Below are positions 1-64,000 of a stretch of DNA of 64,000 nucleotides, piece by piece. The first letter of the stretch is position 1, and the number at the start of each line of letters is the position of its first letter. A program made the translations under genes and the position numbers. Below the pieces are notes generated by a model that ran no database searches, had not been told where the DNA came from, and saw only the letters and a program-made list of their open reading frames with translations. Source of the stretch: a virus; IMG/VR virus record IMGVR_UViG_3300042197_003344, positions 1 to 64,000 of that record. The stretch is one strand, 5' to 3'.

Positions 1-551
1 TTAGCCGCTTTGGCTTGATATGTAGGTTCGGCTAGATGTTTTTCACCTTCATCCAAAAACTCTTCATTGGTCAAAGTCATTGCCCACTTAAGATAGTCAA
101 GACCTGCTTCCGGACAGCGCCAGTTTCGGTACCAGCGGCGCCACCAGGGATAACTGTACTTTTTACGAGTTTCGTCGTCCCAAAGACAGTGATGCCAAGC
201 CTGTTCTATTTCAACAAAATCCACAAGTTCGTTAAAAAGACATGGAAGAAAACGGTTGCCAACATCACGCCACTCACCACGAGGAATATCGCTTGGGTGA
301 GCAGTGAGAGCGTGGGCTTTAGTGACCCAGCGATTGTTGACATAATAGCGTACATCGTTGATCCTTTCGGGAATATAGCACCAAACGTCTTGAAGTTTGT
401 CTAAGCCTTCTTCAGCCAGCCACCAACGGACGGGATAGCGAGCCTTAGCGGCTTCTTCCCATTCGCGCCATTCTTTACCGGTACCACACTTAATTTTGGT
501 AGTACCGCGGATCCAATCCGCAAATTTTGAGCAAGTCCAATAATTTCTCAT
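1..551 (-). CDS. Conserved phage hypothetical protein (3' end outside window)
   Basis: Reading frame open from an ATG at 551 down to base 1 with no stop, so the C-terminus lies outside the window. The visible ~183 residues start MRNYWTCSKFADWIRG and are very rich in Trp, Arg and acidic residues, with a stretch ending RDVGNRFLPCLFNELVDF. I recognise the protein type from T4-like marine phages, where it is annotated only as hypothetical; no enzymatic motif is visible. A near-perfect sigma70-type promoter lies just upstream (579-607). Frame and start are well supported; function is unknown. Confidence 0.75.
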   Translation of the reverse strand, partial: MRNYWTCSKFADWIRGTTKIKCGTGKEWREWEEAAKARYPVRWWLAEEGLDKLQDVWCYIPERINDVRYYVNNRWVTKAHALTAHPSDIPRGEWRDVGNRFLPCLFNELVDFVEIEQAWHHCLWDDETRKKYSYPWWRRWYRNWRCPEAGLDYLKWAMTLTNEEFLDEGEKHLAEPTYQAKAA

Positions 552-578
552 AGTGTTTTCTTTCTGTCGAACAACTTA

Positions 579-607
579 ATTATACGAGATCTTTAAAAAC
601 CTGTCAA
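579..607 (-). promoter_or_regulatory. Sigma70-type promoter
   Basis: On the minus strand TTGACA (602-607) and TATAAT (579-584) are separated by exactly 17 bases. It drives the partial gene that starts at 551. Confidence 0.8.
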
Positions 608-625
608 TATCGTTTGGAAAACGAC

Positions 626-1009
626 TCAAAACTTTCTTTGGTAACCTGCTAGATTAAGCATTAGGCTATACTGTTCGTAGGCCTTTTGGACAGCAGGATT
701 GGTATGCCGATAGTGAGACTCTTCTCGTTCCTTGTCCATTAGCGTTTGGAACATATCAATTTCGCCAGTACTATGCCTCTGCCACTTAAAGAATCGTTGT
801 TCCATTTCAACCAATGCTGCCAATCTACCTTCCGGTATTTCTAAAGTATAAACTTTCTCAGTATCGTATTGAACGATGTCGTTGCGAATAATGTCTGCAC
901 GTTCAGGATCTGTAAAAAATCTAGGAGGATGATATCGTGCTCTGCGCTTTTGATCGTTCAGGATACGGACCTCGTAGTTTTCACAGAAGTCTTTGAGTTC
1001 TTCAGACAT
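626..1009 (-). CDS. Hypothetical phage protein, 127 aa
   Basis: A charged, soluble protein with no signal peptide or membrane segment, starting MSEELKDFCENYEVRI. The start overlaps the end of thyX by 8 bases, so the two are probably translationally coupled. No family is recognised from sequence. It is the last gene of the minus-strand block 2390-626 before a new promoter at 579-607. Confidence 0.7.
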   Translation of the reverse strand: MSEELKDFCENYEVRILNDQKRRARYHPPRFFTDPERADIIRNDIVQYDTEKVYTLEIPEGRLAALVEMEQRFFKWQRHSTGEIDMFQTLMDKEREESHYRHTNPAVQKAYEQYSLMLNLAGYQRKF

Positions 1010-1673
1010 TTTGTACTAGGCTTTCGCTCATCGGAAAGATCGCAGCGATTGCCGTAGCACAGGCTAGAGCAACAAGTTGATGTTCTTTCTGGGTACCATT
1101 GCCTGAACGTAGTTCAATAAAGTGAATCCACGAACGAAGTGTGCCGTTCATATAGAGTCTGCTTTCAATTAGGCCTTCTGGAAGAACAGCACGAGCCTGT
1201 TCCTTGGCTATGCCATTAGCGATAGCCCACTCGTATTCTCTTTGTGAGGCATAGATGACTCGTTGTTGAGCTCTGTACCATTCATTTTGTAGAAGTTGAT
1301 CTTCCACTTCGACACTGTTTTGTCTGTTCTTAGGGTCTTGGAGTCGTGCTTCTCTTGTAACGAATTTGAGATCTTTAGTTGGGTCAGCATAGCGTTGACT
1401 GAATTCTTGGAAACTAAAACTTCTATGTCTGAGAATCTGTCTTGCGATATCTCTGGTGGTTGTGATTTCAACGCAGGCTGAAACCATTTCAAGGGGGCTC
1501 CAGTGTGCGTGTTTAACAAGATATCGTATAAGCTTCTCTGATGTCTCTGTATTGAATTGGTTGCTTGGATTCGAGACACGGGCGCAATACGCAATGAGTT
1601 CCTGCGCATCTGCGATGCCCATATCTGCAAATTCTGCTGTTGGTTGTGAATAGGATACCAGCTTAACATTCAT
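1002..1673 (-). CDS. thyX: Flavin-dependent thymidylate synthase ThyX
   Basis: Converts dUMP to dTMP using FAD, NADPH and methylene-tetrahydrofolate, supplying thymidine for phage DNA synthesis. The ThyX signature is plain: RHRSFSFQEFSQRY (about residues 80-93; family motif RHR-x7-8-S-x-R-Y). The C-terminal LRSWIHFIELRSG segment also matches the family. At 223 aa the length is normal. I place the start at ATG 1673 (MNVKLVSYSQ), which overlaps the TGA of the upstream gene, rather than at 1703. ThyX is frequent in large phages. Confidence 0.95.
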   Translation of the reverse strand: MNVKLVSYSQPTAEFADMGIADAQELIAYCARVSNPSNQFNTETSEKLIRYLVKHAHWSPLEMVSACVEITTTRDIARQILRHRSFSFQEFSQRYADPTKDLKFVTREARLQDPKNRQNSVEVEDQLLQNEWYRAQQRVIYASQREYEWAIANGIAKEQARAVLPEGLIESRLYMNGTLRSWIHFIELRSGNGTQKEHQLVALACATAIAAIFPMSESLVQNV

Positions 1674-2164
1674 TCTTTCTCTTCTTTCTCTTCCGGAAAA
1701 CACAATGATTCCATTGTCTTATAATGTTCATAGGCTTTTTTTAGAGCCTCAAACTTTTCTAGTTTTTCTGGATTCGGAACAAGAATAGATAATCTCTGTT
1801 CCATTTTGGTCATGAAATCTTTTAGACTTTTACCATCAATTTTAAGATCAGCACCTTGAGCCATTTCAATACCATCACTATTGATATGAACAGTATTTGA
1901 CGATGTGGTTGCCCAACTATAATTATTATTACTATTATTACCAATAGTGTAAACACCTCCAACTCCACCTCCGGCAATGGAATAGTTCATTGAAGGTAAG
2001 GTTATAGTTGATCCTGAATATAAATTATCATCCAATGTGATATAATCAGTAGTGGATAGTGCTGGCTCAGCAGCACCAAAGTCTAGATCTAATGTTACTG
2101 TATCAGTGACTGTGATGCTGTCTGAGTTGCTGCCACTGAGGATAATGTTATCCTTGTTGTCCAT
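1670..2164 (-). CDS. Phage hypothetical with Ser/Thr-rich N-terminal part
   Basis: The start is taken at ATG 2164 (MDNKDNIILSG), one base after the stop of the preceding gene, giving 164 aa. The first ~100 residues are rich in Ser, Thr, Asn and Gly with short beta-prone stretches (ITLDDNLYSGSTITLPSM). The last ~60 residues look helical and charged (NPEKLEKFEALKKAYEHYKTM). The composition suggests a minor virion or fibre-associated protein, but no motif proves it. Its stop overlaps the thyX start. Confidence 0.7.
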   Translation of the reverse strand: MDNKDNIILSGSNSDSITVTDTVTLDLDFGAAEPALSTTDYITLDDNLYSGSTITLPSMNYSIAGGGVGGVYTIGNNSNNNYSWATTSSNTVHINSDGIEMAQGADLKIDGKSLKDFMTKMEQRLSILVPNPEKLEKFEALKKAYEHYKTMESLCFPEEKEEKE

Positions 2165-2165
2165 A

Positions 2166-2390
2166 TTAGGCCTTTGCTGCGGCTTTGGCTGCTTTCTGCG
2201 ACTCTTTGGATTCCTTGCGAGAGTTTTTTTCTTCTGTGATTTCATTACGGCGAGTTTTGACCAATTTGCCTACTTCTTGTAAGGCTTTACGAGCACGGGT
2301 ACCTGCAGCAGAGTTGCCGCCGGTAAACTTAGCATCTTCTGCTAAAAAGTTTTCAAATGCTGATTTGAGTTGTTCTACTGTGTTTGACAT
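2166..2390 (-). CDS. Small Lys/Ala-rich histone-H1-like protein
   Basis: 74 aa. The N-terminal half (EQLKSAFENFLAEDAKFTG) is followed by GTRARKALQEVGKLVKTRR and a Lys/Ala tail ending KAAKAAAKA. This architecture is that of the small H1-like DNA-binding proteins found in bacteria and many T4-like phages. It probably binds or compacts DNA. A Shine-Dalgarno AAGGAAAAC lies just ahead of the ATG. The first gene of the block, directly downstream of the tRNA-like gene at 2434-2545. Confidence 0.75.
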   Translation of the reverse strand: MSNTVEQLKSAFENFLAEDAKFTGGNSAAGTRARKALQEVGKLVKTRRNEITEEKNSRKESKESQKAAKAAAKA

Positions 2391-2433
2391 TTTGTTTTCC
2401 TTATAAAATGTGTCTAATACTTATAAAATAATC

Positions 2434-2545
2434 TGGTGTGGTCGGTAGGATTCGAACCTACAAAGGCTGTGTCTAAGACGGCGCCCCATCACCAGCCTTC
2501 CTTTCGGAGAGGCGGCAGGTCTGCCTATATTCCACTCACGACCAC
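2434..2545 (-). tRNA. tRNA-like gene, anticodon TAG (Leu), with ~36-nt insertion
   Basis: Acceptor arms GTGGTCG/CGACCAC, a good T-arm (GTAGG TTCGAAT CCTAC) and an encoded CCA are present. An anticodon arm GCCGT-CTTAGAC-ACAGC gives anticodon UAG. The variable loop is only 4 nt, unlike the class II form normal for tRNA-Leu. Instead ~36 extra bases lie between the D region and the anticodon arm and include a GAAA-capped hairpin. It may be a degenerate or unusual tRNA; identity uncertain. Confidence 0.6.
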
Positions 2546-2591
2546 AAGTATATTATATAACCTTAATCTTAAAAAAACAATAGCTGATGGA

Positions 2592-2599
2592 TTAAATAC
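2592..2599 (+). promoter_or_regulatory. Late-type promoter box (TTAAATAC)
   Basis: TTAAATAC ends 9 bases before the ATG of the first island gene. It resembles the T4 late box TATAAATA and recurs close to other operon heads in this window. Confidence 0.5.
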
Positions 2600-2608
2600 T
2601 AGCAGTTT

Positions 2609-3595
2609 ATGATGCACGACTTTCAAAAAATACCGTTTCAAAATATCGTTAAGTTTGGACAGAGAACAATGTTACAAAGACCCTTGTTCTCTGTCAGTTG
2701 GATATTGGGTCGATTCTGTAATTATAATTGTTCCTATTGTTGGCCCTATGCTAGAACTGATCGTATAGACCATTTGTCTTTGGAAATATATAAAAATACA
2801 GTAAACGAAATCAAACGTCAGGCTCGACAAAATGGTTTTACAGAATTTCATTGGAGTTTTAGCGGCGGTGAACCTACAGCATTTAAGCAACTTCCCGATT
2901 TGATTAAGCACATCGATGACGGAATAAACACACCTTATCAAAGTATTCATATGACCACTAATCTTTCGCCTGGATCTAAATGGTGGAAAAATTGGGCAAA
3001 TATCACAGCGAATTTACAAAGACGAAGTATTACAGCAAGTTATCACGCAGAGTTTGCCAAGGAACAGGAATTTGGAGACAAATGTCTTCAACTTATATAT
3101 GATAATGTATACGTTACAATTAATCAGGTGATGGTACCAGATAAATTTTTTGAATTATATGAACGCTGTGAAAGATTGAATAATCGAGGAATTAATGTAA
3201 CTTTAAAACCGCAAAGCGATCCAACAGCTAGTCGGGTGATAGAAGGTTATACAACAGAAATGATTAATCTAATGCAGACAGGTTTCCCTCAGCAAATATC
3301 AGGAGAAGAATTATATCAAATATCTCTTTATGATAAAAATAATACAGAATATTATTTTGATCAAGCAGAAAGATTCAATGCTTATGGCTTCAATAAATTT
3401 AAAGGTTGGAATTGTAATTCTGGCTATCAAAGTATTATAATAAGAGGAGAAGAAATAAAAAGAGGATATAGTTGTCAAGAAGATGCGATAGGCAAAATTA
3501 CAGATGGCTTTAAAATTTTTAACTCTCCGAAAAAATGTGTAACAGATAGTTGCGTAAGTTCTGCTGATTCAAAGATTCCTAAAACGAATGTATAA
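2609..3595 (+). CDS. Radical SAM enzyme (island member 1)
   Basis: 328 aa. The CxxxCxxC cluster motif CNYNCSYCW sits near residue 37, followed by a SAM-binding GGE motif in FSGGEPTAF. The C-terminal region has further cysteines (WNCNSGYQS, YSCQEDA, CVTDSCVSS) that could bind an auxiliary Fe-S cluster. This fits a SPASM/twitch-like peptide- or sugar-modifying radical SAM protein, substrate unknown. First gene of a coupled operon: its end overlaps the next start by 8 bases. The enzyme class is certain from motifs; the reaction is not. Confidence 0.9.
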   Translation: MMHDFQKIPFQNIVKFGQRTMLQRPLFSVSWILGRFCNYNCSYCWPYARTDRIDHLSLEIYKNTVNEIKRQARQNGFTEFHWSFSGGEPTAFKQLPDLIKHIDDGINTPYQSIHMTTNLSPGSKWWKNWANITANLQRRSITASYHAEFAKEQEFGDKCLQLIYDNVYVTINQVMVPDKFFELYERCERLNNRGINVTLKPQSDPTASRVIEGYTTEMINLMQTGFPQQISGEELYQISLYDKNNTEYYFDQAERFNAYGFNKFKGWNCNSGYQSIIIRGEEIKRGYSCQEDAIGKITDGFKIFNSPKKCVTDSCVSSADSKIPKTNV

Positions 3596-4610
3596 TATCA
3601 ATACTATTACCGATCTTCATATAGAGCTAACTGATCGATGTCAGGCTAGTTGTCCTATGTGTGCTAGAAATGTAAACGGCGGTAAAGAAAGGGAATTCGT
3701 GGGAAAAAATGAAATAACTTTAGAAGTTTTTAAACAGTGGTTTCCTTCTGAGTTTATTAAACAGCTTAATCATTTTTATGCTTGTGGTAATTATGGAGAT
3801 CCTATAATCGCTAGAGACTGCTTAGAAATATATGAATATATAAGGTCTCTTAACAATAACTGTCATTTAGGAATTCATACCAATGGAAGTGCTCGTGAAA
3901 GTAAATGGTGGAGTGATTTAGCCAAGGTGTTAGGAAATAATCATACCTGTACTTTTGGAATAGACGGATTTGAACACAGTCACAATTTATATAGAAGAGG
4001 TACAAATTGGCAAAAGATCATCGATAATGCATCTGCATTTATAAAAGCAGGCGGTCATGCTGAAATTGATTGTCTAGTATTCAAACACAATCAACATGAA
4101 ATAAATCAGTTTCAAGATAAAATGTTAACGTTAGGGTTTAAAAAAATAAATTTTAAATATACAAGAAGATTTTATGATATGAGTGAATTTCCTGTAGAAG
4201 ACAAAGAAGGAAATATAGAATATTACTTAGAGCCAGCCATACAGGAATCTGTAATCGAATTTTTACCTCTTAAAAAAATCAGCGAAGACATTTCGATATG
4301 GGAAGAAAAGGTATCAAAGTCAATCATCAAACCTAAATGTATTGAAAAAAATGAAATTTTTGTAGACAGTAAAGGCAATGTATTTCCCTGTTGCTGGATA
4401 GGATCGGACTGGGCGGAACAACCGATACCTGAAACTATGCCTATACAAAAATTAAGAAATTTAGTCGTGAACGATACCAAGAAAAAATTTGAAAAAATAG
4501 GTATAGATAATCTCAACAAAATTAAAATTATGGAATTATCTTGGAATAACTTAAATGATACATTACAAGAAATCAAACCATGGACTTGTGTAAAAAACTG
4601 TTATGCTTAA
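3588..4610 (+). CDS. Radical SAM/SPASM-type enzyme (island member 2)
   Basis: 340 aa. CxxxCxxC is present as CQASCPMCARN near residue 18. A C-terminal SPASM-like arrangement (CIEKNEIFVDSKGNVFPCCW, then CVKNCYA at the end) provides ligands for auxiliary Fe-S clusters. SPASM proteins typically act on peptides or other bulky substrates. Overlaps the preceding and following genes by 8 bases each, so it is co-translated with a methyltransferase-like protein. Substrate unknown. Confidence 0.9.
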   Translation: MYNINTITDLHIELTDRCQASCPMCARNVNGGKEREFVGKNEITLEVFKQWFPSEFIKQLNHFYACGNYGDPIIARDCLEIYEYIRSLNNNCHLGIHTNGSARESKWWSDLAKVLGNNHTCTFGIDGFEHSHNLYRRGTNWQKIIDNASAFIKAGGHAEIDCLVFKHNQHEINQFQDKMLTLGFKKINFKYTRRFYDMSEFPVEDKEGNIEYYLEPAIQESVIEFLPLKKISEDISIWEEKVSKSIIKPKCIEKNEIFVDSKGNVFPCCWIGSDWAEQPIPETMPIQKLRNLVVNDTKKKFEKIGIDNLNKIKIMELSWNNLNDTLQEIKPWTCVKNCYA

Positions 4611-5238
4611 TACTTCAACAAACTTAAATTTTTTAGTTGATTTGGAACATCTCCATTATTGGATGATGGCAATTAGGGACAGTCATAATCCGATACGCAC
4701 GTTAGATGCTTTCTGGAAAGGTCAAATTTCTAGTAAGCTATGGCTGATACAAAATCTTAGACCCGTTGTATTAGAGAATTTTAGTTCTAAGAAGGTTAAT
4801 ATTGATGTACATGGCGGCTGGGTAGGTGTATTGTCCAGTATGATTTTTCAAAGTGACCTACCAGTTTTAAATATTCGTAGTATTGATATAGATCCAGGTT
4901 GCAAGGATATAGCCACAAAGATGAACAAAATAGAAGAAATTCAAGGTAGATTTAAATCAATAACTGCTGATATGTGTTCGATTGATCCCGAAGGTGACAT
5001 TATTATTAATACAAGTTGTGAACACATTACACAACGGCAATACGATGATTGGATTAAAAAGATTCCTGATGATAAAATTTTAGTTCTTCAGAGTAACAAT
5101 TATGATATTTCTGAACACATTCGTACAGCAAAAAGTTTGTCTGAATTTCGATCACAATGCGATATAAATGTACTATGGGAAGGCGAATTTGAAACACAGC
5201 TATATACTCGTTATATGTTAATAGGAAACAGAAAATGA
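4603..5238 (+). CDS. Class I SAM methyltransferase-like protein
   Basis: 211 aa. The pattern of a Rossmann methyltransferase is visible: VHGGWVGVLSSM at the glycine loop, IRSIDIDPGCKDIA as the acidic end of strand 2, ITADMCSID for the next strand, and IIINTSCEHI where a catalytic-loop strand is expected. It probably methylates a small molecule or a product of the neighbouring radical SAM enzymes. Coupled by overlaps on both sides (8 and 4 bases). Confidence 0.65.
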   Translation: MLNTSTNLNFLVDLEHLHYWMMAIRDSHNPIRTLDAFWKGQISSKLWLIQNLRPVVLENFSSKKVNIDVHGGWVGVLSSMIFQSDLPVLNIRSIDIDPGCKDIATKMNKIEEIQGRFKSITADMCSIDPEGDIIINTSCEHITQRQYDDWIKKIPDDKILVLQSNNYDISEHIRTAKSLSEFRSQCDINVLWEGEFETQLYTRYMLIGNRK

Positions 5239-6071
5239 TTGAAACGGGTATTGTAAAATGGTACAATGATTCTAAAAGATATGGATTTATTATCGCTGAT
5301 CGCGATGGTTCAAATATTTTTGTAGAAAAAAAACAAATTTTAAGTGTACCCCAGACTATATTCGAATTACAAAAGGTAGAATTTATTAGAGAAAAAACTG
5401 AAAGAGGGTACTTGGCCATCGAAGTAAGAATCTTAGAATTACAAGAAAGAAAGTTATTAGAATTTCCTCGAATTAGTATTTTTGATAACTTATTGGATCA
5501 AGAATTTTGTAATAATTTGATACTTAAACATCAAACAGTTGGAATGAATCCAAACAGCGGTTATCAGAGTCGTATAGAATCGTATGCACAGGTAACGGAA
5601 GAAGTAGAAAATAGAGGCATAAGCCTAGGAGTAGACCCGTATGATTACGATATACTAGCTACGGCTATAGTAAAAGCTGCAAGAATTCCGTATAGTCATA
5701 TAGAAGCCATTGACATTTATAACTATAACGAAGGCCAATTTTTAGCTTACCATCATGATTATCCGTATGATTCAAAACAGATCAATTATTATAAGTATGG
5801 CGGGGATAGAGTAGGAACTGGTATATTTTACCTCAATGAAGATTTTGACGGAGGGGAAACATACTTTCCTCATCATGATATTACTGCCTATCCTAAAGCG
5901 GGATCATTTTTATATTTCGAACAAGGGTATGACGAAGCAACCAATTGGTCAACAATACACGAAAGCAAAATGATAACCAGAGGTACTAAATGGATCGCTA
6001 GTTGCTTTTTTAGTGACAGACCTAGAGTAGGGTGGAGTCCGAGAGACAATTTATATAAGGAAAAACAATGA
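5235..6071 (+). CDS. Cold-shock domain fused to 2OG-Fe(II) prolyl-4-hydroxylase-type oxygenase
   Basis: 278 aa. Residues ~1-65 form a cold-shock nucleic-acid-binding domain (GIVKWYNDSKRYGFIIADRD, the RNP1-type motif). Residues ~80-270 form a prolyl-4-hydroxylase-like double-stranded beta helix with AYHHDYP (HxD), GIFYLNEDFDGGETYF and a distal WSTIHES...RGTKW (His and the 2OG-binding basic residue). The fusion suggests hydroxylation of a target reached through RNA or single-stranded DNA, or of a translation-machinery protein. Coupled to its neighbours by 4-base overlaps. Domain calls are strong; the target is inference. Confidence 0.85.
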   Translation: MIETGIVKWYNDSKRYGFIIADRDGSNIFVEKKQILSVPQTIFELQKVEFIREKTERGYLAIEVRILELQERKLLEFPRISIFDNLLDQEFCNNLILKHQTVGMNPNSGYQSRIESYAQVTEEVENRGISLGVDPYDYDILATAIVKAARIPYSHIEAIDIYNYNEGQFLAYHHDYPYDSKQINYYKYGGDRVGTGIFYLNEDFDGGETYFPHHDITAYPKAGSFLYFEQGYDEATNWSTIHESKMITRGTKWIASCFFSDRPRVGWSPRDNLYKEKQ

Positions 6072-6988
6072 AAATTTTATTAACAGGGAGCTCGGGATTC
6101 ATCGGTTCTCATATGACACCGATTTTAGAAAAAAATCATGAACTGCACCACTTGAAAAGTAATCTTCTAGATTACAAATCTGTCCAGGAAGAAGTATTAT
6201 CTATTTCTCCTGAAATAATAGTACATCTTGCTGCCCGTACCGAAGTTGAAAGAAGTTTTTATGAACAAACAACATTTAGCGAAATCAATTATGTTGGAAC
6301 AGTAAATCTTATAGAAGCAGCTGCCCGCATAAAAAATTTTAAAAATTTTGTATTTGCCAGTACAATGGAAGTTTACGGTTGGCAACCTATAAGTGATATA
6401 GTAAAAGGAGGATTAGTTCCTAGAGATTTTATTGCCTTTAATGAAAATACATCACCGAATCCCAACGCACCTTATGCCGTGGCCAAGTACGCCTGTGAAA
6501 AATATCTAGAGTATGCATATCGCTGTTACGGTTTACCATTTACTGCAATAAGACAGACTAATAGTTATGGAAGAAAAGATAACGATTTTTTTGTGACAGA
6601 ACAGATCATTAGTCAAATGATACGCAGTCCAGACGAGATTAATTTAGGATATGCAGAACCTTATAGAAATTTTATTTTTATCAGTGATCTTCTAGATGCT
6701 TGGATAGAAGTAATAGAAAACTACGACAGGGTACAAGGAAAAATTTTTACCATAGGACCAAACGCTCCTATTAAAATTAAAGATTATGCACAGAAAATTG
6801 CTAATAAATTAAATTGGAACGGTCAAATAAATTGGGATACTAAACCTAAAAGACCAGGAGAAATTTATTGGCTTAATAGCTGTCATGATCTAATTACATC
6901 TACTATAGGATGGAAACCAAAAATTGATTTGGATTTTGGTTTAGATCAAACGATTGATATCTGGCTTCATAATTATGAAAATAGATAA
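6068..6988 (+). CDS. NAD-dependent epimerase/dehydratase (extended SDR)
   Basis: 306 aa. N-terminal dinucleotide-binding motif TGSSGFIGSH, LAARTEVERS, and the active-site YAVAKYACEKY (YxxxK, around residue 140) place it in the nucleotide-sugar epimerase/4,6-dehydratase family. Likely acts on an NDP-sugar, giving the island a sugar-building step. Starts inside the stop of the preceding oxygenase. Confidence 0.9.
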   Translation: MKILLTGSSGFIGSHMTPILEKNHELHHLKSNLLDYKSVQEEVLSISPEIIVHLAARTEVERSFYEQTTFSEINYVGTVNLIEAAARIKNFKNFVFASTMEVYGWQPISDIVKGGLVPRDFIAFNENTSPNPNAPYAVAKYACEKYLEYAYRCYGLPFTAIRQTNSYGRKDNDFFVTEQIISQMIRSPDEINLGYAEPYRNFIFISDLLDAWIEVIENYDRVQGKIFTIGPNAPIKIKDYAQKIANKLNWNGQINWDTKPKRPGEIYWLNSCHDLITSTIGWKPKIDLDFGLDQTIDIWLHNYENR

Positions 6989-7679
6989 TTGGATTCCTTT
7001 CTTTAAATTTGATGAAAACGGGTTCGGTGGAGCTATGTCTCAACAGACCTACGAACCGTTAATTAGTCCCGACGGCAAAACATTCTGTGCTAATTATGAT
7101 TGGAATAACAAATATCAACGATACGAACAATCTGTACGTTTAGACTACACTAAAGAAGTAGTTGACTATTTCTTTTCTAAGGAAATCGAATACGCTCAAA
7201 GATTTGCAGGTCGATCCTGGGCTCCTGAAATTTTAGAAATTGATCGCAGTAGACATAGAATTTATTATAGATGGAATAATCCATCTTGTAATGAAATAAT
7301 TTATCGAGATAAAAATTACCCTGTCGAATGGAAAAAGCAAATCAACAAAATAATAACTGAAATTTATCAGCTAGGTGTCTACAAATTAACAATGTATCCT
7401 CACTGTCATTATATAGATAATGAAGGACAGATGCATACTATAGATATGTACGGCTGTGTTGAAGTGAATGATCCTTTTATAGAAAAAAAAATTATGGACG
7501 GAATAATTCACGGCACCGCTAGATTTAGACTAGACGAAACTGGACCGATAATTAATGACAGATATAATTTAGAAAAAATGTTTTTTAATAGTTTACGTAC
7601 TCATGTAAAATGGGGAGAACATACTTTAGATTTTATCTATCAAAACATACTCGGAGATAGCAATGAAATATATAGGTAA
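6975..7679 (+). CDS. Degenerate kinase-fold-like protein
   Basis: The start is set at ATG 6975 (MKIDNWIPFFKF), giving 234 aa. The order of motifs recalls a small-molecule kinase: WAPEILEIDRSRHRIYYRW resembles the strand/hinge region, and LGVYKLTMYPHCHYI followed by HTIDMYGC resembles a weakened catalytic loop plus a DFG-like strand. A related protein lies at 17662-18363. Canonical catalytic residues are not all evident, so activity is uncertain. Overlaps both neighbours. Confidence 0.5.
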   Translation: MKIDNWIPFFKFDENGFGGAMSQQTYEPLISPDGKTFCANYDWNNKYQRYEQSVRLDYTKEVVDYFFSKEIEYAQRFAGRSWAPEILEIDRSRHRIYYRWNNPSCNEIIYRDKNYPVEWKKQINKIITEIYQLGVYKLTMYPHCHYIDNEGQMHTIDMYGCVEVNDPFIEKKIMDGIIHGTARFRLDETGPIINDRYNLEKMFFNSLRTHVKWGEHTLDFIYQNILGDSNEIYR

Positions 7680-8292
7680 TTGTGCAGACAGAATAAATTG
7701 GAACGAAGTAATTAGATTGTGTCAACAAAGTATTACTGGAGATAAAAATACAGTTACTTCTGTAATTGATAGATCCGAAGCAACCTTTCAAAATCGAGAA
7801 CCGATGCCTGCTCAGGTTTTGATAGAAGCCGGTGAGCAGTTAAAGAATGAACAATTATTAAAAGATTATAGAGAAGTAATAGGTGCTTGGAGAGATGCAG
7901 GATGCGATCTGGAAAAAATTTATTGGTTTGATTATTATCCCGGTGATCATTATCCGATTGAAGTTTCAGACACTTTTGCAAACATAGTCGGAATAAAACC
8001 ATTAAGAATTTTTGTAAGTGAAGTATTTCCCGGAATAACAGTTCCGTATCATTGGGACGTGGAAGATAAAGAACAGGAATGGTTAAAAGATCATGGAATG
8101 CTTTATAGATATACCTGTTGTATGGATATCCCTAGAACTGGTAGTGTATTAATAGTAGACAATCATTGCCTGTATGATTTTAAACAAGGGGATATTTTCG
8201 AATGGGATAGTTATAGAAATTATCATTCTGCAGCTAATGGCGGCGAACACATACAATACTATTTTCATATGTTAGGATATAAAGTGAAATGA
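7663..8292 (+). CDS. Asp/Asn-hydroxylase-like Fe(II)/2OG oxygenase
   Basis: 209 aa. The beta-helix iron motif is visible as PYHWDVED (HxD) and the distal His in RNYHSAANGG, with VLIVDNHCLYDFKQGDIFEW between. This spacing is that of the aspartyl/asparaginyl hydroxylase type. Its N-terminus (YIGNCADRINW) is shared with the next gene and with 20348-20842, so these are paralogues. Probably hydroxylates a peptide or amino-acid-like group. Confidence 0.8.
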   Translation: MKYIGNCADRINWNEVIRLCQQSITGDKNTVTSVIDRSEATFQNREPMPAQVLIEAGEQLKNEQLLKDYREVIGAWRDAGCDLEKIYWFDYYPGDHYPIEVSDTFANIVGIKPLRIFVSEVFPGITVPYHWDVEDKEQEWLKDHGMLYRYTCCMDIPRTGSVLIVDNHCLYDFKQGDIFEWDSYRNYHSAANGGEHIQYYFHMLGYKVK

Positions 8293-8834
8293 TAGAAAAA
8301 GTTGGAAATTGTTCAACAATTATAAACTGGAATAAGATAATAGCAGATATCGAAAATCAAAAACCTTCCTATGTAGGACCTAGTCATAAAGAAGGAGATC
8401 CGATTCCGGGACTCGATGAAGTAACTGATATGTGGAAACGTGCAGGACTTAAAACTTCTGCCCAAGGAGGAACAGTAGAATGGGATATGTTCTTACCTTA
8501 TAAAAATTTTGATATAAAAATAGTTGAACAATTTTGTGAATTTGTCGGCCTAAAAAATTATACAAGTTGCTGGATAAGCAGAATAAATCCCGGACGATGC
8601 TCTCCCTGGCACTGGGATGTTCACGACGACGAAGTAAATTTATCTAAAAGAACAGATATAATTAGATATCATTGTCATATGGGACAACCTGCACACGGTC
8701 ATGTTTTGATAGTAGACCAGATTTGTTTGTACAATCGACCACAAGGTGAGGTCTATAAATGGCCTTCAAGAACGACTTGGCATTGCGGTCTTAATAGTGG
8801 TCTAACTCCTAAATATCTTTTTAATATATGGTAG
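8289..8834 (+). CDS. Asp/Asn-hydroxylase-like oxygenase, paralogue of preceding gene
   Basis: 181 aa. HxD motif in SPWHWDVHDDE and distal His in TTWHCGLN, with HVLIVDQICLYNRPQGEVYKW between. N-terminus VGNCSTIINW matches the upstream gene. Starts 4 bases inside the preceding gene. Tandem paralogues imply two successive or site-specific hydroxylations. Confidence 0.8.
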   Translation: MIEKVGNCSTIINWNKIIADIENQKPSYVGPSHKEGDPIPGLDEVTDMWKRAGLKTSAQGGTVEWDMFLPYKNFDIKIVEQFCEFVGLKNYTSCWISRINPGRCSPWHWDVHDDEVNLSKRTDIIRYHCHMGQPAHGHVLIVDQICLYNRPQGEVYKWPSRTTWHCGLNSGLTPKYLFNIW

Positions 8835-8838
8835 AAAA

Positions 8839-9039
8839 ATGAATAATCAAAAATTAAATGATCAAGATGTTCCGATTACAGAAATTTTTTATATGCAGAA
8901 ATTTATGCAAATTCAAAGACAGAATGTTGTATTATCAAATAAGTTACGAATGTTATACGAAGATCAAAATATAAAAAATATAATTGAAACTAATATAGAT
9001 AATAGTTTTTTCGATATACTTAAAGAAACACCGGCATGA
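8839..9039 (+). CDS. Small hypothetical protein, 66 aa
   Basis: Short, polar, helix-prone protein (QKFMQIQRQNVVLSNKLRML) in the island operon. It starts 5 bases after the preceding gene and ends overlapping the next radical SAM start by 4 bases. Not recognised. Its position directly before a twitch-type radical SAM gene makes it a possible peptide substrate or adaptor, but it lacks an obvious Gly- or Cys-rich core. Confidence 0.65.
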   Translation: MNNQKLNDQDVPITEIFYMQKFMQIQRQNVVLSNKLRMLYEDQNIKNIIETNIDNSFFDILKETPA

Positions 9040-10451
9040 ATGAAATTTATTGGATGCAATCTGAAAACAGTAAAATAGGACGTTGGCAGCGTAAAATTGA
9101 AGAAGACACAGGGTCTAAAACATTCTGTGTTTTGCCCTGGATACATTTTGCTACAAGACCCAACGGAGATATGCGTCTTTGTTGTAATTCTAATAGTAGT
9201 GGTGCAGGAATAGATCACGAAATTGGTCTGGTAAAAAATGAAACGGGAAGACCGGCTAACTTCGGCAAAGAAACTCCTATGAGTGCTTGGAACAATGAAT
9301 ACATGCAAAATGTAAGAACCAGCATGCTTCAAGGTAACATACCACAAAGTTGTAAAAAATGTTTTGACGAAGAAAGCAAGGGTGTTGCTAGTAAACGTAT
9401 ATGGGAAACAGCTACCTGGGTTGAAGAAGGAATTGATCTTGCTCAACTCATTGATCAAACGTCTGAGCAAGGTACAGTTCCAGAACAATTGATTTATTTA
9501 GATCTTAGATTGGGACATACTTGCAATCTAAAATGTGTGATGTGTAGTCCTCACGACAGTAGCCAATGGGTTTCTGAACACAAAAAAATCTACCCGTTAT
9601 TTAAAAACGAAGAAATTAAAAAACAAATGTCTTGGGATAGAAAAGAATTTAATAATTTTTGGCATGAAAATCCTACATTTTGGAAAGAAATATACGCACA
9701 AATTCCTAATCTGAAACAGGTATATTTTGCAGGCGGCGAGCCTTTAATGATTCGAGAACATAAATTGTTCTTAGAAGAAATAATTCGTCAAGGATACGCG
9801 GATAAAATATTAATAAGATACAATACAAATGGCTTATTGTTAGATGAATCTATAATTGATCTATGGACAAAGTTTAAAAAAGTCAAGGTTGGATTTAGCA
9901 TCGATGCTGTCGGAGATCGCAACTACTATATTCGTTATCCTAGTGATTGGAACACCATTGAAAAAAATCTACATAGGCTAGATGATACGCCAGACAACAT
10001 ACAGGTCAGTATAGCCACTGCTATACAGATCTTGAATATAAAACATCTACCAGATTTTGCTCGTTGGAAGATACAGCAAAACTTTAAGAAAATAAATTTT
10101 GAAAATATTACTGGGGGTATACAGGCTGGAGGTGGTATTGTTAATATGCATCTATTGTATATACCTACTTTTTTAAGTATTCAATGTTTGCCTTCGGAGG
10201 ATAAAGCAGAAGTCAGACGTAAATTTGCGGAATTCGCTACATGGCTACACGAAAACTACAGACAAGATAAAGATTACTGGAAAGATAATCCTTACGGTTG
10301 GAAAAGATGGCAGGCTGTATTAGAGTTTATGGATTCTCAAGATCTCTCACATTTATTACCAGCTTTTAAAGAATACATTAATACATTAGATAATTATAGA
10401 AAAACTGATTTTAAAACAATCTTACCAGAATTGCAACATCTAATACAATAA
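9036..10451 (+). CDS. Twitch-domain radical SAM protein
   Basis: 471 aa. An N-terminal cysteine-rich region (CVLPWIHFATRPNGDMRLCC, then SCKKCFDEES) precedes the radical SAM core with CNLKCVMCSPHDSSQW near residue 163 and GGEPLM. This is the twitch-domain radical SAM layout, known in marine phages without an assigned reaction. Four paralogues are in this island (12258, 13514, 19200, 27765). Its end is followed by a convergent minus-strand operon. Confidence 0.9.
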   Translation: MNEIYWMQSENSKIGRWQRKIEEDTGSKTFCVLPWIHFATRPNGDMRLCCNSNSSGAGIDHEIGLVKNETGRPANFGKETPMSAWNNEYMQNVRTSMLQGNIPQSCKKCFDEESKGVASKRIWETATWVEEGIDLAQLIDQTSEQGTVPEQLIYLDLRLGHTCNLKCVMCSPHDSSQWVSEHKKIYPLFKNEEIKKQMSWDRKEFNNFWHENPTFWKEIYAQIPNLKQVYFAGGEPLMIREHKLFLEEIIRQGYADKILIRYNTNGLLLDESIIDLWTKFKKVKVGFSIDAVGDRNYYIRYPSDWNTIEKNLHRLDDTPDNIQVSIATAIQILNIKHLPDFARWKIQQNFKKINFENITGGIQAGGGIVNMHLLYIPTFLSIQCLPSEDKAEVRRKFAEFATWLHENYRQDKDYWKDNPYGWKRWQAVLEFMDSQDLSHLLPAFKEYINTLDNYRKTDFKTILPELQHLIQ

Positions 10452-10460
10452 AATTTATTC

Positions 10461-11354
10461 CTATAAAATCTGTTTAGTCAAAGGTATATCTGCTGCACAG
10501 GTACACCAATCTCTCGTACATATAACAGGCTCTCGAGGAGCAATGAATGTTCCTTGATATATATTACCGAGACTTCCGCCAACTCTGCAAGTAGCGCGAT
10601 GCACTTCGCCGTCCCAATTAATCATTAAACTTTCTATTCCTGCATTACATTTCCAACCCTTAAATTGATTTAAATTTTTTTTAATAATGTCGTTAGCATG
10701 AATTATGTATTCGTTATCTACTCTACAATTAGGTTTGGCAGTAGCGTCTTGAGATAAAATCCATTCTAAATCTTTACCGTCATATTTTAAGTCATCGAAA
10801 ATATTATGATCGCCGTCTGTCCATCTTATTCTTCTTACTGCATATTTTATTCCTATTTCGTTAAATTTTTTGATTACTTTTTTAACCTGAGGTATAAAAG
10901 AATGATGCGCCATTACATTTACAAAAAATTCTCTTTCAGTAGCATCGTAATATTTTAATATTGTATCTACTATTCTAGTATAGTCAAATTCGAAATGTAA
11001 ACTAAAAACCAAATGATTAAAAAACATTTCATTTTCTAAATACCATCTATAACCTCTAGTACCGTTGGTAGTAACATTTACCCAGAACACATTTTTTCGT
11101 TTAAAATAATCTAATAAATCTTCTATATCGGGATGTACGCAAGGTTCTCCTCCAGTGAGACTTATTCTTAAAGGTGTTTTTAGTTTACAGAGTTGATCTA
11201 CAGCACTTTCTAATATGTTAATATCTGTATGATTACTAACATTATCGTGAATGCTTGTGGGACAATAACTACAATCATAGTTACAACGTTTGCCCAAATT
11301 CCATTCTATTTTAATTTGATCTTGATGCGGATAAACCGGATTAATTTGTTTCAT
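10461..11354 (-). CDS. Radical SAM enzyme
   Basis: 297 aa. CxxxCxxC as CNYDCSYCPTSIHD near residue 23, SLTGGEPCVHP as the SAM-binding motif, and further Cys residues at the C-terminus (CRVGGS, CTRDWCTCAAD) fitting an auxiliary cluster. Similar in size and layout to the first island gene. Last gene of the minus-strand operon 15380-10461; its start overlaps the preceding gene by 14 bases. Confidence 0.9.
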   Translation of the reverse strand: MKQINPVYPHQDQIKIEWNLGKRCNYDCSYCPTSIHDNVSNHTDINILESAVDQLCKLKTPLRISLTGGEPCVHPDIEDLLDYFKRKNVFWVNVTTNGTRGYRWYLENEMFFNHLVFSLHFEFDYTRIVDTILKYYDATEREFFVNVMAHHSFIPQVKKVIKKFNEIGIKYAVRRIRWTDGDHNIFDDLKYDGKDLEWILSQDATAKPNCRVDNEYIIHANDIIKKNLNQFKGWKCNAGIESLMINWDGEVHRATCRVGGSLGNIYQGTFIAPREPVICTRDWCTCAADIPLTKQIL

Positions 11355-12267
11355 ATAATGTTGAAAATTTGGAATGATTAATTATACTTTCGTAGTACAT
11401 ATCGCTATCGAAAAACTCAATGCTTGTAATTTCAGTATCCGATCTGACAAATTCTTTGTTCCACTTTAATTTACAAATATGATTAGGTACATACCAATCG
11501 CTTACAGTAGGATGAAACGATAAAAAATCATCAGTGATTATTATTTGACCTAAAATGTATCTGCCAAAAGATAAATTATTAAGGTTATCGAGATTCACAT
11601 TATTATTTACAGCCCAGGGATAGAAATTTTTTTCGTCAAATTTTCGATAAGGATTCTCTACATGAAAAAATATACAGGTTTCGCTGTTAATGGTAGACTG
11701 TAAAACTAATTCGTCCATACTGTCATTTCCTTTATAAATTTCTAACCAATCTTTTCCTAAAGTTCCGTACCCTAAAATTAAATCACCCCATTTATGTTCT
11801 GTGGTGATCCATAATTTATGTTCTTCTTTAATTTCTGTTAATTGGGGATCCGGATCTTTCACGAAATGAATAGAACAATTATGTTCCAAAAAAGGATCTT
11901 CTTTTATATTTTCTAGACTATGAATTAATAAATTTATCATAGACCAAATTTTTTCATTTTTAAATTTTTCTTTAACAAATTTAGAATGTAGATAATTTAA
12001 ATCTTTTTGTTCGACTGGATAAGAAATTTTTTTTTGATTTACTAATTCTAAGTAGTGATTTAATTTTTCTACAGTATATTTTATTCCTAAATTATTCATA
12101 GGATATGTAAAAAAATTAGTTTTTTCATTATGTTTATTTTGCCAACTATGTTGAACAGGATTATCATTAAGTTGAAAATAAACTGAAACATATCTGCTGT
12201 TCGACCGAAAAGTTATTTTCGCAGTGTTTTTTCCTACTCTGTTTCTATAGATGTGTCTCATATCCAA
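11341..12267 (-). CDS. Hypothetical island protein, 308 aa
   Basis: No family recognised. The sequence mixes aromatic-rich beta-prone segments (SRYVSVYFQLNDNPVQHSW; LWITTEHKWGDLILGYGTLG) with a charged central helix, and has no signal peptide or membrane segment. It lies between two radical SAM genes with short overlaps on both sides, so it is almost certainly co-produced with them, possibly as a binding or scaffold partner. Confidence 0.7.
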   Translation of the reverse strand: MDMRHIYRNRVGKNTAKITFRSNSRYVSVYFQLNDNPVQHSWQNKHNEKTNFFTYPMNNLGIKYTVEKLNHYLELVNQKKISYPVEQKDLNYLHSKFVKEKFKNEKIWSMINLLIHSLENIKEDPFLEHNCSIHFVKDPDPQLTEIKEEHKLWITTEHKWGDLILGYGTLGKDWLEIYKGNDSMDELVLQSTINSETCIFFHVENPYRKFDEKNFYPWAVNNNVNLDNLNNLSFGRYILGQIIITDDFLSFHPTVSDWYVPNHICKLKWNKEFVRSDTEITSIEFFDSDMYYESIINHSKFSTLYETN

Positions 12268-13517
12268 TTTTTAAACTCCGGAACAACATCAAATAGATTT
12301 TGATTTCTTGTAACATCTAATTTACGATTAAATTCTAAGAAGTCCGACCATAAATGACTTTGATCTTTAGCATTGAGATAGTTAATATTATCTTGTATCT
12401 GTTGATAAGTTATTCTTTCCAATTGGGGGTACTTCTTAACCAGTTCAAAATCTTTAACACGATGTCTAATTTTTTCTAATTTCTCTACTGCTTTTAACTG
12501 CAATACTCGAGGCAATACCTGCGCCGATAAACAATTTGGGTAACTTACACGATGGCTGTAAAAGACTATTCCCATTTTGTTTAAGAAATATTCAATACAT
12601 TCTGATGCCTGTAAAATATTACCAGCCTGTGCAGTGAACGCACCTACTACTCTGCTGACATTAGGAATAGTTTGTATTTCTTTGATATTTTGTTCTACTA
12701 AAGTAAAATCGCTATTACCGCGAATATAATTATACACTTCGTGAATACCATCGAGACTTACATTTACTGCTACAGATTTAAAGTGTGGCCAGTAGTCGTG
12801 TATGGTTCTACCGCCTTTGATACCTAGTGTAGTGCCGTTAGTAGCATACTTTATTTCAATGTTTTGTCCATAGGGTTTCAACATATCTAGTATGCGATAA
12901 TGTTGTGGATCCATCAACGGTTCTCCGCCAGCGAATTCTACACGTCTAAAGTATGGTAATAGTTTTTCAAAACTCGTCCACCAATTGTCTGTATCTTCAA
13001 AAGGACAGAGATATTTACTAGTGTTTAGTCCTAATTTGTTAATTACCGGAACAAGATAATTATTTTCTTTTTTATAAAATTCTTCTACCTGATCCCAATC
13101 ATTCCAACTAGTGCTGTCCATAGGGTGACACATACGGCATTTCAAATTACAGAGATTATTAAGTTTGATTTCCATGGTAGGAAACTCAAATGGCATGGTG
13201 TAATCATCACGTAGTTGTTCCAAAGCATTGGGATAAAGATTGATGCGTGCCTCTGGAATTACACCGTTAATGTGTCGTTGGCGCAGACTTTCAACACCTT
13301 GGTCTTCCAAATCAAAACAGGGCTTGCACACTTTTGGTCGTTCGTTGGATAATATCTGTCTACGAACTTCTCGCATAGTATCATTGTTCCATAGTTCTTC
13401 TAAACTATTGTTTTGTATGAATCCAATTGGAGCACTGCGACAACAAACTTTAACAGCACCGTCTTCCCTAGTTGCTAATCCTGTAAAAGGATGCATACAA
13501 AATGTTTTACTTGTCAT
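12258..13517 (-). CDS. Twitch-domain radical SAM protein
   Basis: 419 aa. N-terminal CMHPFTGLATREDGAVKVCC and VCKPCFDLED, then core motif CNLKCRMCHPMDSTSWN and GGEPLMD. Paralogue of 9036-10451 and of the next gene upstream. Starts 4 bases inside the end of that gene, so the pair is coupled. Confidence 0.9.
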   Translation of the reverse strand: MTSKTFCMHPFTGLATREDGAVKVCCRSAPIGFIQNNSLEELWNNDTMREVRRQILSNERPKVCKPCFDLEDQGVESLRQRHINGVIPEARINLYPNALEQLRDDYTMPFEFPTMEIKLNNLCNLKCRMCHPMDSTSWNDWDQVEEFYKKENNYLVPVINKLGLNTSKYLCPFEDTDNWWTSFEKLLPYFRRVEFAGGEPLMDPQHYRILDMLKPYGQNIEIKYATNGTTLGIKGGRTIHDYWPHFKSVAVNVSLDGIHEVYNYIRGNSDFTLVEQNIKEIQTIPNVSRVVGAFTAQAGNILQASECIEYFLNKMGIVFYSHRVSYPNCLSAQVLPRVLQLKAVEKLEKIRHRVKDFELVKKYPQLERITYQQIQDNINYLNAKDQSHLWSDFLEFNRKLDVTRNQNLFDVVPEFKNWI

Positions 13518-14707
13518 AAGTACTTTTTAATTTCTTGATAATAGTCGGGAAACGTTTTACCGAAGCTTTCGTTTCGATATTCGTCTCTCTGTTTTACTTC
13601 TCGCCAAAATAGTTTCCATTTAACATAATTAAATTTACTATTTTGTAAAAGTTTTATTACAGAATCTCGATCGATCTCCCATTGAGGATTTTTACTTTTA
13701 TGTTCTAACAATCTTTTTATTATAACTAGTTTTAATTTATTCGGCATAAATTTTATACTTCTTCCATCATGAACATTGTTTAATATTACCAAAGAACTAT
13801 TATTTGTACAATATTCATACGTTTCGGCTAAATCCCAGATACTAAACATAGACACAGATATCACAGTATTAATTTGCCAAGAAGGATCAAATTTTTTAAT
13901 TCTCTGTAAATTTTTTTCCCATGTTATAAAATTTCCCGGATGCCGAATATACGTAAATTTTTCATTAACAGCATCTATACTAAAATTTAAAACTACATGA
14001 TCAAATTCTTTTAGATAATGAATAGTTTTTTCAGGATACAAAGTTCCATTAGTATTATAAGTAATTTCCATATTTTTTGAATATCCCAAATCTATTATTT
14101 TTGTTATAAATTGTTGATTGTACTTAACATACATAGGTTCCCCACCGGAAAATTGCAGTCGAATTACTTCAGGAAAAATTTTTAAAACATCTTTCCAAAA
14201 ATAATCATTTTCGGGATGAAAACTTTCTTCTCTAATTTTAGAACTGTTGTCTAATAAAACTTTAATTTTACTAACTGTTGATCTTTTTAATTCTTCAATT
14301 TCGAATTGACTGGATCTATTTTCCCAACATATTCTGCATTTCAAATTACAGGTATTTCCTAATGCTATGTAAGCTAATTTAGGAAGCTGATTATTATCGG
14401 ATACTAAATGTCCCCATACTCTGTTACTAATCATTCTAAGACTTTCTTTTCCAGAATCTTCGTCTTCCCAGCATTGATGGCAACTTTTTACTCTTATTCC
14501 AGAATCTAAATTTTTAATGAGTTTTTTTCTATCTTCGCTATTCCAAAAATTTATTATAGATTCTTTGTTTATTGTTGAATTCTTTTTTGCTGTGAGATAA
14601 CTATAGGTAGGATTTTTACAACACGGAGTAACTCGACCGTCTGACTCGACATTAAGATTAAGATACGGATTTACACACCAAGTATTGCTTTTATTTTCAA
14701 TGTTCAT
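13514..14707 (-). CDS. Twitch-domain radical SAM protein
   Basis: The start is set at ATG 14707 (MNIENKSNTW), 397 aa, overlapping the end of the PP-loop gene by 11 bases. N-terminal CVNPYLNLNVESDGRVTPCC and SCHQCWEDEDSGK, core CNLKCRICWENRSSQ, and SGGEPMY. Same family as its neighbour. Two adjacent paralogues suggest heterodimers or modification of two sites. Confidence 0.88.
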   Translation of the reverse strand: MNIENKSNTWCVNPYLNLNVESDGRVTPCCKNPTYSYLTAKKNSTINKESIINFWNSEDRKKLIKNLDSGIRVKSCHQCWEDEDSGKESLRMISNRVWGHLVSDNNQLPKLAYIALGNTCNLKCRICWENRSSQFEIEELKRSTVSKIKVLLDNSSKIREESFHPENDYFWKDVLKIFPEVIRLQFSGGEPMYVKYNQQFITKIIDLGYSKNMEITYNTNGTLYPEKTIHYLKEFDHVVLNFSIDAVNEKFTYIRHPGNFITWEKNLQRIKKFDPSWQINTVISVSMFSIWDLAETYEYCTNNSSLVILNNVHDGRSIKFMPNKLKLVIIKRLLEHKSKNPQWEIDRDSVIKLLQNSKFNYVKWKLFWREVKQRDEYRNESFGKTFPDYYQEIKKYL

Positions 14708-15380
14708 TTTTTTTAATTGCCCATTCTCTTTCTTTACACCAGAAACATTTTCCGCATAATGGAATGTGTTGTCCTGACTTATAAGTTTTATAGTTAATAC
14801 CTTCAAATTCTCCTTCGCAACTTCTAGTTAAATTTAAAAGGTCTTTTATACGGTATTTGTAATATTGTTTTATAATCCAATCTTTTCTAGTACGAACAAA
14901 AGGATGACAGATATGTATTCCGTCATGAATAAAGTGAGGAGGGATATGTCCTTCGTCCCGATCACTTAGCGATCCTTCAATTTTAATATCCGGGTTTCGA
15001 TTAATTCCGCCGTAAATTGCATCTAACTTATATTTGTGAGCGATATATTCGTTGTGTGATCTTAAAATAATTTGATTACCACTCTTTAATTTTCCGTATT
15101 CGTCCACGATTGTAGGACCTTTATCTGCCCACTCTAATTCGGGGGGAATAAGATTTCGATGAACATAAAATTTATTTTTGAAGTGACTTTTAAACCAATC
15201 TATTACTTGATCGGCAATGTATTCTTGCCACGGTCTAGTTCTCCATAAGCGGATCTGATTTGTAAAGTGTATTTCTGCATCAGTCTCGGAACAAATTAAG
15301 AAGGCTAAAAGAGTACTGTCAGCACCACCGCTAATGCTTATTCCAATTCTTTTCCAATTTTTATCTATAAAAAGGTTCAT
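14697..15380 (-). CDS. PP-loop ATPase, QueC-like
   Basis: 227 aa. SGGADSTLLAF at residues ~17-27 is the PP-loop (SGGxDS) of N-type ATP pyrophosphatases, which adenylate a carboxylate, amide or nucleoside. The C-terminal CGKCFWCKERE plus an upstream Cys (RSCEGEF) resembles the zinc-binding tail of QueC, the 7-cyano-7-deazaguanine synthase, but overall similarity is too weak to assign that reaction. First gene of the minus-strand operon; a TAAATA box lies 5 bases before its ATG. Confidence 0.75.
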   Translation of the reverse strand: MNLFIDKNWKRIGISISGGADSTLLAFLICSETDAEIHFTNQIRLWRTRPWQEYIADQVIDWFKSHFKNKFYVHRNLIPPELEWADKGPTIVDEYGKLKSGNQIILRSHNEYIAHKYKLDAIYGGINRNPDIKIEGSLSDRDEGHIPPHFIHDGIHICHPFVRTRKDWIIKQYYKYRIKDLLNLTRSCEGEFEGINYKTYKSGQHIPLCGKCFWCKEREWAIKKNEH

Positions 15381-15385
15381 AAATA

Positions 15386-15391
15386 TATTTA
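15386..15391 (-). promoter_or_regulatory. Late-type box (TAAATA), minus strand
   Basis: TAAATA on the minus strand, 5 bases upstream of the ATG at 15380. One of a set of boxes placed unusually close to start codons. Confidence 0.45.
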
Positions 15392-15407
15392 CACTATAAT
15401 ATTAGCA

Positions 15408-15415
15408 TATAAATA
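15408..15415 (+). promoter_or_regulatory. Late-type box (TATAAATA), plus strand
   Basis: A perfect TATAAATA, identical to the T4 late consensus, 8 bases upstream of the ATG at 15424. It is divergent from the minus-strand box at 15386-15391. Confidence 0.6.
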
Positions 15416-15423
15416 TTTCGCCG

Positions 15424-16092
15424 ATGTTAAATCAATTATCTCATTATGTGGAATCTGATATAGTCGATAAATGTATTGAGTTATGTTCAGATTTCAACGA
15501 ATGTACTTCGCTTAATCAACCAACAGGAAATTTTTTTTACGACACTTGGAAAATTAAAAATGAGTACACAGGTACCGCTTGGCAAAAATTATTAGAATCT
15601 TTACCTTATAATTTAGGAGAAGCTAGGATAATTAAACTGGTTCCGGGCGAAACCTATATGTCACACGCAGACATAGATAATAGATGGCACCTGAATCTAA
15701 CAGGAGAACAATCTTATTTGATCGATTTAGAAAGTAAATCTATGCATCATTTACAAAAAGATTATAAATGGTATAGTATGGATGCAAGTAAGATCCATGT
15801 TGCAGCAAATTTTGGATCTAAAAATCGTTTTCAGGTAGTGATAAGACAACTATTAACTAAATCATCGTTATCTAAATTTGTATTTGTAAAAATAGAACCT
15901 AGTCGCGAACAACACGACTATAGATATAAGTTTGATCAGATCATAAGCCCTTTTCTAAATAAGGCAAATAAGAACAATTTTTTAAGAAATTTTCAATTTG
16001 AAAAAAACACCGTGACTTTTGAAATAGCAGAACAAGAAATAGAAAATTTTAAAAAAATAATTACAAAAGACTTTGGAGTTTTTTATGCCTAA
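15424..16092 (+). CDS. Fe(II)/2OG-type oxygenase-like protein
   Basis: 222 aa. The metal-site pattern LVPGETYMSHADIDNRWHL (HxD) is followed by a distal SKIHVAANFGSKNRFQVVIR, as in the aspartyl hydroxylase-like group. The C-terminal ~70 residues (EPSREQHDYRYKFDQIISPF) form an extra helical and charged region not present in the shorter paralogues. First gene of a plus-strand trio with two SDR-like genes. Confidence 0.7.
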   Translation: MLNQLSHYVESDIVDKCIELCSDFNECTSLNQPTGNFFYDTWKIKNEYTGTAWQKLLESLPYNLGEARIIKLVPGETYMSHADIDNRWHLNLTGEQSYLIDLESKSMHHLQKDYKWYSMDASKIHVAANFGSKNRFQVVIRQLLTKSSLSKFVFVKIEPSREQHDYRYKFDQIISPFLNKANKNNFLRNFQFEKNTVTFEIAEQEIENFKKIITKDFGVFYA

Positions 16093-16546
16093 GGTAATCA
16101 TCACTGGGAACACCAGAGGTATAGGACTAGAGTTCTCTAATTATTTTTTAAAAAAGGAATGGACTGTTGTTGGCTTTAACAGAAAAACTAGTTTAGATAA
16201 AGTAATCATTGAATCAGAAAATTGTGATTTGTTTATAAACAATGCTTACGCTGACGGGATTCAAATTAAATTTTTAAATGAACTCCATGACAAGGTAAAA
16301 AAAATGATAGTTTGTGGGAGTGTGGCAGCATTTTATCCTGATTCAAGAATGATTGAATATTCAGAAAACAAAAAAAAATTAGCACAACGAGTTAGAGAAT
16401 TATCTAAATCTAATATTCTTATGCTTCACTTAAGTGCCAAGGGATATAACAACACAGATGCTATTTTTAAAATATTAGACCTATGGTTAGAGCATCCTCA
16501 TATCGTTGAAATAATGTTTGATCCTACCGGAGAACCTAATGGATAA
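16085..16546 (+). CDS. Short SDR-like Rossmann protein
   Basis: 153 aa from ATG 16085 (MPKVIITGNTRGIG). TGNTRGIG is the NAD(P)-binding loop, LFINNAYADG replaces the NNAG motif, and GSVAAFYPDSRMIEYSENKKKL provides Ser and YxxxK. At ~150 aa it is far shorter than a normal ~250-aa SDR and lacks the substrate-binding end, so it may be a reduced reductase. Overlaps both neighbours by 8 bases. Confidence 0.75.
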   Translation: MPKVIITGNTRGIGLEFSNYFLKKEWTVVGFNRKTSLDKVIIESENCDLFINNAYADGIQIKFLNELHDKVKKMIVCGSVAAFYPDSRMIEYSENKKKLAQRVRELSKSNILMLHLSAKGYNNTDAIFKILDLWLEHPHIVEIMFDPTGEPNG

Positions 16547-17138
16547 AAAAATAATAATCACCGGACATACTCAGGGCTTAGGTAAATCTATTTACGACAA
16601 ATTTAAAGAAATTAGCTGTCGAGAAATTATAGGTATGAGTCGTAGTAACGGTTACGATATCGATAAAAATTTTGATCGAATTGTCGAAGAGGCAACTGGT
16701 GCAGAACTGTTTATTAACAATGCTTATCGTGATAAACAGCAGTTAAAATTGTTTAATGCCCTTAAGAACAAGGTAGACATGATGGTAGTTATGGGCAGTG
16801 TTAGTAGATTTTATCCAGAATTAATACCCACTCAATATGTACACGATAAACAAGAATTAGCAGAAGCATGTAGATTAGAAAGTTTAAAACCTAATGGTAT
16901 TCCTATACTACATTTAGATCTAGGATTTATAGAAGGAACAGAAATAAACGAAAACGACTCTACTTCGTTTGTCAGTGATTTTAATACCAGTAAAAACGAT
17001 ATCGTTGATACTATTATATTTTGGGCACAAAAACCTTGTATACGTCAAATAGAATTTCGATGGAAGTTAACCGATCATGTGTACTCTGAATTAAAAAGAA
17101 TTAATCCTAATTTAGATCCATCTAGGGTAACGTTCTAA
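16539..17138 (+). CDS. Short SDR-like Rossmann protein, paralogue
   Basis: 199 aa from ATG 16539 (MDKKIIITGHTQG). Same motifs as the previous gene: TGHTQGLGKS, LFINNAYRDK, GSVSRFYPE, then QYVHDKQEL as YxxxK. The two genes look like a tandem duplication with divergence. Probable NAD(P)-dependent oxidoreductase acting on an island intermediate. Its 3' end overlaps the convergent GNAT-like gene by 27 bases. Confidence 0.75.
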   Translation: MDKKIIITGHTQGLGKSIYDKFKEISCREIIGMSRSNGYDIDKNFDRIVEEATGAELFINNAYRDKQQLKLFNALKNKVDMMVVMGSVSRFYPELIPTQYVHDKQELAEACRLESLKPNGIPILHLDLGFIEGTEINENDSTSFVSDFNTSKNDIVDTIIFWAQKPCIRQIEFRWKLTDHVYSELKRINPNLDPSRVTF

Positions 17139-17669
17139 ATTTTCTAAAAATCTATCACCATAAATTTTCCACACTGTCTGGTTGGTATATCTGTAATATA
17201 CTTCTTTTACACGTTCAACGATACCTAATTTTTCTAAAGTAGGAAAATAATATCTATGAACTAATCGTTGACTGGCAGCTTTGCTGTCATTGGAGGTAGC
17301 ATAGATATTTTCAGTACCGGTCCAAGAAATACAGGCAGGTAATAAAAATTGATCAGTAAGATTTTGATGTTCAGCGATAAGACGTTGAGGAGTTATTAAA
17401 CCGTAATTAGGTCGAGCAGTACCAAAGGTACAGGTTCTAGCTAGAACTCTATAACTACCGTACCCCATAACATCGTCAAATGTATGAGCTACTACACTGC
17501 CTATAGCTTTGTCGTCTTGATACAGTATCCACGCTTTCCATAACTTTTCATTCTTAAAGCAATCTATCATTGCTTTTTGACTTAGGTTATTAACAAAGCC
17601 TCGTTGTTCAGCTTCTTTATAAAAGTCGGTAAGATCTAACTCCGGGTTCCATTCAACGATATTATACAT
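17112..17669 (-). CDS. GNAT-like acyltransferase (probable)
   Basis: The start is set at ATG 17669 (MYNIVEWNPELDL), overlapping the upstream stop by 8 bases; 185 aa. KAWILYQDDKAIGSVVAHTFDDVMGYGSYRVLAR looks like the central strands of a GNAT fold, although the acetyl-CoA loop is not canonical. Could acylate an amine made by the pathway. Coupled with the kinase-like gene upstream. Confidence 0.5.
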   Translation of the reverse strand: MYNIVEWNPELDLTDFYKEAEQRGFVNNLSQKAMIDCFKNEKLWKAWILYQDDKAIGSVVAHTFDDVMGYGSYRVLARTCTFGTARPNYGLITPQRLIAEHQNLTDQFLLPACISWTGTENIYATSNDSKAASQRLVHRYYFPTLEKLGIVERVKEVYYRYTNQTVWKIYGDRFLENLERYPRWI

Positions 17670-18363
17670 ATAATTTCTTACATTCGTCCATGAAGTCTGT
17701 AGGAAAGTTTGTTTTAAAACTCTCAAATGCTAATAGTTGTATATCTTTAAAAGGTGTAGGCTGATCTACATTTATGCCAGCAGCCTTCATTTTAGGAAAT
17801 AGATCTGCTTGTCTGTCTTCGCTGATGTGACTCATGACATCACGCAGACTAATTTGTGTGTCGTTATCTTTATAACAGAAGAAGTAATTAATACTTTTTA
17901 GTTGTCCGTCTACAATAAAATAGCTGCTGGGATGTAGACTATATTTGTATATACCTAAACTTTTATGCGCGATAAAAATACGCATCATTTGTTCTCGCCA
18001 ATTAGGCAGAACACTATCGTAATCTTGTTTTATAGGATCGGCCCTTTGCCAAAAATCGTCTCCGTCGATTTTTAGGTATAACTTCCTTTCTTCGTGATTA
18101 ATTTCTAAAATCTTTGGAGCCATATCAGGATACTTCCATGCCATTTCAATTAAAAATTTTACTTCGCGATCCCATTTTTCTTGCATTAATTCAGGATCCA
18201 CGACCTGATTCTGACCTCGATGATAATCGGTATCATTATGGTACCATTGACAAAACGTTTTCTTATCTTTGCTGATAAGACTTGTATAAATTAAATTATT
18301 TCTACATAAACCCTTTCCGGGAACATTATTGTAGTAGTATTCGAATTCCGTTTTCATGCACAT
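17662..18363 (-). CDS. Degenerate kinase-fold-like protein, paralogue of 6975-7679
   Basis: 233 aa. DKKTFCQWYHN, MAPKILEINHEERKLYLKIDGDDF and LGIYKYSLHPSSYFIVDGQLKSINYFFC align by eye with the protein at 6975-7679. The last segment sits where kinases have the catalytic and metal-binding loops. The second Met (residue 3) may be the true start. Part of a two-gene minus-strand unit with the GNAT-like gene. Confidence 0.5.
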   Translation of the reverse strand: MCMKTEFEYYYNNVPGKGLCRNNLIYTSLISKDKKTFCQWYHNDTDYHRGQNQVVDPELMQEKWDREVKFLIEMAWKYPDMAPKILEINHEERKLYLKIDGDDFWQRADPIKQDYDSVLPNWREQMMRIFIAHKSLGIYKYSLHPSSYFIVDGQLKSINYFFCYKDNDTQISLRDVMSHISEDRQADLFPKMKAAGINVDQPTPFKDIQLLAFESFKTNFPTDFMDECKKLYV

Positions 18364-18384
18364 ACTTAGTAGATAAGTAGTTGT

Positions 18385-19200
18385 ATGATTAGAGGTATTG
18401 GCGGAAAGCCTTATATAAATTTAGATCCGTTTTTGGATATAAAAAGTTTCATAGATTTGCATGCAGAAATGTGTAAAGGTTTTGCTTTGGCTAGAGATTA
18501 TGCCAAAGAGGGAACTTGGATGAAACCTGGATTTGATCAAGGCAGAGGCAGTTATACATGGGATTGGAAACCAATCTATAAAGCACACGAAGAATATCTA
18601 GCATTACCTGAAGACCATCCAATAAAGATACAGGGCAAAGAAATCTATCCTACAGATTTTAAAGATTACAAACAACGTAATTTATTCACACGATATTTAA
18701 AAAGTGCTCTTGGTGCTAACGATCCATACATCTATTACTTCCTATGGAACGAAGGCGATTGGAATGAACGAAACGCCGAAAGACAAAAGACTGAAGAAAG
18801 TCGATTTTTTCCAAGTGTTGTCCGTTGGGTAGAGAATTTACAACAACAGAATATTATTGACCGTATTGGCCGTGTTATATTTTTCTTGTGCGATCATAAC
18901 GGAAAGGCTTTTGAACATAGAGACCTCGATGCTAAGAATGGTGTTTTTGAAAACGATTATTATACACCGCACAATAATGAATTTATACATATAAGATATC
19001 GAACTAAACGAGGATTTTATATATGGGATCCTGACACACAGAACAAACATTATGTAAATTCGCACTCTGCTTTTTGGAACGATCAAGATTGGCACGGCGG
19101 CGAATCTAGTTTAGAACAAGAGTACGGTCTAAGAATAGATTGTAAGTTTACTGATAGTTTTCGTCAAACTTTAGGAATCGATCATCTGGAGAGTTATTAA
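18385..19200 (+). CDS. Fe(II)/2OG oxygenase-like protein, 271 aa
   Basis: Metal-site pattern KAFEHRDLDAKNG (HxD) with a distal His in NDQDWHGGESS, separated by IHIRYRTKRGFYIWD, as in Asp/Asn-hydroxylase-like proteins. Longer than the small paralogues because of an N-terminal ~130-residue extension rich in Tyr and Trp. Its stop shares a base with the following radical SAM start. Confidence 0.7.
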   Translation: MIRGIGGKPYINLDPFLDIKSFIDLHAEMCKGFALARDYAKEGTWMKPGFDQGRGSYTWDWKPIYKAHEEYLALPEDHPIKIQGKEIYPTDFKDYKQRNLFTRYLKSALGANDPYIYYFLWNEGDWNERNAERQKTEESRFFPSVVRWVENLQQQNIIDRIGRVIFFLCDHNGKAFEHRDLDAKNGVFENDYYTPHNNEFIHIRYRTKRGFYIWDPDTQNKHYVNSHSAFWNDQDWHGGESSLEQEYGLRIDCKFTDSFRQTLGIDHLESY

Positions 19201-20360
19201 TGTCTGAATCTTATTGCCCCTTACCGTGGTTAGGATTAAATGTTTTACCCGATGGAATAATTAACCCATGCTGTCAATGGTCGGGCGAATATAAAAAGGT
19301 TGACTTGCAAAATATTAAACGATCTGATATCACTAGTATGTTTGATGAGATTAGACATGATATGATCTTGGGCAAAGAAATCAAAGGATGTTTTCAATGT
19401 AAATCAGCTGAACAAGCCGGAGCAATATCTAGAAGACAAGAAGCTTTAAAACAGTACGGGATAGTAAACACTGTAAAAACGAAGGTGTTAGATATTAATT
19501 TTGATAATGTTTGTAATTTAAAATGCAGAGGTTGTTGTAGTTCATCTAGTCATTTATGGTTCAATGATGAACTAGAAATATACGGAAAAACTTTTGCCGA
19601 TAAAAAATATCGAGAAAATTATTTGAACATCGAATACGATGATTTAGAAGTGTTAAACATTAGCGGAGGAGAACCTTTTCTGTCTAAAGAATTTAATAAT
19701 CTCTCATCGAAATTATTAGAAAAAAATATAGCAAATAATTTACAACTAATTATTTCTACCAATGGAACAATTTTACCTTCGGAAAATATTTTTAGATTAT
19801 TTAAAGAAGTAAAACAACTAAATCTTAATATCAGTATTGACGGTATTGGTTATCTTAATCAATACTTTAGAAGTGGCGCGGAATTTAATATTTGTTTAAA
19901 TACTCTAAATTATTTAAAAATTTTAAAGGAATTAAGAAAAAATAAAGTAACTAAGTTAAATGTTCATACTACTGTTTCAATTTATAACGTTAACTTGTTA
20001 GGTGAAATTAAAAGTTTTTTTGAAACTCATTTTCCTGAGTTTAGTTACAGTCATAGAATCTTATATTGGCCTGAGCAATTATGCATTCGATATATGCCGT
20101 CTGATCTAAAAAAATTAGTTAGGCCGTATGTGATTGATTTAGGCAACGATTACATCGACGTAATTAATGAATTAGATACAGACGCTGAAGATTATTTTAA
20201 TCATTTTTTGAATTTTCACCATACGCTAGATAGAATACGTTTAGAAAATTTAAGAGACGCTAACAAACTTCTTTCTGACTATATTTCTAATAAAAATACA
20301 AAAATAAACAGTAAGACATTTTTTGTCAAGCAAATGAATTTATTAAAATGCGGTATGTAG
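19200..20360 (+). CDS. Twitch-domain radical SAM protein
   Basis: 386 aa. N-terminal CPLPWLGLNVLPDGIINPCC and GCFQCKSAEQAG, core CNLKCRGCCSSSSHLW, and ISGGEPFLSKE. Fourth member of the twitch-type paralogue family in the island. Overlaps the next oxygenase by 13 bases. Confidence 0.9.
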   Translation: MSESYCPLPWLGLNVLPDGIINPCCQWSGEYKKVDLQNIKRSDITSMFDEIRHDMILGKEIKGCFQCKSAEQAGAISRRQEALKQYGIVNTVKTKVLDINFDNVCNLKCRGCCSSSSHLWFNDELEIYGKTFADKKYRENYLNIEYDDLEVLNISGGEPFLSKEFNNLSSKLLEKNIANNLQLIISTNGTILPSENIFRLFKEVKQLNLNISIDGIGYLNQYFRSGAEFNICLNTLNYLKILKELRKNKVTKLNVHTTVSIYNVNLLGEIKSFFETHFPEFSYSHRILYWPEQLCIRYMPSDLKKLVRPYVIDLGNDYIDVINELDTDAEDYFNHFLNFHHTLDRIRLENLRDANKLLSDYISNKNTKINSKTFFVKQMNLLKCGM

Positions 20361-20842
20361 GAAATTACTCTCATTGGATTGATCCATTATGGGAACATCT
20401 AATTTTATCTAAAGATGGTCAAGCCCGTCCTAGAGATTGGCCACCGTCGAGCGCCGCCGAATCTTCTGAATATTTAAAATATCAAACAGCCGGATATGAT
20501 TTAACTGCTGTTAATTGGTGGGTGTATGAAGAAAAAGATCTAAACATCAATATTGATTTGCCTTGGGATCACTCTAAAATTCATTGGTGGTTTGTAAAAA
20601 TGATGCCGGGACAATTTATGCCCGTACACACTGATCCGCATACACATTATGATAAATGTAAAAGATATTGGATCCCTTTACAAGATTATCAATTAGGTCA
20701 CATATTTCTTTATGAAGATGAAATGATAAAAAATTATAAAGCGGGAGATGTTTTTATATTTGAAAACGCAATGGCAAATCATGGGGCGGCTAATATAGGA
20801 CACTCTCCTAGAATAACTTTGTTAATAACTGAGTATTTATAA
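20348..20842 (+). CDS. Asp/Asn-hydroxylase-like oxygenase
   Basis: 164 aa. N-terminal RYVGNYSHWIDP resembles 7663 and 8289. HxD in MPVHTDPHTHY, distal His in MANHGAANIGH, and YKAGDVFIFENA between. A compact member of the paralogue family. Its end overlaps the convergent gene at 20837 by 6 bases. Confidence 0.8.
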   Translation: MRYVGNYSHWIDPLWEHLILSKDGQARPRDWPPSSAAESSEYLKYQTAGYDLTAVNWWVYEEKDLNINIDLPWDHSKIHWWFVKMMPGQFMPVHTDPHTHYDKCKRYWIPLQDYQLGHIFLYEDEMIKNYKAGDVFIFENAMANHGAANIGHSPRITLLITEYL

Positions 20843-21964
20843 ATCAGCATTTTCAGCAGGATGCCCATCGTTTGCTTTCATAGTAAAGTTAATATCGATA
20901 TTTTTAACTTTATTTTTTAAAGTATCTACTAATCTATTTTGAGAGTTTAATCTATATTCTAATGAGTATTTTGATGCTGTGCCTTCATAGCAAAAAATAT
21001 TTGATAAATTTATAAAAGTTGATAAATCTAAATTTAAATGATCTAATAGATTTAAGTCATGGAGTAGATCTGTTTTTATAAATTTGTATTCTATATTATT
21101 TTTTCTAATACAGTTTTCTTTATAATAGTCTAATGCTTTTTGATTATAATCATAAAAAATTACAATTCCTTCTTTTATTAAATCAAGATACAATGTGCCG
21201 CTTGCCGGAATTACTATTTGATTGTAGATTTTTGTTACACCAGTAGACCATTCTGTATTTTTAGTGTGGATTAGCTCATTTTTACAAAAATCTAATTTAT
21301 AATCAATATAATTTTTATGTTTGTTGAATTCCTCTTCAACTTCTGGATAATAATGTTTTTTACTATTCCTTATATTGTCATCAAAAACCAAGACGGGAAG
21401 ATCGTTTTCAAACGCCAGTTTTAAAATATTCCATCCGTGGCATTTATGATCATAGGTTTTGAGTTCATTACCTTTGGTTACTATTATCGGAGTATAATCG
21501 TCATGAAAATTATTCGAACTTCGCAACGGTTCTATCTGTATGTGAGATTCGTTGAGCATTGATTTTCCGATCTCAGGACATCCCAATGCACGATAGTATT
21601 TTAAATTAATAACATAACATTGATGGTGTAGTTCGTAGTAGGCATTATGTTTCGTTCTATCTAAAATATGGCCTGCGATAAAGAAATCTTTATCTAGTAA
21701 ATTATTGAGGGCGTTAAAAAAATTAAAACCATTTATGTATTCTGTTCCGGGACTCATTACTATAGCATAATCATATTCGTTTGCTTTTTTTAAAAGAAGA
21801 TCTTCGTCTTTGCCAATTAGTACTTTATATCCTTTAATGTAGAGGTTAGATATTGTGAAGTCTAAAATATTTTGTATTGTTTCTTTTATTTCTTTAGTTG
21901 CGTAGGATGAAATATCGTTAACAATACAAAAAACAATATTGTGTTTATTTTTTGTATTATTCAT
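20837..21964 (-). CDS. Hypothetical two-domain protein with methyltransferase-like C-terminal half
   Basis: 375 aa, not assigned to a family. The N-terminal half (DYAIVMSPGTEYINGFNFFNAL; FFIAGHILDRTKHNAYYELH) recalls a nucleotide-sugar or glycosyltransferase-like fold. The C-terminal half contains NQIVIPASGTLYLDLI, IVIFYDYNQKALDYYKEN and FIKTDLLHDL, which read like the SAM-binding strands of a class I methyltransferase. Both are eye-level inferences. Overlaps the upstream radical SAM gene by 4 bases. Confidence 0.5.
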   Translation of the reverse strand: MNNTKNKHNIVFCIVNDISSYATKEIKETIQNILDFTISNLYIKGYKVLIGKDEDLLLKKANEYDYAIVMSPGTEYINGFNFFNALNNLLDKDFFIAGHILDRTKHNAYYELHHQCYVINLKYYRALGCPEIGKSMLNESHIQIEPLRSSNNFHDDYTPIIVTKGNELKTYDHKCHGWNILKLAFENDLPVLVFDDNIRNSKKHYYPEVEEEFNKHKNYIDYKLDFCKNELIHTKNTEWSTGVTKIYNQIVIPASGTLYLDLIKEGIVIFYDYNQKALDYYKENCIRKNNIEYKFIKTDLLHDLNLLDHLNLDLSTFINLSNIFCYEGTASKYSLEYRLNSQNRLVDTLKNKVKNIDINFTMKANDGHPAENADL

Positions 21965-22971
21965 TTTCTTTGAAATTTTATTGGAAGAACGTTTTTTTCG
22001 GTTAATAATACTTCATGAATACTTGAAGGACACATCGAACATTCTTCTATTGGTTTAAATTTAGAAATAGAAAATTTTAGAGTATCGTCGTAAGAGCATG
22101 ATGTTAAATCTAAAGGCCTATATCTTATAAATTTCCCCCATTCGATATCGTTGATAGAATCATGTTTTGTAAGAAATTGTTTAAGTGTTCCTAGAGCTGC
22201 ACATTTATATAATTTTTTATCATACATAAATGTACAGTAACAGCTAGGACAATTATTAAAATATGACTTATTAATATCTTCTGAAAGAAAAGGCTTTGGG
22301 TTATTATCTTTCATATAGTAATGTTTTACGTGAATAGGTTGTTCGTGTAAAAAGATTCCGTAATTGCCGTTCCAAAATAAGATATTATCAGTTGGTTGTT
22401 TTAATTTATTTTCCTTTGCTGAATAATTTACCTCTTTATAGTTTTCAATTTCTTCCCAATAATTTTTCCAATCGTTGTCGTTTGGTCGTTTGTACATTAT
22501 TTCAGTCCAAAATAAATCACTGTTTACCTTGCTGATATTCATAGATTTGGCTAACTGGATACAAGAATCAAGGATCGACAAAGATTTTTTGTTATTTTCA
22601 AAGAGTTTGAAATGATCACTTACCATTAGTAAAACTTTGTATTTGGGTAATATTGAAGATAAAAACTCTATATTTTTTGAAATAAGTTCGCCATTTGTGG
22701 GTAAAAATATCAACGTGTCATTATCAATACTTCTAATATAATCTAATATAGATACAATTTTATCTTTATAAAGTAAAGGTTCTCCTCCTAGTAGACTAAA
22801 GATTTCAATATCAAATTTTTTTGATGCTAACAGAATACCTTCTTTGATAGATAAAATATTCGGATCAAACTCGCCCTTCCTGAAATCATCGCTTCTTGTA
22901 TCGCATTGATCACAGGCAAGCTGGCATCTGCTTCCATAAAAAATATCAAGAATTTTTATACTGGGTTTCAT
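21961..22971 (-). CDS. Radical SAM enzyme with C-terminal Cys clusters
   Basis: The start is set at ATG 22971 (MKPSIKILDIFYG) rather than the TTG at 22995; 336 aa. CxxxCxxC as CQLACDQCDTRSDDF, LLGGEPLLYK as SAM motif. Later NNCPSCYCTF, CAALG and CSMCPSS give at least six further Cys, suggesting auxiliary Fe-S clusters. Resembles 23744-24565 in motif style. Overlaps the preceding gene by 26 bases. Confidence 0.85.
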   Translation of the reverse strand: MKPSIKILDIFYGSRCQLACDQCDTRSDDFRKGEFDPNILSIKEGILLASKKFDIEIFSLLGGEPLLYKDKIVSILDYIRSIDNDTLIFLPTNGELISKNIEFLSSILPKYKVLLMVSDHFKLFENNKKSLSILDSCIQLAKSMNISKVNSDLFWTEIMYKRPNDNDWKNYWEEIENYKEVNYSAKENKLKQPTDNILFWNGNYGIFLHEQPIHVKHYYMKDNNPKPFLSEDINKSYFNNCPSCYCTFMYDKKLYKCAALGTLKQFLTKHDSINDIEWGKFIRYRPLDLTSCSYDDTLKFSISKFKPIEECSMCPSSIHEVLLTEKNVLPIKFQRK

Positions 22972-23704
22972 AAGATTTTTTATAACTTTTTGCAATTAAC
23001 TTAACGAAATCATTTAATCGTTGACCGGGTATTCCGTGAGCTATTAAATGTATTCTTGAATCATTATTAAAATTTATAACACTATGATAATTTCTTATGT
23101 TGACAATAAAAAATTTACCTTCTTTCCACGGAACACAACCGAGACCTTGTAGTGTCATGTAACAATCAGGAGGGTGTGAGATGGCCACGTTAATGGGCAC
23201 ACCAAATTCTAATGCATCAAAATTTTCCTCACCTGGAAGTTTACCGGGCATATCACTATGAGGTACGATAGCACTGTTTGATTCCAACTCCATAAAACGA
23301 ATTCGACGATAAGATTCATATGGAAAATTTTCCCAAAAAGATTTAATCATCGGTGTAAATTGTGATATTTCAGTCCAACGATACGGAACATCAATTTCGT
23401 TATTAAAACCGTATTTGGTCCAAGCTCCGGTTTTGTCAACATCTATACCGTGTATGCAACAGCTATTCCAGCCGTCATTATTTTCTTCTCTATGAGGTAC
23501 CAAATACTTATGTGCATAAGCAGCTTCATATTTCCAAGAATCGATGTCTATTTCGATATCTAATTCTAACCAACTAAAATTGCTTTTGTTTAATAACCAA
23601 TCTGCAATTTCAAAATCAGATACAATATTTTCTGGTAATTTAGGCAAAGAACTTTTATATTCTTTATTTGAATTATAAAAATCAAGAGATTGGAAACTTA
23701 TCAT
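22946..23704 (-). CDS. Asp/Asn-hydroxylase-like oxygenase, 252 aa
   Basis: HxD in SAIVPHSDMPGKLPG and distal His in VNIRNYHSVINF, followed by RIHLIAHGIPG, which carries a possible 2OG-binding Arg. GVPINVAISHPPDCYMTL lies between, as in the beta-hydroxylase group. First gene of a three-gene minus-strand operon with a radical SAM enzyme and the 375-aa protein. Confidence 0.75.
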   Translation of the reverse strand: MISFQSLDFYNSNKEYKSSLPKLPENIVSDFEIADWLLNKSNFSWLELDIEIDIDSWKYEAAYAHKYLVPHREENNDGWNSCCIHGIDVDKTGAWTKYGFNNEIDVPYRWTEISQFTPMIKSFWENFPYESYRRIRFMELESNSAIVPHSDMPGKLPGEENFDALEFGVPINVAISHPPDCYMTLQGLGCVPWKEGKFFIVNIRNYHSVINFNNDSRIHLIAHGIPGQRLNDFVKLIAKSYKKSYETQYKNS

Positions 23705-23731
23705 AATAATAATTATCCTTAAAAAAAGCAG

Positions 23732-23738
23732 TTAAATA
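23732..23738 (+). promoter_or_regulatory. Late-type box (TTAAATA)
   Basis: TTAAATA 5 bases before the ATG at 23744. The start codon has no visible Shine-Dalgarno, consistent with a very short or absent leader. Confidence 0.5.
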
Positions 23739-23743
23739 CAGTC

Positions 23744-24565
23744 ATGGCAAAATTAGTAATACCTCATATTGAATGGCATTTGGCACATTCTTGTAATTTT
23801 ACCTGCGAATCTTGCGCCCATTTTTCTAATCACGGTCATTCGGGAATAGTATCTAAAAAAACTTTAATCGAATGGTATTCGCATTGGAATCAACGGTTGC
23901 TCCCAAAAGAGATAGATCTCTTAGGCGGAGAACCTCTATTGAATAAAGAAGTATTAGACATTGTGTTAACTACTAGACAGATGTGGCCCGATAGTCAAAT
24001 TCGATTAATAACTAATGGTATACTATTGTCAAAATTTCCAGACCTTCCAAAAATATTGAAAGAAACCAACACAGTGCTGATCATATCGATGCACAGTGAT
24101 CACGAAGATTATCTACATAAAATGTCTAAAGTTTTTGATATTGTCAATGTCTGGATCAGAGAATTTGATATCGACGTAAAGACATTCGATTCGTATACTA
24201 ACTGGTCAAAATTGTATACAGGATACGGAAATAATATCGAACCGTATACTGATAATGATCCCGAACAAAGTTGGAACAACTGTATTACAGGACAAGATTG
24301 TTTTCAATTATATGAAGGTAACATTTATAAATGTTCTCCTTTAGCGTATTTAAAATTGCAAAAACAAAAATATAAATTATCTAGCAAGTGGGATCCATAT
24401 TTAAATTATGAACCGTTAAGACCTACAGCTTCAGACAATGAAGTAGAAGAATTTTTCAATAAAAAAGCTGAACGGTATTGCGGAATGTGTCCTAGTCGTC
24501 CAACAAGCTTTTTAAAAAATAATCCGCTGATATCTAGAAAATTTTATAGGATAAAGCAACAATGA
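23744..24565 (+). CDS. Radical SAM enzyme with C-terminal Cys clusters
   Basis: 273 aa. CxxxCxxC as CNFTCESCAHFSNHG, LLGGEPLLNKE, then NNCITGQDCFQLYEGNIYKC and CGMCPSRPTSF at the C-terminus. First gene of the long plus-strand operon to 32638. Its stop overlaps the aminotransferase-like start by 4 bases. Confidence 0.9.
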   Translation: MAKLVIPHIEWHLAHSCNFTCESCAHFSNHGHSGIVSKKTLIEWYSHWNQRLLPKEIDLLGGEPLLNKEVLDIVLTTRQMWPDSQIRLITNGILLSKFPDLPKILKETNTVLIISMHSDHEDYLHKMSKVFDIVNVWIREFDIDVKTFDSYTNWSKLYTGYGNNIEPYTDNDPEQSWNNCITGQDCFQLYEGNIYKCSPLAYLKLQKQKYKLSSKWDPYLNYEPLRPTASDNEVEEFFNKKAERYCGMCPSRPTSFLKNNPLISRKFYRIKQQ

Positions 24566-25422
24566 TAGATTTGCCTTATAAAAATGCAGGCCCGATTAAA
24601 GATCCCGAAGTGCTTGATTTTCTAAAACAATGTCTATCAGAAGGATTTAATTCTCTGTACGATAATCAAATACACGATAATTTTCTATCTAACTATGTGA
24701 CTTGGATAAAATCAACAAAGAATAATCAAATAATAGGTATTGACTCTTTTACTAAACTTTGTTTTTCTAACGGAACGTCGGAATCTTTTGACAAGTTTTA
24801 CATAAAAAATAAAAATAGAAGATTTAGATGTTTTAAAGCAGAATATATCTATCATAGATTAGCCTGGAGAAATTGTTGGCCGGACTGGCAATACATAGAG
24901 GATTCATCGCTATCAGAAAATGATGCTGTTGTAATAAGTCTTCCTTTTTCGGATACAGGTAATGAACATCGTGATATGAAAATTGTTTTAGATCAATGCG
25001 ATAGATTAGGAATACCTGTTTTAATTGACTGTGCTTATTTTGGAGCCTGTAGTAATGTGATTTTTGATTTTGATCACCCCTGTATTACTGATATAGTTTT
25101 TAGCTTATCAAAAACTTTTCCAGTCGCTCATCTTAGAATAGGAATGAGAATGACAAGAACAGATGATGATGATACCTTATTTGTGCATAATAAGATAGGG
25201 TATGTTTCGAGACTGTCGTCTTTTATTGGTAATCAATTAGTCACAAGATTTGATTCTGACTATATCTATAACAAATATCAAATCAAGCAGATTGATCTTT
25301 GTAACAATCTTTCTATAACACCTAGTAAATGTGTTTTGTTTGGTATTGGAGATAACTCTTGGATTCAATATAATAGGGGAGGAATAACAAATAGATTATG
25401 TTTAAATTCATATCTCATTTGA
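24562..25422 (+). CDS. PLP-dependent aminotransferase-like protein, shortened
   Basis: 286 aa. IPVLIDCAYFGACSN matches the strand bearing the cofactor-contacting Asp/Tyr of fold-type I aminotransferases. DIVFSLSKTFPVAHLRIGMR matches the SxSK(x)F Schiff-base lysine region with the following Arg. It is ~80-100 residues shorter than usual because the C-terminal small domain is missing, so it may be a minimal or specialised enzyme. Confidence 0.75.
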   Translation: MIDLPYKNAGPIKDPEVLDFLKQCLSEGFNSLYDNQIHDNFLSNYVTWIKSTKNNQIIGIDSFTKLCFSNGTSESFDKFYIKNKNRRFRCFKAEYIYHRLAWRNCWPDWQYIEDSSLSENDAVVISLPFSDTGNEHRDMKIVLDQCDRLGIPVLIDCAYFGACSNVIFDFDHPCITDIVFSLSKTFPVAHLRIGMRMTRTDDDDTLFVHNKIGYVSRLSSFIGNQLVTRFDSDYIYNKYQIKQIDLCNNLSITPSKCVLFGIGDNSWIQYNRGGITNRLCLNSYLI

Positions 25423-25434
25423 GATTTTTATATT

Positions 25435-26607
25435 ATGAAAAAAGGTAAAATTATAAATTTTGAATTACTATGGGATACACAAGATGATCCATGGCCGATT
25501 AACCTTAAATTAATATCAGAGGACATGAGAAAAGCCGCTGAGGAAGGATATAATTTAATTGTCGGAATTATGTTAGTTGAAGGAATACGACCAATAGACG
25601 AACCCGGTTTTCTTACATTCATGAATTCTTTAGAATCTTTGGGAAAAAAGATAGGAATCGAAGAAATAATATTGGTTACAGGGTCTTCTGAAAAATTTAA
25701 AAATATCAATGTTCCTTACAAGTTGTATCACGTAAATTGTAATTTAATTATTGCTTACAATAGCTATAAAAACTTGTTATCAGATCTTCCGTTCTATAAT
25801 TCGATTAATAAACAATTTTTATTTCTTACAGGCATAGCTACTCGTCCAAACAGAGTAGGATTATTAAGCAAATTTTATGATAATAAATTGTTAGAAAATT
25901 CAGTTTGGTCATTCTTTTATCCTGCTACAGATGGTGACAGACAGTGGTGTAGAAATTATCTTTCTCATTATGATGATTCGGAATATGAAAAATTTATTAC
26001 AGATTGTCAGAGGTCGGTTGATGATAGATATACTGAATACAATAAATTTCAAAGAGATGATTTTCAAAATCAAACTGATATAAATTGGATAGACATACGG
26101 CACACAGAATTTTGTAAAAATGAAACTTTTATCGATCCTGAAATATTTAGAGATACAGCTTTTAGCATAATAAGCGAAAGCACAAATTATTGGAATGAAA
26201 ATTTTGATTTTGTCACAGAAAAAACTTGGAGAACAATAATTCATAGACATCCTTTTATATTCGCAGGTCATCCAGATCAATTTATGTATTTGAAAAATTT
26301 AGGACTTAAAACTTTCGAAGACTATATGAAAATAAAGGATTATTGTTACATCAAAGATGAAAATACAAGATTAGATGCTATTGTAGAAAATACCAAAGAT
26401 TTTTTAATTAACCATAAAAAATATTCGGAAAACATACAGAAAGATGTTCAACATAACTTTTCTTTATTTTTAAGTCTAGCAAATGAAGAATTAAAAAATC
26501 TCAAAACACTAATGTCAAGTTACGGTGTTGATGTGCAAGATGTTGAACATTATTTTGATTGCACAGGATTTGATCATTTAATAAGGATTCCGAATGAGCA
26601 AAGGTAA
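25435..26607 (+). CDS. Island protein family A, copy 1 (possible glycosyltransferase)
   Basis: 390 aa, paralogous along its length to the next gene. Shared blocks are GKIINFELLW, EEGYNLIVGIMLVEG, ATRPNRVGLLSKFYD, WCRNYLSHYDD, and FVTEKTWRTIIHRHPFIFAGHP followed by LKTFEDYMKI. The FVTEKTWR block resembles the nucleotide-sugar-binding end of some GT-B glycosyltransferases (family 10-like), which is only a suggestion. Function not proven. Confidence 0.7.
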   Translation: MKKGKIINFELLWDTQDDPWPINLKLISEDMRKAAEEGYNLIVGIMLVEGIRPIDEPGFLTFMNSLESLGKKIGIEEIILVTGSSEKFKNINVPYKLYHVNCNLIIAYNSYKNLLSDLPFYNSINKQFLFLTGIATRPNRVGLLSKFYDNKLLENSVWSFFYPATDGDRQWCRNYLSHYDDSEYEKFITDCQRSVDDRYTEYNKFQRDDFQNQTDINWIDIRHTEFCKNETFIDPEIFRDTAFSIISESTNYWNENFDFVTEKTWRTIIHRHPFIFAGHPDQFMYLKNLGLKTFEDYMKIKDYCYIKDENTRLDAIVENTKDFLINHKKYSENIQKDVQHNFSLFLSLANEELKNLKTLMSSYGVDVQDVEHYFDCTGFDHLIRIPNEQR

Positions 26608-27775
26608 AGTAATTAATCTTGAATGGTTACGAGACTGCAATTACTATGAAGAAAAAGAATTTAAAAATTTAAAATTGCAGTTGATAGAAAAAGAAATTCA
26701 ACAGGCATGTGGAAATGGTTGTAATATAATTGTTGGAATTTACCTTATGGATGGTTTTTTGCCTTATAGCAAAGAACAGTTTTCCTTAGAAATGACAGAA
26801 ATAAAAAATATTGCAGAAAAATATGATATAAAAAAAATATTAATTGTTTCGGGACATGGAGAAACGATAGGAGATATTGGATTACCTTATTGTTATTTTG
26901 ATTATACTCTTAGAATGACTTACAACGGTTATAGGAATATCTTGGACAGTATACCAAAATATAAAAAAGAAAAAAATAAAAAATTTTTATTGTTAGGAGG
27001 AAATTCTGCCAGACCTAATAGAATTGGGTTGTATAGTAAATTTTACGAAGAAAGAATGTTTGATAGATGTGTATGGACATTTTTTCCTCCTGATACAATT
27101 AATGATAAAAAATATTGTAGAAATTATCTTTCTCATTGGAATGATAATCAATACCAAGAATTTTTAAAATTTTGTCAAAGGTCTTTAGACGACACGTATG
27201 TCAAAGCGTCTTGTTATTTAGGTGATTATGCCAATCAATCAGAAAATAAAATTTTTTATGATTTAGCCAATGAAGAGTGGACTAGAAATATAGTCTATTT
27301 AGATCCGAACGTGTTTGCTGAAACAAGTTTTAGTGTGATTACAGAAGGTCCAAATTATTGGAGAGATAATCATAATTTTGTCACAGAAAAAACATGGAGA
27401 ACAATACTTCATCAACACCCTTTTATTCTAGTAGGTCATCCGGAACAACTCATATATCTAGAAAAATTAGGATTTAAAACTTTTTTAAATTATATGAAAA
27501 TTTCCGACTATGCCAATATATATTCAGACGCCGAAAAATTTCAAGCAGTTGTAGAAAATACAAAACATTTTCTAGAAATTCAGGATAAGTTTTCTGATCA
27601 AATAGAACAAGATGTTATGCACAATTATGATCTTCTTTTAGAAAAAATTAAAGATCAAGAAATATTTTTTGATTTTTTAAAAACTGAATATTATATTTCA
27701 AAAGAAGATATAGATTATTATTTTGATCGAACAGGCTACGATCAACTCATAAGGAATCCTGCTAATGGAATCTAA
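26594..27775 (+). CDS. Island protein family A, copy 2
   Basis: 393 aa, tandem paralogue of the preceding gene with the same order of conserved blocks (GKVINLEWLRD, SARPNRIGLYSKFYEE, YCRNYLSHWNDN, FVTEKTWRTILHQHPFILVGHP, FKTFLNYMKI). Overlaps the preceding gene by 14 bases and the next radical SAM gene by 11. The duplication suggests two related transfers or a heterodimer. Confidence 0.7.
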   Translation: MSKGKVINLEWLRDCNYYEEKEFKNLKLQLIEKEIQQACGNGCNIIVGIYLMDGFLPYSKEQFSLEMTEIKNIAEKYDIKKILIVSGHGETIGDIGLPYCYFDYTLRMTYNGYRNILDSIPKYKKEKNKKFLLLGGNSARPNRIGLYSKFYEERMFDRCVWTFFPPDTINDKKYCRNYLSHWNDNQYQEFLKFCQRSLDDTYVKASCYLGDYANQSENKIFYDLANEEWTRNIVYLDPNVFAETSFSVITEGPNYWRDNHNFVTEKTWRTILHQHPFILVGHPEQLIYLEKLGFKTFLNYMKISDYANIYSDAEKFQAVVENTKHFLEIQDKFSDQIEQDVMHNYDLLLEKIKDQEIFFDFLKTEYYISKEDIDYYFDRTGYDQLIRNPANGI

Positions 27776-28691
27776 ATGTGCAGCATTTTGGCATCACACT
27801 AATATTCGAAGCGACGATAGGATTTTTCCTTGTTGTAGATTTAAAAGTCCTATTGCTAAATTTGATGGAAATGTTTCACAGGTGCTATTCTTAAAAGAAT
27901 ACAACGAGCTAAGAAAACAAAGTGTCGATAATATACCTATCAAAGGTTGCGAAAAGTGTTATTACGAAGAAGCTATAGGGAAGAAAAGTCTTAGACAAGA
28001 ATTTAATGAAACTTATGATTGTGAAACGATTTCGATAGAATATTTAGAAATTGGTTTTGATAACATCTGCAATTTAACTTGTGATGGCTGCTATGAGGAA
28101 TTTAGTTCTTCTTGGAGTAAATTAAAATATCCCAATGCAGAAAAATCAGTACATATTAAATCCACTAAAGAAATTATTGAAATTCCTAATTCTTTAAAAA
28201 AAGTTTTATTTTTAGGTGGTGAGCCTTTAATGACTAATCGACATCAAAAATTTTTAAATGTTGTTAAAGATAAGTCTAATGTAGAAATCGTATACAATAC
28301 TAATGGTACTTTTTTATTAGATAAAGATACAATAATACTTCTTGAACAATTTAAAAAAGTTTCATTCATCGTCAGTTTAGATGGTTTCAAAGATCTAAAT
28401 GAGCAGGTTCGTAGAGGAAGTAAATGGAATCAAATAGATGAGTTTATTAAACAAATTAAAACAACAAAATTTGATCTTTCCGTAAATACAGTTTTACACA
28501 TTAATAATTGGTTTGGTTTAAAAGAATTAGAAAAATACATAAAAGAAATAAATGTTCTTTGGAGTGTTAATTTTGTAACATATCCTAAACATTTAGATAT
28601 TATAAATGTAAAAGAAAAACAAATTCTTATCGATCTATTGAAATCGATAAAAACTGTAAATCTTGAATATATTATAAAACATGTTAGTTAA
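27765..28691 (+). CDS. Twitch-domain radical SAM protein, shortened
   Basis: 308 aa. N-terminal CAAFWHHTNIRSDDRIFPCC and GCEKCYYEEAIG, core CNLTCDGCYEEFSSSW, and LFLGGEPLMTNRH. Shorter than its paralogues (386-471 aa): the C-terminal third is missing although the frame ends with a clean stop. It may be naturally minimal or truncated. Confidence 0.85.
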   Translation: MESKCAAFWHHTNIRSDDRIFPCCRFKSPIAKFDGNVSQVLFLKEYNELRKQSVDNIPIKGCEKCYYEEAIGKKSLRQEFNETYDCETISIEYLEIGFDNICNLTCDGCYEEFSSSWSKLKYPNAEKSVHIKSTKEIIEIPNSLKKVLFLGGEPLMTNRHQKFLNVVKDKSNVEIVYNTNGTFLLDKDTIILLEQFKKVSFIVSLDGFKDLNEQVRRGSKWNQIDEFIKQIKTTKFDLSVNTVLHINNWFGLKELEKYIKEINVLWSVNFVTYPKHLDIINVKEKQILIDLLKSIKTVNLEYIIKHVS

Positions 28692-28718
28692 AATAGAACA
28701 ATATAAGGATTTTATAAA

Positions 28719-29312
28719 ATGAACACGACAGTATCTCAAGATTATTATGTCGCACCTTGGATGATTACGGAATGTGTAAAAATTTTTAGAGACGAGATGA
28801 AAAATTTTCAAAATATTAAAGAGCATTTAATAAATGTTTTAGATTTTGACGATTCTCCCGATCTTACAGAAGTTCATCCGAAAGATAGAACCAATGTTTC
28901 GATATATGTTATTTTTTTATACGATCACATGTATGCTGCCACAGAGGAAATACAGAAAAAATTTTCTAAAACTAGAAATTATGTTCAAACTATGCCCGGA
29001 GTTAACACTTTAAAGTGTATAGCTATAGGTCCCAATTCTATAGTTCCTTTACATCTAGATGATATGAATCGAGAACCTTATGATTTAAACAATTGGTATA
29101 GTGTGTTTACCGGAGTAATAGTTCCTAGCGAAGATGCAAATTTAATTGGTATCAAAATAGATAATGATATATACAGTCATGCTGAAGAAAAATCTATTAT
29201 TTTTGATACACAGATTCCTCATTGTGCTTGGAATAATACAGATCAATGGTGGATTAGCTTAAGATTTAGTACAAGTAAAGAAAATTTTCAAAATGTTAAT
29301 ATCATCAAATAA
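28719..29312 (+). CDS. Asp/Asn-hydroxylase-like oxygenase
   Basis: 197 aa. SIVPLHLDDMNREPYD gives HxD and TQIPHCAWNNTDQWW the distal His, with GIKIDNDIYSHAEEKSIIFD between. An upstream AAGGATTTTATAAAATG provides a ribosome-binding site. Overlaps the amidinotransferase start by 20 bases. Confidence 0.75.
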   Translation: MNTTVSQDYYVAPWMITECVKIFRDEMKNFQNIKEHLINVLDFDDSPDLTEVHPKDRTNVSIYVIFLYDHMYAATEEIQKKFSKTRNYVQTMPGVNTLKCIAIGPNSIVPLHLDDMNREPYDLNNWYSVFTGVIVPSEDANLIGIKIDNDIYSHAEEKSIIFDTQIPHCAWNNTDQWWISLRFSTSKENFQNVNIIK

Positions 29313-30354
29313 TCATTGGGATCAGTTAGAGGAGATTGTTGTTGGAGTAGCCACTAACGCCCGGGTGCCTACTGTAGATTCGAGTACCATGAATATGTGC
29401 TATAGTAATTATTCTATAGATCAAATAAAAAAACTAGAGGGTCGATATCCTCAATGGTTGATAGACGAAGCAAATGAAGATATGCAAGTGTTAGCAGATA
29501 CTCTGTCTTCTATAGGAATAAAAGTTCATCGACCGAGAATAATCGATCATAGCAAAGAATTTAGTACTCCAGAATGGAAAACAACAGGATGGTATACTTG
29601 GTGCCCAAGAGATTTGTTGTTACCTCTCGATAATTTGATGATAGAAACACCGAGTCCTTGCAGAGCAAGATATTTCGAAACTCGTGCCTATCACGACATC
29701 ATGTTAGAAGCAGTGAATGATGGAGTAGAATGGATATCTGCTCCGAAACCTATATTGACAGATGATAATTATCAATTTGTAGACATAAAAGAAAAACCAA
29801 GTCTTCGAAATTTAGAACCGATCTTCGATGCTCCCAATTGTGTAAGATTGGGTAAAGACATTCTTTTTCAAATTAGCAATACCGGAAATCATCTTGGTAT
29901 GAAATGGTTAAAGAACGTATTAGAAAAAAGAGGATACAGAGTTCACGCAGCAGAACATATATACAGTTTCGCTCATATGGACAGTACCATAATTCCTTTA
30001 AGGCCTGGATTAGTACTGTTAAATAGTACTAGAGTTACTCCAGAAAACTGTCCTAAATTATTTGATAAATGGGATAAAATTTATTTTCAAGATGTGGCTC
30101 AAACTCCGGTTCCGACAAGTGGTCCAGGATCGGTAAGTCCTTGTAGTCCTTATATAGGAATGAATATACTAAGCATAAATCCTAATACTGTGGTAGTAGG
30201 AAAAGATCAACTATCTCTAATTAAAGTCCTAGAATCAAAAGGATTTACAGTAATTCCGATGCCAATGAGACACGCTCGTACACTTAGTGGAGGGTTTCAT
30301 TGTGCTACGTTAGATCTTAGAAGAACAGGTCCTTTAGAGGATTATTTTCAATGA
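29293..30354 (+). CDS. Amidinotransferase family enzyme (glycine amidinotransferase-like)
   Basis: 353 aa. The catalytic Cys motif LSGGFHCATLDLRR lies at the C-terminus. TYSFAHMDSTIIPLRPGL-type strands carry the catalytic His/Asp: YSFAHMDSTI. The N-terminal EEIVVGVATNARVP matches the start of arginine:glycine amidinotransferases. It would move an amidino group from arginine to an amine, making a guanidino compound. Such genes occur in some large aquatic phages. A strong family call; the acceptor is unknown. Confidence 0.9.
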   Translation: MLISSNNHWDQLEEIVVGVATNARVPTVDSSTMNMCYSNYSIDQIKKLEGRYPQWLIDEANEDMQVLADTLSSIGIKVHRPRIIDHSKEFSTPEWKTTGWYTWCPRDLLLPLDNLMIETPSPCRARYFETRAYHDIMLEAVNDGVEWISAPKPILTDDNYQFVDIKEKPSLRNLEPIFDAPNCVRLGKDILFQISNTGNHLGMKWLKNVLEKRGYRVHAAEHIYSFAHMDSTIIPLRPGLVLLNSTRVTPENCPKLFDKWDKIYFQDVAQTPVPTSGPGSVSPCSPYIGMNILSINPNTVVVGKDQLSLIKVLESKGFTVIPMPMRHARTLSGGFHCATLDLRRTGPLEDYFQ

Positions 30355-30833
30355 AGGGATATCACGGACAAATAGAAGATTTTTGGTCTGACTATTTGCA
30401 AAGCTATGTTTACCAACAACAGATACCTTATTCGGGAATGAGAGAATCATGGCACGAAAATTTCAATAACGGTCATCTTTTACAAAGCTTTGATGATCAG
30501 TTACCTCCAATATGGAAAAAATTTCAATCTTCTTTAAACGTATATAACGGCACTGTGGGTTGGATTAACATTCGACCTAATCAAATCATTGCACCTCATT
30601 TTGATCATTTTTATACACTGAAACAAAAACTAGGGACTACAGTCGAAAAATGTATAAGATATTTAATATTTTTAGAAGATTGGAAATTTGGCCAATACGT
30701 AGAGTTTGAAAATCTTTCTATTAGAAAATGGAAAAAGGGAGATGTTTGGTACTTTGATCATACCGAAGAGCATTGGGCTGTTAATGCAAGTAATTTTGAT
30801 TTTCATACTTGTCAGGTTAATACAATAAGATGA
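30351..30833 (+). CDS. Asp/Asn-hydroxylase-like oxygenase
   Basis: 160 aa. IRPNQIIAPHFDHFYTL (HxD) and HTEEHWAVNASNF (distal His), with WKFGQYVEFENLSIRKWKKGDVWYF between. Overlaps the genes on both sides by 4 bases, so it is co-translated with the amidinotransferase and the cobalamin-type radical SAM enzyme. Hydroxylation of the guanidino product is a possible but unproven pairing. Confidence 0.75.
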   Translation: MKGYHGQIEDFWSDYLQSYVYQQQIPYSGMRESWHENFNNGHLLQSFDDQLPPIWKKFQSSLNVYNGTVGWINIRPNQIIAPHFDHFYTLKQKLGTTVEKCIRYLIFLEDWKFGQYVEFENLSIRKWKKGDVWYFDHTEEHWAVNASNFDFHTCQVNTIR

Positions 30834-32638
30834 AATCTATATATTTTTTTCAGTGTAACTATTCTGCTAAATTCGGCGAAAGAACACAGTATTGGTTACC
30901 ATATTCGGTTGGTTGTCTTTGGGCTTATGCTCAGCAGTTCGATGATATAAAATTAAATTGGGAAGTAAAAGGAAAAATTTATAGGAGAGATCCTATTGAT
31001 ACCGTATTAAAAAAAATAGAAGACCCTACCGTATGTGTTTTTAGTTGCTACTGTTGGAATGAACAATATAATTTAACGGCTGCAAAAAAAATTAAGGAAT
31101 TATGGCCTGAGACACATATAGTATTTGGAGGACCTCAATCAGGAAGTAATCATTTAAAATATGATTTTATTGATTCTATTGTTTTCGGAGAAGGTGAAGA
31201 AAGTTTTTTAGAAATTCTTAGAACTATAGATGCAGGCAACAAACTTCAAGAGTTATATACGAAAAAAAGATTAGAGAATTTAGAAATTCCTAGTCCCTAC
31301 CTTATTGGTTTTTTTGACGATATCATTGCCGAATCTCCAGAAGATTTTTTTCAAGGAGTACTAGAAACTAATAGAGGATGTCCGTATTCTTGTACTTTTT
31401 GCGATTGGGGTAGTACTACCTACGGCAAGGTAAAAAGATTTAATTTAGAACGGGTAAAAGATGAAATAGAATGGGTAACAAAGAATCCTATTACTACTCT
31501 GTTTATTACAGATGCAAATTTTGGGGCGTTCAAAGAAAGAGATTTAGAAATAGCTACTATATTAGAGAAATATAGTAAAAATTCATGTTTAGAATATGTA
31601 AATGTTACCTATGCAAAAAATAGTAATGAACACATATTTAAAGTTGCTAAGGCCCTGGGTCCTTTGGGTCGAGGAGTTACTCTTAGTGTACAGAGCATGA
31701 ATCCAAAGACTCTTGAGGTTATAAAAAGAGATAATATGGCCAGTAACGATCTGAAAAATATGTATGCGTTGAGTCATCAATATGGAGTTACAACATACAC
31801 TGAAGTAATACTAGGGTTACCTGAAGAAACACTAGAAAGTTTTATAGATGGTATATCCGAATTATTAGAGCTAGGTCAGCATACTCAATGTGAAATGTAT
31901 CTTGCAAATGTAATGGAGAATACTGAATTAAATCAGGTTCAAAAATTTAAGTACGGTATAAAAACAATTAGATGCGAAAATTATCAACCATTCTCTTTTA
32001 ATGATTTAAGCAATATTCCGGAATATACAGATTTAGTATGTGAAACTAACACGATGAGTAAAAATGATCTAACCGATGCTTATATGTTTCATTGGACCGT
32101 ACAAAATTTTCATTATCTAGGTTGGAGTCAAATAATTTCTAAATATTGTAGAAATGTGTTAGATATACCTTATAAAAAATTCTACAGCAAACTTTTAAAT
32201 TCGTTGAAACAAGATCAAGGAATCTTAGGAAATGAGTATAGAGAAGTAGAAAAAAATATTAGATATTTATTTGATACAGGGACCTTAATGGTTGATATTC
32301 CTGTTCATCATTATAACGGAAAAAGTCATTCATTGATCTATGATAATTTAGAAACAGTTTTAATTTTTATAATTGAGTTTTCTAAATCTCTCGGTTATAT
32401 AGATCCTACAATAATCGAAATTCAAAAAAGATTTGTTATGAATCCTAAATATTTGCCTCTTGACTATATCGAATCAAATTATAATTTAGAAAATTGGCAA
32501 GAAAAGAAAACAGCTTACAAGATAGAATGCCAGTTCAAAGATTTTGTACCTACTTATACAAATATTTGGGTTTTAAGAAGATCGGGAAAATTAAAAAATA
32601 AAATTATAGAACTCAATGCGGAAGTATTTATAAAATAA
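30830..32638 (+). CDS. Cobalamin-binding-domain radical SAM enzyme
   Basis: 602 aa. Residues ~1-150 look like a B12-binding Rossmann domain (CVFSCYCWNEQYNLTAAKKIKE; HIVFGGPQSG; FGEGEESFLEIL). The core has the CxxxCxxC motif RGCPYSCTFCDWGS near residue 185. This is the B12-dependent radical SAM architecture used for C- or P-methylation and other rearrangements. The ~200-residue C-terminal region is helical. Last gene of the island, followed directly by a terminator hairpin. Confidence 0.9.
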   Translation: MKSIYFFQCNYSAKFGERTQYWLPYSVGCLWAYAQQFDDIKLNWEVKGKIYRRDPIDTVLKKIEDPTVCVFSCYCWNEQYNLTAAKKIKELWPETHIVFGGPQSGSNHLKYDFIDSIVFGEGEESFLEILRTIDAGNKLQELYTKKRLENLEIPSPYLIGFFDDIIAESPEDFFQGVLETNRGCPYSCTFCDWGSTTYGKVKRFNLERVKDEIEWVTKNPITTLFITDANFGAFKERDLEIATILEKYSKNSCLEYVNVTYAKNSNEHIFKVAKALGPLGRGVTLSVQSMNPKTLEVIKRDNMASNDLKNMYALSHQYGVTTYTEVILGLPEETLESFIDGISELLELGQHTQCEMYLANVMENTELNQVQKFKYGIKTIRCENYQPFSFNDLSNIPEYTDLVCETNTMSKNDLTDAYMFHWTVQNFHYLGWSQIISKYCRNVLDIPYKKFYSKLLNSLKQDQGILGNEYREVEKNIRYLFDTGTLMVDIPVHHYNGKSHSLIYDNLETVLIFIIEFSKSLGYIDPTIIEIQKRFVMNPKYLPLDYIESNYNLENWQEKKTAYKIECQFKDFVPTYTNIWVLRRSGKLKNKIIELNAEVFIK

Positions 32639-32658
32639 AAGCCCTTAACGGGCTTTTA
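32637..32658. terminator. Bidirectional intrinsic terminator
   Basis: Perfect hairpin AAAAGCCC-TTAAC-GGGCTTTT with A/T tracts on both sides. It sits between the convergent ends of the island operon and the tail-fibre gene. Confidence 0.9.
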
Positions 32659-32659
32659 T

Positions 32660-34312
32660 TTAAGGATTTAAACCATAATACGGAATAGCATAATCTGTTC
32701 CGCCAATATTTAATTTGAGATAACCAACTACTCCGCCGCCGACATTTACTTGACCTGATCCTCCTCCGGCCGCCACACTGTTATTTGCTACATGAACTAA
32801 TTGTGTATGATCTACTTTAAATGCCGATACTAGAGATCCGGCATTATTAAGTGTCGATATTTCGAAAGCTCCTGGAACAGCTCCTCCTGTAGTAACAGTT
32901 CCGCTAGCTTTCGCTGTGACAAGTACCGCAGGAATGTGTGTAGTGCCGTTATATCCCATATAGTAATCTGAGGCAATCGCATCACCGGTTAAAATCACAG
33001 TTGGACTATTTATAGTTCCTCTAGATCTGAGTTGTAGTTTAGGAGATCCGTCAACTTCGCTATTAGCTAGCTTTATAGTAAATAAATCATAGGAATCATT
33101 TACATCCCCTTCCGATTCTATTAATATACCACCTAGGTTTTTATCTATCAAAATAGAATTAGTTTCTATTGGTCCTACGATTTTCCCATCTACACCGTTA
33201 ACAAGAAGGGTAGAATCTTGTGCGAACACAGATCCTATAGCATCACCAATATGTAATCCTGTTAGGTTACCTGTAACATTACCTGTTAGGTTACCTGTAA
33301 CATTACCTGTTAGGTTACCTGTAACATTACCTGTTAGGTTACCTGTAACATTACCTGTTAGGTTACCTGTAACATTACCTGTTAGGTTACCTGTAACATT
33401 ACCTACTAGATTGCCTGTAAATCCTCCTGATGCATTCACCGATTGATTCAATTGATCTACGATCACGGTGCTGTCTTCAGCTAATACCGAACCGTAAATA
33501 TCACCGGTAACAATACCAACAAACGAAGCATCATCTCCTGTGGTGCCTGAATTCAACACAGTAACGCCATTAGTAGATCTTACATTACCAAAGACAGCAC
33601 CGGTCATAGCACCAGTAACATTGCCAGTGAGATTACCAACAAATCCTCCCGGAGCAGTAATAATACCTGTTCCTGAATTTAATAAAACGGTACTGTCGTC
33701 TGCTACGATGTTTATATTGTAATTACTGCCGGTTATTACACCGTCGCCTGATCCCGAACCAATAGCTACACCGCCAACCGTGGAGCCAGCTGGTAAATTA
33801 ATAGCTGAGCCTGTAGCTGTTATTACAGCGTTTCCCACATAAAGACTGGAACCGCTCAAATATAAATCTTTAAATCTTTTAGCAGCACTGCCGAGATCAT
33901 AGGTTGAATCTACATAAGGTATTACATTGCTTCTAATAGTATTATCTAAATTTATAGCACCTAATACACTATCTACTAACACTGTGCTAGTATCATCTGT
34001 GAATACAGAACCTTTGATATCTAGGACAACGACCCCACCCCCTACAGTAGCAGAAATTTTATTAGCAGCGTCGTCGTAGGTAAACGAAATACCGGTATGT
34101 GTACCAGAGGAAAGAACACTGGCTACAGCGTCTTGTGCATCTTCTGTTCCGAAAGCTGTAACAGCAGTTCCGCCAAGGGTGCCAGTAACGCCCCCGTCTG
34201 TGCTGTCACCGACAAAAACTTGTTTGAGTGTTGTATCATAGATCAATTCGCCTATGATGGGCCTAATTGACGTTCTTTCCGCTGTTGTTCCTCTGCGAAT
34301 TTGTAAAGGCAT
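32660..34312 (-). CDS. Tail-fibre-like protein with internal repeats
   Basis: 550 aa. The N-terminus MPLQIRRGTTAERTSIRP with GELIYDTTLKQVFVGDS is the short domain common at the start of phage fibre and tail-tip proteins. The middle has GN-VTG/GNLTG repeats (encoded at about 33258-33405), and the C-terminal part is Gly/Ser-rich with beta-prone segments. Likely a virion fibre involved in receptor contact. Preceded by GGAG and a CATAAATA late-type box. Confidence 0.85.
   Translation of the reverse strand: MPLQIRRGTTAERTSIRPIIGELIYDTTLKQVFVGDSTDGGVTGTLGGTAVTAFGTEDAQDAVASVLSSGTHTGISFTYDDAANKISATVGGGVVVLDIKGSVFTDDTSTVLVDSVLGAINLDNTIRSNVIPYVDSTYDLGSAAKRFKDLYLSGSSLYVGNAVITATGSAINLPAGSTVGGVAIGSGSGDGVITGSNYNINIVADDSTVLLNSGTGIITAPGGFVGNLTGNVTGAMTGAVFGNVRSTNGVTVLNSGTTGDDASFVGIVTGDIYGSVLAEDSTVIVDQLNQSVNASGGFTGNLVGNVTGNLTGNVTGNLTGNVTGNLTGNVTGNLTGNVTGNLTGNVTGNLTGLHIGDAIGSVFAQDSTLLVNGVDGKIVGPIETNSILIDKNLGGILIESEGDVNDSYDLFTIKLANSEVDGSPKLQLRSRGTINSPTVILTGDAIASDYYMGYNGTTHIPAVLVTAKASGTVTTGGAVPGAFEISTLNNAGSLVSAFKVDHTQLVHVANNSVAAGGGSGQVNVGGGVVGYLKLNIGGTDYAIPYYGLNP
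33258..33405 (-). repeat. 24-bp tandem repeat inside the fibre gene
   Basis: About six near-identical 24-base units (plus-strand core GTTAGGTTACCTGTAACATT) encode the octapeptide GNVTGNLT. Near-perfect DNA identity suggests recent expansion or slippage and variable fibre length. Confidence 0.9.
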
Positions 34313-34346
34313 AGTAATCGACTCCTGGAGCTATCTCTTGTTGTAT

Positions 34347-34352
34347 TATTTA
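34347..34352 (-). promoter_or_regulatory. Late-type box upstream of fibre gene
   Basis: Minus-strand CATAAATA, 34 bases ahead of the fibre ATG and followed by an AGGAG ribosome-binding site. Confidence 0.5.
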
Positions 34353-34386
34353 TGCCGTCTGTTTGATAACCTATAGCCAAAAAAAT

Positions 34387-34404
34387 AGGGCTCCGAAGAG
34401 CCCT
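34387..34404 (-). terminator. Intrinsic terminator
   Basis: Minus-strand hairpin AGGGCTC-TTCG-GAGCCCT followed by A then seven T, directly after the phosphoesterase gene. Confidence 0.9.
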
Positions 34405-34422
34405 AAAAGTACGTAGATAATG

Positions 34423-35028
34423 TCACATTGTAGGACCGTTGCCGTTCCTAAACCCTACTTGCCCACCTTCTGCTTCGATACGCTTTAACACGTCTTCAAA
34501 CAAGATAGGTGCAAAGTCAGGTGTTTGTTCTACGCAAACACAGTGGTAACGAGGATCGATTTCGTCTCCGTACAATATTGCACCTGTTCTAGCGTCTACA
34601 CCACGAGCTTTTTTTACACGGCCTGCGTGTAAGTGTCCGTGTATGTTTACACCAAAACGTCCCAACGATGCTTCGTGGACAGGAATATGGCTCAATATCA
34701 TACCATTCATGACGTGATAGGCTCTTAACTCACGAAAGTATTGGTTGTAATCTGTATCACGAAAAATATCGTGATTTCCACGTATCAATACTTTGTCGCC
34801 GTTTAACCGACCTAATGTGGCTAAGGCTTTTCTGTTGATCACAACATCGCCTAAATGGTAGACTTTGTCTGTGGGCTTGACTCGATCGTTCCAGGCCTTG
34901 ATCATAGCTTCGTCCATTTCCGCAGGATCGTCCCACGGACGCAACTTTGTAAAGCCATCGTCCCGTGTAAAACGGCAAACGCCAGCGTGTCCAAAGTGCG
35001 TATCGCTTACTAAAAATACGCTAGGCAT
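34423..35028 (-). CDS. Calcineurin-like metallophosphoesterase
   Basis: 201 aa. Two-metal phosphoesterase motifs in order: SDTHFGH, YHLGDVV, IRGNHD, SHIPVH and NIHGHLHAG. Likely hydrolyses a phosphoester of a nucleotide or small molecule. An AGGAGGG site precedes the ATG. First of two such enzymes in the window (the other is 47552-48355). Confidence 0.9.
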   Translation of the reverse strand: MPSVFLVSDTHFGHAGVCRFTRDDGFTKLRPWDDPAEMDEAMIKAWNDRVKPTDKVYHLGDVVINRKALATLGRLNGDKVLIRGNHDIFRDTDYNQYFRELRAYHVMNGMILSHIPVHEASLGRFGVNIHGHLHAGRVKKARGVDARTGAILYGDEIDPRYHCVCVEQTPDFAPILFEDVLKRIEAEGGQVGFRNGNGPTM

Positions 35029-35041
35029 ATTGCCCTCCTTT

Positions 35042-35446
35042 CTATTCTATTGATTTGCGAAACAGTAATTCCTGTCGAGAAAATGCTTCGATTTCCCACG
35101 GTAGATTCAGATACTTGTGATTTTTACGATAGCGTCGACCATTCCAATAATTTACACCGTTGACCTGCTTCAATGTTCCTTTAGCCAATTGCTTGACATG
35201 AACCATTTCGTGAGCTAGTGTTATGCCCATGTCTTTCAAACTTCTAGGTTTAATTAATACCACATAACTGTCGATCACATCTAACGGAACAGTAGCACCT
35301 TCATGATCTCCAACTTCTGTATTGGTCACTTTGATCATTACAGTTTTACGACTACTAGTTAATTTGAGCTCTTTGATCATTCTAGGAACAATGCGCTCAA
35401 AAAAAGCCTTAGTTTGTTTGCTTCGAGTTACAATAGCGTATTCCAA
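35042..35446 (-). CDS. Putative zinc metallopeptidase-like protein (HExxH)
   Basis: 134 aa. ITLAHEMVHVKQLAKG carries HExxH around residue 77, and the C-terminal PWEIEAFSRQ could supply a third ligand. This is SprT/ImmA-like in size. The start appears to be TTG at 35446, supported by an excellent AAGGAGATATC site that overlaps the upstream stop; the first ATG lies 22 codons inside. Proteolytic activity is not proven. Confidence 0.7.
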   Translation of the reverse strand: MEYAIVTRSKQTKAFFERIVPRMIKELKLTSSRKTVMIKVTNTEVGDHEGATVPLDVIDSYVVLIKPRSLKDMGITLAHEMVHVKQLAKGTLKQVNGVNYWNGRRYRKNHKYLNLPWEIEAFSRQELLFRKSIE

Positions 35447-35986
35447 TTAGATATCTCCTTCACTCTGTCTACGCTCACGACGAGCTGCTGCCAAAGTAAA
35501 AACCTTTTCGTTATCGTTGGTCCAATCTTCTTCGACAGGAGCCCCATTAATTGTGTGAGGCTCCTGCTCGTCATAGGTCCAACCCAAGCACTTCATCATC
35601 TTGTGCTTGACTAAGAGATTAGGCGAACGAAATACTTCAGTATCACGGAAGCCCATCATAACACCAATCTCGCAGACAGCACCACTGCGACAAACACCAG
35701 CCACACAATGAACTACAACGTTCATATGATTATCAAATGCTCGTTGTAGCAGTTGAATAAGTTGCTCAGCCTGTGCGTCAGAGATTTTCCAAGCATCGTT
35801 GATGGTGTCGTCTGACTTTTCTAGATCAAGAAATTCAAACTGATGAATTTCTTTGAACTGATAGCCGGGAGTAGGAAACTCCATATCAGGATCGACAATT
35901 TGAATCAGCATGGAATTAATACCTGCATCGATATGATGACCTTTTTTAATATCGCTCAGCGATACATTTTGGATCCACGGATTCAT
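35447..35986 (-). CDS. Dual-specificity/tyrosine phosphatase-like protein
   Basis: The start is set at ATG 35986 (MNPWIQNVSL) because AAGGAAATCGAG lies just ahead of it; 179 aa. VVHCVAGVCRSGAVCE contains the HCxxGxxR P-loop of cysteine phosphatases. Likely dephosphorylates a protein or nucleotide. Just downstream of the IF-1 gene. Confidence 0.85.
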   Translation of the reverse strand: MNPWIQNVSLSDIKKGHHIDAGINSMLIQIVDPDMEFPTPGYQFKEIHQFEFLDLEKSDDTINDAWKISDAQAEQLIQLLQRAFDNHMNVVVHCVAGVCRSGAVCEIGVMMGFRDTEVFRSPNLLVKHKMMKCLGWTYDEQEPHTINGAPVEEDWTNDNEKVFTLAAARRERRQSEGDI

Positions 35987-35996
35987 CTCGATTTCC

Positions 35997-36215
35997 TTAT
36001 AAACGATATGTGACACGACCTTTGGTTAGATCATAGGCACTGACTTCTACCTTTACTTTATCACCTAAAATTATTTTAATTTTATGCTGTTTCAATTTAC
36101 CGCCTGTATAGCAAACAATAGGTTTAGACATCTGCTCTAATTTAATCCTATACATACTGCCCGGCAGCACTTCTTCTACTACACCAACTAGTTCTATAAT
36201 ATCAGTTTTTGACAT
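35997..36215 (-). CDS. infA: Translation initiation factor IF-1
   Basis: 72 aa, the exact size of bacterial IF-1. DIIELVGVVEEVLPGSMYRI, then KIKIILGDKVKVEVSAYDLT and KGRVTYRL follow the S1/OB-fold of IF-1 (family pattern GDxVxVExxPYDLxKGRIxYR). It would bind the ribosomal A site during initiation. The gene heads the block 36215-34423 behind a consensus promoter at 36254-36282 and lies next to the tRNA array, including an initiator-like tRNA. Confidence 0.9.
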   Translation of the reverse strand: MSKTDIIELVGVVEEVLPGSMYRIKLEQMSKPIVCYTGGKLKQHKIKIILGDKVKVEVSAYDLTKGRVTYRL

Positions 36216-36253
36216 ATACGTCCTTGATCATAAATTATAATCTCCTTTGTATT

Positions 36254-36282
36254 ATTATAGTTTATTTTTTAATTACTGTCAA
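36254..36282 (-). promoter_or_regulatory. Consensus sigma70-type promoter
   Basis: Minus-strand TTGACA (36277-36282), 17 bases, TATAAT (36254-36259). It drives infA and downstream genes. Confidence 0.9.
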
Positions 36283-36283
36283 A

Positions 36284-36357
36284 TGGTGCCCCATGGCAGA
36301 ATCGAACTGCCAATTGATCATTACGAGGGACCTGTTATACCATTTAACTAAAGGGGC
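36284..36357 (-). tRNA. tRNA-Thr (CGT)
   Basis: Cloverleaf with acceptor GCCCCTT, anticodon loop CTCGTAA, T-arm GGCAG-TTCGATT-CTGCC and encoded ACCA. The anticodon stem has one mismatch. Similar in sequence to the Thr(TGT) gene at 38863. Confidence 0.85.
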
Positions 36358-36361
36358 AGTT

Positions 36362-36435
36362 TGGAGCGGGTAGCGAGAATCGAACTCGCAAATCAACTTT
36401 GGCAAAGTTGTAGGTTACCATTACATCATACCCGC
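36362..36435 (-). tRNA. tRNA-Gly (GCC)
   Basis: Acceptor GCGGGTA, anticodon arm CAACT-TTGCCAA-AGTTG, T-arm CGAG-TTCGATT-CTCG, discriminator T and encoded CCA. A second Gly(GCC) gene is at 41668. Confidence 0.95.
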
Positions 36436-36436
36436 A

Positions 36437-37009
36437 TTAGAGATATTCAACGTCCGCAGCTAATATAAACCTGTATTCATTACTCTGCACTATTCCCGGT
36501 CTGTGCCATTTATCACCAGGGTAAATCAGCCAATTGTATTTGGAAGGTCTTACAAAAAATTTCACATCGGATTCTAAACCTTCCGGAGCGAATTCTGTTC
36601 CGCAGTAATCTAGATCTTTTACATCGTTGGGAATATCAAGATAAAAGATCCCGCTCATAATTTTAGATTCGGGTTTAGATGGATGCCAATGATGATGCCA
36701 AAGATTTTCTCGATTTTCGGCACCCTCAAGATTAGTCATAAATGACCAGGCCATCATATTAGAAACTTTAACTTCACGACCTAGATATAAGAAAACACTG
36801 AATAAAAAACTCATTCTATATTTTAACCAGATGTCTTCTGCTCTAGCAAAAATATTTTCTTTGGTTTGATACTTAGGAGAATTTGCAAAGTAATTTCCGT
36901 CAGCGATAATTTCTTTAATAATGCCTATGGCGATATTATTATCCTGCTCAGTAATTACAGAGCTAAAGTCAAACTTCCGGAAGGTATCGTTTTGATCTAT
37001 TACTTGCAT
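36437..37009 (-). CDS. 2OG-Fe(II) oxygenase (phage type)
   Basis: 190 aa. HHHWHPSKPESKIMSGIFYLD and YPGDKWHRPGIVQSNEYRFIL give the paired His region and distal His/Arg of the 2OG oxygenase family common in marine T4-like phages (PF13759-like). It lies alone among tRNA genes, about 4 kb from the oxygenase-rich island. Target unknown. Confidence 0.8.
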   Translation of the reverse strand: MQVIDQNDTFRKFDFSSVITEQDNNIAIGIIKEIIADGNYFANSPKYQTKENIFARAEDIWLKYRMSFLFSVFLYLGREVKVSNMMAWSFMTNLEGAENRENLWHHHWHPSKPESKIMSGIFYLDIPNDVKDLDYCGTEFAPEGLESDVKFFVRPSKYNWLIYPGDKWHRPGIVQSNEYRFILAADVEYL

Positions 37010-37015
37010 TTATTA

Positions 37016-37093
37016 TGGAGCGGGTAGGGAGAGTCGAACTCCGCGATCTTCAGCTTGGAAGGCTGCTGGACGCCCCTTGTCCTGTCTACCCGC
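37016..37093 (-). tRNA. tRNA-Gly (TCC)
   Basis: Acceptor GCGGGTA/TACCCGC, anticodon arm GCAGC-CTTCCAA-GCTGA, encoded TCCA. The D region is slightly long (78 bases in total). Confidence 0.9.
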
Positions 37094-37111
37094 ATAAAAC
37101 TATTTAACACT

Positions 37112-37186
37112 TGGCCTCGCTACCAGGAATCGAACCTGGATCTAGTTCTTAGGAGGAACTCGTTCTGTCCATTGAACTACAGCGAG
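37112..37186 (-). tRNA. tRNA-Arg (CCT)
   Basis: Anticodon arm AGTTC-CTCCTAA-GAACT, T-arm CCAGG-TTCGATT-CCTGG, encoded GCCA. Confidence 0.95.
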
Positions 37187-37190
37187 TAAA

Positions 37191-37269
37191 TGGTCCGAGT
37201 GGCAAGATTCGAACTTGCGACATCCTGCTCCCAAAGCAGGCGGAATGAACCAGGCTATCCTACACTCGG
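37191..37269 (-). tRNA. tRNA-Pro (TGG)
   Basis: Anticodon arm CCTGC-TTTGGGA-GCAGG, acceptor starting CCGAGTG, encoded ACCA. Confidence 0.95.
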
Positions 37270-37274
37270 ATGAT

Positions 37275-37348
37275 TGGTTGCGGAGGAGGGAGTCGAACCC
37301 CCAACGTCAGCTTATGAGACTGACAAGATACCATTTCTATACTCCGCG
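37275..37348 (-). tRNA. tRNA-Met (CAT), initiator-like
   Basis: Acceptor CGCGGAG/CTCCGCA leaves a C1:A72 mismatch and ends GCAACCA, exactly as in bacterial tRNA-fMet. The anticodon arm TCAGT-CTCATAA-GCTGA has the fMet loop but lacks the GGG/CCC stem pairs. The C1:A72 signature argues for an initiator. Confidence 0.8.
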
Positions 37349-37728
37349 TCAAACTTTTATTGATAGTACTCAAGCCTTATAGGACTGAGCGAATTTCTGA
37401 GTGGAGTTCGATTCTCCTCATAAGCCATTGCTCACGGTTTTATCAGAAGAGTAAGATGGCCCTATTCCTCATGAGTCTGTGCGTCCACAAACGATACCCG
37501 CTGAATGCTATCAATAAAAGTGTCTAGCCACAGTTCCCTGTTCCGCCCTAGACTGAGTTGTCTACCCTGTCGATCAGTATTTAGGTTTTTGTCGTCAGTT
37601 CTGCTTCTGCCGCCACGGTGTCTCAAGTCGCCCCTAAAGAGGGCCTTGGGGTCGTTACCGTTTGCACCCTGACATTCTGGTGAAGTCAATTACCCCCTTT
37701 AATAACGAGGAAGGGACCCCGGGGTCTG
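37349..37728. other. 380-base gene-free stretch with a long inverted repeat and a tRNA-3'-end-like motif
   Basis: No convincing gene. A 13-bp perfect inverted repeat (37354-37366 and 37508-37520), extendable to ~19 bp, encloses ~140 bases. These include plus-strand GGAG-TTCGATT-CTCC-TCATAAG-CCA (37403-37427), which looks like a T-arm and acceptor 3' end. A second palindrome (ACCCCGGGGT) lies near 37716-37725. It could be a structured RNA such as a permuted tmRNA-like molecule, but I see no tag reading frame ending Ala-Leu-Ala-Ala. Confidence 0.4.
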
Positions 37729-38307
37729 TTAGAGCAAGCCTTCTTCTTGAAGGACTTGAACAACTTCATCGCTGAGCGGAATCTCAGTTTTAATGTTCAA
37801 CTCTAAAATTTCATCATTGAGTTTTTGCTTTTGCTTTTTCAGGTTAAGGATTTCTGCCTTGGCCTGAGCGATTTGCTCCTTGCTAACCACAGTAGTACTT
37901 ACTGTATCGCCGTAGCCGTAAATTCTGCTACGAGCTTCGTCCTTGAGACTCTTGATCTTCTCAAGTTTACCTTTGATCACATCGAGATCAGTGTAAGGCT
38001 TCAATGTAGCCAGCTGTTCCAATTGACCAATCCTCTTGTCAATAAACGCAGCTTTAGCTAGTGTAGTATCAATATCACTAGCGGCATTAGCAGTACCAAC
38101 CAAAGCTCTGATATTATATAGAGCCATCGTCAGTTTCTGTCTACGGGCATCTGCCGTAAACAAGGCTTCGTTGGCCTTGGTCAACTCTACACCGGGATCT
38201 TGGAACTCGTTCAGTTCTACAGTGGTGTCGAAGCTGATGTTTTTAATTACATCATTGATGCTGTTCTGTACAGCATTAGCCTTGCGCAGTGTGATATTCA
38301 TTCCCAT
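37729..38307 (-). CDS. Coiled-coil phage hypothetical, 192 aa
   Basis: Starts [19 protein letters not shown] (ATG 38307, or the second ATG at 38301). Mostly helical, with a coiled-coil-like end ([20 protein letters not shown]). I recognise this protein type from T4-like phages but no function is known. It overlaps the end of rpoZ by 10 bases, so it is translationally coupled to it. Confidence 0.75.
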
Positions 38308-38528
38308 TTTGCCTTTTCCTTTTTCTTTAATTTTGTTAGATATTCTGCTTTGGTATACTTACCTTGTTCGATTTCTCTAAGAGCTGTAATAGTAGGAGAT
38401 GCATCCTTGCCGTCTACTCTTTGTAGAGAACCATTTTTAAGTTCTCTGGCACGTTGACTAGCTATCAGTACAAGATCAAATCTATTACCAATTTGCTTCA
38501 CTGCTTCTTCTGACGAAATTCTTGCCAT
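38298..38528 (-). CDS. rpoZ: RNA polymerase omega subunit
   Basis: 76 aa. [33 protein letters not shown] and [12 protein letters not shown] follow the bacterial omega pattern (MARxTxExxxxxxxNRFxLVxxAxxRAxxL then PxxALREIxxGx). Omega helps fold and assemble the beta-prime subunit. Preceded by GGAAGCAAG and a near-consensus promoter. A phage-made omega could enter host polymerase. Its genome neighbours are not the usual bacterial gmk/spoT. Confidence 0.88.
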
Positions 38529-38541
38529 CTTGCTTCCTTAT

Positions 38542-38570
38542 ATTATACTGACGGATCAATGAAAGGTCAA
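38542..38570 (-). promoter_or_regulatory. Sigma70-type promoter for rpoZ
   Basis: Minus-strand TTGACC (38565-38570), 17 bases, TATAAT (38542-38547). Confidence 0.85.
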
Positions 38571-38818
38571 GTAATAGACCGGACAAATGACAAACGGATT
38601 TTATCAATCCTTGACAACGTGCAATAGACAGGCGACAGTGGCCTGAATATTTCCGATCAGCAATTGACAGGTATGTAAGAATCGGTTCACTCAAGCACGA
38701 AGACTTTTCAAGAGTCTTTGCCAGATAAGTTCGGATTAGGTATAAAACCTAAGCCTAGTGTCTATCCTCATCTACCTTTCACCTCACCGGTTGAGTTATT
38801 TCTAACTCAACAAAACTT
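38571..38818 (-). ncRNA. Candidate structured RNA between two promoters
   Basis: Transcribed from the promoter at 38819-38846. The first element is a perfect hairpin TTGAGTTA-GAAA-TAACTCAA. Further hairpins follow: TTAGGT-TTTAT-ACCTAA, AAGACT...AGTCTT and CAGGC...GCCTG. No Shine-Dalgarno plus ATG frame is evident. The weak TTG-initiated frame 38694-38485 overlaps rpoZ and is not convincing. Family unknown. Confidence 0.45.
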
Positions 38819-38846
38819 ATTATACACTGTTTTATGTCTTTGTCAA
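38819..38846 (-). promoter_or_regulatory. Sigma70-type promoter for the candidate RNA
   Basis: Minus-strand TTGACA (38841-38846), 16 bases, TATAAT (38819-38824). Confidence 0.8.
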
Positions 38847-38862
38847 GACATTTTGATAATCT

Positions 38863-38936
38863 TGGTGCCCCTTGACAGAATCGAACTGCCAATTGATGAT
38901 TACAAATCAACTGTTATACCATTTAACTAAAAGGGC
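38863..38936 (-). tRNA. tRNA-Thr (TGT)
   Basis: Anticodon loop TTTGTAA in a 4-of-5 bp stem, T-arm like that of Thr(CGT), encoded ACCA. Confidence 0.9.
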
Positions 38937-38940
38937 ATAT

Positions 38941-39014
38941 TGGTGGAGGATAACAGAATCGAACTGTTAATCACGGCTTGCAAAGCCGTTGTTATCCCAT
39001 TTAACTAATCCCCC
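38941..39014 (-). tRNA. tRNA-Ala (TGC)
   Basis: Anticodon arm ACGGC-TTTGCAA-GCCGT; acceptor GGGGGAT/ATCCTCC with a G-U pair at position 3 (3:70), as expected for Ala identity; encoded ACCA. Confidence 0.95.
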
Positions 39015-39020
39015 AATACG

Positions 39021-39176
39021 TTAATTATTTTTCTTTTCTTCTTCTGCTAGGTATTCTTGAAGTTTGGCTTGGAACTCTGATTCACTTAATCCGTGCCAAC
39101 CAATACAATCTCCGGTTGGGCTACGACCACAGCCGCAGGTTCCAATTTTTTCTGTTGTATTAACTCTAACTTGCAT
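39021..39176 (-). CDS. Small CDGSH-like cysteine/histidine protein
   Basis: 51 aa from ATG 39176 (MQVRVNTTEKIG), chosen because GGGAGAA lies 8 bases upstream. CGCGRSPTGDCIGWH near residue 13 resembles the CxCx2(S/T)...CxGxH motif that binds a 2Fe-2S cluster in CDGSH proteins, but is one residue shorter between Ser and the third Cys. Similar small proteins occur in proteobacteria. Redox or iron-sulphur role inferred only. Confidence 0.7.
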   Translation of the reverse strand: MQVRVNTTEKIGTCGCGRSPTGDCIGWHGLSESEFQAKLQEYLAEEEKKNN

Positions 39177-39177
39177 A

Positions 39178-39357
39178 TTATTCTCCCTTGTCCTCTCTAC
39201 GATTTTTCTCTCTCTTAGGTTGGATCGCGGCAGCAAGTTCTGCACCAATCATGGCACGTTTCCAATCATTACGTTGTTGTGTGCTAGAAAATTTACTCAG
39301 TGCTAAACTGGTCTTTAAAGCCTTTGACATCTTATAATTTGCGGTAGGTTTCAACAT
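39178..39357 (-). CDS. Small basic hypothetical protein, 59 aa
   Basis: ATG 39357 with GGAAAC upstream. Encodes MLKPTANYKMSKALKTSLAL... ending REDKGE; the stop lies one base before the start of the CDGSH-like gene, so the two form a pair. A central TQQRNDWKRAMIGAELAAAI segment is helix-prone. No known family. Confidence 0.65.
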   Translation of the reverse strand: MLKPTANYKMSKALKTSLALSKFSSTQQRNDWKRAMIGAELAAAIQPKREKNRREDKGE

Positions 39358-39377
39358 TTAGTTTCCTTTTTTAAACT

Positions 39378-39470
39378 TGGTGGAAGGAGAGGGATTCGAA
39401 CCCTCGGACCACTTTTACAGAGATCGACGGTTTAGCAAACCGCTGCCTTCAGCCTCTCAGCCATCCTTCC
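39378..39470 (-). tRNA. tRNA-Ser (GCT)
   Basis: Class II tRNA with a long variable arm, anticodon arm GCGGT-TTGCTAA-ACCGT, encoded ACCA. Confidence 0.95.
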
Positions 39471-39476
39471 TAAATC

Positions 39477-39551
39477 TGGTGCATCGTAATGGAGTCGAAC
39501 CACTGACATTCGCCTTGTAAGGGCGACGTTCTACCGCTGAACTAACGATGC
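39477..39551 (-). tRNA. tRNA-Val (TAC)
   Basis: Anticodon arm TCGCC-CTTACAA-GGCGA, encoded ACCA. Confidence 0.95.
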
Positions 39552-39554
39552 ATT

Positions 39555-39637
39555 TGGTGCCCCAGGTCGGACTCGAACCGACACGCACTAGGCACTGGCT
39601 TCTAAGACCAGCGTGGCTACCATTACACCACCGGGGC
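39555..39637 (-). tRNA. tRNA-Leu (TAG)
   Basis: Class II tRNA, anticodon arm CTGGT-CTTAGAA-GCCAG, variable arm of about 11-13 bases, encoded ACCA. Confidence 0.93.
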
Positions 39638-39648
39638 AAACAATGTAT

Positions 39649-39677
39649 ATTATGTATTCTTTGTTGACAAATGTCAA
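39649..39677 (-). promoter_or_regulatory. Sigma70-type promoter inside the tRNA array
   Basis: Minus-strand TTGACA (39672-39677), 17 bases, CATAAT (39649-39654). It would restart transcription ahead of tRNA-Leu(TAG). Confidence 0.6.
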
Positions 39678-39685
39678 CTATATTC

Positions 39686-39757
39686 TGGCGCCTCTGGAGA
39701 GATTCGAACTCCCATAACCTGGTTTAGAAGACCTGGCACCGCTCCATCGGCAGAGGC
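39686..39757 (-). tRNA. tRNA-Arg (TCT)
   Basis: Anticodon loop CTTCTAA; the stem CAGGT/ACCAG has one mismatch. T-arm GGGAG-TTCGAAT-CTCTC, encoded GCCA. Confidence 0.9.
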
Positions 39758-39762
39758 GTGTT

Positions 39763-39839
39763 TGGTACGGATGGTGGGATTCGAACCCACGAAACTCAGA
39801 TTTTAAGTCTGATACGTATACCTATTCCGTCACATCCGT
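39763..39839 (-). tRNA. tRNA-Leu (TAA)
   Basis: Anticodon arm TCAGA-CTTAAAA-TCTGA, encoded ACCA. The variable region is short for a Leu tRNA. Confidence 0.88.
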
Positions 39840-39842
39840 ATA

Positions 39843-39918
39843 TGGTGCCAACTCCTGGGATCGAACCAGGTTCTACCGCTCTTCAGGCGGCTGCAATGAC
39901 CACATTTGCTAAGTTGGC
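39843..39918 (-). tRNA. tRNA-Phe (GAA)
   Basis: Anticodon arm GCCGC-CTGAAGA-GCGGT, encoded ACCA. Confidence 0.95.
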
Positions 39919-39923
39919 ATATT

Positions 39924-39997
39924 TGGGGTGAAGCCGGGAATCGAACCCTGCCTTACTGTTTCACAGACAGCCGTGCAACCATTACACTAGCAACACC
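39924..39997 (-). tRNA. tRNA-His (GTG)
   Basis: Anticodon arm GCTGT-CTGTGAA-ACAGT. An extra 5' G faces discriminator C, the His identity signature. Two mismatches lie in the acceptor stem. Confidence 0.88.
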
Positions 39998-40012
39998 ATT
40001 GATGGTATCGTC

Positions 40013-40198
40013 TTATTTTGCAGGTTCTTTAATTCTTTCAATTTTCTCTAATGCATCGCGACGCATTTTAAATTCACGATGCTCATTCGGACGATGAACT
40101 ATGATGTATTCTACACCATCAATGTTTTCGGTCACACGGATATCGTCACAGACAAAACGCTCATTATTAAAACGATTTTTAAGCATAGTTGCTTTCAT
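40013..40198 (-). CDS. Small hypothetical protein, 61 aa
   Basis: A strong AAGGAGATTGTT-ATG context supports translation although the gene sits between tRNA genes. Starts MKATMLKNRFNNERFVCDD and has a beta-prone centre (VEYIIVHRPNEHREFKMRRD) and a charged helical end. No family recognised. Confidence 0.75.
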   Translation of the reverse strand: MKATMLKNRFNNERFVCDDIRVTENIDGVEYIIVHRPNEHREFKMRRDALEKIERIKEPAK

Positions 40199-40214
40199 AA
40201 CAATCTCCTTGAAA

Positions 40215-40289
40215 TGGCCGGTCCGGAGAGATTCGAACTCCCGACTGCTGGTTTCGAAGACCAGAACTCTTCCACTGAGCTACGGACCG
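40215..40289 (-). tRNA. tRNA-Arg (TCG)
   Basis: Anticodon arm CTGGT-CTTCGAA-ACCAG, acceptor CGGTCCG, encoded GCCA. Confidence 0.95.
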
Positions 40290-40294
40290 GTGTA

Positions 40295-40368
40295 TGGTGC
40301 TCTAGACAAGAATTGAACTTGTGATTCTGTCTTACCAAGACAGTGTTATACCACTTAACTACAAGAGC
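40295..40368 (-). tRNA. tRNA-Thr (GGT)
   Basis: Anticodon arm CTGTC-TTGGTAA-GACAG, T-loop TTCAATT, encoded ACCA. Confidence 0.93.
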
Positions 40369-40369
40369 T

Positions 40370-40443
40370 TGGCAGGCGTGCTAGGGCTCGAACCTAGAAT
40401 AACAGAGTCAAAGTCTGTGGTGTTACCATTACACTACACGCCA
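40370..40443 (-). tRNA. tRNA-Gln (TTG)
   Basis: Anticodon arm ACAGA-CTTTGAC-TCTGT, T-arm CTAGG-TTCGAGC-CCTAG, encoded GCCA. The first acceptor pair is open. Confidence 0.92.
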
Positions 40444-40447
40444 ACAG

Positions 40448-40690
40448 TTATAGATCTTTAGCGTCCACACAGGTGCCGCCTTTGAACACATAGACATCGC
40501 TGTCTAATCTTAGTTGTTCAAAAACGTGATTATTTACACACTTGTAAGGATCTTTGCGATTTTGTACTAGGTAGACTGCTCCGAAACCTAGGCCTGCAAG
40601 GATCATTAGAATTGGAATGTATTTCAGGTACTTTACTAGTTCTGGCATCGCAGCTAATATCTGCGGCAGATTTTTCAGTAGCTCTTTCAT
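40448..40690 (-). CDS. Small membrane protein
   Basis: 80 aa from ATG 40690 (MKELLKNLPQILA). The longer frame to 40735 would run into tRNA-Met, so the internal start is preferred. One transmembrane segment (YIPILMILAGLGFGAVYLV) is followed by a Cys-containing tail (YKCVNNHVF, GGTCVDAKDL). Function unknown. Confidence 0.65.
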   Translation of the reverse strand: MKELLKNLPQILAAMPELVKYLKYIPILMILAGLGFGAVYLVQNRKDPYKCVNNHVFEQLRLDSDVYVFKGGTCVDAKDL

Positions 40691-40705
40691 ACACTTATTT
40701 AAGTC

Positions 40706-40780
40706 TGGTGGTAATGGAAAGAGTTGAACTTTCACTGGGCACCGTATGAAGGTGTTGCACTACCATTATGCTACATTACC
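40706..40780 (-). tRNA. tRNA with CAT anticodon (elongator Met or Ile2)
   Basis: Anticodon arm ACACC-TTCATAC-GGTGC, acceptor GGTAATG, encoded ACCA. Standard acceptor pairing excludes an initiator. It could be elongator Met or, if lysidine-modified, Ile for AUA. Confidence 0.9.
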
Positions 40781-40866
40781 ATATAGAAACACACTTATGC
40801 CTTTTTCCTAGAAGGTGGCCTTTCCCAGTACTCTAACTATGTTTGGAGTTAAGTGTGTTTTTATAT
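40781..40866. other. 17-bp stem hairpin between tRNA genes
   Basis: ATATAGAAACACACTTA (40781-40797) pairs with TAAGTGTGTTTTTATAT (40850-40866) with one G-U pair, enclosing 52 bases. No T-tract. A processing stem or small RNA is possible. Confidence 0.5.
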
Positions 40867-40940
40867 GGTAGGAGCACAGGGATTTGAACCCTGGACCAAC
40901 GGATTAAAAGTCCGCTGCTCTACCGCTGAGCTATACTCCC
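40866..40940 (-). tRNA. tRNA-Lys (TTT)
   Basis: Anticodon arm GCGGA-CTTTTAA-TCCGT, T-arm CAGGG-TTCAAAT-CCCTG, encoded ACCA. Confidence 0.95.
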
Positions 40941-40999
40941 ATATAGTCCGTATTAAGTTGATTTACTGTGCCAACCTGGACCATACGGGATTCCAGGCG

Positions 41000-41040
41000 A
41001 CACTAAGGTTTACCTCGCTTCATGTCTTTCTCCTTAGTGT
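41000..41040 (-). promoter_or_regulatory. Hairpin with a six-codon leader-like ORF
   Basis: A 9-bp inverted repeat (ACACTAAGG at 41000-41008 / CCTTAGTGT at 41032-41040) lies just after the promoter at 41045. On the minus strand its 5' arm contains a Shine-Dalgarno (AAGGAG) followed by ATG (41023) and the frame MKRGKP-stop. Could be a leader or attenuator controlling the downstream tRNA-Lys transcript. Speculative. Confidence 0.35.
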
Positions 41041-41044
41041 TTGT

Positions 41045-41073
41045 ATTATATGTTCACTTCAATGTTTTGTCAA
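41045..41073 (-). promoter_or_regulatory. Consensus sigma70-type promoter inside the tRNA array
   Basis: Minus-strand TTGACA (41068-41073), 17 bases, TATAAT (41045-41050). It lies ahead of the leader-like hairpin and tRNA-Lys. Confidence 0.85.
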
Positions 41074-41140
41074 TCCAAATCAACCCTATGATAACCAAAA
41101 TAATAACTGCGACCGCCCCATTTTGTTTTCTCCTTATAGT

Positions 41141-41215
41141 TGGTAGCCTATCTTGGGAACGATCCAAGGACCCCCGCCTTATCAAGACGGTGCTCTACCA
41201 CTGAGCTAATAGGCT
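41141..41215 (-). tRNA. tRNA-Ile (GAT)
   Basis: Anticodon arm CCGTC-TTGATAA-GGCGG, encoded ACCA. Confidence 0.92.
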
Positions 41216-41220
41216 ATATT

Positions 41221-41310
41221 TGGTGGAAGCGGTGAGATTCGAACTCACGGACCCTTTCGGATCGTCTGTTTTCAAGACAGGTGCATTCAGCCAGGCTCTG
41301 CCACACTTCC
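41221..41310 (-). tRNA. tRNA-Ser (TGA)
   Basis: Class II tRNA with variable arm GATCC-GAAA-GGGTC, anticodon loop CTTGAAA, encoded ACCA. Confidence 0.95.
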
Positions 41311-41318
41311 ATAATCTT

Positions 41319-41396
41319 TGGTACCCCTCGTCGGATTCGAACCGACACGATTCTCCTTTTGAGAGAGACGCCTCATACCAATTGGGCTAGAGGGGC
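41319..41396 (-). tRNA. tRNA-Leu (CAA)
   Basis: Anticodon arm TCTCT-CTCAAAA-GGAGA, encoded ACCA. Short variable region for a Leu tRNA. Confidence 0.88.
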
Positions 41397-41400
41397 ATAC

Positions 41401-41478
41401 TGGAGCACAGGGTGAGATTTGAACTCACGGTTTTAGGGATTTGCAGTCCCTTGCATTGGGCCACTCTGCCACCTGTGC
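41401..41478 (-). tRNA. tRNA-Cys (GCA)
   Basis: Anticodon arm AGGGA-CTGCAAA-TCCCT, discriminator T as usual for Cys, encoded CCA. Confidence 0.95.
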
Positions 41479-41484
41479 ATTGTT

Positions 41485-41558
41485 TGGCGTACCCTGAGGG
41501 ATTTGAACCCCCACCGACAGTTTTGGAGACTGTAATGCTGCCGTTACACTAAGGATAC
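41485..41558 (-). tRNA. tRNA-Trp (CCA)
   Basis: Anticodon arm ACAGT-CTCCAAA-ACTGT, discriminator G, encoded CCA. Confidence 0.95.
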
Positions 41559-41562
41559 ATAT

Positions 41563-41661
41563 TGGTGCCTCTGGCAGGACTCGAACCTGCACACGCCGGC
41601 TTATCTGGCCGGTGCTTTGACGAGGTATAAGCTCGTTTCTTTACCATTAAGCTACAGAGGC
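41563..41661 (-). tRNA. Unusual 99-nt tRNA with two anticodon-like arms (Ile TAT or GAT)
   Basis: Acceptor GCCTCTG/CAGAGGC, a good T-arm and CCA. Two stem-loops occupy the middle: ACGAG-CTTATAC-CTCGT (anticodon TAT) and CCGGC-CAGATAA-GCCGG (GAT position, but position 33 is A instead of T). Removing 24 bases bounded by AAAG repeats gives a regular class I tRNA using the second arm. Otherwise it is an Ile(TAT) tRNA with a 29-nt variable arm. Confidence 0.7.
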
Positions 41662-41667
41662 AAAACT

Positions 41668-41743
41668 TGGAGCGGGTGAACAGTCTCGAACTGTCGACCT
41701 TAACTTTGGCAAAGTTACGCTCTACCAACTGAGCTACACCCGC
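41668..41743 (-). tRNA. tRNA-Gly (GCC), second copy
   Basis: Anticodon arm TAACT-TTGCCAA-AGTTA, encoded TCCA. Differs in D and T arms from the copy at 36362. Confidence 0.95.
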
Positions 41744-41744
41744 A

Positions 41745-41819
41745 TGGTACACGGTACGAGAATCGAACTCGTCTTTCCGCCTTGAAAGGGCAGCGTCCTT
41801 ACCGATAGACGAACCGTGC
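41745..41819 (-). tRNA. tRNA-Glu (TTC)
   Basis: Anticodon arm CTGCC-CTTTCAA-GGCGG, T-arm ACGAG-TTCGATT-CTCGT, encoded ACCA. Confidence 0.94.
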
Positions 41820-41825
41820 ATTATT

Positions 41826-41900
41826 TGGCTCCGAGAGTAGGGATCGAACCTACGACCAATTGGTTAACAGCCAACTGCACTACCGCTGTGCTATCTCGGA
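41826..41900 (-). tRNA. tRNA-Asn (GTT)
   Basis: Anticodon arm GTTGG-CTGTTAA-CCAAT, acceptor TCCGAGA/TCTCGGA, encoded GCCA. Confidence 0.95.
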
Positions 41901-41909
41901 ATAAAACTT

Positions 41910-41984
41910 TGGCGGTCCCAGGGGGTAACGATCCCCCTCCTTCGGCGTGACAAGCCGGTATGCGTCCATGAACACCTTGAGACC
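41910..41984 (-). tRNA. tRNA-Asp (GTC)
   Basis: Anticodon loop TTGTCAC in a CGGC/GCCG stem, T-arm GGGGG-ATCGTTA-CCCCC with an atypical T-loop, encoded GCCA. Slightly irregular. Confidence 0.85.
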
Positions 41985-41989
41985 AAATT

Positions 41990-42078
41990 TGGTGGACCCT
42001 GAAGGAATCGAACCTAATCGCCAGCCACCCAACATATCAAGGCAACAGATTTACAGTCTGCCGTTGGGAACAGGATCC
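41990..42078 (-). tRNA. tRNA-Tyr (GTA)
   Basis: Class II tRNA, anticodon arm GCAGA-CTGTAAA-TCTGT, unusually long variable region (~27 bases), weak T-stem, encoded ACCA. First tRNA of the array in the direction of transcription. Confidence 0.85.
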
Positions 42079-42311
42079 AAAATTTGTAACACTCTCCGAC
42101 TATGTCTGTCAACCGCTTACAAGGCAGTAAGGAGAGTGTGTAATTAAGCATTCTCCTTTATGATTTTAGACGCCGTCGCAGGGCGAATGGTGAATGCTTA
42201 ATTACGCTAGTTTTTTTAGTCCCACAAGAGGGATTCCATCCACTAGGCCGCCCGTTTACGTTTTTATTACAGTGTGTCGCTAGGACCTCGTTCCCTATCC
42301 ACACTTGAGTC
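42079..42311. other. Gene-free stretch with stacked inverted repeats and a possible tRNA remnant
   Basis: Contains a 9-bp inverted repeat (42089-42097 / 42131-42139, ACACTCTCC/GGAGAGTGT). Immediately next to it is a perfect 14-bp repeat (42140-42153 / 42192-42205). Around 42216-42256 the minus strand GGGCGGCCTAGTGGATGG recalls the 5' half of a tRNA without a T-arm. A further AGTGTG/CACACT pair lies near 42272-42306. Purpose unknown. Confidence 0.4.
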
Positions 42312-42488
42312 TTAGTCTTCGTAGACTGGACTCATTTGTTGAGCTTCGTATAAAACACGGGCTCTATCGATCTTATCTTGAATAAGTTTGCGTTTCTGTT
42401 CTTCATCTAGTACCTGACTAGCAGAAGCGTAAGCCTGTTCAACTATGTGTTGACTCAACTGATTAAATTCTTTTTCGTTCAAATACAT
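42312..42488 (-). CDS. Small hypothetical protein, 58 aa
   Basis: ATG 42488 with AAGGAGAAAT upstream. Encodes MYLNEKEFNQLSQHIVEQAY..., largely helical and charged, ending QQMSPVYED. No family recognised. It lies between a terminator and the tRNA array, so it probably heads the tRNA transcript. Confidence 0.75.
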   Translation of the reverse strand: MYLNEKEFNQLSQHIVEQAYASASQVLDEEQKRKLIQDKIDRARVLYEAQQMSPVYED

Positions 42489-42510
42489 ATTTCTCCTTAT
42501 ATAAACAAAA

Positions 42511-42535
42511 ACCCCAGGGTTTTTAGTCCTGGGGT
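42511..42535 (-). terminator. Intrinsic terminator
   Basis: Hairpin ACCCCAGG/CCTGGGGT followed on the minus strand by TTTTTGTTT. It ends the transcript(s) coming from ~42.7-45.5 kb. Confidence 0.85.
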
Positions 42536-42562
42536 CCTTTTGTGGTTTGAGTTACTTTTTGC

Positions 42563-42703
42563 TTAACTCACAGCCTCCACGGACCCCGGATATAGCTCTG
42601 GTGTACGATCATTATTAAAGAGACTAATCGCAGACCAAGAGATGGACATGCCTACCTGTTTGGCTATACAATAATGTCTTGATAACGATCTTACTGTGTT
42701 CAT
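42563..42703 (-). CDS. Possible small protein, 46 aa
   Basis: ATG 42703 preceded by AGGA at 13 bases and by a strong promoter at 42754-42782. Encodes MNTVRSLSRHYCIAKQVGM... ending PGSVEAVS. Short and unrecognised; the promoter placement is the main support. Confidence 0.45.
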   Translation of the reverse strand: MNTVRSLSRHYCIAKQVGMSISWSAISLFNNDRTPELYPGSVEAVS

Positions 42704-42753
42704 TTGCTTTGTTTTTTCCTTTAAATTATGCGCTATCTCTAACGCATATGTCT

Positions 42754-42782
42754 ATTGTATAGTTATTTAGTCTCGCTGTCAA
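42754..42782 (-). promoter_or_regulatory. Sigma70-type promoter
   Basis: Minus-strand TTGACA (42777-42782), 17 bases, TACAAT (42754-42759). A TATGCG/CGCATA hairpin follows in the leader. Confidence 0.8.
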
Positions 42783-42848
42783 CCACTTTTGGTAAAATTG
42801 ATTACAAGCTCTGTTGCTTGTTTTGCAAGACAATTTAACTATGCACTA

Positions 42849-42877
42849 ATTGTATTGTCTGTTTATTTATATGTCAA
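42849..42877 (-). promoter_or_regulatory. Second sigma70-type promoter in tandem
   Basis: Minus-strand TTGACA (42872-42877), 17 bases, TACAAT (42849-42854). Same direction as the promoter at 42754. Confidence 0.75.
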
Positions 42878-42905
42878 CTAAAAATACCCAGATAATGTGG
42901 CATTT

Positions 42906-43148
42906 TTACAACAGTTTATCAGATTCGATTAGTAAGTGCTTACCAACTTCGAACATACCTACTCCGCCTACGAGATCAAGACAACTGGCGTGAACCTGTG
43001 CTTCGCCGCAGTCATCCATCGAACAGGCTACGAATTCTTTTATCTTTCCTTCCTCGATCTGTCGTTGCATTTCTCGCAACACTTCTAGCATCGAGATTTT
43101 TCTTTCTTCATCTTTTTTAGCTTTTGGATCAAGTGTAACTACATTCAT
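42906..43148 (-). CDS. Small hypothetical protein, 80 aa
   Basis: AAGGA precedes the ATG. Starts MNVVTLDPKAKKDEERKI; a Cys-containing centre (EFVACSMDDCGEAQVHASCL) ends in GVGMFEVGKHLLI. Four Cys/His-like positions could bind metal but no known motif fits. Located 10 bases after clpP. Confidence 0.7.
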   Translation of the reverse strand: MNVVTLDPKAKKDEERKISMLEVLREMQRQIEEGKIKEFVACSMDDCGEAQVHASCLDLVGGVGMFEVGKHLLIESDKLL

Positions 43149-43157
43149 AAAAAATCC

Positions 43158-43718
43158 TTAGGTAATATGGTCTGCCACATTAAGATCTACACATTCTTCT
43201 GCTGTCAGATAAACATCAGACGGTGGCAGCAATTTTTTCTTGATCACGCCGGCAGCTAATCCGGTGGCTTCTTTCAATATCACTACCATTTTTTCATTAC
43301 AGATATCATTTTCTTTCATGGTCGCTTTGAGATCATGATATTTGTCACTCATAGTTTCGCTGAATTGATGACACATAAAACTGGTATTTCTGGCAGCATA
43401 TCTTTCGCCTTTGGTTCCTGCTGCAAAGATTAAAAATGCTGCACTCATCACTGAACCCAGGGCTATAGTTCTTACAGAATGACGACTATTTCTAATCACA
43501 TCGATCAGTGCAAATGCTTCGTAGAGATTACCGCCCGTTGAGTTTATGTACAGAGTAAGAACTTTTTCTTTGGCATCTAGATTTTCGTATAAAATCCATT
43601 TGATGCATTCTGAAATATTGCTCTCTTCAATTTCCCCAAAAAGATAATGTATGTTGCTTTCGAGTAATTTAATGTTGACGCGATCTTCCGCATTAAAATC
43701 ATCTGCTTTTTTGGTCAC
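43158..43718 (-). CDS. clpP: ClpP-like serine protease
   Basis: Catalytic Ser in GSVMSAAFLIFAAG, His in FMCHQFSE and Asp near ECVDLNVADHI follow the ClpP triad; YINSTGGNLYEAFALIDVI is the oxyanion-loop region. The start is taken as GTG 43718 (with AGAGGAGC ahead) because the ATG at 43751 lies only 2 bases after a TATAAT box; 186 aa. It may form a phage ClpP that redirects host Clp unfoldases. ClpS, another Clp-system part, is at 62001. Confidence 0.9.
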   Translation of the reverse strand: MTKKADDFNAEDRVNIKLLESNIHYLFGEIEESNISECIKWILYENLDAKEKVLTLYINSTGGNLYEAFALIDVIRNSRHSVRTIALGSVMSAAFLIFAAGTKGERYAARNTSFMCHQFSETMSDKYHDLKATMKENDICNEKMVVILKEATGLAAGVIKKKLLPPSDVYLTAEECVDLNVADHIT

Positions 43719-43753
43719 GTTTGCTCCTCTGGATTCACTATTACTTATCATAT

Positions 43754-43759
43754 ATTATA
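43754..43759 (-). promoter_or_regulatory. Extended -10 promoter element (TGC-TATAAT)
   Basis: TGCTATAAT on the minus strand without a good -35 box, directly upstream of clpP. It makes the ATG at 43751 an unlikely start. Confidence 0.55.
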
Positions 43760-43766
43760 GCATCAG

Positions 43767-44036
43767 TTAATTCCAGCGACCGTTTTCATAATCCCAATGT
43801 CTGTTATCGTATATCCTAAAACACACTCCGTAGCCCAAAATGCCTAAAACAAGTTCTAAACCTGCGTGATCTTGTTTGGTAGTGAACTTACATTCTGCGT
43901 CTAAAATCATTCCGTCGTAAAAAGTGTGTTCTAATTCCCAACTTTTATTTTGGGTGATTTTACCAAAAATGGAACCTAGATTTTTAAATCTATCTCGGCT
44001 CCAGGGATTTTGAATTTCAAACCGTAGATTTATCAT
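43767..44036 (-). CDS. Hypothetical phage protein, 89 aa
   Basis: Compact beta-rich protein (LELVLGILGYGVCFRIYDN) starting MINLRFEIQNPWSRDRFKNL. No family recognised. Overlaps the next upstream gene by 4 bases. Confidence 0.7.
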   Translation of the reverse strand: MINLRFEIQNPWSRDRFKNLGSIFGKITQNKSWELEHTFYDGMILDAECKFTTKQDHAGLELVLGILGYGVCFRIYDNRHWDYENGRWN

Positions 44037-44221
44037 TCGGGTAAGGGAGTAAATCTACTCAAAAAGCTTTCTTGATAACAGCTATATTCTTTAGGCTGAT
44101 CGTCAACAGGTTGTTCCATTCTGTAGTAGACCCAATCTTTGCCTTCTACTATCATAGTTCCTATAACAACAAAAACTCTGCCCTGTCCACTCCACCATCT
44201 TGATCCGTTTTTTATTTCCAT
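44033..44221 (-). CDS. Hypothetical phage protein, 62 aa
   Basis: GGAGGGTGT precedes the ATG. Starts MEIKNGSRWWSGQGRVFVVI; looks like a small beta-barrel domain (VIGTMIVEGKDWVYYRMEQ). Coupled to the next gene. Confidence 0.7.
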   Translation of the reverse strand: MEIKNGSRWWSGQGRVFVVIGTMIVEGKDWVYYRMEQPVDDQPKEYSCYQESFLSRFTPLPE

Positions 44222-44229
44222 ACACCCTC

Positions 44230-44634
44230 CTATGTTTTAAAAACTTCCGTAGCCTCCGTGTCTACATTCTCTACCATATGTAGCATAAATCTATATGCAT
44301 CCCAGGCTGTCTTGACAGACTCGTTATCACTGAGAGCTGTGGGGAAAATATCGACCCAGATTGAACTCTCAGGTTGCATATGACGATGCATACCCTGTGC
44401 TCTGGGCTGTAGCACACGATTGGTATTCCACAGTGCCAATGCTACTGCTAAACATTGATCGTAGTCTAGACCCATTAGGTAGGTAGATTCATCCATATAT
44501 GTGCCGATGACCTGCGCAATATGTTCTTGATCTCTGATACGGGTGGCAGTGATGAGGAATGCCACATCGTCGATGCTGACTTCGCCGTTGACGATATCAC
44601 GAACACAACGACCAAAACTAAAACCAATCTTCAT
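44230..44634 (-). CDS. Hypothetical phage protein, 134 aa
   Basis: Mostly helical, starting MKIGFSFGRCVRDIVNGEVS, with HMQPESSIWVDIFPT in the middle. The start overlaps the end of the zinc-ribbon-like gene by 4 bases. The N-terminal RCVRDIVNGEV style is common in small T4-like phage proteins. Function unknown. Confidence 0.7.
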   Translation of the reverse strand: MKIGFSFGRCVRDIVNGEVSIDDVAFLITATRIRDQEHIAQVIGTYMDESTYLMGLDYDQCLAVALALWNTNRVLQPRAQGMHRHMQPESSIWVDIFPTALSDNESVKTAWDAYRFMLHMVENVDTEATEVFKT

Positions 44635-45101
44635 TCTTCGAGCCCTGACTGTTTCATTTCTCGTTGGCGCTGATCTTCGTCGATGAGATCTTCTTCTTTA
44701 GCGTGTGCATCACAGGCAGTATAGATCCAACCTCGACCACGTATCTGACCAGGACTACCACATTCTTCGCAGGTCACTGCACTCATACTTTCAGCCATAC
44801 GGATCATACCATAGATAGTATCGTCAACGCCACTGGTATAAAAACGCAGTGTACCAAACTTTTCTTTGACCTGCATGGCTATGACCTGCGAGCAGCCTTC
44901 CCCACGTCCATACTTTTCTTTCTGCTCTTGCTTCCAATCAACGTGATGCTGGATATTTGAGCAGAGCTGATTGATGATATTAAACCAACCATCTCCGCAT
45001 TCAAATCCCCAACACATAGCAGTTTCTGCCATAGGAGCGTGTCTATCCTTGAAAATCTTAGGATAGCGTTCACACAGCAGTTCGTCTAGTTCTCGTTTCA
45101 T
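44631..45101 (-). CDS. Zinc-binding-motif hypothetical protein, 156 aa
   Basis: The start is set at ATG 45101 (MKRELDELLCERY), overlapping the previous stop. The C-terminal TCEECGSPGQIRGRGWIYTACDAHA contains CxxC and CxxH, a likely zinc-binding unit. The middle KFGTLRFYTSG is beta-prone. May bind nucleic acid; not assigned. Confidence 0.75.
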   Translation of the reverse strand: MKRELDELLCERYPKIFKDRHAPMAETAMCWGFECGDGWFNIINQLCSNIQHHVDWKQEQKEKYGRGEGCSQVIAMQVKEKFGTLRFYTSGVDDTIYGMIRMAESMSAVTCEECGSPGQIRGRGWIYTACDAHAKEEDLIDEDQRQREMKQSGLEE

Positions 45102-45553
45102 TTTGAAATCAACCAATTCAAATGTGCTTTAAGAAAACGGACCAAACCGTAGAGTTCTTTACTGTTTTCAGGACAGAGTTTGCTTCGCCAATCGTGCTTT
45201 AAGTTTACAGACTTCTTTTGTAGATAGCGGGTTTTAAACGCAGTACCTGGTTTAGAAATGGTAACATTGTAGTCCCAAGAAGTATCATAGTACTGACTGC
45301 GACCAGTTTTGCCTTTGACAAACTTGCAGACATAACCATCGGATGTACGAATAGTCCAATGATTCTTTTCATCTTTACTCCAACTGTAGCCTTCGATAGT
45401 ATCAGCGATCTCTCGCATATCGTCAGCTTCTTTTTGTAGAGCTACCAATCTGTTAGAAATTTTAGTCATATCGCTGGGAGTCAAACCCATTAGTTGAGCC
45501 TGTACTAGGATACGTTCTTGTTTGTCAGTGAGTTTTGCTCTTTCTCTGGGCAT
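45098..45553 (-). CDS. Hypothetical phage protein with N-terminal coiled coil, 151 aa
   Basis: An N-terminal helical region (ISNRLVALQKEADDMREIAD) is followed by a beta-rich domain (HWTIRTSDGYVCKFVKG; YYDTSWDYNVTIS). No known family. First gene behind the consensus promoter at 45586-45614. Confidence 0.7.
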   Translation of the reverse strand: MPRERAKLTDKQERILVQAQLMGLTPSDMTKISNRLVALQKEADDMREIADTIEGYSWSKDEKNHWTIRTSDGYVCKFVKGKTGRSQYYDTSWDYNVTISKPGTAFKTRYLQKKSVNLKHDWRSKLCPENSKELYGLVRFLKAHLNWLISK

Positions 45554-45585
45554 AATACACTCGCTATTTCAATTAATGATACACT

Positions 45586-45614
45586 ATTATAGCATATCTT
45601 CTTAAGAAAGTCAA
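45586..45614 (-). promoter_or_regulatory. Sigma70-type promoter
   Basis: Minus-strand TTGACT (45609-45614), 17 bases, extended TGC-TATAAT (45586-45591). Confidence 0.9.
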
Positions 45615-45736
45615 TGAGGTTTTGTCAATGATTTTGATATTTCTACCACACCGCCATAGGCTAAACTAACCATAATAATCGCTAATGGCGGAACTACAAA
45701 GATTATATAACACCATATTAGTATTTTGGCTATCAT
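45611..45736 (-). CDS. Tiny membrane protein, 41 aa
   Basis: ATG 45736 overlaps the TGA of the preceding gene (ATGA) and follows GAGGTGGGG. Encodes MIAKILIWCYIIFVVPPLAI..., essentially one transmembrane helix plus a short polar tail. It ends inside the promoter of the next block. Possibly a small membrane effector. Confidence 0.6.
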   Translation of the reverse strand: MIAKILIWCYIIFVVPPLAIIMVSLAYGGVVEISKSLTKPH

Positions 45737-46014
45737 CCCCACCTCAGCAGAAACATAGTAATTTCTTTTTTATTTTTAAATTGAAAAGTATCAAAACTTA
45801 ATCGGCGGCCGCAGTTGTGTTCTTCACACCATTGTTGTATTGGATCTATGTCTTTTTCGCTGAGTCCTGTGACAAAATGATTTTCATTATCTGCAGAAAT
45901 TACCCGCATTCTTGCTGATAGTGCATATCGCCTAGCAGTATCTATCCAATAAATTTTGGTATTGGGTAGTTCGGTCATTTCATCGATCCATATTTGATTA
46001 TATCTCATGCCCAT
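45733..46014 (-). CDS. LRW-family small protein, copy 1
   Basis: 93 aa. Shares the family signature IQQWCEEHN...FDTFQFKNKKEITMFLLRWG with four or five neighbouring genes: a WC motif mid-protein and an aromatic strand followed by an acidic turn and F-x-LRW at the C-terminus. Family function unknown. Overlaps neighbours on both sides. Confidence 0.7.
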   Translation of the reverse strand: MGMRYNQIWIDEMTELPNTKIYWIDTARRYALSARMRVISADNENHFVTGLSEKDIDPIQQWCEEHNCGRRLSFDTFQFKNKKEITMFLLRWG

Positions 46015-46271
46015 CTCATAGCAAACATACTAGCATCTTGCTCGTTTTGGAAATACCAAGCTCGACAACTAGATTCTTTTATGTCTCGAAATTTACTTTG
46101 GCAATGCTCCATACACCAGGTCAATTTTTCTGCAAAGTCATCATCATTGATTAATCTCACCACATGATAAGATTCAAGGATCTGCATCAATCTTTCGTGT
46201 TCCAATAAAATTGCCCCTACTTGTTTATGGGCCATATTGGCAAATAATTTTGGATATTCTTTACTTGCCAT
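46005..46271 (-). CDS. LRW-family small protein, copy 2
   Basis: 88 aa. LTWCMEHCQSKFRD and AWYFQNEQDASMFAMRWA give the family signature. Overlaps the genes before and after by 10-11 bases. Confidence 0.7.
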   Translation of the reverse strand: MASKEYPKLFANMAHKQVGAILLEHERLMQILESYHVVRLINDDDFAEKLTWCMEHCQSKFRDIKESSCRAWYFQNEQDASMFAMRWA

Positions 46272-46545
46272 ACTTTAACAACCATTCTGTCAATGCTGGT
46301 CCCATAAATTTTGCTCTTATTACGTACTTATGTCCCATATCGGCAAAATCTGCCTGATGATAGTACACAGGAACTTCATAGGCATTTTTCATTACCCATT
46401 GTCCTCGTTCACTCTGTTGCCATTCCCATATAGGTTGGGCAGCGTATATTTCCGGATCGTCAACATCGCCTACTTTAAATTCATAAACAGTTACTCCGCG
46501 AATTTCTTCGACTCTGTCTCCTACGATTTTGTATTTTATGTCCAT
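46261..46545 (-). CDS. Small hypothetical protein, divergent LRW-family member
   Basis: 94 aa. Starts MDIKYKIVGDRVEEIRGVTV and has a beta-prone middle (VPVYYHQADFADMGHKYVIR). The C-terminus (ALTEWLLKYG) only loosely resembles the family end. Kept in the family mainly by position and overlaps. Confidence 0.6.
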   Translation of the reverse strand: MDIKYKIVGDRVEEIRGVTVYEFKVGDVDDPEIYAAQPIWEWQQSERGQWVMKNAYEVPVYYHQADFADMGHKYVIRAKFMGPALTEWLLKYGK

Positions 46546-46799
46546 TTTAATGTAAAGTTCACAGCGTCTCCTTTGTTTTCAAAAACAAAGGTGGTACCTC
46601 TATGCTCAAAAGGATGTTTGATATGTTCTTCGCACCACATCAAAATGTCTACAGAATGTTTGCGACTGAAGAATCTAGTAAGAACTACTTTCTTCCATCC
46701 TAGTTGTACCAGCATGTCTGATAGTATGTGAAAATCCATTTCACTCTGCATGCCACTGGCTAACTCATTGGCGATTTCTTCTTCTAGGTTTGCGGCCAT
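46536..46799 (-). CDS. LRW-family small protein, copy 3
   Basis: 87 aa. ILMWCEEHIKHPFEHRG and TTFVFENKGDAVNFTLKWT carry the signature (LKW instead of LRW). Overlaps the next gene by 10 bases. Confidence 0.7.
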   Translation of the reverse strand: MAANLEEEIANELASGMQSEMDFHILSDMLVQLGWKKVVLTRFFSRKHSVDILMWCEEHIKHPFEHRGTTFVFENKGDAVNFTLKWT

Positions 46800-46819
46800 A
46801 TTGATTTTTTAAAGTACTC

Positions 46820-47032
46820 TCACATCCACCTCAGTGCGAACATCACATGATCGTAATCATTGTTGAAGAAGAAGAATAGTCTAGGACCTACACTGTCATA
46901 GGTCCATCGCTTGTCTCCTACAAGTCCACGAGGATCTGGTTCGCTGTGTCCAAATCTCTGCACACACCATCGGACCATTTCTTTCTTGTGTTCTGCCTGT
47001 AGTTTGTCAAAGCTGATTTTAATCACATCCAC
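46820..47032 (-). CDS. LRW-family small protein, copy 4
   Basis: 70 aa. MVRWCVQRFGHSEPD, GDKRWTYDS and LFFFFNNDYDHVMFALRWM match copy 5 closely. The start appears to be GTG 47032 inside the end of copy 5. Confidence 0.7.
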   Translation of the reverse strand: MDVIKISFDKLQAEHKKEMVRWCVQRFGHSEPDPRGLVGDKRWTYDSVGPRLFFFFNNDYDHVMFALRWM

Positions 47033-47262
47033 CTCAGAGAAAACAATAGATAATCTCGTTCTTCTTTAAACCAGAACTGGGTACTTCCAAACATTGAATC
47101 GACCCGCCAGCGATTATCACCTAAGACCAGAGAACATTGCCAACCACCGGTTCCGAGATTCTTTTGACACCAACGTATCATGTCCTCTTGTTCATGATAT
47201 CTGTCTTTGCCAAAAGAAACCTTAGTGATTAACTCCAGGTCCTGTGTGCTTCCGCTACCCAT
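47023..47262 (-). CDS. LRW-family small protein, copy 5
   Basis: 79 aa. MIRWCQKNLG, GDNRWRVDSM and FWFKEERDYLLFSLRWM. Clearest paralogue of copy 4. Overlaps the preceding gene by 34 bases, so its true start may be slightly internal. Confidence 0.7.
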   Translation of the reverse strand: MGSGSTQDLELITKVSFGKDRYHEQEDMIRWCQKNLGTGGWQCSLVLGDNRWRVDSMFGSTQFWFKEERDYLLFSLRWM

Positions 47263-47555
47263 TCTGCACCATCATATTCTTGTATGATCCATTCAACATC
47301 ACCAGGGATCTCCACTATTTTAAGATTGGAATGGGGACCGTTGGCTCCCATTCCTAGTTGCTTGACGATTTTTACTAGATAGGGATCATCTCTAGCGATT
47401 TCCCTATCGTAAAATTCAGGATCGGTGATACAGGCCAAACGACGATACTCATCGATAGCTTTAGAACTTAATCCAAAGCCACCATAGCAGTCATTGATAA
47501 CCACAGAACGCACACCTGTTTTTAGATCTTCTAGAAACTTTTGTTTATCGTTCAT
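47229..47555 (-). CDS. Hypothetical phage protein, 108 aa
   Basis: Starts MNDKQKFLEDLKTGVRSVVIND and contains KAIDEYRRLACITDPEFYDREIARDD, a run recognised in small T4-like phage proteins of unknown role. Overlaps the metallophosphatase by 4 bases. Confidence 0.7.
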   Translation of the reverse strand: MNDKQKFLEDLKTGVRSVVINDCYGGFGLSSKAIDEYRRLACITDPEFYDREIARDDPYLVKIVKQLGMGANGPHSNLKIVEIPGDVEWIIQEYDGAEWVAEAHRTWS

Positions 47556-48355
47556 ATTTCCACCGTTAAGTTAGGGTTCCAACCAGTATCCTCACTCCAC
47601 CCACTGGTCTGTTCATAGCCTCTGGGATTACAGATAACACGGCAATCACCGACTGAGTAGTCAAATGGATGATGTGTATGACCGTGCGTCCACAGTTTTA
47701 TCTGAGGATGATCTAACATTATGTCTGTGAGATCACTGTGATATGCACCGTTCATTACGTGATCACTTCTGTACATTTCGTGGCAGCTCTGATAAGAAGG
47801 AGTGTGGTGACCAACTACCACTACCTTTTTATCTGGATTTTCTTTTACTACCAGTTTTATATAATCTACGGTATCACGATGTCGTTTAGCAGTTTCTACA
47901 GGCTTTAATTTTGTATAGCCCAAGTTATCATCCGTGATAGCACGAAAATCGTTCATCATATCACGAACGGCGTGAAGTGTCAGAGGATCACCTTTGTTCA
48001 TATCTGTCCAAAGGGTTCCGCCAACAAAAACTACATCGTTGATGATTTTGGTATCTCTTTCTAAGAAATAGACATTATCGTGAACTGCGCAGGCAGCACG
48101 AAGCTTGTCTATACTCTTAGACCAATATCCGCCATAGAATTCGTGATTACCTGCGATATAAATCACGTGAGGGAACTGAAAACTTACTCTCTTTAAAAAG
48201 TCTCTAAAACGGATTCCAAGCTCACTTTCTGGCAGAAGAATTTTTTCAGCCAGCATAATATCACCGCCGAGTATTAAGACGTCAGCATTGTTTTCATTTT
48301 TTATGAAATAATCCGAAAACTCTAAATGCAGATCGGAAACAATTTGGATACGCAT
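47552..48355 (-). CDS. Calcineurin-like metallophosphoesterase, 267 aa
   Basis: Motifs in order: SDLHLEF, LGGDIML, AGNHEFYGG, GHHTPSY, THGHTHHPFDY. Typical two-metal phosphoesterase. First gene of the block behind the promoter at 48384-48412. Substrate unknown. Confidence 0.92.
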   Translation of the reverse strand: MRIQIVSDLHLEFSDYFIKNENNADVLILGGDIMLAEKILLPESELGIRFRDFLKRVSFQFPHVIYIAGNHEFYGGYWSKSIDKLRAACAVHDNVYFLERDTKIINDVVFVGGTLWTDMNKGDPLTLHAVRDMMNDFRAITDDNLGYTKLKPVETAKRHRDTVDYIKLVVKENPDKKVVVVGHHTPSYQSCHEMYRSDHVMNGAYHSDLTDIMLDHPQIKLWTHGHTHHPFDYSVGDCRVICNPRGYEQTSGWSEDTGWNPNLTVEI

Positions 48356-48383
48356 AATTTCTCTTTCTTAGAAAAGTATGTAT

Positions 48384-48412
48384 ATTATAGCACCACTTAA
48401 TTGAAAAGTCAA
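48384..48412 (-). promoter_or_regulatory. Sigma70-type promoter
   Basis: Minus-strand TTGACT (48407-48412), 17 bases, extended TGC-TATAAT (48384-48389). Confidence 0.9.
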
Positions 48413-48416
48413 TCAG

Positions 48417-48424
48417 TTAAATAC
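48417..48424 (+). promoter_or_regulatory. Late-type box (TTAAATAC)
   Basis: Plus-strand TTAAATAC, 26 bases before the operon of small membrane proteins. A second AT box (TATATAAA) follows. Confidence 0.45.
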
Positions 48425-48450
48425 ATGTATATAAACCCGGGGGCGAAACG

Positions 48451-48732
48451 ATGGGAGATTTTTTCAAACTGGTCGCAGAATTGGGCTTTCCAATCGCGGC
48501 TGCAATGGGGGCAGGATACTTTGTATTCCTAACGCTCAAATTTATTTTGGCTGGTGTTACATCTAGTGTAAAAGGTATGGCTGGTATTATTAACGCACTG
48601 GATAATCGAGTCAAAACCATGAATCACGATGTGATTCGCATCGACACAGTAGTTTCGAATGCATTAGGTCTTAGGCCCGATGTAGATCGTATTGCTCGTG
48701 CCGATGGAAAAAATGATGCTAGAAGAGACTGA
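48451..48732 (+). CDS. Holin-like small membrane protein, copy 1
   Basis: 93 aa. LVAELGFPIAAAMGAGYFVF followed by LKFILAG is one transmembrane segment; a charged C-terminal half has NHDVIRIDTVVSNALGLRPD. The layout (short periplasmic start, one helix, charged tail) and the paralogue at 49482 suggest a BhlA/UviB-type holin-like family. Inference only. Confidence 0.65.
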   Translation: MGDFFKLVAELGFPIAAAMGAGYFVFLTLKFILAGVTSSVKGMAGIINALDNRVKTMNHDVIRIDTVVSNALGLRPDVDRIARADGKNDARRD

Positions 48733-48734
48733 TT

Positions 48735-48881
48735 ATGGAAGCTGGTCTTCTATTTGAGTCTTTTTTGGTATTTTATCTCTTAGAGTGCTTGGTTTTGATT
48801 TTAGCAGCAGTGTATTATTACCACGAGCCTAAAACACAAACAAAAAAAGTTTGGGATCCGTGGGGATTTTTTAAGGAATAA
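48735..48881 (+). CDS. Tiny membrane protein, 48 aa
   Basis: ATG 48735, two bases after the preceding stop. Encodes MEAGLLFESFLVFYLLECLV... with one hydrophobic helix and a basic, Trp-containing tail. The following gene starts two bases after its stop. Confidence 0.65.
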   Translation: MEAGLLFESFLVFYLLECLVLILAAVYYYHEPKTQTKKVWDPWGFFKE

Positions 48882-48883
48882 AA

Positions 48884-49081
48884 ATGTTATATGTTGATTA
48901 TACCTGGGATTGTAGTGAAAGAGGAATCCTTCTTGATGAAGAATTTAACAGCGACAAGCTGGGCTGGAAAAGCGGAGATTATTTTCAGTTAATCAACATA
49001 AACGGAAGGCAGATATTAAGAAAAGTAGGAAATGTTCAGCAGTTCATACTAGAAGGAGCGGATAAAAATGAACAAGAATGA
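48884..49081 (+). CDS. Small hypothetical protein, 65 aa
   Basis: AAGGAATAAAA precedes the ATG. A soluble beta-rich protein (LGWKSGDYFQLININGRQIL) resembling an SpoVT/AbrB-like or SH3-like small domain; not assigned. Overlaps the next gene by 14 bases. Confidence 0.65.
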   Translation: MLYVDYTWDCSERGILLDEEFNSDKLGWKSGDYFQLININGRQILRKVGNVQQFILEGADKNEQE

Positions 49082-49268
49082 AGCCTGGTGGGATTCGTTA
49101 TCTCCACAGATGCAGAAGTATCTCAAAGAACAACCAATTTGGAGAGACAGAGATTTATATAAATCTCTAGTTATAGGAGTGGTCTTAGGATTTTTCGTTG
49201 GTCTCGTTGTAGGATACGAGTGGGCATGGAGACCGTTGGAACAATCTATTAGACCGTTGATCGGATAA
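49068..49268 (+). CDS. Small membrane protein, 66 aa
   Basis: Starts MNKNEAWWDSLSPQMQKYL; a single transmembrane helix (SLVIGVVLGFFVGLVVGYEWAW is the core region) near the C-terminus. Shares one base with the next ATG. Part of the putative lysis-like operon. Confidence 0.65.
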   Translation: MNKNEAWWDSLSPQMQKYLKEQPIWRDRDLYKSLVIGVVLGFFVGLVVGYEWAWRPLEQSIRPLIG

Positions 49269-49471
49269 TGGATTCTACTTTAATACTATTTGGATTGACC
49301 TATACCGTGGCCGTGATAGCATTATTGTTTGCCATTTATTCTTTTCTAACTTTGAGAGAAGTAGAAAGAGAATTGAATGATTCTAAAAAACGACAGACAA
49401 TGAGTGCATGGAATTATTATCACGACAAAGCGGAAAAAGTATCAAAGCCATCACCTTTCAAAAATTTATAA
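49268..49471 (+). CDS. Small membrane protein, 67 aa
   Basis: N-terminal helix (LILFGLTYTVAVIALLFAI) followed by a charged helical tail (LREVERELNDSKKRQ). It resembles a small spanin- or holin-type component in layout only. Start shares a base with the previous stop. Confidence 0.65.
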   Translation: MDSTLILFGLTYTVAVIALLFAIYSFLTLREVERELNDSKKRQTMSAWNYYHDKAEKVSKPSPFKNL

Positions 49472-49481
49472 GGGGAAATAA

Positions 49482-49808
49482 ATGGATCCAGTAGAATTAG
49501 TCAACAAATATGGTTTTCCCATAGTCGCCGCAGGCGGCATGGGATATCTCATCTTTTACGTATGGGAATGGGCCACAAAGGAAGTTAAACCAGTACTCAG
49601 CGAAGCAAATACAACTCTAATAGCCCTGATCGATCGTATCCGTATGTTAGACAATGATCTTATTCGATTACAACAAAAAGTTAATACAACACTACATCTA
49701 CGTGGTAAAATTATTGAAAGTGAGCGTGTTTTAGAACAGGTCAAAGTCGACAACGAAGCCAATAAAAAATTCGACGAAGCTGCTCACATAGATGACAAAA
49801 AAGTCTAA
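49482..49808 (+). CDS. Holin-like small membrane protein, copy 2
   Basis: 108 aa. LVNKYGFPIVAAGGMGYLIF is the transmembrane segment; DRIRMLDNDLIRLQQKVNTT matches the charged part of 48451-48732 (pattern DxRx5-DhIRhxxxVxxxLxLR). Convergent with the carboxypeptidase-like gene, overlapping by 4 bases. Confidence 0.7.
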   Translation: MDPVELVNKYGFPIVAAGGMGYLIFYVWEWATKEVKPVLSEANTTLIALIDRIRMLDNDLIRLQQKVNTTLHLRGKIIESERVLEQVKVDNEANKKFDEAAHIDDKKV

Positions 49809-50518
49809 TAACTGCTGGCCAACTTATAGGCTTCGGGAATTCGAGTCTTAGTATTTTTACTATTCAATAGGACGACAATACGTCGTCCTATTTTTGTATC
49901 CAGCATCATTACAATACATCCGCCCGATGCTCTGATATAACCTGTCTTGCTGATAATAAAATCTTTATGTGCCACTAACGGATTGGTATTTTTGAAAACC
50001 AGATACTTTTTCTTCTTGTAAGGAATCTTCACCACAGACATGTTACTGGCCGCTACTATTTCTTCGTAGTGTTCTGCAGCCTTGACTAATTTTATTAGAT
50101 CGTAGGCTGTACTAGAATTCATTACCCCCAATCCTGTAGGATCAACAAAACTGGTATCTAACATGCCGAGATACTTTGCTTTGGCATTCATAGCGTTCAC
50201 ACAGGCAGTACGTCCTCCGTGATAATGGTTACATAATGCTTCGGAAGCTCTGTTATCGGAATGCACTATGGCTAACTGTATCAATTCTTTTCTCGTATAG
50301 GGTTTGAAGAATTGATCCAAATCCTGTTTGGCATCTAAAATTACCATAACAGTCATTAATTTGGTTATGCTGGCGATACTACGACGCTCGTGCATGTTTT
50401 CACTTTGAATGATATCCCCATCGCCGTTGGCCACTAGCCATGCGGTAGCTGTAATATCTTTGGCCTGAGTGCTGAAAGACAGCGATACTAATAAAATAAA
50501 AGAAAAAAATCTCAACAT
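49805..50518 (-). CDS. D,D-carboxypeptidase-like penicillin-binding protein (S11 family)
   Basis: 237 aa from ATG 50518 (MLRFFSFILLVSLS). A signal peptide precedes the motifs SITKLMTVM (SxxK), SDNRASEAL (SxN) and SKTGYIRASGG (KTG), the full active-site set of D-alanyl-D-alanine carboxypeptidases. It would trim peptidoglycan in the periplasm. Rare in phages; could assist lysis or remodel the wall for the curli pore nearby. Confidence 0.9.
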   Translation of the reverse strand: MLRFFSFILLVSLSFSTQAKDITATAWLVANGDGDIIQSENMHERRSIASITKLMTVMVILDAKQDLDQFFKPYTRKELIQLAIVHSDNRASEALCNHYHGGRTACVNAMNAKAKYLGMLDTSFVDPTGLGVMNSSTAYDLIKLVKAAEHYEEIVAASNMSVVKIPYKKKKYLVFKNTNPLVAHKDFIISKTGYIRASGGCIVMMLDTKIGRRIVVLLNSKNTKTRIPEAYKLASSY

Positions 50519-50616
50519 GGTTTGCAAATATTAAAAGACTTAATACCATTTAGGCTAAAAGTTTGTATAAACTTAGCCATATCGTCGTTGACGCTGATCA
50601 TCTGTGCCGGGGCCAT
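50512..50616 (-). CDS. Possible leader ORF, 34 aa
   Basis: ATG 50616 frame MAPAQMISVNDDMAKFIQTF... ends 7 bases inside the carboxypeptidase start, an overlap typical of translational coupling. No Shine-Dalgarno is seen, so it is uncertain. Confidence 0.35.
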   Translation of the reverse strand: MAPAQMISVNDDMAKFIQTFSLNGIKSFNICKPC

Positions 50617-50624
50617 GAACTAAT

Positions 50625-50654
50625 ATTGTAGCATCAGCCACACAGAATAGTCAA
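50625..50654 (-). promoter_or_regulatory. Sigma70-type promoter
   Basis: Minus-strand TTGACT (50649-50654), 18 bases, extended TGC-TACAAT (50625-50630). It serves the carboxypeptidase-like gene. Confidence 0.7.
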
Positions 50655-50678
50655 TCCACCAATCTAGAGGAGTATATA

Positions 50679-52739
50679 TCATTTTTCGTGAGCGATAAAT
50701 TCGCCATTCCAGTCAGGACCTAGATCTTGCTGTTTCATAAAGTCACAGCGTTCAATCCACATCTTGTAATACTTGTCCATCTGGCCGTCGAAGGAACCTT
50801 TTAATTCTCCGCAGAGAATTTTAGCCGCATCAAATTGTTTTTCTTTGTATAGTTGATGCATCTTATTGTGTGTTTCCAGTGACTTATAGTAGGCTGTTTC
50901 ATTGCCTCTGATTCTTAGCACAGTGTAGATGCTGTCCGCTACTGTCTTGCCTTTTGGTTGTAGGTTATCCAAGTATAGGTAGAAGAAATCGTTGGCTGTT
51001 CTATTGTATGTTTCTGCTCCGATGATGGCCAACACACCATAGGCCTTACAACGTGCTTCTAGTCGTGCAGCAGTTGAAACCATATCGCCTAAGATATCAT
51101 ATCCGTGCCTAGCAGTCGAACCCATCTCACCAATATATCCATCACCGGTATTGCAACCCCAGCCCATCGCGGCAGGAGGTAAGCCTAGTGCTTCTTTTTC
51201 TTTAGTAAACGTCTGCACAGCATCTAACATTTCTAAACCAACTTTGACGATAGTATGAGCATGATTGGGATCATCCAACGGAGCACCATGCATGTGCATA
51301 CTAGCATCGCCTACATACTTGATGACCATACCGTTGGCATTGATGATAGGAATAGTAATAGCATCCATGTAGCCGTTCATATATTTGGCTAGTCCTTCTG
51401 GTCCACCATTACCTGGTTTATCAAAGTGTTCCCCAATTGGGGTGAATCCACGTAGATCGCTGAACATAACTGATACATCTTTTTTAACACCTTTCTTGAT
51501 TAAATCTGGATTCTCTTGTAACAGTCTCACGACTTCTGGAGAACAATAGCCAGCGAACTGTTTCTTTATGGCCTGCTTCTGTAAGAACTCTGAGACGAAC
51601 TTGATACCGTAGGCATGCAGAGCGACCAAGAGTAGGCCAACTGCAGGGGCAGTAGCGTCAAGTAACCATAGATTGAAATCGAACATAAGCCAACTGCCAA
51701 CAGCACTACCAGCCACGATAATAATCGTTGTTGCCAAACCTGCATACACATACCTCGTTAAGAAAATTAATAATACACCCGCCACTGCCAGTATTAAAAT
51801 TTCAAGACCATCTGCATAGTCGGGTCTTTGTATAGTAACACCGTTAAACATAGTACCTAGCACAGCGGCCTGTACTTCGTGCGGCCAAACACTACCCACT
51901 GCTGTGGGCACAGGATTACCTAACCCTGCTGCTGCTACTCCCACTATTACCACAGCACCCCCAAAATCTTTTGGTAGTTCTGTCATCGACACACTTTTAG
52001 ATTGTTGGCTCCAGTCAATCCACACACGACCTAGATTGTCTGTGCTGATAGGACCAAACTTGGGTATACGCATTTTTTCTACGCCGTTGTCGTTCAATTT
52101 AATTTGAACAGTTGAATCCTGTGCCGCCACACGCAGAGCTTCCATGGCCAAGCTAGGATATATCTTACCGTCTACAGCTACCAATAAAGGCATCCTACGA
52201 TTAACACCATCCACTTCTGGTAGAGTATTGACTACGCCCACGCCAGCAGCCTTTTGTTCTATGCTAGCGATATTGGCCATGATACCAGGATATTGAATTA
52301 TTCTATCCTGATAGTCTGATCCTATGACTGCGGTTCCTGGTTGCTTTGCTTCGTTTTTATTTCTATCCGCAGGCATATTAGGCAGTATCACAGGGTACCT
52401 AGACAGTGTGTCTGCTAGAGCTCGATCTCCGCCTTGTCTATCCTTTTCTGTCATCAGCACATTGAAAACCACTAGCCCAGCATTTCTTAGATAAAGATTT
52501 TCTATAAGTGCTGCATATATTTCACGGTTAAATGGCCATTGTCCGTATTTGTCTAGAGCATTTTCATCTATGTTTACCGTGACAATGTTATTTTCTGTGG
52601 GAATTTTGTTGACTATGAGTGTGTCAAAATATCTTAATCTTATACTTTCTACAAAGACAGGATCGGCTATTCTTATACTTACTATAAGTGCCAATGTTAT
52701 AATAGCAGTCCAAGGACTTAAGAGTATTTTTTTCATCAT
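50679..52739 (-). CDS. CHASE2-domain class III adenylate/guanylate cyclase
   Basis: 686 aa. An N-terminal transmembrane helix and extracellular CHASE2 sensor (residues ~25-300; RLRYFDTLI, GYGQWPF-like FDKYGQWPFNREIY) are followed by two to three transmembrane helices (~310-385). A cyclase domain (~420-600) has metal-binding Asp in MFSDLRGFTP and VIKYVGDASMHMHG, then GDMVSTAARLEA. The Lys and Asp positions favour ATP. The usual transition-state Asn (VNxAxR) is Ser. It would make cAMP in response to a periplasmic signal. A late-type box lies 4 bases upstream. Confidence 0.92.
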   Translation of the reverse strand: MMKKILLSPWTAIITLALIVSIRIADPVFVESIRLRYFDTLIVNKIPTENNIVTVNIDENALDKYGQWPFNREIYAALIENLYLRNAGLVVFNVLMTEKDRQGGDRALADTLSRYPVILPNMPADRNKNEAKQPGTAVIGSDYQDRIIQYPGIMANIASIEQKAAGVGVVNTLPEVDGVNRRMPLLVAVDGKIYPSLAMEALRVAAQDSTVQIKLNDNGVEKMRIPKFGPISTDNLGRVWIDWSQQSKSVSMTELPKDFGGAVVIVGVAAAGLGNPVPTAVGSVWPHEVQAAVLGTMFNGVTIQRPDYADGLEILILAVAGVLLIFLTRYVYAGLATTIIIVAGSAVGSWLMFDFNLWLLDATAPAVGLLLVALHAYGIKFVSEFLQKQAIKKQFAGYCSPEVVRLLQENPDLIKKGVKKDVSVMFSDLRGFTPIGEHFDKPGNGGPEGLAKYMNGYMDAITIPIINANGMVIKYVGDASMHMHGAPLDDPNHAHTIVKVGLEMLDAVQTFTKEKEALGLPPAAMGWGCNTGDGYIGEMGSTARHGYDILGDMVSTAARLEARCKAYGVLAIIGAETYNRTANDFFYLYLDNLQPKGKTVADSIYTVLRIRGNETAYYKSLETHNKMHQLYKEKQFDAAKILCGELKGSFDGQMDKYYKMWIERCDFMKQQDLGPDWNGEFIAHEK

Positions 52740-52743
52740 TGAG

Positions 52744-52749
52744 TATTTA
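52744..52749 (-). promoter_or_regulatory. Late-type box (TAAATA)
   Basis: Minus-strand TTAAATAC ends about 3-4 bases before the cyclase ATG at 52739. Leaves no room for a ribosome-binding site. Confidence 0.5.
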
Positions 52750-52775
52750 ACTAACTATTTGAGGTGATTAGCTAG

Positions 52776-53069
52776 TTAAATCTTCTCAAAAATAAATTTA
52801 GAATTGTTGCCCACTCCAAGGATACAGGCAAACTCTTTATTACTTTTTAAAAGAGTCCAGCTGTTGCCCTTGAGATCAACCCATAGACTGTATACTGAGC
52901 CGTCATTATCGTGGTTTCCGGCCCAACTTAGTTTTTCTTGATAATTTTTATTTAGACTCTCTATCACTGTTTGTGTGGAATCACACAATACAGGGTAATC
53001 ATATCTAAATTGAGCGTTGGCTATAGAGCTAGTTAGGCAGAATAGGAACGCCACGGAATACAGACGCAT
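52776..53069 (-). CDS. Small secreted/periplasmic protein, 97 aa
   Basis: Signal peptide MRLYSVAFLFCLTSSIANA, then YDYPVLCDSTQTVIESL and a beta-rich tail with a second Cys (ACILGVGNNSKFIFE). Two Cys in a mature periplasmic protein suggest a disulphide. AAGGAG precedes the start. Function unknown; lies between the cyclase and the curli proteins. Confidence 0.75.
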   Translation of the reverse strand: MRLYSVAFLFCLTSSIANAQFRYDYPVLCDSTQTVIESLNKNYQEKLSWAGNHDNDGSVYSLWVDLKGNSWTLLKSNKEFACILGVGNNSKFIFEKI

Positions 53070-53087
53070 GGCATACTCCTTAAAACA

Positions 53088-53336
53088 CTATTTATTTTTG
53101 AATCTGTCTTTGATCAACATACCTGCATATGTTCCTGAAAATGCCCCCATCAGTGCAGGTATAAGAGCCATGTTATCTTGTGTATAATTTATTACAGCAA
53201 CACTGGCAGTGAATGTTACAAATGCTGACCAGAAACTGGCAGTTAGCGGTTTGTTGTTTTGAATAGAATTCACAAAACATACATAGATTATATCTGTTAC
53301 AAAAATTGCAAGAAACGTGATCAGATAAGTCAGCAT
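53088..53336 (-). CDS. Small membrane protein, 82 aa
   Basis: The start is set at ATG 53336 (MLTYLITFLAIFV), which overlaps the stop of the 45-aa gene upstream. Three hydrophobic segments (LITFLAIFVTDIIYVCFV; SFWSAFVTFTASVAVI; LIPALMGAFSGTYAGMLI). Unknown role. Confidence 0.7.
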   Translation of the reverse strand: MLTYLITFLAIFVTDIIYVCFVNSIQNNKPLTASFWSAFVTFTASVAVINYTQDNMALIPALMGAFSGTYAGMLIKDRFKNK

Positions 53337-53473
53337 CAATTTTGTTGCTTATCCTGCTTTTCTGTCTGTACCTGTGGAACAGGTTCGGGAGGCCATACTC
53401 GGTCCTTGATATAACTAGCACCAAACCAACCCCAGGCAGAAAAGAATCCCCACATCATTATTTCTAATATCAT
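53336..53473 (-). CDS. Tiny membrane-anchored protein, 45 aa
   Basis: ATG 53473 with AAGGAC upstream. Encodes MILEIMMWGFFSAWGWFGAS..., one Trp-rich hydrophobic helix followed by a Pro/Gln/Lys tail. Stop overlaps the next start (TGATG). A late-type box lies at 53498-53503. Confidence 0.65.
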   Translation of the reverse strand: MILEIMMWGFFSAWGWFGASYIKDRVWPPEPVPQVQTEKQDKQQN

Positions 53474-53512
53474 AGCTTGTCCTTAAAAAAACACAGCTAT
53501 TTAGTGAGAGAA

Positions 53513-55192
53513 TTATTGCCCCTGTGTTACAGTGATTGCAGCGCAGCTGATCTGGGCGCAGTTGTAATTGATTGAATAATGCTGCTGAGTGCTACCAGAT
53601 TGTGATGTTGTGATAGAAGTAGTTCCGCCACTTAGTGTTATATTGGCCATGTGTGCAGCACTTCCGCTCTGTGTTAGATTGACAGTTTTATTTCCGCCGC
53701 TTAGATTAATTTCTGAATAGTGATTACCGCTGCCGCTTTGATTTATAGTTAGACTATTAGCTGTATTATCGATAGTAGCCATTATTCCTTTGGTACCTCC
53801 GGTACTGCTCTGTGTAAGATTTACAGTATTAGAACTGCCTATAACATCTAGTTCTATATAGTTTGTAGCACTGGCACTGGTACTGGTTTGTGTAGTATTG
53901 GTTGTATTATTGCTTCCGCTGACATAAATTTCACTATAGTTATTTTTTGTTCCGCTTTGTATAACCGTAGCAGAATTATTGTTACCTATTTGTGTAATGA
54001 TAACCTTAGTATCCTGTAGTGGTCTGTTCTGGAATGTTGTAACTCTATTAGTAAATTGTGTGTCAGCATTAAACGGTGCATTAGTTCCACCGCAGCAGAA
54101 ACTGCCGGGATTAGACACTGAGCCGGAACCTGCGTCTGCAGATGTCGTTGCATTATTATAGTCATAGTAAAAAGTTATTTCTGCTATCTGCATCGAGTCG
54201 CAGTTTAATCCGCAACCATCTCCTGCTTTGGTTGTAGGGAAGAATATGTAGTAATAGATATATGATGTAGAATTGGTCACGGTGATCATTGCGCTGGTAT
54301 TATATCTACTGTCGCTGAGATTTAGATTACCGTCTTGTATCAGCGTCCAAGTAGTACCATTATTACTACCATATAATTTGTAACTGGTAGGATCTCTACC
54401 TGGAAAATCGTTGGCGGTGGTTAAAGTAAATCCTGTGACAATACGACCCTCATTTAATTTCACAGTCACTCCAGCATTGTACTTGTCAAAGTTTAGATAT
54501 TTGGTATAGGGGTTGTTGTCAAATGCGTTAGCGGCACCTTCGCCTGCAGGACTATTATTACTGGTAGGATAATGATTGGTGATCCAAACATTACTGCTGT
54601 TGTTGTAGATGGCAGTGGGCACAGGGCTAGGAGTAGAATTGCTGGGCGTTTGTGTGGCAGTTTGACCCTGACTTAGTGGTACAGTTGAGTAATTGGCATC
54701 AGCATAGGTGTTGGCCTGCGCTGTGGTGGGATTCAATGTGCCGGTCCAAGATACACCGGCTGTGTTGTTCATACCTGAACTGCCACTAAAAAGTTGACCG
54801 GTGTCGTTGTCGCTGCCTACGAAAAAGAAATAATCAGGACCCATATTGACGATTTTACCTAGGCCAATGGTTCCAGCCACACTTCCGTCGCTGTTGTAGA
54901 CTTTGCCTTCATAGGGAAAACTGGCATTGCCAGAAAGACTGAATTTCACATACTGTCCTGCTTGCCACGACCATTGTCCACTGGTCCAGGGTATCTTATA
55001 CATCACACCTGGATTCTTACTGTAGATCTGGCAGGTCGTGGTGTTCAAACAAGCACTTACATTCCATTGACTATCTGCTATCTGGTATCGACCAAATTGT
55101 ATATCTGTAAGAGCAGCCCAAGTCTTAGGGCTGAGAAGTATCAAAAGAAATAAGATGATGGCTGCATCAAGCCAAAGTTTAAATTTGTTCAT
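53513..55192 (-). CDS. Secreted discoidin-like and curlin-repeat protein
   Basis: 559 aa. An N-terminal hydrophobic signal (AAIILFLLILLSPKTWA) is followed by an aromatic beta domain. A discoidin/F5-8C-like domain spans ~200-350 (NNSPAGEGAANAFDNNPYTK; GSNNGTTWTLIQDG). The C-terminal repeats (IGNNNSATVIQSGTKNNYSE; GSSNTVNLTQSS; SGSGNHYSEINLSGG) fit the curlin pattern N-x5-Q-x-G-x2-N. It probably forms or decorates an extracellular amyloid-like fibre that can bind a surface glycan. Confidence 0.8.
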   Translation of the reverse strand: MNKFKLWLDAAIILFLLILLSPKTWAALTDIQFGRYQIADSQWNVSACLNTTTCQIYSKNPGVMYKIPWTSGQWSWQAGQYVKFSLSGNASFPYEGKVYNSDGSVAGTIGLGKIVNMGPDYFFFVGSDNDTGQLFSGSSGMNNTAGVSWTGTLNPTTAQANTYADANYSTVPLSQGQTATQTPSNSTPSPVPTAIYNNSSNVWITNHYPTSNNSPAGEGAANAFDNNPYTKYLNFDKYNAGVTVKLNEGRIVTGFTLTTANDFPGRDPTSYKLYGSNNGTTWTLIQDGNLNLSDSRYNTSAMITVTNSTSYIYYYIFFPTTKAGDGCGLNCDSMQIAEITFYYDYNNATTSADAGSGSVSNPGSFCCGGTNAPFNADTQFTNRVTTFQNRPLQDTKVIITQIGNNNSATVIQSGTKNNYSEIYVSGSNNTTNTTQTSTSASATNYIELDVIGSSNTVNLTQSSTGGTKGIMATIDNTANSLTINQSGSGNHYSEINLSGGNKTVNLTQSGSAAHMANITLSGGTTSITTSQSGSTQQHYSINYNCAQISCAAITVTQGQ

Positions 55193-56274
55193 CGGTTCCA
55201 GATCCTTACTGTTACTTTGTTAGATCCATCGCCTACTGTTTTAGTCTCAATATCGTTAGAATTAATAGAAATACTATAGGTAGTGTTGTCCATCTTTTCA
55301 CCACTTCTAATTACTATTGTATTGCCTCGATCGTCGTCTTTTCTATAATACCAATTTAGACCTTTTTCGTTGCCGCAGTCATTAAAAGGCCAACAGGGAT
55401 TAGACCTAGGGTCGCCTAATGCTCCGTTGGCTCCTGCGTTCAAACCTATTAACTTTGTTTCTTCATGGGCCTGTGCTAGTCTAGAGACCGCATTTTTATC
55501 ACTACTTTCTCTAGAGGTTTTCTTTTCATCATCATTGGTTCTGCTTTTATCCTTGTCTCGATCTTTTTTATCATCTCTTTCTGTTTCAGATTTTAGAATA
55601 GATTCGGGTTTTTTCAAGTTGCTGTCATTGCTTACAACTGCAGGATCAACCTTTACAGGTGGGAGTGGAGGTTGTTGCGCATCAGTAACATAAGTAGCGG
55701 TGTAGGCTTCTCTCAGCGATACGCTTCCTCCAAGAGTTTCAACTTCAATTGCACCCACAGTGCAATTTCCGGATATTTGTGTATGAGTTACTAATCTAGA
55801 TTCATCATCGCAACTAGGAAGTAAAACTACAAGACTTCTTCCTACTTCATCTACGGTCATGGCAAAATCGGTTCCTCTTACGGCAATAGATGCCGTAGGA
55901 GTTTTGATGTTAACATTTTGTGGATTATTTTTTGCTACCTGACCGCTGGCATACCTAACTGTACCTAGAGCAACTTTCATTCCTAGTTTTCCAGCGTCTT
56001 TGATATTTGGATCAAAGACAAAATCATCTATAACTAATCTTGAGTTTTCTGTGATTTTTACTTTGGTATTATCTATAAATGTAATGCCTGTGCTAGTTTT
56101 TGAACCAACTATAACAGTATCCATCGATTCAACGATGCTTTTATCTTGTGCTTTGATTGATTGATTTTTTCTTTTTATTTCAATGGCTGTGCCCTGGAGT
56201 TCAGTCAAATTTCCTATGTTTGCTTGAACTCCAGTGCAAAATAACATGCTGACAAGCAGCCATACCGTTTTCAT
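55189..56274 (-). CDS. FecR-domain secreted protein
   Basis: 361 aa. Signal peptide (WLLVSMLFCTGVQANIG), then a FecR-like core: ITENSRLVIDDFVFDPN and VALGTVRYASGQVAKNN, then TPTASIAVRGTDFAMTV, the hallmark end of the FecR domain. After ~190 the protein is charged and low-complexity (ETERDDKKDRDKDKSRTNDD) with a C-terminal beta segment. In bacteria FecR domains occur in surface regulators. Overlaps both curlin-like genes by 1-4 bases. Confidence 0.85.
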   Translation of the reverse strand: MKTVWLLVSMLFCTGVQANIGNLTELQGTAIEIKRKNQSIKAQDKSIVESMDTVIVGSKTSTGITFIDNTKVKITENSRLVIDDFVFDPNIKDAGKLGMKVALGTVRYASGQVAKNNPQNVNIKTPTASIAVRGTDFAMTVDEVGRSLVVLLPSCDDESRLVTHTQISGNCTVGAIEVETLGGSVSLREAYTATYVTDAQQPPLPPVKVDPAVVSNDSNLKKPESILKSETERDDKKDRDKDKSRTNDDEKKTSRESSDKNAVSRLAQAHEETKLIGLNAGANGALGDPRSNPCWPFNDCGNEKGLNWYYRKDDDRGNTIVIRSGEKMDNTTYSISINSNDIETKTVGDGSNKVTVRIWNR

Positions 56275-56957
56275 TAATTACCTGTAGAAACGTTTACATT
56301 GTTACTGTTGCCATTGGTTGTAATATTCACTGTTGTATTAACAGTTCCGGACTGAGTCACAGTATGTGTGTTAGAAGTTCCTGTCACACTGGCTACTAAT
56401 GTATGTCCGCTACCTGCACTGGCACCACTCATAGTTGAAGTAAATGTGTTAGAGTCTCCTAATATTGTAATCGTGCTAGAACTATTATTAGTTGTAATAG
56501 TTTGTGTTACAGTATTGCTGTCACCGGTAATATTTAAAAGATTACTAATATTTGATCCTTTAATAGTACTGGTAACAATATTAAGATCACCTGTAATATT
56601 CATAGTACTAGTGACATTAGTACAACCTGTTGTTCCGTCACCGCAAACAAAAGTAATCTGATTTGTATCACCGACAACAGTCTTGCTGATAGTATTGCTA
56701 CTACCTACTACTGTATAATCAATAATATTTCCGTCGCCAGTTTGTGATGCAGTTAGAGTATTTGTAGAACCTGTGATTTTACTTTGTTGATTTAATCCGC
56801 TGTTTCCTACTCTATTATTAGCACCTATTTGTGTTATCGTAACCGTGTTGGTTGATCCGACTTGTTCAATGTAAACCCCATTGTTTGCGTAGGCGCCTGA
56901 ACCCCAGAACACGGCCGCTATTACAAAGGCGAAACCACTTCTAGAATTTTTTAACAT
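56274..56957 (-). CDS. Curlin-like (CsgA/CsgB-type) repeat protein
   Basis: 227 aa. Signal peptide (GFAFVIAAVFWGSGAYA), then about eight imperfect repeats of the curlin type: GSTNTVTITQIGANNRVG, GSTNTLTASQTGDGNIID, GDSNTVTQTITTNNSSS, GTSNTHTVTQSGTVNT, GNSNNVNVSTGN. The Asn/Gln/Gly ladder and the Asn-rich C-terminus match curli subunits. It would be exported through CsgG and assemble outside the cell. Subunit versus nucleator cannot be told. Confidence 0.85.
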   Translation of the reverse strand: MLKNSRSGFAFVIAAVFWGSGAYANNGVYIEQVGSTNTVTITQIGANNRVGNSGLNQQSKITGSTNTLTASQTGDGNIIDYTVVGSSNTISKTVVGDTNQITFVCGDGTTGCTNVTSTMNITGDLNIVTSTIKGSNISNLLNITGDSNTVTQTITTNNSSSTITILGDSNTFTSTMSGASAGSGHTLVASVTGTSNTHTVTQSGTVNTTVNITTNGNSNNVNVSTGN

Positions 56958-57051
56958 TTTTCGCTCCTTGGTATTTTATTATACCTTGTTATTTTATTTT
57001 TAACTAATCTAAGCCTTACTTTTTGCCTGTGTATCTATAATCTTTATTTTC

Positions 57052-57978
57052 TCACTTTGTTCCAACTGCTTCTTGTCTCTCAACAGACTGCTCTTGTGGA
57101 GTTTCTGTTTTCGGGGTTTCCGAAGGTGCGGAGTTCGTTTGAACCAACTCATTTTTCTTCTCCTCGTTTTTTACAGCGACCGTTTCAGACTTAAAGGCCC
57201 AGTGTCCTTTTCTAACACCATCATTGATCATCTCGATAACAGCAGCATGAATGGCTAATTGTACTGCCTTGTTCATTGATTCGTTAGTTGCTGACCCTGT
57301 TTCTATTTCTAAAGCCTGTGTTCCTGCATCGTAAAATCTAAGAACTCCTAGTTTATCCATAAAACTAATAACTTTTTTATTAGTATTAACAACTACTAAG
57401 ACTTCTCCGGTAGCCACAGAAACTGCTCTTAAACTAACAGTTACTTCGTCTTGTTGATACTGTGTTGTAGCACCAATACCTAATAATCTAGCGCCACTAC
57501 CTCCGCTCATTGTATTAGAATCGTAGCCAATAATACCACCTTCTACAAGTATTCCAGCGAACAACATAGGAGGTAAAGGCTGTGCTTTATCTCCTTGATA
57601 AAGTTCTCTCATTTGACGAATTAACTGACGTTCTTTTACAAGATTATCTAATCCGCCTCTTTCTAAAACTTTGAACCATTTGCCGCTTCCAACATCTTGT
57701 AAACTTTTAACAAGATAAGCATCTGCACCTTGTGTGACAGCAGAACTAAGGCTAGCAATGACCTGGCTAGATTTTCTTTGTCCGGTCATATCCCTAAAAT
57801 TATAAACTGCTACAGTGATAGCGCCTGTAGAAGGTTCTGGAAGTTTTACTTCATTCTTAAGTTTAGGTGCGATGACTACAGGATCTTCAAAACTTCTTAC
57901 AGCATTTCCCATCGTTCCGCAACCTGCTAATAAAATAGCCAGTACTATAGGTGTTATTTTTGTTATGGTACTAGCCAT
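57052..57978 (-). CDS. csgG: CsgG-type outer-membrane curli secretion channel
   Basis: 308 aa. Lipoprotein signal with lipobox LLAGC, then TGAITVAVYNFRDMTGQRK, SSAVTQGADAYLVKSL, WFKVLERGGLDNLVKERQLI and DEVTVSLRAVSVATGEVLVVV, all characteristic CsgG blocks. Forms the nonameric outer-membrane pore that exports curlin. A low-complexity Glu/Pro tail of ~45 residues is added. Start overlaps the end of csgF by 16 bases. Confidence 0.95.
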   Translation of the reverse strand: MASTITKITPIVLAILLAGCGTMGNAVRSFEDPVVIAPKLKNEVKLPEPSTGAITVAVYNFRDMTGQRKSSQVIASLSSAVTQGADAYLVKSLQDVGSGKWFKVLERGGLDNLVKERQLIRQMRELYQGDKAQPLPPMLFAGILVEGGIIGYDSNTMSGGSGARLLGIGATTQYQQDEVTVSLRAVSVATGEVLVVVNTNKKVISFMDKLGVLRFYDAGTQALEIETGSATNESMNKAVQLAIHAAVIEMINDGVRKGHWAFKSETVAVKNEEKKNELVQTNSAPSETPKTETPQEQSVERQEAVGTK

Positions 57979-58421
57979 CCGAAGTCTCCTATTGGTACGG
58001 TCATCGTAGTAACATTACCGTTAGCATCTCTAATGGTTATTTCAATCATATTACCTGCTTTGGTGTATGTGATTGTTCCGCCATTGAATACAAATGTTCC
58101 GGTGGCTTGAGTTCCCTGGCCCTCAAATAATTTTTCAGTTATCTGTCTTGCTAGTTCATTGTAAACACGACTTTCTAAGTTTGCCACAAACTTGGCCATT
58201 GTGGTGTTTTTAGCATCGTTTTCTGCTTTCAATTCATCGGCTTTTTTCTCTGCGGCAATTGCAAGTTTTCGACTTAGTTCTTGACTGTAGATAGTTAAGG
58301 CATGACTTGAAAACCCAATGCCTGAAAAGGAAGGACTGTTGAATTGATGGACAAGTTCGGCAGCTTGTCCTGCTGTCGATAAGGATAAAAATATCCCTAA
58401 AGATACTAACGTTTTCTTCAT
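57963..58421 (-). CDS. csgF: CsgF-type curli assembly protein
   Basis: 152 aa. Signal peptide ending AGQAAELVHQ, then FNSPSFSGIGFSSHALTI, the conserved CsgF N-terminus that inserts into the CsgG constriction, and the C-terminal domain with TFVFNGGTITYTKAG. First gene of the curli block, followed directly by csgG. CsgG/CsgF pairs are known in marine T4-like phages, but fibre-like partners are not usual there. Confidence 0.95.
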   Translation of the reverse strand: MKKTLVSLGIFLSLSTAGQAAELVHQFNSPSFSGIGFSSHALTIYSQELSRKLAIAAEKKADELKAENDAKNTTMAKFVANLESRVYNELARQITEKLFEGQGTQATGTFVFNGGTITYTKAGNMIEITIRDANGNVTTMTVPIGDFGWLVP

Positions 58422-58444
58422 CGGTTCGCTCCCGGTTACCTAAT

Positions 58445-58450
58445 TATTTA
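58445..58450 (-). promoter_or_regulatory. Late-type box upstream of csgF
   Basis: Minus-strand CTAAATAATT 23 bases before the csgF ATG, inside a CCGGTT/AACCGG inverted repeat. Confidence 0.4.
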
Positions 58451-58480
58451 GTGAACCGGTAATTCCGATAATAGTATGAG

Positions 58481-58849
58481 TTAAACCAATAGAATGTAAG
58501 CGATACCTAGATAGGTGGCCTGATGTGCAAGTTGATCTAAACCAAATTGATTCCAAAATTGTGGCTTAGTGTTGTCTTTACAACCATATTTTACTTTTAC
58601 AAAATCTATTATGTAATGTAAAATTCCTTCAACAAATGCGATTATTAAAATTGCCAATCCCGATAATGGATGTATTAGGCTGAACAATAATAAAGCTACT
58701 AATGTGCATAACACATGATCTGCACTGTGACTTATGCCAATGGGATCTAACCAAACGCCTTTTTTAACAGTCTGTAAATAGGTTTGGATTTTGAAATCTG
58801 CGTACCAATGTTTGATCTGAAGAAATAATAAAAGTAGCAGTATTTCCAT
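58481..58849 (-). CDS. DUF3307-type membrane protein
   Basis: 122 aa. KHWYADFKIQTYLQTVKKG, SHSADHVLCTLVALLLF and HYIIDFVKVKYG fit the DUF3307 membrane family found in phages and bacteria; several His residues flank the helices. Function unknown. A TATAAATA box lies 6 bases before the ATG. Confidence 0.75.
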   Translation of the reverse strand: MEILLLLLFLQIKHWYADFKIQTYLQTVKKGVWLDPIGISHSADHVLCTLVALLLFSLIHPLSGLAILIIAFVEGILHYIIDFVKVKYGCKDNTKPQFWNQFGLDQLAHQATYLGIAYILLV

Positions 58850-58855
58850 TTATTC

Positions 58856-58863
58856 TATTTATA
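58856..58863 (-). promoter_or_regulatory. Late-type box (TATAAATA)
   Basis: A perfect minus-strand TATAAATA, 6 bases before the DUF3307 start codon. Confidence 0.6.
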
Positions 58864-58874
58864 TAGCATTTTCC

Positions 58875-58935
58875 CTAGATTTCAGGAAAAAGGCAGTCTT
58901 GAATAAAAACTCTTACATCTTCCTTATTTACTGAG
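58875..58935 (-). pseudogene. Duplicated C-terminal fragment of the bilin reductase gene
   Basis: The minus frame ending at TAG 58875 reads SVNKEDVRVFIQDCLFPEI, whose last 15 residues are identical to the C-terminus of the bilin reductase at 60034. The DNA matches by eye at only about 75%, so it is a diverged copy. No start codon or upstream homology remains. It lies just after the 352-aa gene that separates it from the intact gene. Confidence 0.85.
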
Positions 58936-58963
58936 GATCGATGACGGATTAATGCTGCGAGAA

Positions 58964-60022
58964 TTATTTTGCAATAGCAGATATTTTTGGAAATGCTTCT
59001 GCTGGTCTTGGAGAAATAGGATACGCAGCACTAACACTGATATTACTCACAGAAAGTAAATCTCCTAAACTATCTGCATAGTTTGTTCTAGCCGGGCGTT
59101 TACCTGCATGAACGAATAATATACCCATTCCTGCCGCTTTGGCACCAAAATATAATTCTAAATTGGCTAGCCCGTGATAATACAAAGCATCTTTTGCATT
59201 TTTGCTTTTAAGAGATTCTTCTATCTGAGGTAGATATTTGTTATTAGAACCCCACAATGCTCCTATAGTAGCAACAGCATCTTTAACTATTTGATCCGCC
59301 TTATCTGGATTAGAATTCATTCCTGCTACTATATGTTCCATAGAGTAACCGCTTTTACCCGCACCGGTAATCAAATTTCCGTATTTTTGTAAAAATTTTG
59401 ATACTTCTGCTGAGTATGGTGCAATATTTGTTTTCACATCATCATCGCTGAATCTACCTGCGGTTTTTCCGCCCTTGACTTCTATTTCGCGGTTATCGCT
59501 GATGACAGTTAGGTCACCTTTGCTTCCTTTAGTTAAATTTTTACTATGTGTGGAAAATAAAATTTCGCCGGGACCAATACGCTGTCCTGGTTGATACATC
59601 AACATATCATCAAAATAATGGGCTACTTCGGCAGATGTATTATAGTAGGGAATAATCTTTGAAAGATCACTAGATGTTGCTTTCAATGCATTTAAATTCA
59701 CAAGGCTGTCATCTTCTAACTTTAAGATAATATCTTTTATCTCTTTTGAAGTGAGCCCGTTTCCTATCATAAACTTAGCCATTTCCTTATAATGCGATTT
59801 AGTATCTCTATCATCTACATTCGATAATGGGGTGGCAACAGCACCGTATGTTGAAGGTGTTTTGGGTTTAGTTTTGGTTCCTGGGCCATTAATGGCTAGA
59901 TCTATTAAATCTTGAAGTTTTTGTAACAGTCGTGGGTCCGTATTTGGTGATAGTTTTTGCACACCTTGGGCGATCTGATTGATTTGCTGCGGAGTTTCAG
60001 TTATTAATTCAAATGCTCTCAT
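58964..60022 (-). CDS. Hypothetical protein, possible inserted nuclease-like gene
   Basis: The start is set at ATG 60022 (MRAFELITETPQQ), 5 bases after a TAAATA box; 352 aa. Contains DLTVISDNREIEVKGGKTAG, where EVK could be the core of a PD-(D/E)xK nuclease fold. The rest is helical (KEMAKFMIGNGLTSKEIKDI; LYYHGLANLELYFGAKAAG). It is flanked by the intact bilin reductase 3' end and a diverged copy of it, a pattern typical of homing-type insertions. Nuclease activity is inference. Confidence 0.65.
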   Translation of the reverse strand: MRAFELITETPQQINQIAQGVQKLSPNTDPRLLQKLQDLIDLAINGPGTKTKPKTPSTYGAVATPLSNVDDRDTKSHYKEMAKFMIGNGLTSKEIKDIILKLEDDSLVNLNALKATSSDLSKIIPYYNTSAEVAHYFDDMLMYQPGQRIGPGEILFSTHSKNLTKGSKGDLTVISDNREIEVKGGKTAGRFSDDDVKTNIAPYSAEVSKFLQKYGNLITGAGKSGYSMEHIVAGMNSNPDKADQIVKDAVATIGALWGSNNKYLPQIEESLKSKNAKDALYYHGLANLELYFGAKAAGMGILFVHAGKRPARTNYADSLGDLLSVSNISVSAAYPISPRPAEAFPKISAIAK

Positions 60023-60033
60023 GCCAATATTTA

Positions 60034-60714
60034 TCAGATTTCTGGGAATAGACAATCCTGTATAAACACCCTAACATCCTCTTCAGAAAGGCCTAAACTG
60101 ACCATTACACGCGGTGTATGGGGGTTTTGCTTTTGATTTTGAGCATAGAAATTCTGTTCAAATGTAGTGTCTGCTACTTTATGGTTAGTTTCACCTACTG
60201 TTTCTATGTAATGGTTTATTAGTATGTGTGCTAGATTTTCTATTTGATTTAATTCGTGTTCATCACTGACATTTCCTGCAGCTATCATACTCGAACTGAA
60301 AATACGCTGTGCCCAATCAGGAAGATCGCGTTTTTTAATCCATTCATATCTGCTGACTTCTTCAGCAAAATATTCTATCATCGGATGATTTCGATCAGTT
60401 GTGGGACTGTAATCTATGAAACAGCCTGTGATCTTGTTTTTGCCTGCGATTACGTCAAAGCCAAATATGGGAGCCGGGTTATGGGTATGCGGAAAGACGC
60501 AGCAGTGCATCATCCAGAGACCCTTTGTGGATCGGGAATCGACTACATCGATATGGGCTCTGCGATAATTGCCGCTGCTCCAAACACGATTTACCCAACC
60601 CGACTGATTAAATCTTTCCATGCCAGGTTCAAAAGCTTCTACACCTGTTTCTGAAAATTTATTTTCTAGTAGCTGTTGTATTTCTATTAGGGTGTCCCAT
60701 ACTTTACTGTTCAA
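60034..60714 (-). CDS. pcyX: Ferredoxin-dependent bilin reductase, PcyX-like
   Basis: 226 aa. NYRRAHIDVVDSRSTKGLWM, CVFPHTHNPAPIFGFDVIAG and TGCFIDYSPT are characteristic of the FDBR family (PcyA/PebA/PebS/PcyX). It reduces biliverdin from heme oxygenase to a bilin pigment using reduced ferredoxin. PcyX-type enzymes are known from marine phages of non-photosynthetic hosts, always near heme oxygenase as here (61179). The symbol is tentative within the family. Confidence 0.88.
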   Translation of the reverse strand: MNSKVWDTLIEIQQLLENKFSETGVEAFEPGMERFNQSGWVNRVWSSGNYRRAHIDVVDSRSTKGLWMMHCCVFPHTHNPAPIFGFDVIAGKNKITGCFIDYSPTTDRNHPMIEYFAEEVSRYEWIKKRDLPDWAQRIFSSSMIAAGNVSDEHELNQIENLAHILINHYIETVGETNHKVADTTFEQNFYAQNQKQNPHTPRVMVSLGLSEEDVRVFIQDCLFPEI

Positions 60715-61198
60715 GTGGTTCTCCTTGATCGTTCACTTCGATCCAAGTGTAGTCTCCCAACCATTTTACTCTGCAGATATATTCATACCAATCTGGTGCT
60801 CCGGTACTCCAGTCATTAGGACCATGAAGTGTAAGAAGTGTACCACCTTTTCTATTATCATATGCTAACCAATATATCTGTCCGTGGTAGGTTTGAAATT
60901 GATATTTGGCCGCGTGGACTAGATCTGTAATCTCTAATCTACGTTTTATGCTGGCTGCTTGTTTTTGGAGCACAGCCACCAACTCCATTATGCGATTATA
61001 CTCTTGTTGCCCGTGCATACGAGCAACATTGACCATTATATCTTTTTGTTTTTCGACAGGTATAAGATCAAATGCTGGACCGCCAACTTCGGTTGGATAA
61101 GGGGTAACGTTTCTATTAAAAAATTGTACGAGAGAATCACCGACTTGACTGTCGTAACTGTCCTTGCCTTTGGCTCGATTACTTTTGTGATCCGTCAT
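60704..61198 (-). CDS. DUF2452 family protein
   Basis: 164 aa. VTPYPTEVGGPAFDLIPVE, QQEYNRIMELVAVLQKQA and YWLAYDNRKGGTLLTLHGPNDW match the DUF2452 pattern. Function unknown. Sits between heme oxygenase and the bilin reductase with overlaps (20 and 11 bases), so it may belong to bilin synthesis. Confidence 0.8.
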   Translation of the reverse strand: MTDHKSNRAKGKDSYDSQVGDSLVQFFNRNVTPYPTEVGGPAFDLIPVEKQKDIMVNVARMHGQQEYNRIMELVAVLQKQAASIKRRLEITDLVHAAKYQFQTYHGQIYWLAYDNRKGGTLLTLHGPNDWSTGAPDWYEYICRVKWLGDYTWIEVNDQGEPLEQ

Positions 61199-61727
61199 TT
61201 AGGTCTTTCATAATTCGGATAGCCCATTCAAAGGCTACGCGAGCTTCGTCGCCTAAATCATCTGTTAGTTCTGCACGAATCTGTTCTTTAAGTTTTTCCG
61301 GATCTTTAAATTTGTAAAAACGACCTTGGCCAGGTACACGTTTAGCTATCATCTGACCTCCGTACAGGTCGCCCATATGTCGACAGTAAAGATGTGCTTT
61401 GATTAAATTCTTTCTTTCTGGATCATTGGATAGTTCTAGTAGATAATTATGATACTCGATAGTAGAAGGTAACCATTTAAAATTATGATCTTTGCCTGCT
61501 AGTTCAATAAAATCTTGATAAATCGGCCAGGCTCTTTCTATATCCGGTAGGTTAGTGAAATTGCCTAGTATTTTGTTACCCATTTCAATAGGTTGATAAA
61601 TCAAAACCATTTGCCATAGATAGTTGGCATAATCTTCTTTGGATATAGATCCGCTTAGAAGTTTCTTAGCGAATTCTGTGCGTTCTGCATCTGAATGCAA
61701 GTCTTTGGTTATTTCTCGTAAGCTCAT
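61179..61727 (-). CDS. Heme oxygenase
   Basis: 182 aa. TKDLHSDAERTEFAKKLLSG carries the proximal heme His, and CRHMGDLYGGQMIAKR is the distal-helix GxxxGG motif. It opens heme to biliverdin, releasing iron and CO, and feeds the adjacent bilin reductase. A TAAATA box lies 7 bases before the ATG. Confidence 0.93.
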   Translation of the reverse strand: MSLREITKDLHSDAERTEFAKKLLSGSISKEDYANYLWQMVLIYQPIEMGNKILGNFTNLPDIERAWPIYQDFIELAGKDHNFKWLPSTIEYHNYLLELSNDPERKNLIKAHLYCRHMGDLYGGQMIAKRVPGQGRFYKFKDPEKLKEQIRAELTDDLGDEARVAFEWAIRIMKDLNDGSQK

Positions 61728-61734
61728 AGTGAGT

Positions 61735-61740
61735 TATTTA
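61735..61740 (-). promoter_or_regulatory. Late-type box (TAAATA)
   Basis: Minus-strand GTAAATAAC, 7 bases before the heme oxygenase start codon. Confidence 0.45.
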
Positions 61741-62004
61741 CACTTTAGAAATTTTCAATAACAATAATAAGAGATCTTTTTCGTTGTCAAATTTAATGAA
61801 AAAGGTGTTTCCGTTATTTTTTTGATATTGCCATTTAGCACCTAATTTTCCGAAGGACTGTTCTATTGTTTTGATAAAATCCAATCTACCTAATCTTCCT
61901 AAAGTAGCTGCCGGAGTTCTGTAATCTTTGATCAACGCCCAATGTCCAAATCTTTTCGATCCCACATTTTGATAAGAAACTATTTTGTAATTTTCTTGTA
62001 TCAT
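61738..62004 (-). CDS. Small hypothetical protein, 88 aa
   Basis: Starts MIQENYKIVSYQNVGSKRFG and ends NTFFIKFDNEKDLLLLLLKI. The aromatic strand plus acidic turn plus hydrophobic end loosely resembles the LRW-family small proteins at 45.7-47.3 kb. Overlaps the end of clpS by 4 bases. Confidence 0.65.
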   Translation of the reverse strand: MIQENYKIVSYQNVGSKRFGHWALIKDYRTPAATLGRLGRLDFIKTIEQSFGKLGAKWQYQKNNGNTFFIKFDNEKDLLLLLLKISKV

Positions 62005-62300
62005 TCTCTTTCTAAATTAATCTGTAACGGAAAACCGTTCAGTCTAGAAAGTTTAGTTGATTCTACTGATTTATGTTCAGCGATTTCATAATTGAAAACC
62101 CCTACTACAGCAGAACCTGTGTTATGGATTTCTAAGGTAAGATCCTTGGCCACATCTTCTTTGTGTTTGAAAATCGATGTCAAAAGTTCGATGACAAATT
62201 CCATTGGAGTTTGGTCATCATTTAAAAAAACCACTTTCCATAAAGAAGGAGGTTGTAAATTAACTTTAACTTTTTCTTCTGTTTTGATTTCTGTGCTCAT
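62001..62300 (-). CDS. clpS: ClpS adaptor
   Basis: 99 aa. LWKVVFLNDDQTPMEFVIEL (NDDxTPMEFV motif), then IHNTGSAVVGVFNYEIAEHK. ClpS binds N-degrons and delivers them to ClpA(P). A phage ClpP-like protease is at 43158. Known in other T4-like aquatic phages. Confidence 0.93.
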   Translation of the reverse strand: MSTEIKTEEKVKVNLQPPSLWKVVFLNDDQTPMEFVIELLTSIFKHKEDVAKDLTLEIHNTGSAVVGVFNYEIAEHKSVESTKLSRLNGFPLQINLERE

Positions 62301-62316
62301 TCGATGCTCCGGTATC

Positions 62317-62338
62317 AGTGGGGGATTTCTCCCCCACT
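62317..62338. other. GC-rich tetraloop hairpin between hsp20 and clpS
   Basis: AGTGGGGGA-TTTC-TCCCCCACT (minus-strand loop GAAA), a 9-bp stem. No T-tract on the minus strand, so it may be an RNA stability or processing element rather than a terminator. Confidence 0.55.
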
Positions 62339-62342
62339 ATTA

Positions 62343-62780
62343 TTACTTAACCTCTACGATATCGATTACTTTAGGTTTGGCAGACTCTGGAATATTTCTT
62401 GTCAATTTAATAGACAGCATTCCGTTTTGTGTCTCTGCACCTACTACTTCGATATGTTCAGCCAAAGGAAATTCTTTGCAGAAATCTCTGGTAGCCAGTC
62501 CTCGATGTAGATATACGATTTCTGCACTTTCGTTCGGTGTTTCGCTTTCTCCTTTAACGATTAATACATTATCCTCTACAGTTACTGAAATTTCTTCTTT
62601 CTTAAATCCGGTAACAGCAATCTGGATTTCGTATTGATTCTCGCCAGTTTTGAGAATGTTATGTGGTGGGTAGTTATTGGATACACTATTAGCGAAGCGT
62701 CGTTCCATTTGATCGAACATCGTGTCGAAACCAATAAGTGCTCTGTTGATAGCATCAAGTCTTGCTAGTGCGTTATTCAT
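62343..62780 (-). CDS. hsp20: Small heat-shock protein (Hsp20/IbpA type)
   Basis: 145 aa. An alpha-crystallin domain spans about 40-130: YEIQIAVTGFKKEEISVTVE, VKGESE, LHRGLATRDFCKEFPL and NGMLSIKLTRNIPE. AAGGAGATC precedes the ATG. A holdase chaperone common in T4-like aquatic phages. Confidence 0.93.
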   Translation of the reverse strand: MNNALARLDAINRALIGFDTMFDQMERRFANSVSNNYPPHNILKTGENQYEIQIAVTGFKKEEISVTVEDNVLIVKGESETPNESAEIVYLHRGLATRDFCKEFPLAEHIEVVGAETQNGMLSIKLTRNIPESAKPKVIDIVEVK

Positions 62781-62835
62781 AATGATCTCCTTATAAAGTA
62801 AGATAAACTGGGCCCTATGCCCTTATTACCGATCC

Positions 62836-63015
62836 TCACCCGAGTGACCTGTAATTCTTTTTTTCTGTTTCTTGAAGAGTTTCTTCTGCGATTAGTTTAG
62901 AAACTTCTTCAATTGCAGATTGTTCTTTTTTAAAGATAGTATCCCAATTAGAATCGAAAGTTTTTTGATCGACACTGAACGGGCGAGCTCTACTACCTTT
63001 ACCTGCTTCAGCCAT
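62836..63015 (-). CDS. Small conserved phage protein, 59 aa
   Basis: ATG 63015 with AAGGAATGAG ahead, 3 bases after the dnaK stop. Starts MAEAGKGSRARPFSVDQKTF and contains DSNWDTIFKKE; the RPFSV...W..IF pattern is common in small T4-like phage proteins of unknown role. Confidence 0.75.
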   Translation of the reverse strand: MAEAGKGSRARPFSVDQKTFDSNWDTIFKKEQSAIEEVSKLIAEETLQETEKKNYRSLG

Positions 63016-63018
63016 CGC

Positions 63019-64000
63019 TCATTCCTTTTTTTCTGTAAACGTAGCATCCACTACATTATCATCTGTAGGACCTTCGCTGGCTGCTGTTTCCTGAGATGCT
63101 TGCTGTTTAGATTGCTTCTTTTCTAACAGTGTTTTCATTGCAGGATAAACTTTATTCAATTCTTCGGTAATTTTATCCTTGTCGTCACTCTTGAGAGATT
63201 CTTCCACTGATTTTAATGCAGACTCTAATTCGTTGATTTCGGATTCAGAAAGTTCGTTACGATGTTCCTCGAGATCTTTCTTGACTTCGTGAATTTGAGC
63301 TTCTGCAGAGTTCTTAGTATCGATTAGTTCTCTAGCTTTTTTATCAGCTTCTGCATTTATTTCAGCATCTTGAATCATTTGTTCAATCTGTTCTTTGCTC
63401 AGACCGCTATCTGATTTGATAGTGATCTTATTTTCTTTACCTGTGTTTTTGTCTTTGGCAGAGATATTCATAATACCATTGGCATCAATATCAAAGGTAA
63501 CTTCGATCTGAGGTAGTCCTCGACGTGCCGGGGCAATGCCTTCGAGATTAAATTCACCTAATAGCTTGTTGTGCTGAACAAGCTCGCGCTCGCCTTGGAA
63601 TACTTTGATAGTAACAGCAGGCTGATTGTCTTCAGCTGTTGAGAATGTCTGTTGACCTTTGGTAGGAATGGTAGTGTTCTTTTGAATGATCTTTGCCATA
63701 ACACCACCCAAGGTCTCAATACCCAAGCTCAGTGGAGTTACATCCAATAAAAGAACATCGGTTCTATCTCCGCCTAGCACAGCGCCTTGGATAGCAGCAC
63801 CTACAGCAACAGCTTCGTCTGGATTCACATCCTTACGCGGGGCTTTGCCAAATAGCTTTTCTACTTCTTCTTGTACCTTAGGCATACGTGTTTGGCCGCC
63901 AACAAGAATAACTTCGTCGATGTCTGTGGCAGTAACACCTGCATCTTGCATGGCCGTGCGACAAGGAGCAAGGCTGCGTTGGATTAGATCCTCCACCAGG
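63019..64000 (-). CDS. dnaK: DnaK (Hsp70) chaperone, C-terminal half (5' end outside window)
   Basis: About 326 visible residues with no start, so the gene continues past base 64000. [20 protein letters not shown] and [19 protein letters not shown] are the end of the ATPase domain. [20 protein letters not shown] opens the substrate-binding domain, which includes [19 protein letters not shown] and [15 protein letters not shown]. The lid is helical and the tail ends [14 protein letters not shown], as in DnaK. Rare in phages. Confidence 0.95.

What the first reader, a model, noticed from the sequence alone, without database searches (positions are those of the whole stretch)
2609..32638. 30 kb island with 11 radical-SAM enzymes and 9 Fe(II)/2OG-type hydroxylases
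Seen: eleven CxxxCxxC radical SAM proteins (2609, 3588, 9036, 10461, 12258, 13514, 19200, 21961, 23744, 27765, 30830). Nine HxD...H oxygenase-like proteins (5235, 7663, 8289, 15424, 18385, 20348, 22946, 28719, 30351). Also SDRs, a methyltransferase, PP-loop ATPase, amidinotransferase, aminotransferase-like protein and two kinase-like proteins, nearly all with overlapping stops and starts. Inference: one or a few co-regulated pathways making an unusual molecule or modification (peptide-derived, sugar or guanidino compound, or a hypermodified nucleotide or virion glycan). The density is extreme for a phage. The island ends next to a fibre gene, and some heads carry late boxes, so the product may modify the virion or host surface.
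Basis: partly seen in the sequence, partly recalled or inferred. Interest (0 to 1): 0.85.

Follow-up and report, generated by a model that had tools for sequence, protein, structure and literature searches.

The report
Conserved phage surface-chemistry gene island
A group of uncultured large T4-like viruses of bacteria carries, beside a tail-fibre gene, a 30,000-letter block of about 35 enzyme genes that probably builds or decorates an unusual sugar-like coating; its most constant gene was found in no sequenced phage isolate and no bacterial genome searched, so its product is unknown and worth finding.

Summary
All 11 radical-SAM (rSAM) proteins pass Pfam's cut-off. All nine proposed 2OG oxygenases carry HxD; the distal His is clear in eight, and the residues are conserved across homologs. 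The island is 99.5% coding, 31.5% G+C against 40.6% elsewhere.

The main rival, unrelated cargo genes, is rejected. The same genes recur in similar order in many IMG/VR contigs (45 non-redundant) from T4-like phages up to 364 kb. There is a core (OG5, Kin2, an unknown 187-aa protein, OG4, rS5, PP-loop, OG3, Kin1) plus swappable accessory genes. Where an Mtd_N tail-fibre gene is in view it flanks the island in 12 of 15 loci. Genes compared with a relative are under purifying selection.

OG5, present in every locus, was found in no phage isolate or bacterial genome searched.

Best mechanism (inferred): biosynthesis and tailoring of a sugar- or cyclitol-containing surface conjugate, including guanidinylation. 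The amidinotransferase's best solved match is StrB1 (streptomycin pathway); some bacterial homologs sit in polysaccharide loci; two families look like glycosyltransferases by fold.

Not supported: late promoters; active kinases. "Extreme for a phage" has precedents (Campylobacter phages CP220/CPt10; a marine T4-like genome with 12 rSAM genes). Verdict: new variant of a known kind.

The parts
2609..3595 (+). rSAM rS1
   Evidence: Pfam PF04055 39.5 bits; Cys motif conserved in 8 sequences
3588..4610 (+). rSAM rS2
   Evidence: PF04055 33.3 bits
4603..5238 (+). putative methyltransferase (unconfirmed; no Pfam or PHROG hit)
   Evidence: present in 8 of 45 loci
5235..6071 (+). cold-shock domain fused to 2OG-Fe(II) oxygenase (OG1)
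   Evidence: PF00313 44.3 bits and PF13640 39.5 bits
6068..6988 (+). NAD-dependent nucleotide-sugar epimerase/dehydratase
   Evidence: PF01370 1.7e-37; phrog_540 7e-54
6978..7679 (+). Kin1: kinase-like protein, catalysis doubtful
   Evidence: Kin1+Kin2 profile matches TTK kinase weakly, 0.0067; 33 of 45 loci
7663..8292 (+). 2OG oxygenase-like OG2
   Evidence: H130, D132, H188 conserved in 33 sequences
8289..8834 (+). 2OG oxygenase-like OG3
   Evidence: H108, D110, H165 conserved in 40 sequences
8839..9039 (+). 66-aa helical-looking ORF; in some relatives fused to the C-terminus of OG1
9036..10451 (+). rSAM rS3 with N-terminal twitch domain
   Evidence: NF033640 407.8 bits against cut-off 170
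10461..11354 (-). rSAM rS4
   Evidence: PF04055 46.7 bits; 33 of 45 loci
11341..12267 (-). unknown 308-aa protein
   Evidence: 3 of 45 loci
12258..13517 (-). rSAM rS5, core, SPASM-like N-terminus
   Evidence: PF04055 34 bits and SPASM 35.7 bits; 39 of 45 loci, median 70% identity
13514..14710 (-). rSAM rS6, SPASM-like N-terminus (start placed at 14710 to avoid a long overlap)
   Evidence: PF04055 47 bits
14697..15380 (-). QueC-like PP-loop ATPase, core
   Evidence: SGGADS and CxxCxxC conserved; phrog_1550 1.1e-8
15424..16092 (+). 2OG oxygenase OG4, core
   Evidence: profile matches solved beta-hydroxylase 1e-15; 39 of 45 loci
16085..16546 (+). small SDR-like 1
   Evidence: PF00106 4.8e-5, below cut-off
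16542..17138 (+). small SDR-like 2, core
   Evidence: 37.6% identical to SDR1; 33 of 45 loci
17112..17675 (-). unknown 187-aa core protein (GNAT-like only by eye)
   Evidence: 39 of 45 loci; no library match
17662..18363 (-). Kin2: pseudokinase-like core protein
   Evidence: 45 of 45 loci; weak kinase profile match
18385..19200 (+). OG5: 2OG oxygenase-like, most conserved core protein
   Evidence: H178, D180, H237, R250 conserved in 53 sequences; 45 of 45 loci by anchor; absent from isolates and genomes
19200..20360 (+). rSAM rS7
   Evidence: PF04055 38.7 bits
20348..20842 (+). 2OG oxygenase-like OG6
   Evidence: PF05118 just below cut-off; 29 of 45 loci
20837..21964 (-). two-domain protein: GT-A-like N-half, methyltransferase-like C-half
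   Evidence: AlphaFold2 pLDDT 90.5; Foldseek LH3 1.5e-4, METTL6 9.2e-4
21961..22995 (-). rSAM rS8
   Evidence: PF04055 29.9 bits
22946..23704 (-). Asp/Arg hydroxylase-like 2OG OG7
   Evidence: PF05118 37.5 bits
23744..24565 (+). rSAM rS9
   Evidence: PF04055 36.4 bits
24562..25422 (+). PLP aminotransferase-like protein
   Evidence: PF00155 0.0028; SLSK lysine invariant
25435..26607 (+). GT-B-like protein 1
   Evidence: AlphaFold2 pLDDT 89.2; PglA TM 0.40, probability 0.91 but E 0.067
26594..27775 (+). GT-B-like protein 2 (paralogue)
   Evidence: 41% identical to the previous protein
27765..28691 (+). rSAM rS10
   Evidence: PF04055 46.9 bits
28719..29312 (+). Asp/Arg hydroxylase-like 2OG OG8
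   Evidence: PF05118 43.8 bits
29293..30354 (+). amidinotransferase, StrB1-like
   Evidence: best solved match inosamine-phosphate amidinotransferase 6.8e-96
30351..30833 (+). Asp/Arg hydroxylase-like 2OG OG9
   Evidence: PF05118 26.1 bits
30830..32638 (+). rSAM rS11 with B12-binding-like N-domain
   Evidence: PF04055 53.7 bits; B12-binding 26.2 bits, below its cut-off
32660..34312 (-). Mtd_N tail fibre flanking the island (boundary marker)
   Evidence: PF18454 27.5 bits; next to the island in 12 of 15 loci where visible

Best explanation
The island is a multi-enzyme biosynthetic locus of a T4-like phage lineage that makes and tailors a sugar- or cyclitol-containing conjugate, probably attached to the infected cell's surface or to the virion's adhesion apparatus, so altering receptor recognition or superinfection. 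Likely steps, all inferred: the epimerase and SDR-like proteins prepare an activated sugar; PLP and QueC-like PP-loop enzymes add nitrogen; the StrB1-like enzyme moves an amidino group from arginine to an amine, giving a guanidino group; rSAM, B12-rSAM and 2OG enzymes methylate, rearrange or hydroxylate unactivated carbons; GT-like proteins attach the unit. Shown here: the gene families, shared gene content and order, purifying selection, and the adjacent fibre. Inferred: substrates, product, place of attachment and benefit.
For: Recurrent core and gene order. Purifying selection, pN/pS 0.06-0.47. Amidinotransferase closest in the PDB to StrB1: 325 bits against 184-215 for AGAT, SxtG and HsvA. 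Bacterial homologs in Pelagibacteraceae and Parcubacteria contigs sit among polysaccharide deacetylase, glycosyltransferase and methyltransferase genes; the pooled neighbour set also hits NeuB and polysaccharide-synthesis models. Fold matches to GT-A glycosyltransferases plus a methyltransferase half for 20837, and weaker GT-B matches for 25435. Accessory genes in variant islands include UDP-glucose dehydrogenase, epimerase, FkbM methyltransferase and sulfotransferase. Synechococcus phage S-SCSM2R has a related amidinotransferase among annotated glycosyltransferases. Mtd_N fibre beside the island in 12 of 15 loci where visible.
Against: No glycosyltransferase was found by sequence; both GT assignments rest on weak Foldseek matches with low TM-scores. 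The most constant genes (OG5, Kin2, 187-aa protein) say nothing about sugars. The amidinotransferase was found in 12 of 20 contigs searched, some only distant copies, so guanidinylation is an optional step. Trp halogenase and AMP-binding genes in some variants also fit a diffusible natural product. No transporter, flippase or lipid-carrier gene was identified. StrB1 is only the closest solved structure.
Confidence: 0.5

Rival explanations
1. Post-translational modification of the phage's own fibre or adhesin: rSAM and 2OG enzymes hydroxylate or cross-link side chains and GTs glycosylate them, as in collagen hydroxylysine chemistry.
For: Fibre adjacency; best Foldseek hit of 20837 is lysyl hydroxylase/glycosyltransferase LH3, with mimivirus R699 and COLGALT1 also listed; several Asp/Arg beta-hydroxylase-like proteins; SPASM/twitch domains are common in peptide-modifying rSAMs (general knowledge).
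Against: Nucleotide-sugar enzymes and a StrB1-like amidinotransferase suggest carbohydrate building blocks; fibre adjacency may simply mark a variable genome region.
Confidence: 0.2
2. A diffusible natural product (RiPP-like or amino-acid derived) made during infection.
For: Density of rSAM, B12-rSAM and 2OG enzymes; Trp halogenase and AMP-binding genes in variant islands.
Against: No conserved precursor-like ORF family of 45 aa or more in 45 loci; the 66-aa ORF is fused to an enzyme in some relatives; no exporter seen.
Confidence: 0.15
3. Hypermodification of phage DNA or tRNA.
For: QueC-like PP-loop, rSAM and 2OG chemistry, 29 tRNAs nearby.
Against: No nucleic-acid-modifying family matched within the island; the PP-loop is below the Pfam QueC cut-off. 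The rest of the genome is incomplete and untested.
Confidence: 0.08
4. Random accumulation of unrelated metabolic cargo genes.
For: Accessory genes vary, with inversions and duplications; the right-hand part shows lower dS than most of the left.
Against: Core co-occurrence: Kin2 45, 187-aa protein 39, rS5 39, OG4 39, PP-loop 36 of 45 loci; conserved order, flanks and purifying selection.
Confidence: 0.05

Closest known systems
Radical-SAM plus amidinotransferase exchange module of Campylobacter phages CP220/CPt10 (PMC2853527)
   Same: Block of five rSAM genes with an amidinotransferase in a large T4-related phage, near baseplate and tail-fibre genes; differs between otherwise similar phages.
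   Different: About 10 kb; proteins only 22-31% identical where they match; no OG5/Kin2 core and no annotated 2OG enzymes.
Host recognition cluster of pelagimyophages (PMC7029224)
   Same: Variable island beside tail fibres in T4-like phages, with glycosyltransferases and radical-SAM cassettes; our phage shares curli-type and cyclase-like genes with HTVC008M and Melnitz.
   Different: Described as non-syntenic; here a conserved core set recurs in many phages. The defining flanks VrlC/gp14 were not tested.
Synechococcus phage S-SCSM2R glycan-type cluster
   Same: Amidinotransferase, rSAM, 2OG and aminotransferase-annotated genes side by side.
   Different: One rSAM in the cluster and annotated GTs; amidinotransferase 35% identical; no OG5 homolog.
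T4-like marine genome TARA_ERS488813_N000010 with 12 rSAM genes (PMC5332604)
   Same: Similar rSAM count in a T4-like phage.
   Different: The paper reads them as Fe-S metabolism; no island described in the passage read; sequence not compared here.
Streptomycin-type inosamine-phosphate amidinotransferase StrB1 (1bwd)
   Same: Full-length homology of the amidinotransferase, with conserved His, Asp and Cys.
   Different: Single enzyme, not the cluster; acceptor untested.

Membership tests
Radical SAM superfamily (11 proteins) | CxxxCxxC within the PF04055 domain above cut-off | tested here: met
N-terminal twitch rSAM (NF033640), protein 9036 | score above 170 bits | tested here: met
   407.8 bits; the other SPASM-like rSAMs were not scanned
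Fe(II)/2OG oxygenases (9 proteins) | HxD and distal His conserved | tested here: met
   HxD in all nine, distal His clear in eight
Fe(II)/2OG oxygenases (9 proteins) | curated family score above cut-off | tested here: inconclusive
   four pass, two just below, three no Pfam hit
Amidinotransferase, StrB1/AGAT type | full-length homology with His/Asp/Cys active site | tested here: met
   6.8e-96 to 1bwd; H228, D230, C337 invariant; Pfam ADI model below cut-off
Amidinotransferase, StrB1/AGAT type | acceptor is an aminocyclitol | not testable with these tools
   needs an assay
QueC | PF06508 above cut-off | tested here: not met
   17.3 against 22 bits, although SGGADS and four Cys are conserved
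Protein kinase (Kin1, Kin2) | catalytic HRD/DFG residues | tested here: not met
   catalytic Asp and Asn positions not kept by eye in alignment A3; fold similarity only weak
Glycosyltransferase (20837, 25435) | significant family or fold match | tested here: inconclusive
   fold matches 1.5e-4 with low TM-score, and above 0.01; no Pfam match
CP220-type rSAM/amidinotransferase module | orthologous proteins | tested here: not met
   22-31% identity to scattered members
Pelagimyophage host recognition cluster | variable island beside tail fibres in a T4-like phage | tested here: met
   Mtd_N fibre; Gp23 in five related contigs
Pelagimyophage host recognition cluster | position between VrlC and gp14 | not tested
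   structural module not mapped
RiPP cluster | conserved precursor peptide | tested here: inconclusive
   none of 45 aa or more found; shorter ORFs were not clustered
Phage DNA hypermodification cluster | DNA-acting oxygenase or nucleotide-modifying partner enzyme in the island | tested here: not met
   no such family matched; rest of the genome not examined

The most novel reading that the evidence does not exclude
A phage-borne pathway, with core enzymes not found in any cellular genome searched, that makes a chemically new guanidinylated, hydroxylated and methylated sugar conjugate and places it on the virion's receptor-binding fibre or the host surface, with accessory genes acting as interchangeable 'serotype' cassettes.
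Probability: 0.25. Interest if true: 0.85.

Novelty: new variant of a known kind. Interest (0 to 1): 0.6.

Why it matters
It shows that rSAM/2OG-rich regions in large T4-like phages can be a conserved pathway with a core and swappable parts rather than loose auxiliary genes. The core was missed because OG5 has no match in phage isolates, the bacterial genome set or Pfam. It offers many unusual enzymes with co-conserved partners, and a concrete chemical prediction (a guanidino group on an amine) testable in vitro without the host.

Tried and rejected
Random cargo: rejected for the core by co-occurrence. Late-promoter control: TATAAATA not enriched. Active kinases: not supported. RiPP precursor: no conserved family found; the 66-aa ORF is fused to OG1 in some relatives. 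PDB profile searches of OG5, the 187-aa protein, the PLP family and the GT-B family gave no significant match. Pfam on pooled core families gave nothing useful. One search with 26594 found only a near-identical contig. OG5 scan of genome contigs found none. Literature searches found no description of this core, but subscription journals are not in the library.
Full report
Observation. The window is part of a 77,298-base IMG/VR record. Between 2609 and 32638 there are 35 genes; 25 of 28 same-strand neighbours overlap, 99.5% of bases are coding, and G+C is 31.5% against 40.6% in the rest of the window. All eleven rSAM proteins carry CxxxCxxC and exceed the Pfam cut-off; protein 9036 also exceeds NCBIfam NF033640 (407.8 against 170 bits). 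Of the nine 2OG candidates, four pass Pfam, two are just below and three have no hit. All have HxD, eight have a clear distal His, and these residues are conserved in homologs. The profile of 15424 matches solved beta-hydroxylases at 1e-15.

Not chance and not loose cargo. A scan with the amidinotransferase found 14 viral loci; several are largely syntenic with the right half of the island. Fetched stretches of a 281-kb contig (G005) and a 107-kb contig (G007) carry both halves. A scan with OG5 matched 145 stretches; 80 loci were kept, 45 after 95% clustering. Within 10 kb of OG5, Kin2 is present in 45 of 45, the 187-aa protein in 39, rS5 in 39, OG4 in 39, the PP-loop in 36, and rS4, SDR2 and Kin1 in 33 each; the amidinotransferase is in 21 and the PLP enzyme in 23. 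Some loci are short, so these are lower bounds. OG5 was the search anchor, so its own count is by construction. Genes are shuffled, duplicated and inverted between loci.

Flanks and lineage. An Mtd_N-type fibre gene appears in 15 of the 45 loci and is directly next to, or one gene from, an island gene in 12 (counted by hand), as in the window. ThyX on the left is 89% identical in G005 and 64-82% in three others; right-flank genes are about 70-75% identical in G005. Five of eight related contigs have a T4-type Gp23 capsid gene. In contigs of 364 and 357 kb, every rSAM match listed lies in one region (240-264 kb and 170-189 kb; the listing was truncated). OG5 is single-copy in all 17 contigs tested. 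It is absent from 50,697 phage records and no relative was found in the 84,980-species genome set (that scan finds close relatives only).

Selection. Against G005 and its near relative L004, pN/pS ranges from 0.06 (amidinotransferase) to 0.47 (OG4, 20837); OG5 is 0.10 and ThyX 0.15. dS is 0.65-1.0 for 23744 to 32638 except 1.28 at 25435, and mostly above 1.3 or saturated to the left, which suggests mosaic exchange. Saturated values make the ratios approximate.

Chemistry. The amidinotransferase's best solved match is StrB1, 325 bits against 184-215 for HsvA, SxtG and human AGAT. Bacterial homologs at about 40% identity lie, in a Pelagibacteraceae and a Parcubacteria contig, beside polysaccharide deacetylase, methyltransferase or glycosyltransferase genes; a pooled Pfam scan of 49 neighbours from selected loci shows Polysacc_deac_1 in four and hits to NeuB and Polysacc_synt_2. 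That scan does not assign hits to loci, and one of the loci is probably a phage contig. A larger group of bacterial homologs instead sits beside a protein of about 1,400 aa that was not identified. Protein 20837 models well (pLDDT 90.5); its halves resemble GT-A glycosyltransferases (LH3, mimivirus R699, LARGE1, a PBCV-1 capsid GT) and methyltransferases (METTL6), with low overall TM-scores. Protein 25435 (pLDDT 89.2) resembles GT-B proteins weakly in the PDB (PglA) and more strongly uncharacterised phage proteins in BFVD. The PP-loop keeps SGGADS and a QueC-like cysteine set but misses the Pfam QueC cut-off. Kin1 and Kin2 show weak kinase similarity without the catalytic residues. Accessory genes in variant islands include UDP-glucose dehydrogenase, epimerase, Trp halogenase, TauD, AMP-binding, FkbM, sulfotransferase and class-III aminotransferase.

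Mechanism. From this I infer a pathway that builds and tailors a sugar- or cyclitol-containing conjugate, with an optional guanidino group, destined for the host surface or the virion fibre. Gene families, co-conservation and location are shown; substrates, product and attachment are not. Fibre-protein modification is the strongest rival, because the best fold match of 20837 is a hydroxylysine glycosyltransferase and because the fibre gene is adjacent.

Comparison. Timms et al. (PMC2853527) described in CP220 and CPt10 a swapped module with five rSAM genes and an amidinotransferase, and 11-12 rSAM genes per genome. Pelagimyophages have a variable host recognition cluster with tail fibres, glycosyltransferases and rSAM cassettes (PMC7029224). 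A marine T4-like genome has 12 rSAM genes (PMC5332604). Synechococcus phage S-SCSM2R has an amidinotransferase among glycosyltransferases. The window's island belongs to this broad kind but differs in size and in having a recurrent core without isolate relatives. Hence 'new variant of a known kind'.

Limits. Related contigs are mostly fragments, the host is unknown, and homologs were collected by pattern scans anchored on island proteins. Genes inside the related loci were called by a simple longest-ORF rule. No library of predicted cellular structures was on hand.

Noticed in passing
window 2435-2563, minus strand: Sub-threshold manA RNA-like match (18 bits, gathering 55.2, E 0.017) with a tRNA-like look, between the island and the ThyX side.
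   Followed up: partly
window 50679-60714: Curli-type assembly gene (57052) and adenylate/guanylate cyclase-annotated gene (50679) with relatives in Pelagibacter phage HTVC008M and Methylophilales phage Melnitz.
   Followed up: partly
window 36284-41984: 29 tRNA genes on the minus strand covering many anticodons.
   Followed up: no
window 5235-6071; L048, L055, L057 and others: Cold-shock domain fused to a 2OG oxygenase, in some relatives also fused to the 66-aa helical domain.
   Followed up: partly
L148:11453-13060, L150:11438-12985: Flavin-dependent tryptophan-halogenase-like genes inside variant islands; S-SCSM2R also has a PrnA-annotated gene nearby.
   Followed up: no
L024 (G005 138-158 kb): A second rSAM-rich patch in the 281-kb relative, away from the island.
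   Followed up: no
L002 (record 62-77 kb): By eye, phage-borne DnaK, small heat-shock protein, IMP dehydrogenase-like and formate-dehydrogenase-like genes; DnaK about 64-66% identical to other phage-collection records.
   Followed up: partly
L168: Contig binned as Candidatus Puniceispirillum encodes an amidinotransferase 77% identical to the island's; probably a misbinned phage contig.
   Followed up: no
L177, L182, L188, L195 and others: Many bacterial amidinotransferase homologs are followed by an unidentified protein of about 1,400-1,700 aa.
   Followed up: no

Follow-up and report, generated by a model that had tools for sequence, protein, structure and literature searches.

Why should a virus carry a gene set that seems suited to building a curli-like fibre, and what would such a fibre bind? 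The question is raised by a 64,000-nt stretch of viral DNA (the window; positions 1 to 64,000 of IMG/VR record IMGVR_UViG_3300042197_003344), in which six genes on the minus strand form a module: csgF, csgG, a first curlin-repeat gene (curlin1), a gene for a FecR-domain protein, a second curlin-repeat gene (curlin2) and a gene for a CHASE2 class III nucleotide cyclase. The csgF product (57963..58421; PF10614, E 9.7e-19; phrog_35372) is predicted to be a chaperone for the curli pore in the outer membrane, with 40% identity to CsgF of phage HTVC008M and 39% to that of Methylophilales phage Melnitz. The adjacent csgG (57052..57978; PF03783, E 7.9e-52) encodes the predicted outer-membrane secretion pore, with 46% and 44% identity to its counterparts in HTVC008M and Melnitz, respectively, and a lipobox-like LAGC is seen by eye close to the N-terminus of its translation. 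Directly after csgG lies curlin1 (56274..56957), a predicted CsgA/B-like fibre subunit with a PF07012 repeat over the cut-off and no extra head; its product has a signal-peptide-like start (by eye) and has matches in the curlins of Melnitz and HTVC008M. Downstream follow the FecR-domain gene (55189..56274; PF04773, E 8e-09; signal-peptide-like start by eye), curlin2 (53513..55192; PF00754 (F5/8C), E 2e-09; signal-peptide-like start) and the cyclase gene (50679..52739; PF05226, E 9.5e-40; PF00211, E 3.8e-15). Two small minus-strand ORFs between curlin2 and the cyclase gene, of 83 aa (53088..53339) and 97 aa (52776..53069, with a signal-peptide-like start), have no Pfam match at E <= 0.001 and are candidate module members only. 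Just upstream of csgF are two ORFs, one matching DUF3307 and the other without a convincing Pfam match. A D-Ala-D-Ala peptidase gene is found just downstream of the cyclase gene.

The locus is the type VIII secretion module published for pelagiphages. A set of csgF, csgG, CsgA/B, FecR, second CsgA/B and adenylate cyclase genes has been described in pelagiphages (PMC9599517), and the six-gene order is identical in HTVC008M (NC_020484), Melnitz (MZ577097) and 107 of the 191 IMG/VR loci that we fetched, a non-random sample made up of the best 80 for FecR, for which 547 viral stretches were confirmed, the best 80 for CsgG and 31 for curlin2, with several contigs caught repeatedly. The first-pass annotation of this DNA had grouped csgF, csgG, two curlin-repeat proteins, one of them also bearing a discoidin domain, and a FecR protein, and both Pfam and the recurrence in the two isolates bear this out; its left edge fell short and missed the cyclase gene. 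It had also stated that csgGF alone occurs in some marine T4-like phages, which understates prior knowledge, since all six genes are present in HTVC008M and Melnitz and have been described in PMC9599517. The candidate fibre subunits that it took to go beyond the known are present but already in print, while the sugar-binding type of partner is indeed unusual. The roles that it listed can likewise be found in the literature: aggregation (PMC7029224), superinfection defence (PMC9599517) and pore-linked release (PMC9004378). Canonical curli systems also have csgE and csgD. A csgE gene, which the annotation had suggested looking for elsewhere in the genome, gave no match in the 77,298-base record holding the window (possibly a fragment), although the same search detects E. 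coli csgE. Genes and order are those of the published module, and no csgE was found on either side.

Other curli systems differ in their surroundings. Podophage curli modules in print have a histidine kinase upstream of csgF, whereas Pfam identified none in the two ORFs at that place in the window. Bacterial curli operons contain CsgF, CsgG and curlin-repeat proteins. In nine curlin-repeat stretches from eight alphaproteobacterial genomes (some contigs short), csgG was found in three, no FecR or cyclase profile matched within the stretch, and the curlin ORFs listed had no recognisable head (by eye, small sample). The module also turns up in large IMG/VR records (202-372 kb) bearing a T4-type capsid gene, as seen in 7 of the 9 searched records of at least 200 kb; a limited literature search found no report of a jumbo phage with curli.

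The whole-protein curlin-repeat scores are weak, at 20.3 bits for curlin1 and 19.8 bits for curlin2 against a Pfam cut-off of 20.7, and a repeat-by-repeat search placed 2 of 6 curlin matches over the cut-off, one in each protein. We regard the repeats as above chance because the same arrangement, with repeats in the same places, is found again in HTVC008M and Melnitz, whose records carry curlin-associated annotations at the corresponding positions, and because the AlphaFold2 (AF2) model of curlin2 shows successive strands over residues 394-557. Canonical curli are functional amyloid fibres of CsgA/CsgB-like subunits; the window's curlins, with their repeats and predicted strands, may form such a fibre. 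The window's curlin2 consists of a head domain A (~30-165, no Pfam name), a discoidin/CBM32-like head domain B (~190-345), a linker and a curlin tail (~376-559). Residues ~190-349 adopt in the model a galactose-binding/CBM32 fold (best Z 19.1, 14.8 at row 50, CBM32 entries about 15-16), and PF00754 scores over its own cut-off, so that family and fold agree on CBM32/F5/8C. The domain is of a sugar-binding type and may bind a sugar. It shares its fold with other CBM32/F5/8C galactose-binding domains, here fused to a curlin tail, and the protein as a whole has no relative in phage records at E 1e-5. HTVC008M has a PA14 head on its curlin2 and Melnitz has none; the curlin2 of the window bears two head domains, one of them the discoidin.

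A survey of related modules shows that curlin2 combines a conserved curlin tail of ~190 aa with an exchangeable N-terminal head. The 105 distinct curlin2 proteins span 91-806 aa, against a 5th-95th percentile of 225-294 aa for curlin1 (190 ORFs, duplicates included). Pfam finds F5_F8_type_C_2 in 26 of the 105, F5/8C in 24, PA14 in 9 and GLEYA in 4. The heads, modelled with the curlin tail excluded, are discoidin/CBM32-like, PA14, weakly CBM_4_9-like or unassigned domains, single or combined; five kinds (A, D, F, G and N) are without a Pfam assignment, so "glycan-binding" fits only part of the set. In 25 of the 105 no head reaches 60 aa, and in 15 of 20 viral loci where FecR and cyclase were called but curlin2 was not, no ORF of at least 60 aa lies between the two. 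The head, and even curlin2, is therefore not essential. The curlin2 scan was seeded with a discoidin-bearing protein; setting aside loci from that scan, isolates and genome loci leaves 86 proteins, of which 22 are headless, and the range of head types is unchanged. A few proteins, those of loci L146 and L148 among them, were called curlin1 by the model and stand outside the 105.

Head exchange is seen between close relatives. Six of the 18 clusters of near-identical modules (CsgG at least 85% identical) hold more than one head state, three with different heads and three with head versus none. The 12 differing pairs (6 head versus other head, 6 head versus none) have median identities of 95.5% for csgF, 97.1% for csgG, 95.6% for curlin1 and 90.8% for FecR, against 63.3% for the curlin2 tail and 11.4% for the head; as the tails also diverge, some exchanges replace more than the head. 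Pair counts vary with the rule: 42 pairs, 12 differing, at CsgG identity of at least 85% over the longer protein, and 44 pairs, 17 differing, at 90% or more over aligned residues. At the DNA level, loci L065 and L072 are 96.6% identical up to 12 bases into curlin2, do not match over the head and then continue at 92.5%, and L146 and L148 are 97.9% identical over 12 kb, differ in the head and resume at 94.6%. The window and locus L006 may instead illustrate transfer of a block rather than of a head, given that csgF to FecR is conserved at 97% against flanks of about 76-81%. On a quick CsgG + FecR tree of 96 loci we counted at least 37 head-state changes, where 13 would suffice if each of the 14 states present ("none" and "unassigned" counted) had arisen once. 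All near-identical pairs come from metagenome contigs, and the differences could in principle be assembly chimeras or gene-calling errors. This is extremely unlikely: each side of the swap between L064/L065 and L059/L072 occurs in two contigs, under four different metagenome numbers, the breakpoints of several unrelated pairs lie at or close to the start of curlin2, and the same kind of difference separates the isolates HTVC008M (PA14) and Melnitz (no head). A diversity-generating retroelement as the source of the changes is unsupported, with no reverse-transcriptase match in the record. A tail protein in the record carries an Mtd_N domain. We concluded that the curlin2 head belongs to a set of interchangeable heads. 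The six-gene curli set in ocean phages was already known, and the exchangeable heads are new as far as our literature search reached; the accessible part of PMC9599517 holds no mention of head exchange for the pelagiphage module.

These observations bear on the proposal, made for Melnitz from CsgG/CsgF models and gene neighbours (PMC9004378), that CsgG and CsgF time lysis as a pinholin- or secretin-like pore, with the curlin genes as passengers. The peptidase gene next to the window's cyclase gene would suit such a release device. Passengers, however, would hardly be expected to be the site of domain exchange, and 178 of the 187 fetched viral loci with csgG (obtained via FecR, CsgG or curlin2) also have curlin1 and FecR. 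Melnitz was said to be without csgA/csgB (PMC9004378), contrary to its record, which annotates two curlin-repeat proteins. We thus consider a lysis function improbable. Against an adhesive fibre, no clumping was observed in Melnitz cultures (PMC9004378), though the Melnitz curlin2 is headless.

The FecR protein and the cyclase are the remaining parts of the module. In its AF2 model the FecR protein has a FecR domain, a long helix, a disordered linker and C-terminal strands, five of them in the tail; the match to PF04773 and the fold, which matches the PupR signalling domain (Z 16.1), both identify the FecR domain. FecR anti-sigma regulators have a cytoplasmic N-terminal domain and a neighbouring sigma factor gene. 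A role as a classical iron-citrate anti-sigma regulator was rejected, as PF04773 is the protein's only match at E <= 1 and both flanking genes are curlin genes. That the tail resembles a curlin repeat in relatives is moderately supported. Tails of 129 relatives compared with curlin2 tails gave an hhalign P of 1.4e-4 (probability 52%) and with curlin1 a P of 0.003 (probability 10.5%), versus P values of 0.15 to 1 for four control segments each compared with curlin1 and curlin2 tails. A tail pattern, written after the tails had been seen, fits 51 of the 129 (shuffles: mean 6.3, maximum 15). The Pfam curlin repeat is absent among the best 25 of 64 families listed for 101 FecR proteins, and the window's tail has no glutamine, while most relatives keep one near the end.

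The window cyclase is 45% identical to the Melnitz cyclase over 99% of its length. Class III cyclases have six catalytic columns: two metal Asp, a Lys/Asp specificity pair and an Asn/Arg transition-state pair. Five are conserved in the window protein and the Asn column is Ser, which makes its activity uncertain; among 94 cyclases this column is Ser in 44 and Asn in 50. In bacteria, a CHASE2 ORF lies within 3 kb of FecR in 34 of 80 loci (CHASE2 model, either strand) and in 31 of the 75 that have no curli gene at all; a rule of FecR-cyclase adjacency on the same strand within 1 kb gave 6 of the 76 loci without csgG. Chance proximity is put at about 1% or less, an estimate rather than a measurement, drawn from four genomes of 1.0-6.1 Mb that have 1, 1, 1 and 3 CHASE2 genes. 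A Burkholderia biofilm operon likewise places an exported protein, LysM-FecR, near a CHASE2 sensor, there a histidine kinase (PMC5192318); the phage pair differs from it in having a cyclase as output, FecR relatives with a curlin-like tail and a place inside a curli module. It has been suggested (PMC9599517; PMC7029224) that CsgG could be an uptake pore admitting nutrients, siderophores or cofactors, with FecR as iron regulator, and the lack of a match to the csgE gate in the 77,298-base record agrees with this. Such a pore would make the fibre subunits unnecessary, many bacterial FecR relatives are near CHASE2 sensors, and the phage protein matches PF04773 only, starts with a signal-peptide-like segment and neighbours curlins rather than a sigma factor; we regard uptake as very improbable.

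The account that we favour, and consider rather probable, is that the infected cell exports a curli-like fibre with an interchangeable, often glycan-binding adhesin, the FecR protein and CHASE2 cyclase being a sensor pair. Read from sequence, it builds on which genes are present and in what order, on heads that change while the curlin tail is conserved, on the predicted discoidin-head fold and on the bacterial FecR-CHASE2 neighbourhood. Export would proceed through the phage-encoded type VIII secretion module, with CsgG and CsgF as the outer-membrane exit and curlin1 as fibre subunit, and curlin2 would join the fibre via its curlin tail and display the exchangeable head. The exported FecR protein and the cyclase would report the state of the fibre or envelope as a cyclic nucleotide. 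The purpose may be host capture, in which the infected cell sticks to specific glycans of neighbouring cells; head exchange would then track host surface variation, like tail-fibre exchange. Since related phages swap the sugar-binding type of head on curlin2 for others, the fibre looks like a retargetable sticky arm. More tentatively, the curli pore might display a retargetable receptor-binding arm whose lectin-like heads are swapped between phages as a cassette at the curlin2 start, and the FecR protein, by way of its curlin-like tail, could form a third component associated with the fibre, from which the cyclase would learn of fibre assembly or binding. The same anatomy would serve a superinfection blocker, as proposed for pelagiphage curli (PMC9599517), in which fibre and head coat the cell or occupy its surface glycans, rivals cannot adsorb and heads follow rival receptors. 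This is somewhat unlikely in our view: curlins serve as subunits of a secreted fibre, and binding of the cell's own glycans is just one of the options for the head. The observations fit the capture of new hosts as well as the blocking of rival phages.

Pore, lysis, capture and exclusion have all been discussed in print as roles of phage curli. Domain exchange that centres on a single fibre protein's head suggests selection on the binding target of the fibre, and so points to adhesion. The adhesion reading would turn the role of phage curli into a testable question, namely which ligands the heads bind and whether module-bearing cells stick to new hosts.

The curli module is encoded on the window's minus strand, where csgF (57963-58421) comes first in transcription order and is followed by csgG (57052-57978), the first curlin-repeat gene, curlin1 (56274-56957), a FecR-domain gene (55189-56274), the second curlin-repeat gene, curlin2 (53513-55192), two small ORFs and, last, a CHASE2 cyclase gene (50679-52739). 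Several adjacent genes overlap, and no CsgE was found in a search of the 77,298-base parent virus record. An S11-family D-Ala-D-Ala peptidase gene (PF00768; 49805-50527, minus strand) sits directly downstream of the cyclase gene, and SxxK-, SDN- and KTG-like motifs can be read in its product by eye. This curli module is already known: the same six genes occur in identical order in the isolate phages HTVC008M and Melnitz, and PMC9599517 describes the module in pelagiphages, FecR and adenylate cyclase included. The pore genes are treated in the portions seen of PMC7029224 and PMC9004378. The latter states that csgA and csgB are missing from Melnitz; contrary to this, two proteins next to csgG are annotated as curlin-associated repeat proteins in its GenBank record (MZ577097, 46000-62000).

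In tblastn searches of 50,697 phage records, CsgG relatives were found in seven: HTVC008M (as two entries), Melnitz (as four isolates) and a 1.5-kb contig (OR851715.1) submitted under the name of a Salmonella phage and marked unverified. The CsgG relative in this contig is 45.5% identical to that of the window, and the contig may be environmental carry-over. FecR and curlin1 relatives were restricted to the six HTVC008M/Melnitz records, cyclase relatives to these six plus two weak partial matches, and the whole curlin2 protein had no relative at E 1e-5 in this set. The FecR profile matched at least 599 stretches in IMG/VR (at least 547 confirmed). Three scans supplied 191 loci, of which 107 carry exactly the six genes in one order; in most of the others, curlin2, the cyclase or both are missing from the stretch that was fetched. 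Of 36 records searched, 11 encode a member of the T4 major capsid family, including those of 372, 353, 289, 285, 280, 259 and 202 kb; it is absent from two others, of 229 and 213 kb, and from the window's own record. Phage-type modules were also seen in five contigs (L197-L200 and L270) from bins named Rhodobacteraceae (two), Flavobacteriaceae, Pirellulales and Candidatus Pelagibacter; these contigs may be viral.

Other genes of this virus include 29 tRNA genes with many anticodons (36284-41984, minus strand; ARAGORN, with 27 Rfam tRNA matches) and a long, tightly packed gene run (2609-32638) in which, of eight ORFs scanned, six encode radical SAM proteins and two of these six also a SPASM domain. 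On the minus strand at 60034-61727, genes for a ferredoxin-dependent bilin reductase (PF05996, E 1.9e-14) and a heme oxygenase (PF01126, E 2.5e-21) flank a DUF2452 gene and form a possible phage bilin-making pair. A stress/proteolysis row of ClpS, Hsp20 and DnaK (633 aa; Hsp70 E 5e-256) lies at 62001-62780 and at 1020-2921 (minus strand) of locus L005. A tail-fibre-like protein with an Mtd_N domain is encoded at 32660-34312 (minus strand); a search of the virus record for a reverse transcriptase gave no match.

What seems to be new is the set of exchangeable heads on curlin2. We surveyed 105 distinct curlin2 proteins (the window, two isolates, 100 viral loci and two genome-collection loci), in which the tail of ~190 aa is conserved and the region N-terminal to it is variable, with fewer than 60 aa ahead of the tail in 25 proteins. 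By local profiles, the head states are A+B (20, including the window), C (11), A (10), P (10), B (8), A+D (4), N (3), A+C (3), C+B (2), F (2), G (2) and A+P (1), and four proteins are unassigned; HTVC008M curlin2 is one of these four, but Pfam names PA14 in it. From one or two representatives per class, Pfam identifies B as discoidin and P as PA14-like, gives C a weak CBM_4_9 match (E 0.0035) and names none of A, D, F, G and N. Some B proteins, such as that of L006, have an additional unassigned region ahead of B. Leaving aside L146, L148 and the cut ORF of L090, head profiles match only two further ORFs in the fetched loci, both bacterial and both domain P. No head was seen in the bacterial curlin ORFs listed, and no FecR or cyclase profile matched there, in a small sample of nine curlin-repeat stretches from eight of 289 alphaproteobacterial genomes searched. 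Within the open-licence literature consulted (on curlin with discoidin or PA14, jumbo phage curli, and csgG/csgF in phage or as auxiliary metabolic genes), we found no report of heads or head swaps; the sections seen of PMC9636769, PMC7003362 and PMC7198788 name phage csgG or curli genes and do not mention heads, and the words PA14, carbohydrate, lectin and discoidin are absent from the main text of PMC9599517.

An AlphaFold2 model of curlin2 (window protein plus 51 viral relatives; mean pLDDT 83, pTM 0.45) shows a head of two compact domains; the linker at 365-373 is of low confidence, and from 394 to 557 one strand follows another. In fold searches the modelled discoidin part matches galactose-binding domains, CBM32 among them (Foldseek E as low as 1.4e-8; Z up to 19.1), and also SUN and APC10 domains; the prediction indicates a galactose-binding-type fold, which falls short of proof for sugar binding.

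Comparison between loci shows that the heads are exchanged. At least 37 head-state changes map onto a CsgG + FecR tree of 96 loci, and head state differs within 6 of 18 clusters of near-identical modules: in three of them the heads are unlike one another, and in the other three a head contrasts with no head. Over 12 differing pairs, median identities are 95.5 for csgF, 97.1 for csgG, 95.6 for curlin1, 90.8 for FecR, 63.3 for the curlin2 tail and 11.4 for the head, the last being trivially low in the six pairs that contrast a head with none. The clean cases are the DNA comparisons among metagenome contigs. L065 and L072 are 96.6% identical as far as 12 bases inside curlin2 and 92.5% again from the tail onward; L146 and L148 are 97.9% identical across 12 kb, differ in the head (domain B is present in L148 and absent in L146) and then continue at 94.6%. 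Between L058 and L052 the entire curlin2 is replaced within flanks of ~90%. L086, the window's twin with an identical curlin2 protein, matches L006 at 97.4% from csgF to FecR, stopping at the curlin2 start, and the next 600 bases are unmatched. Because the tail, cyclase and outer flanks of this pair are only ~76-81% identical, the ~97% identical csgF-FecR block (6937-10113 in L086, 6911-10087 in L006) may itself be the part transferred between the two viruses. If the pore served lysis, or alternatively uptake, the retained curlin genes, one of them a domain-exchange site, would not be accounted for.

The FecR and cyclase genes look like an older sensor pair. PF04773 matches at E <= 1 in all 101 FecR proteins scanned, and the N-termini of the window, HTVC008M and Melnitz proteins are signal-peptide-like by eye. 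The FecR model (74 sequences, pLDDT 82) shows the signalling-domain fold of the PupR type (Z 16.1) and matches 5ix9, whose solved structure is termed a 'cell surface anchoring domain', less strongly (Z 7.2). Behind a disordered linker, residues 307-358 form five strands; in relatives this FecR tail moderately resembles curlin repeats. A CHASE2 ORF lies within 3 kb in 34 of 80 bacterial loci found by the FecR profile; 75 of the 80 have no curli gene, and among these the count is 31, ten of them titled Pelagibacteraceae or Pelagibacter. This neighbourhood, together with a Burkholderia biofilm operon of LysM-FecR and CHASE2 kinase (PMC5192318), argues for the sensor pair and disfavours FecR as an iron regulator. 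Across 94 distinct cyclase proteins five of six catalytic columns are kept, apart from a gap at one of these columns in a single protein; at the sixth, the Asn column, 44 proteins have Ser, including that of the window, whose Ser form is a putative nucleotide cyclase.

Capture of neighbours and exclusion of rivals are both candidate benefits on the sequence evidence. We consider it reasonably probable that the module would have the infected cell export a fibre, and that the second subunit of this fibre would display an exchangeable adhesin.
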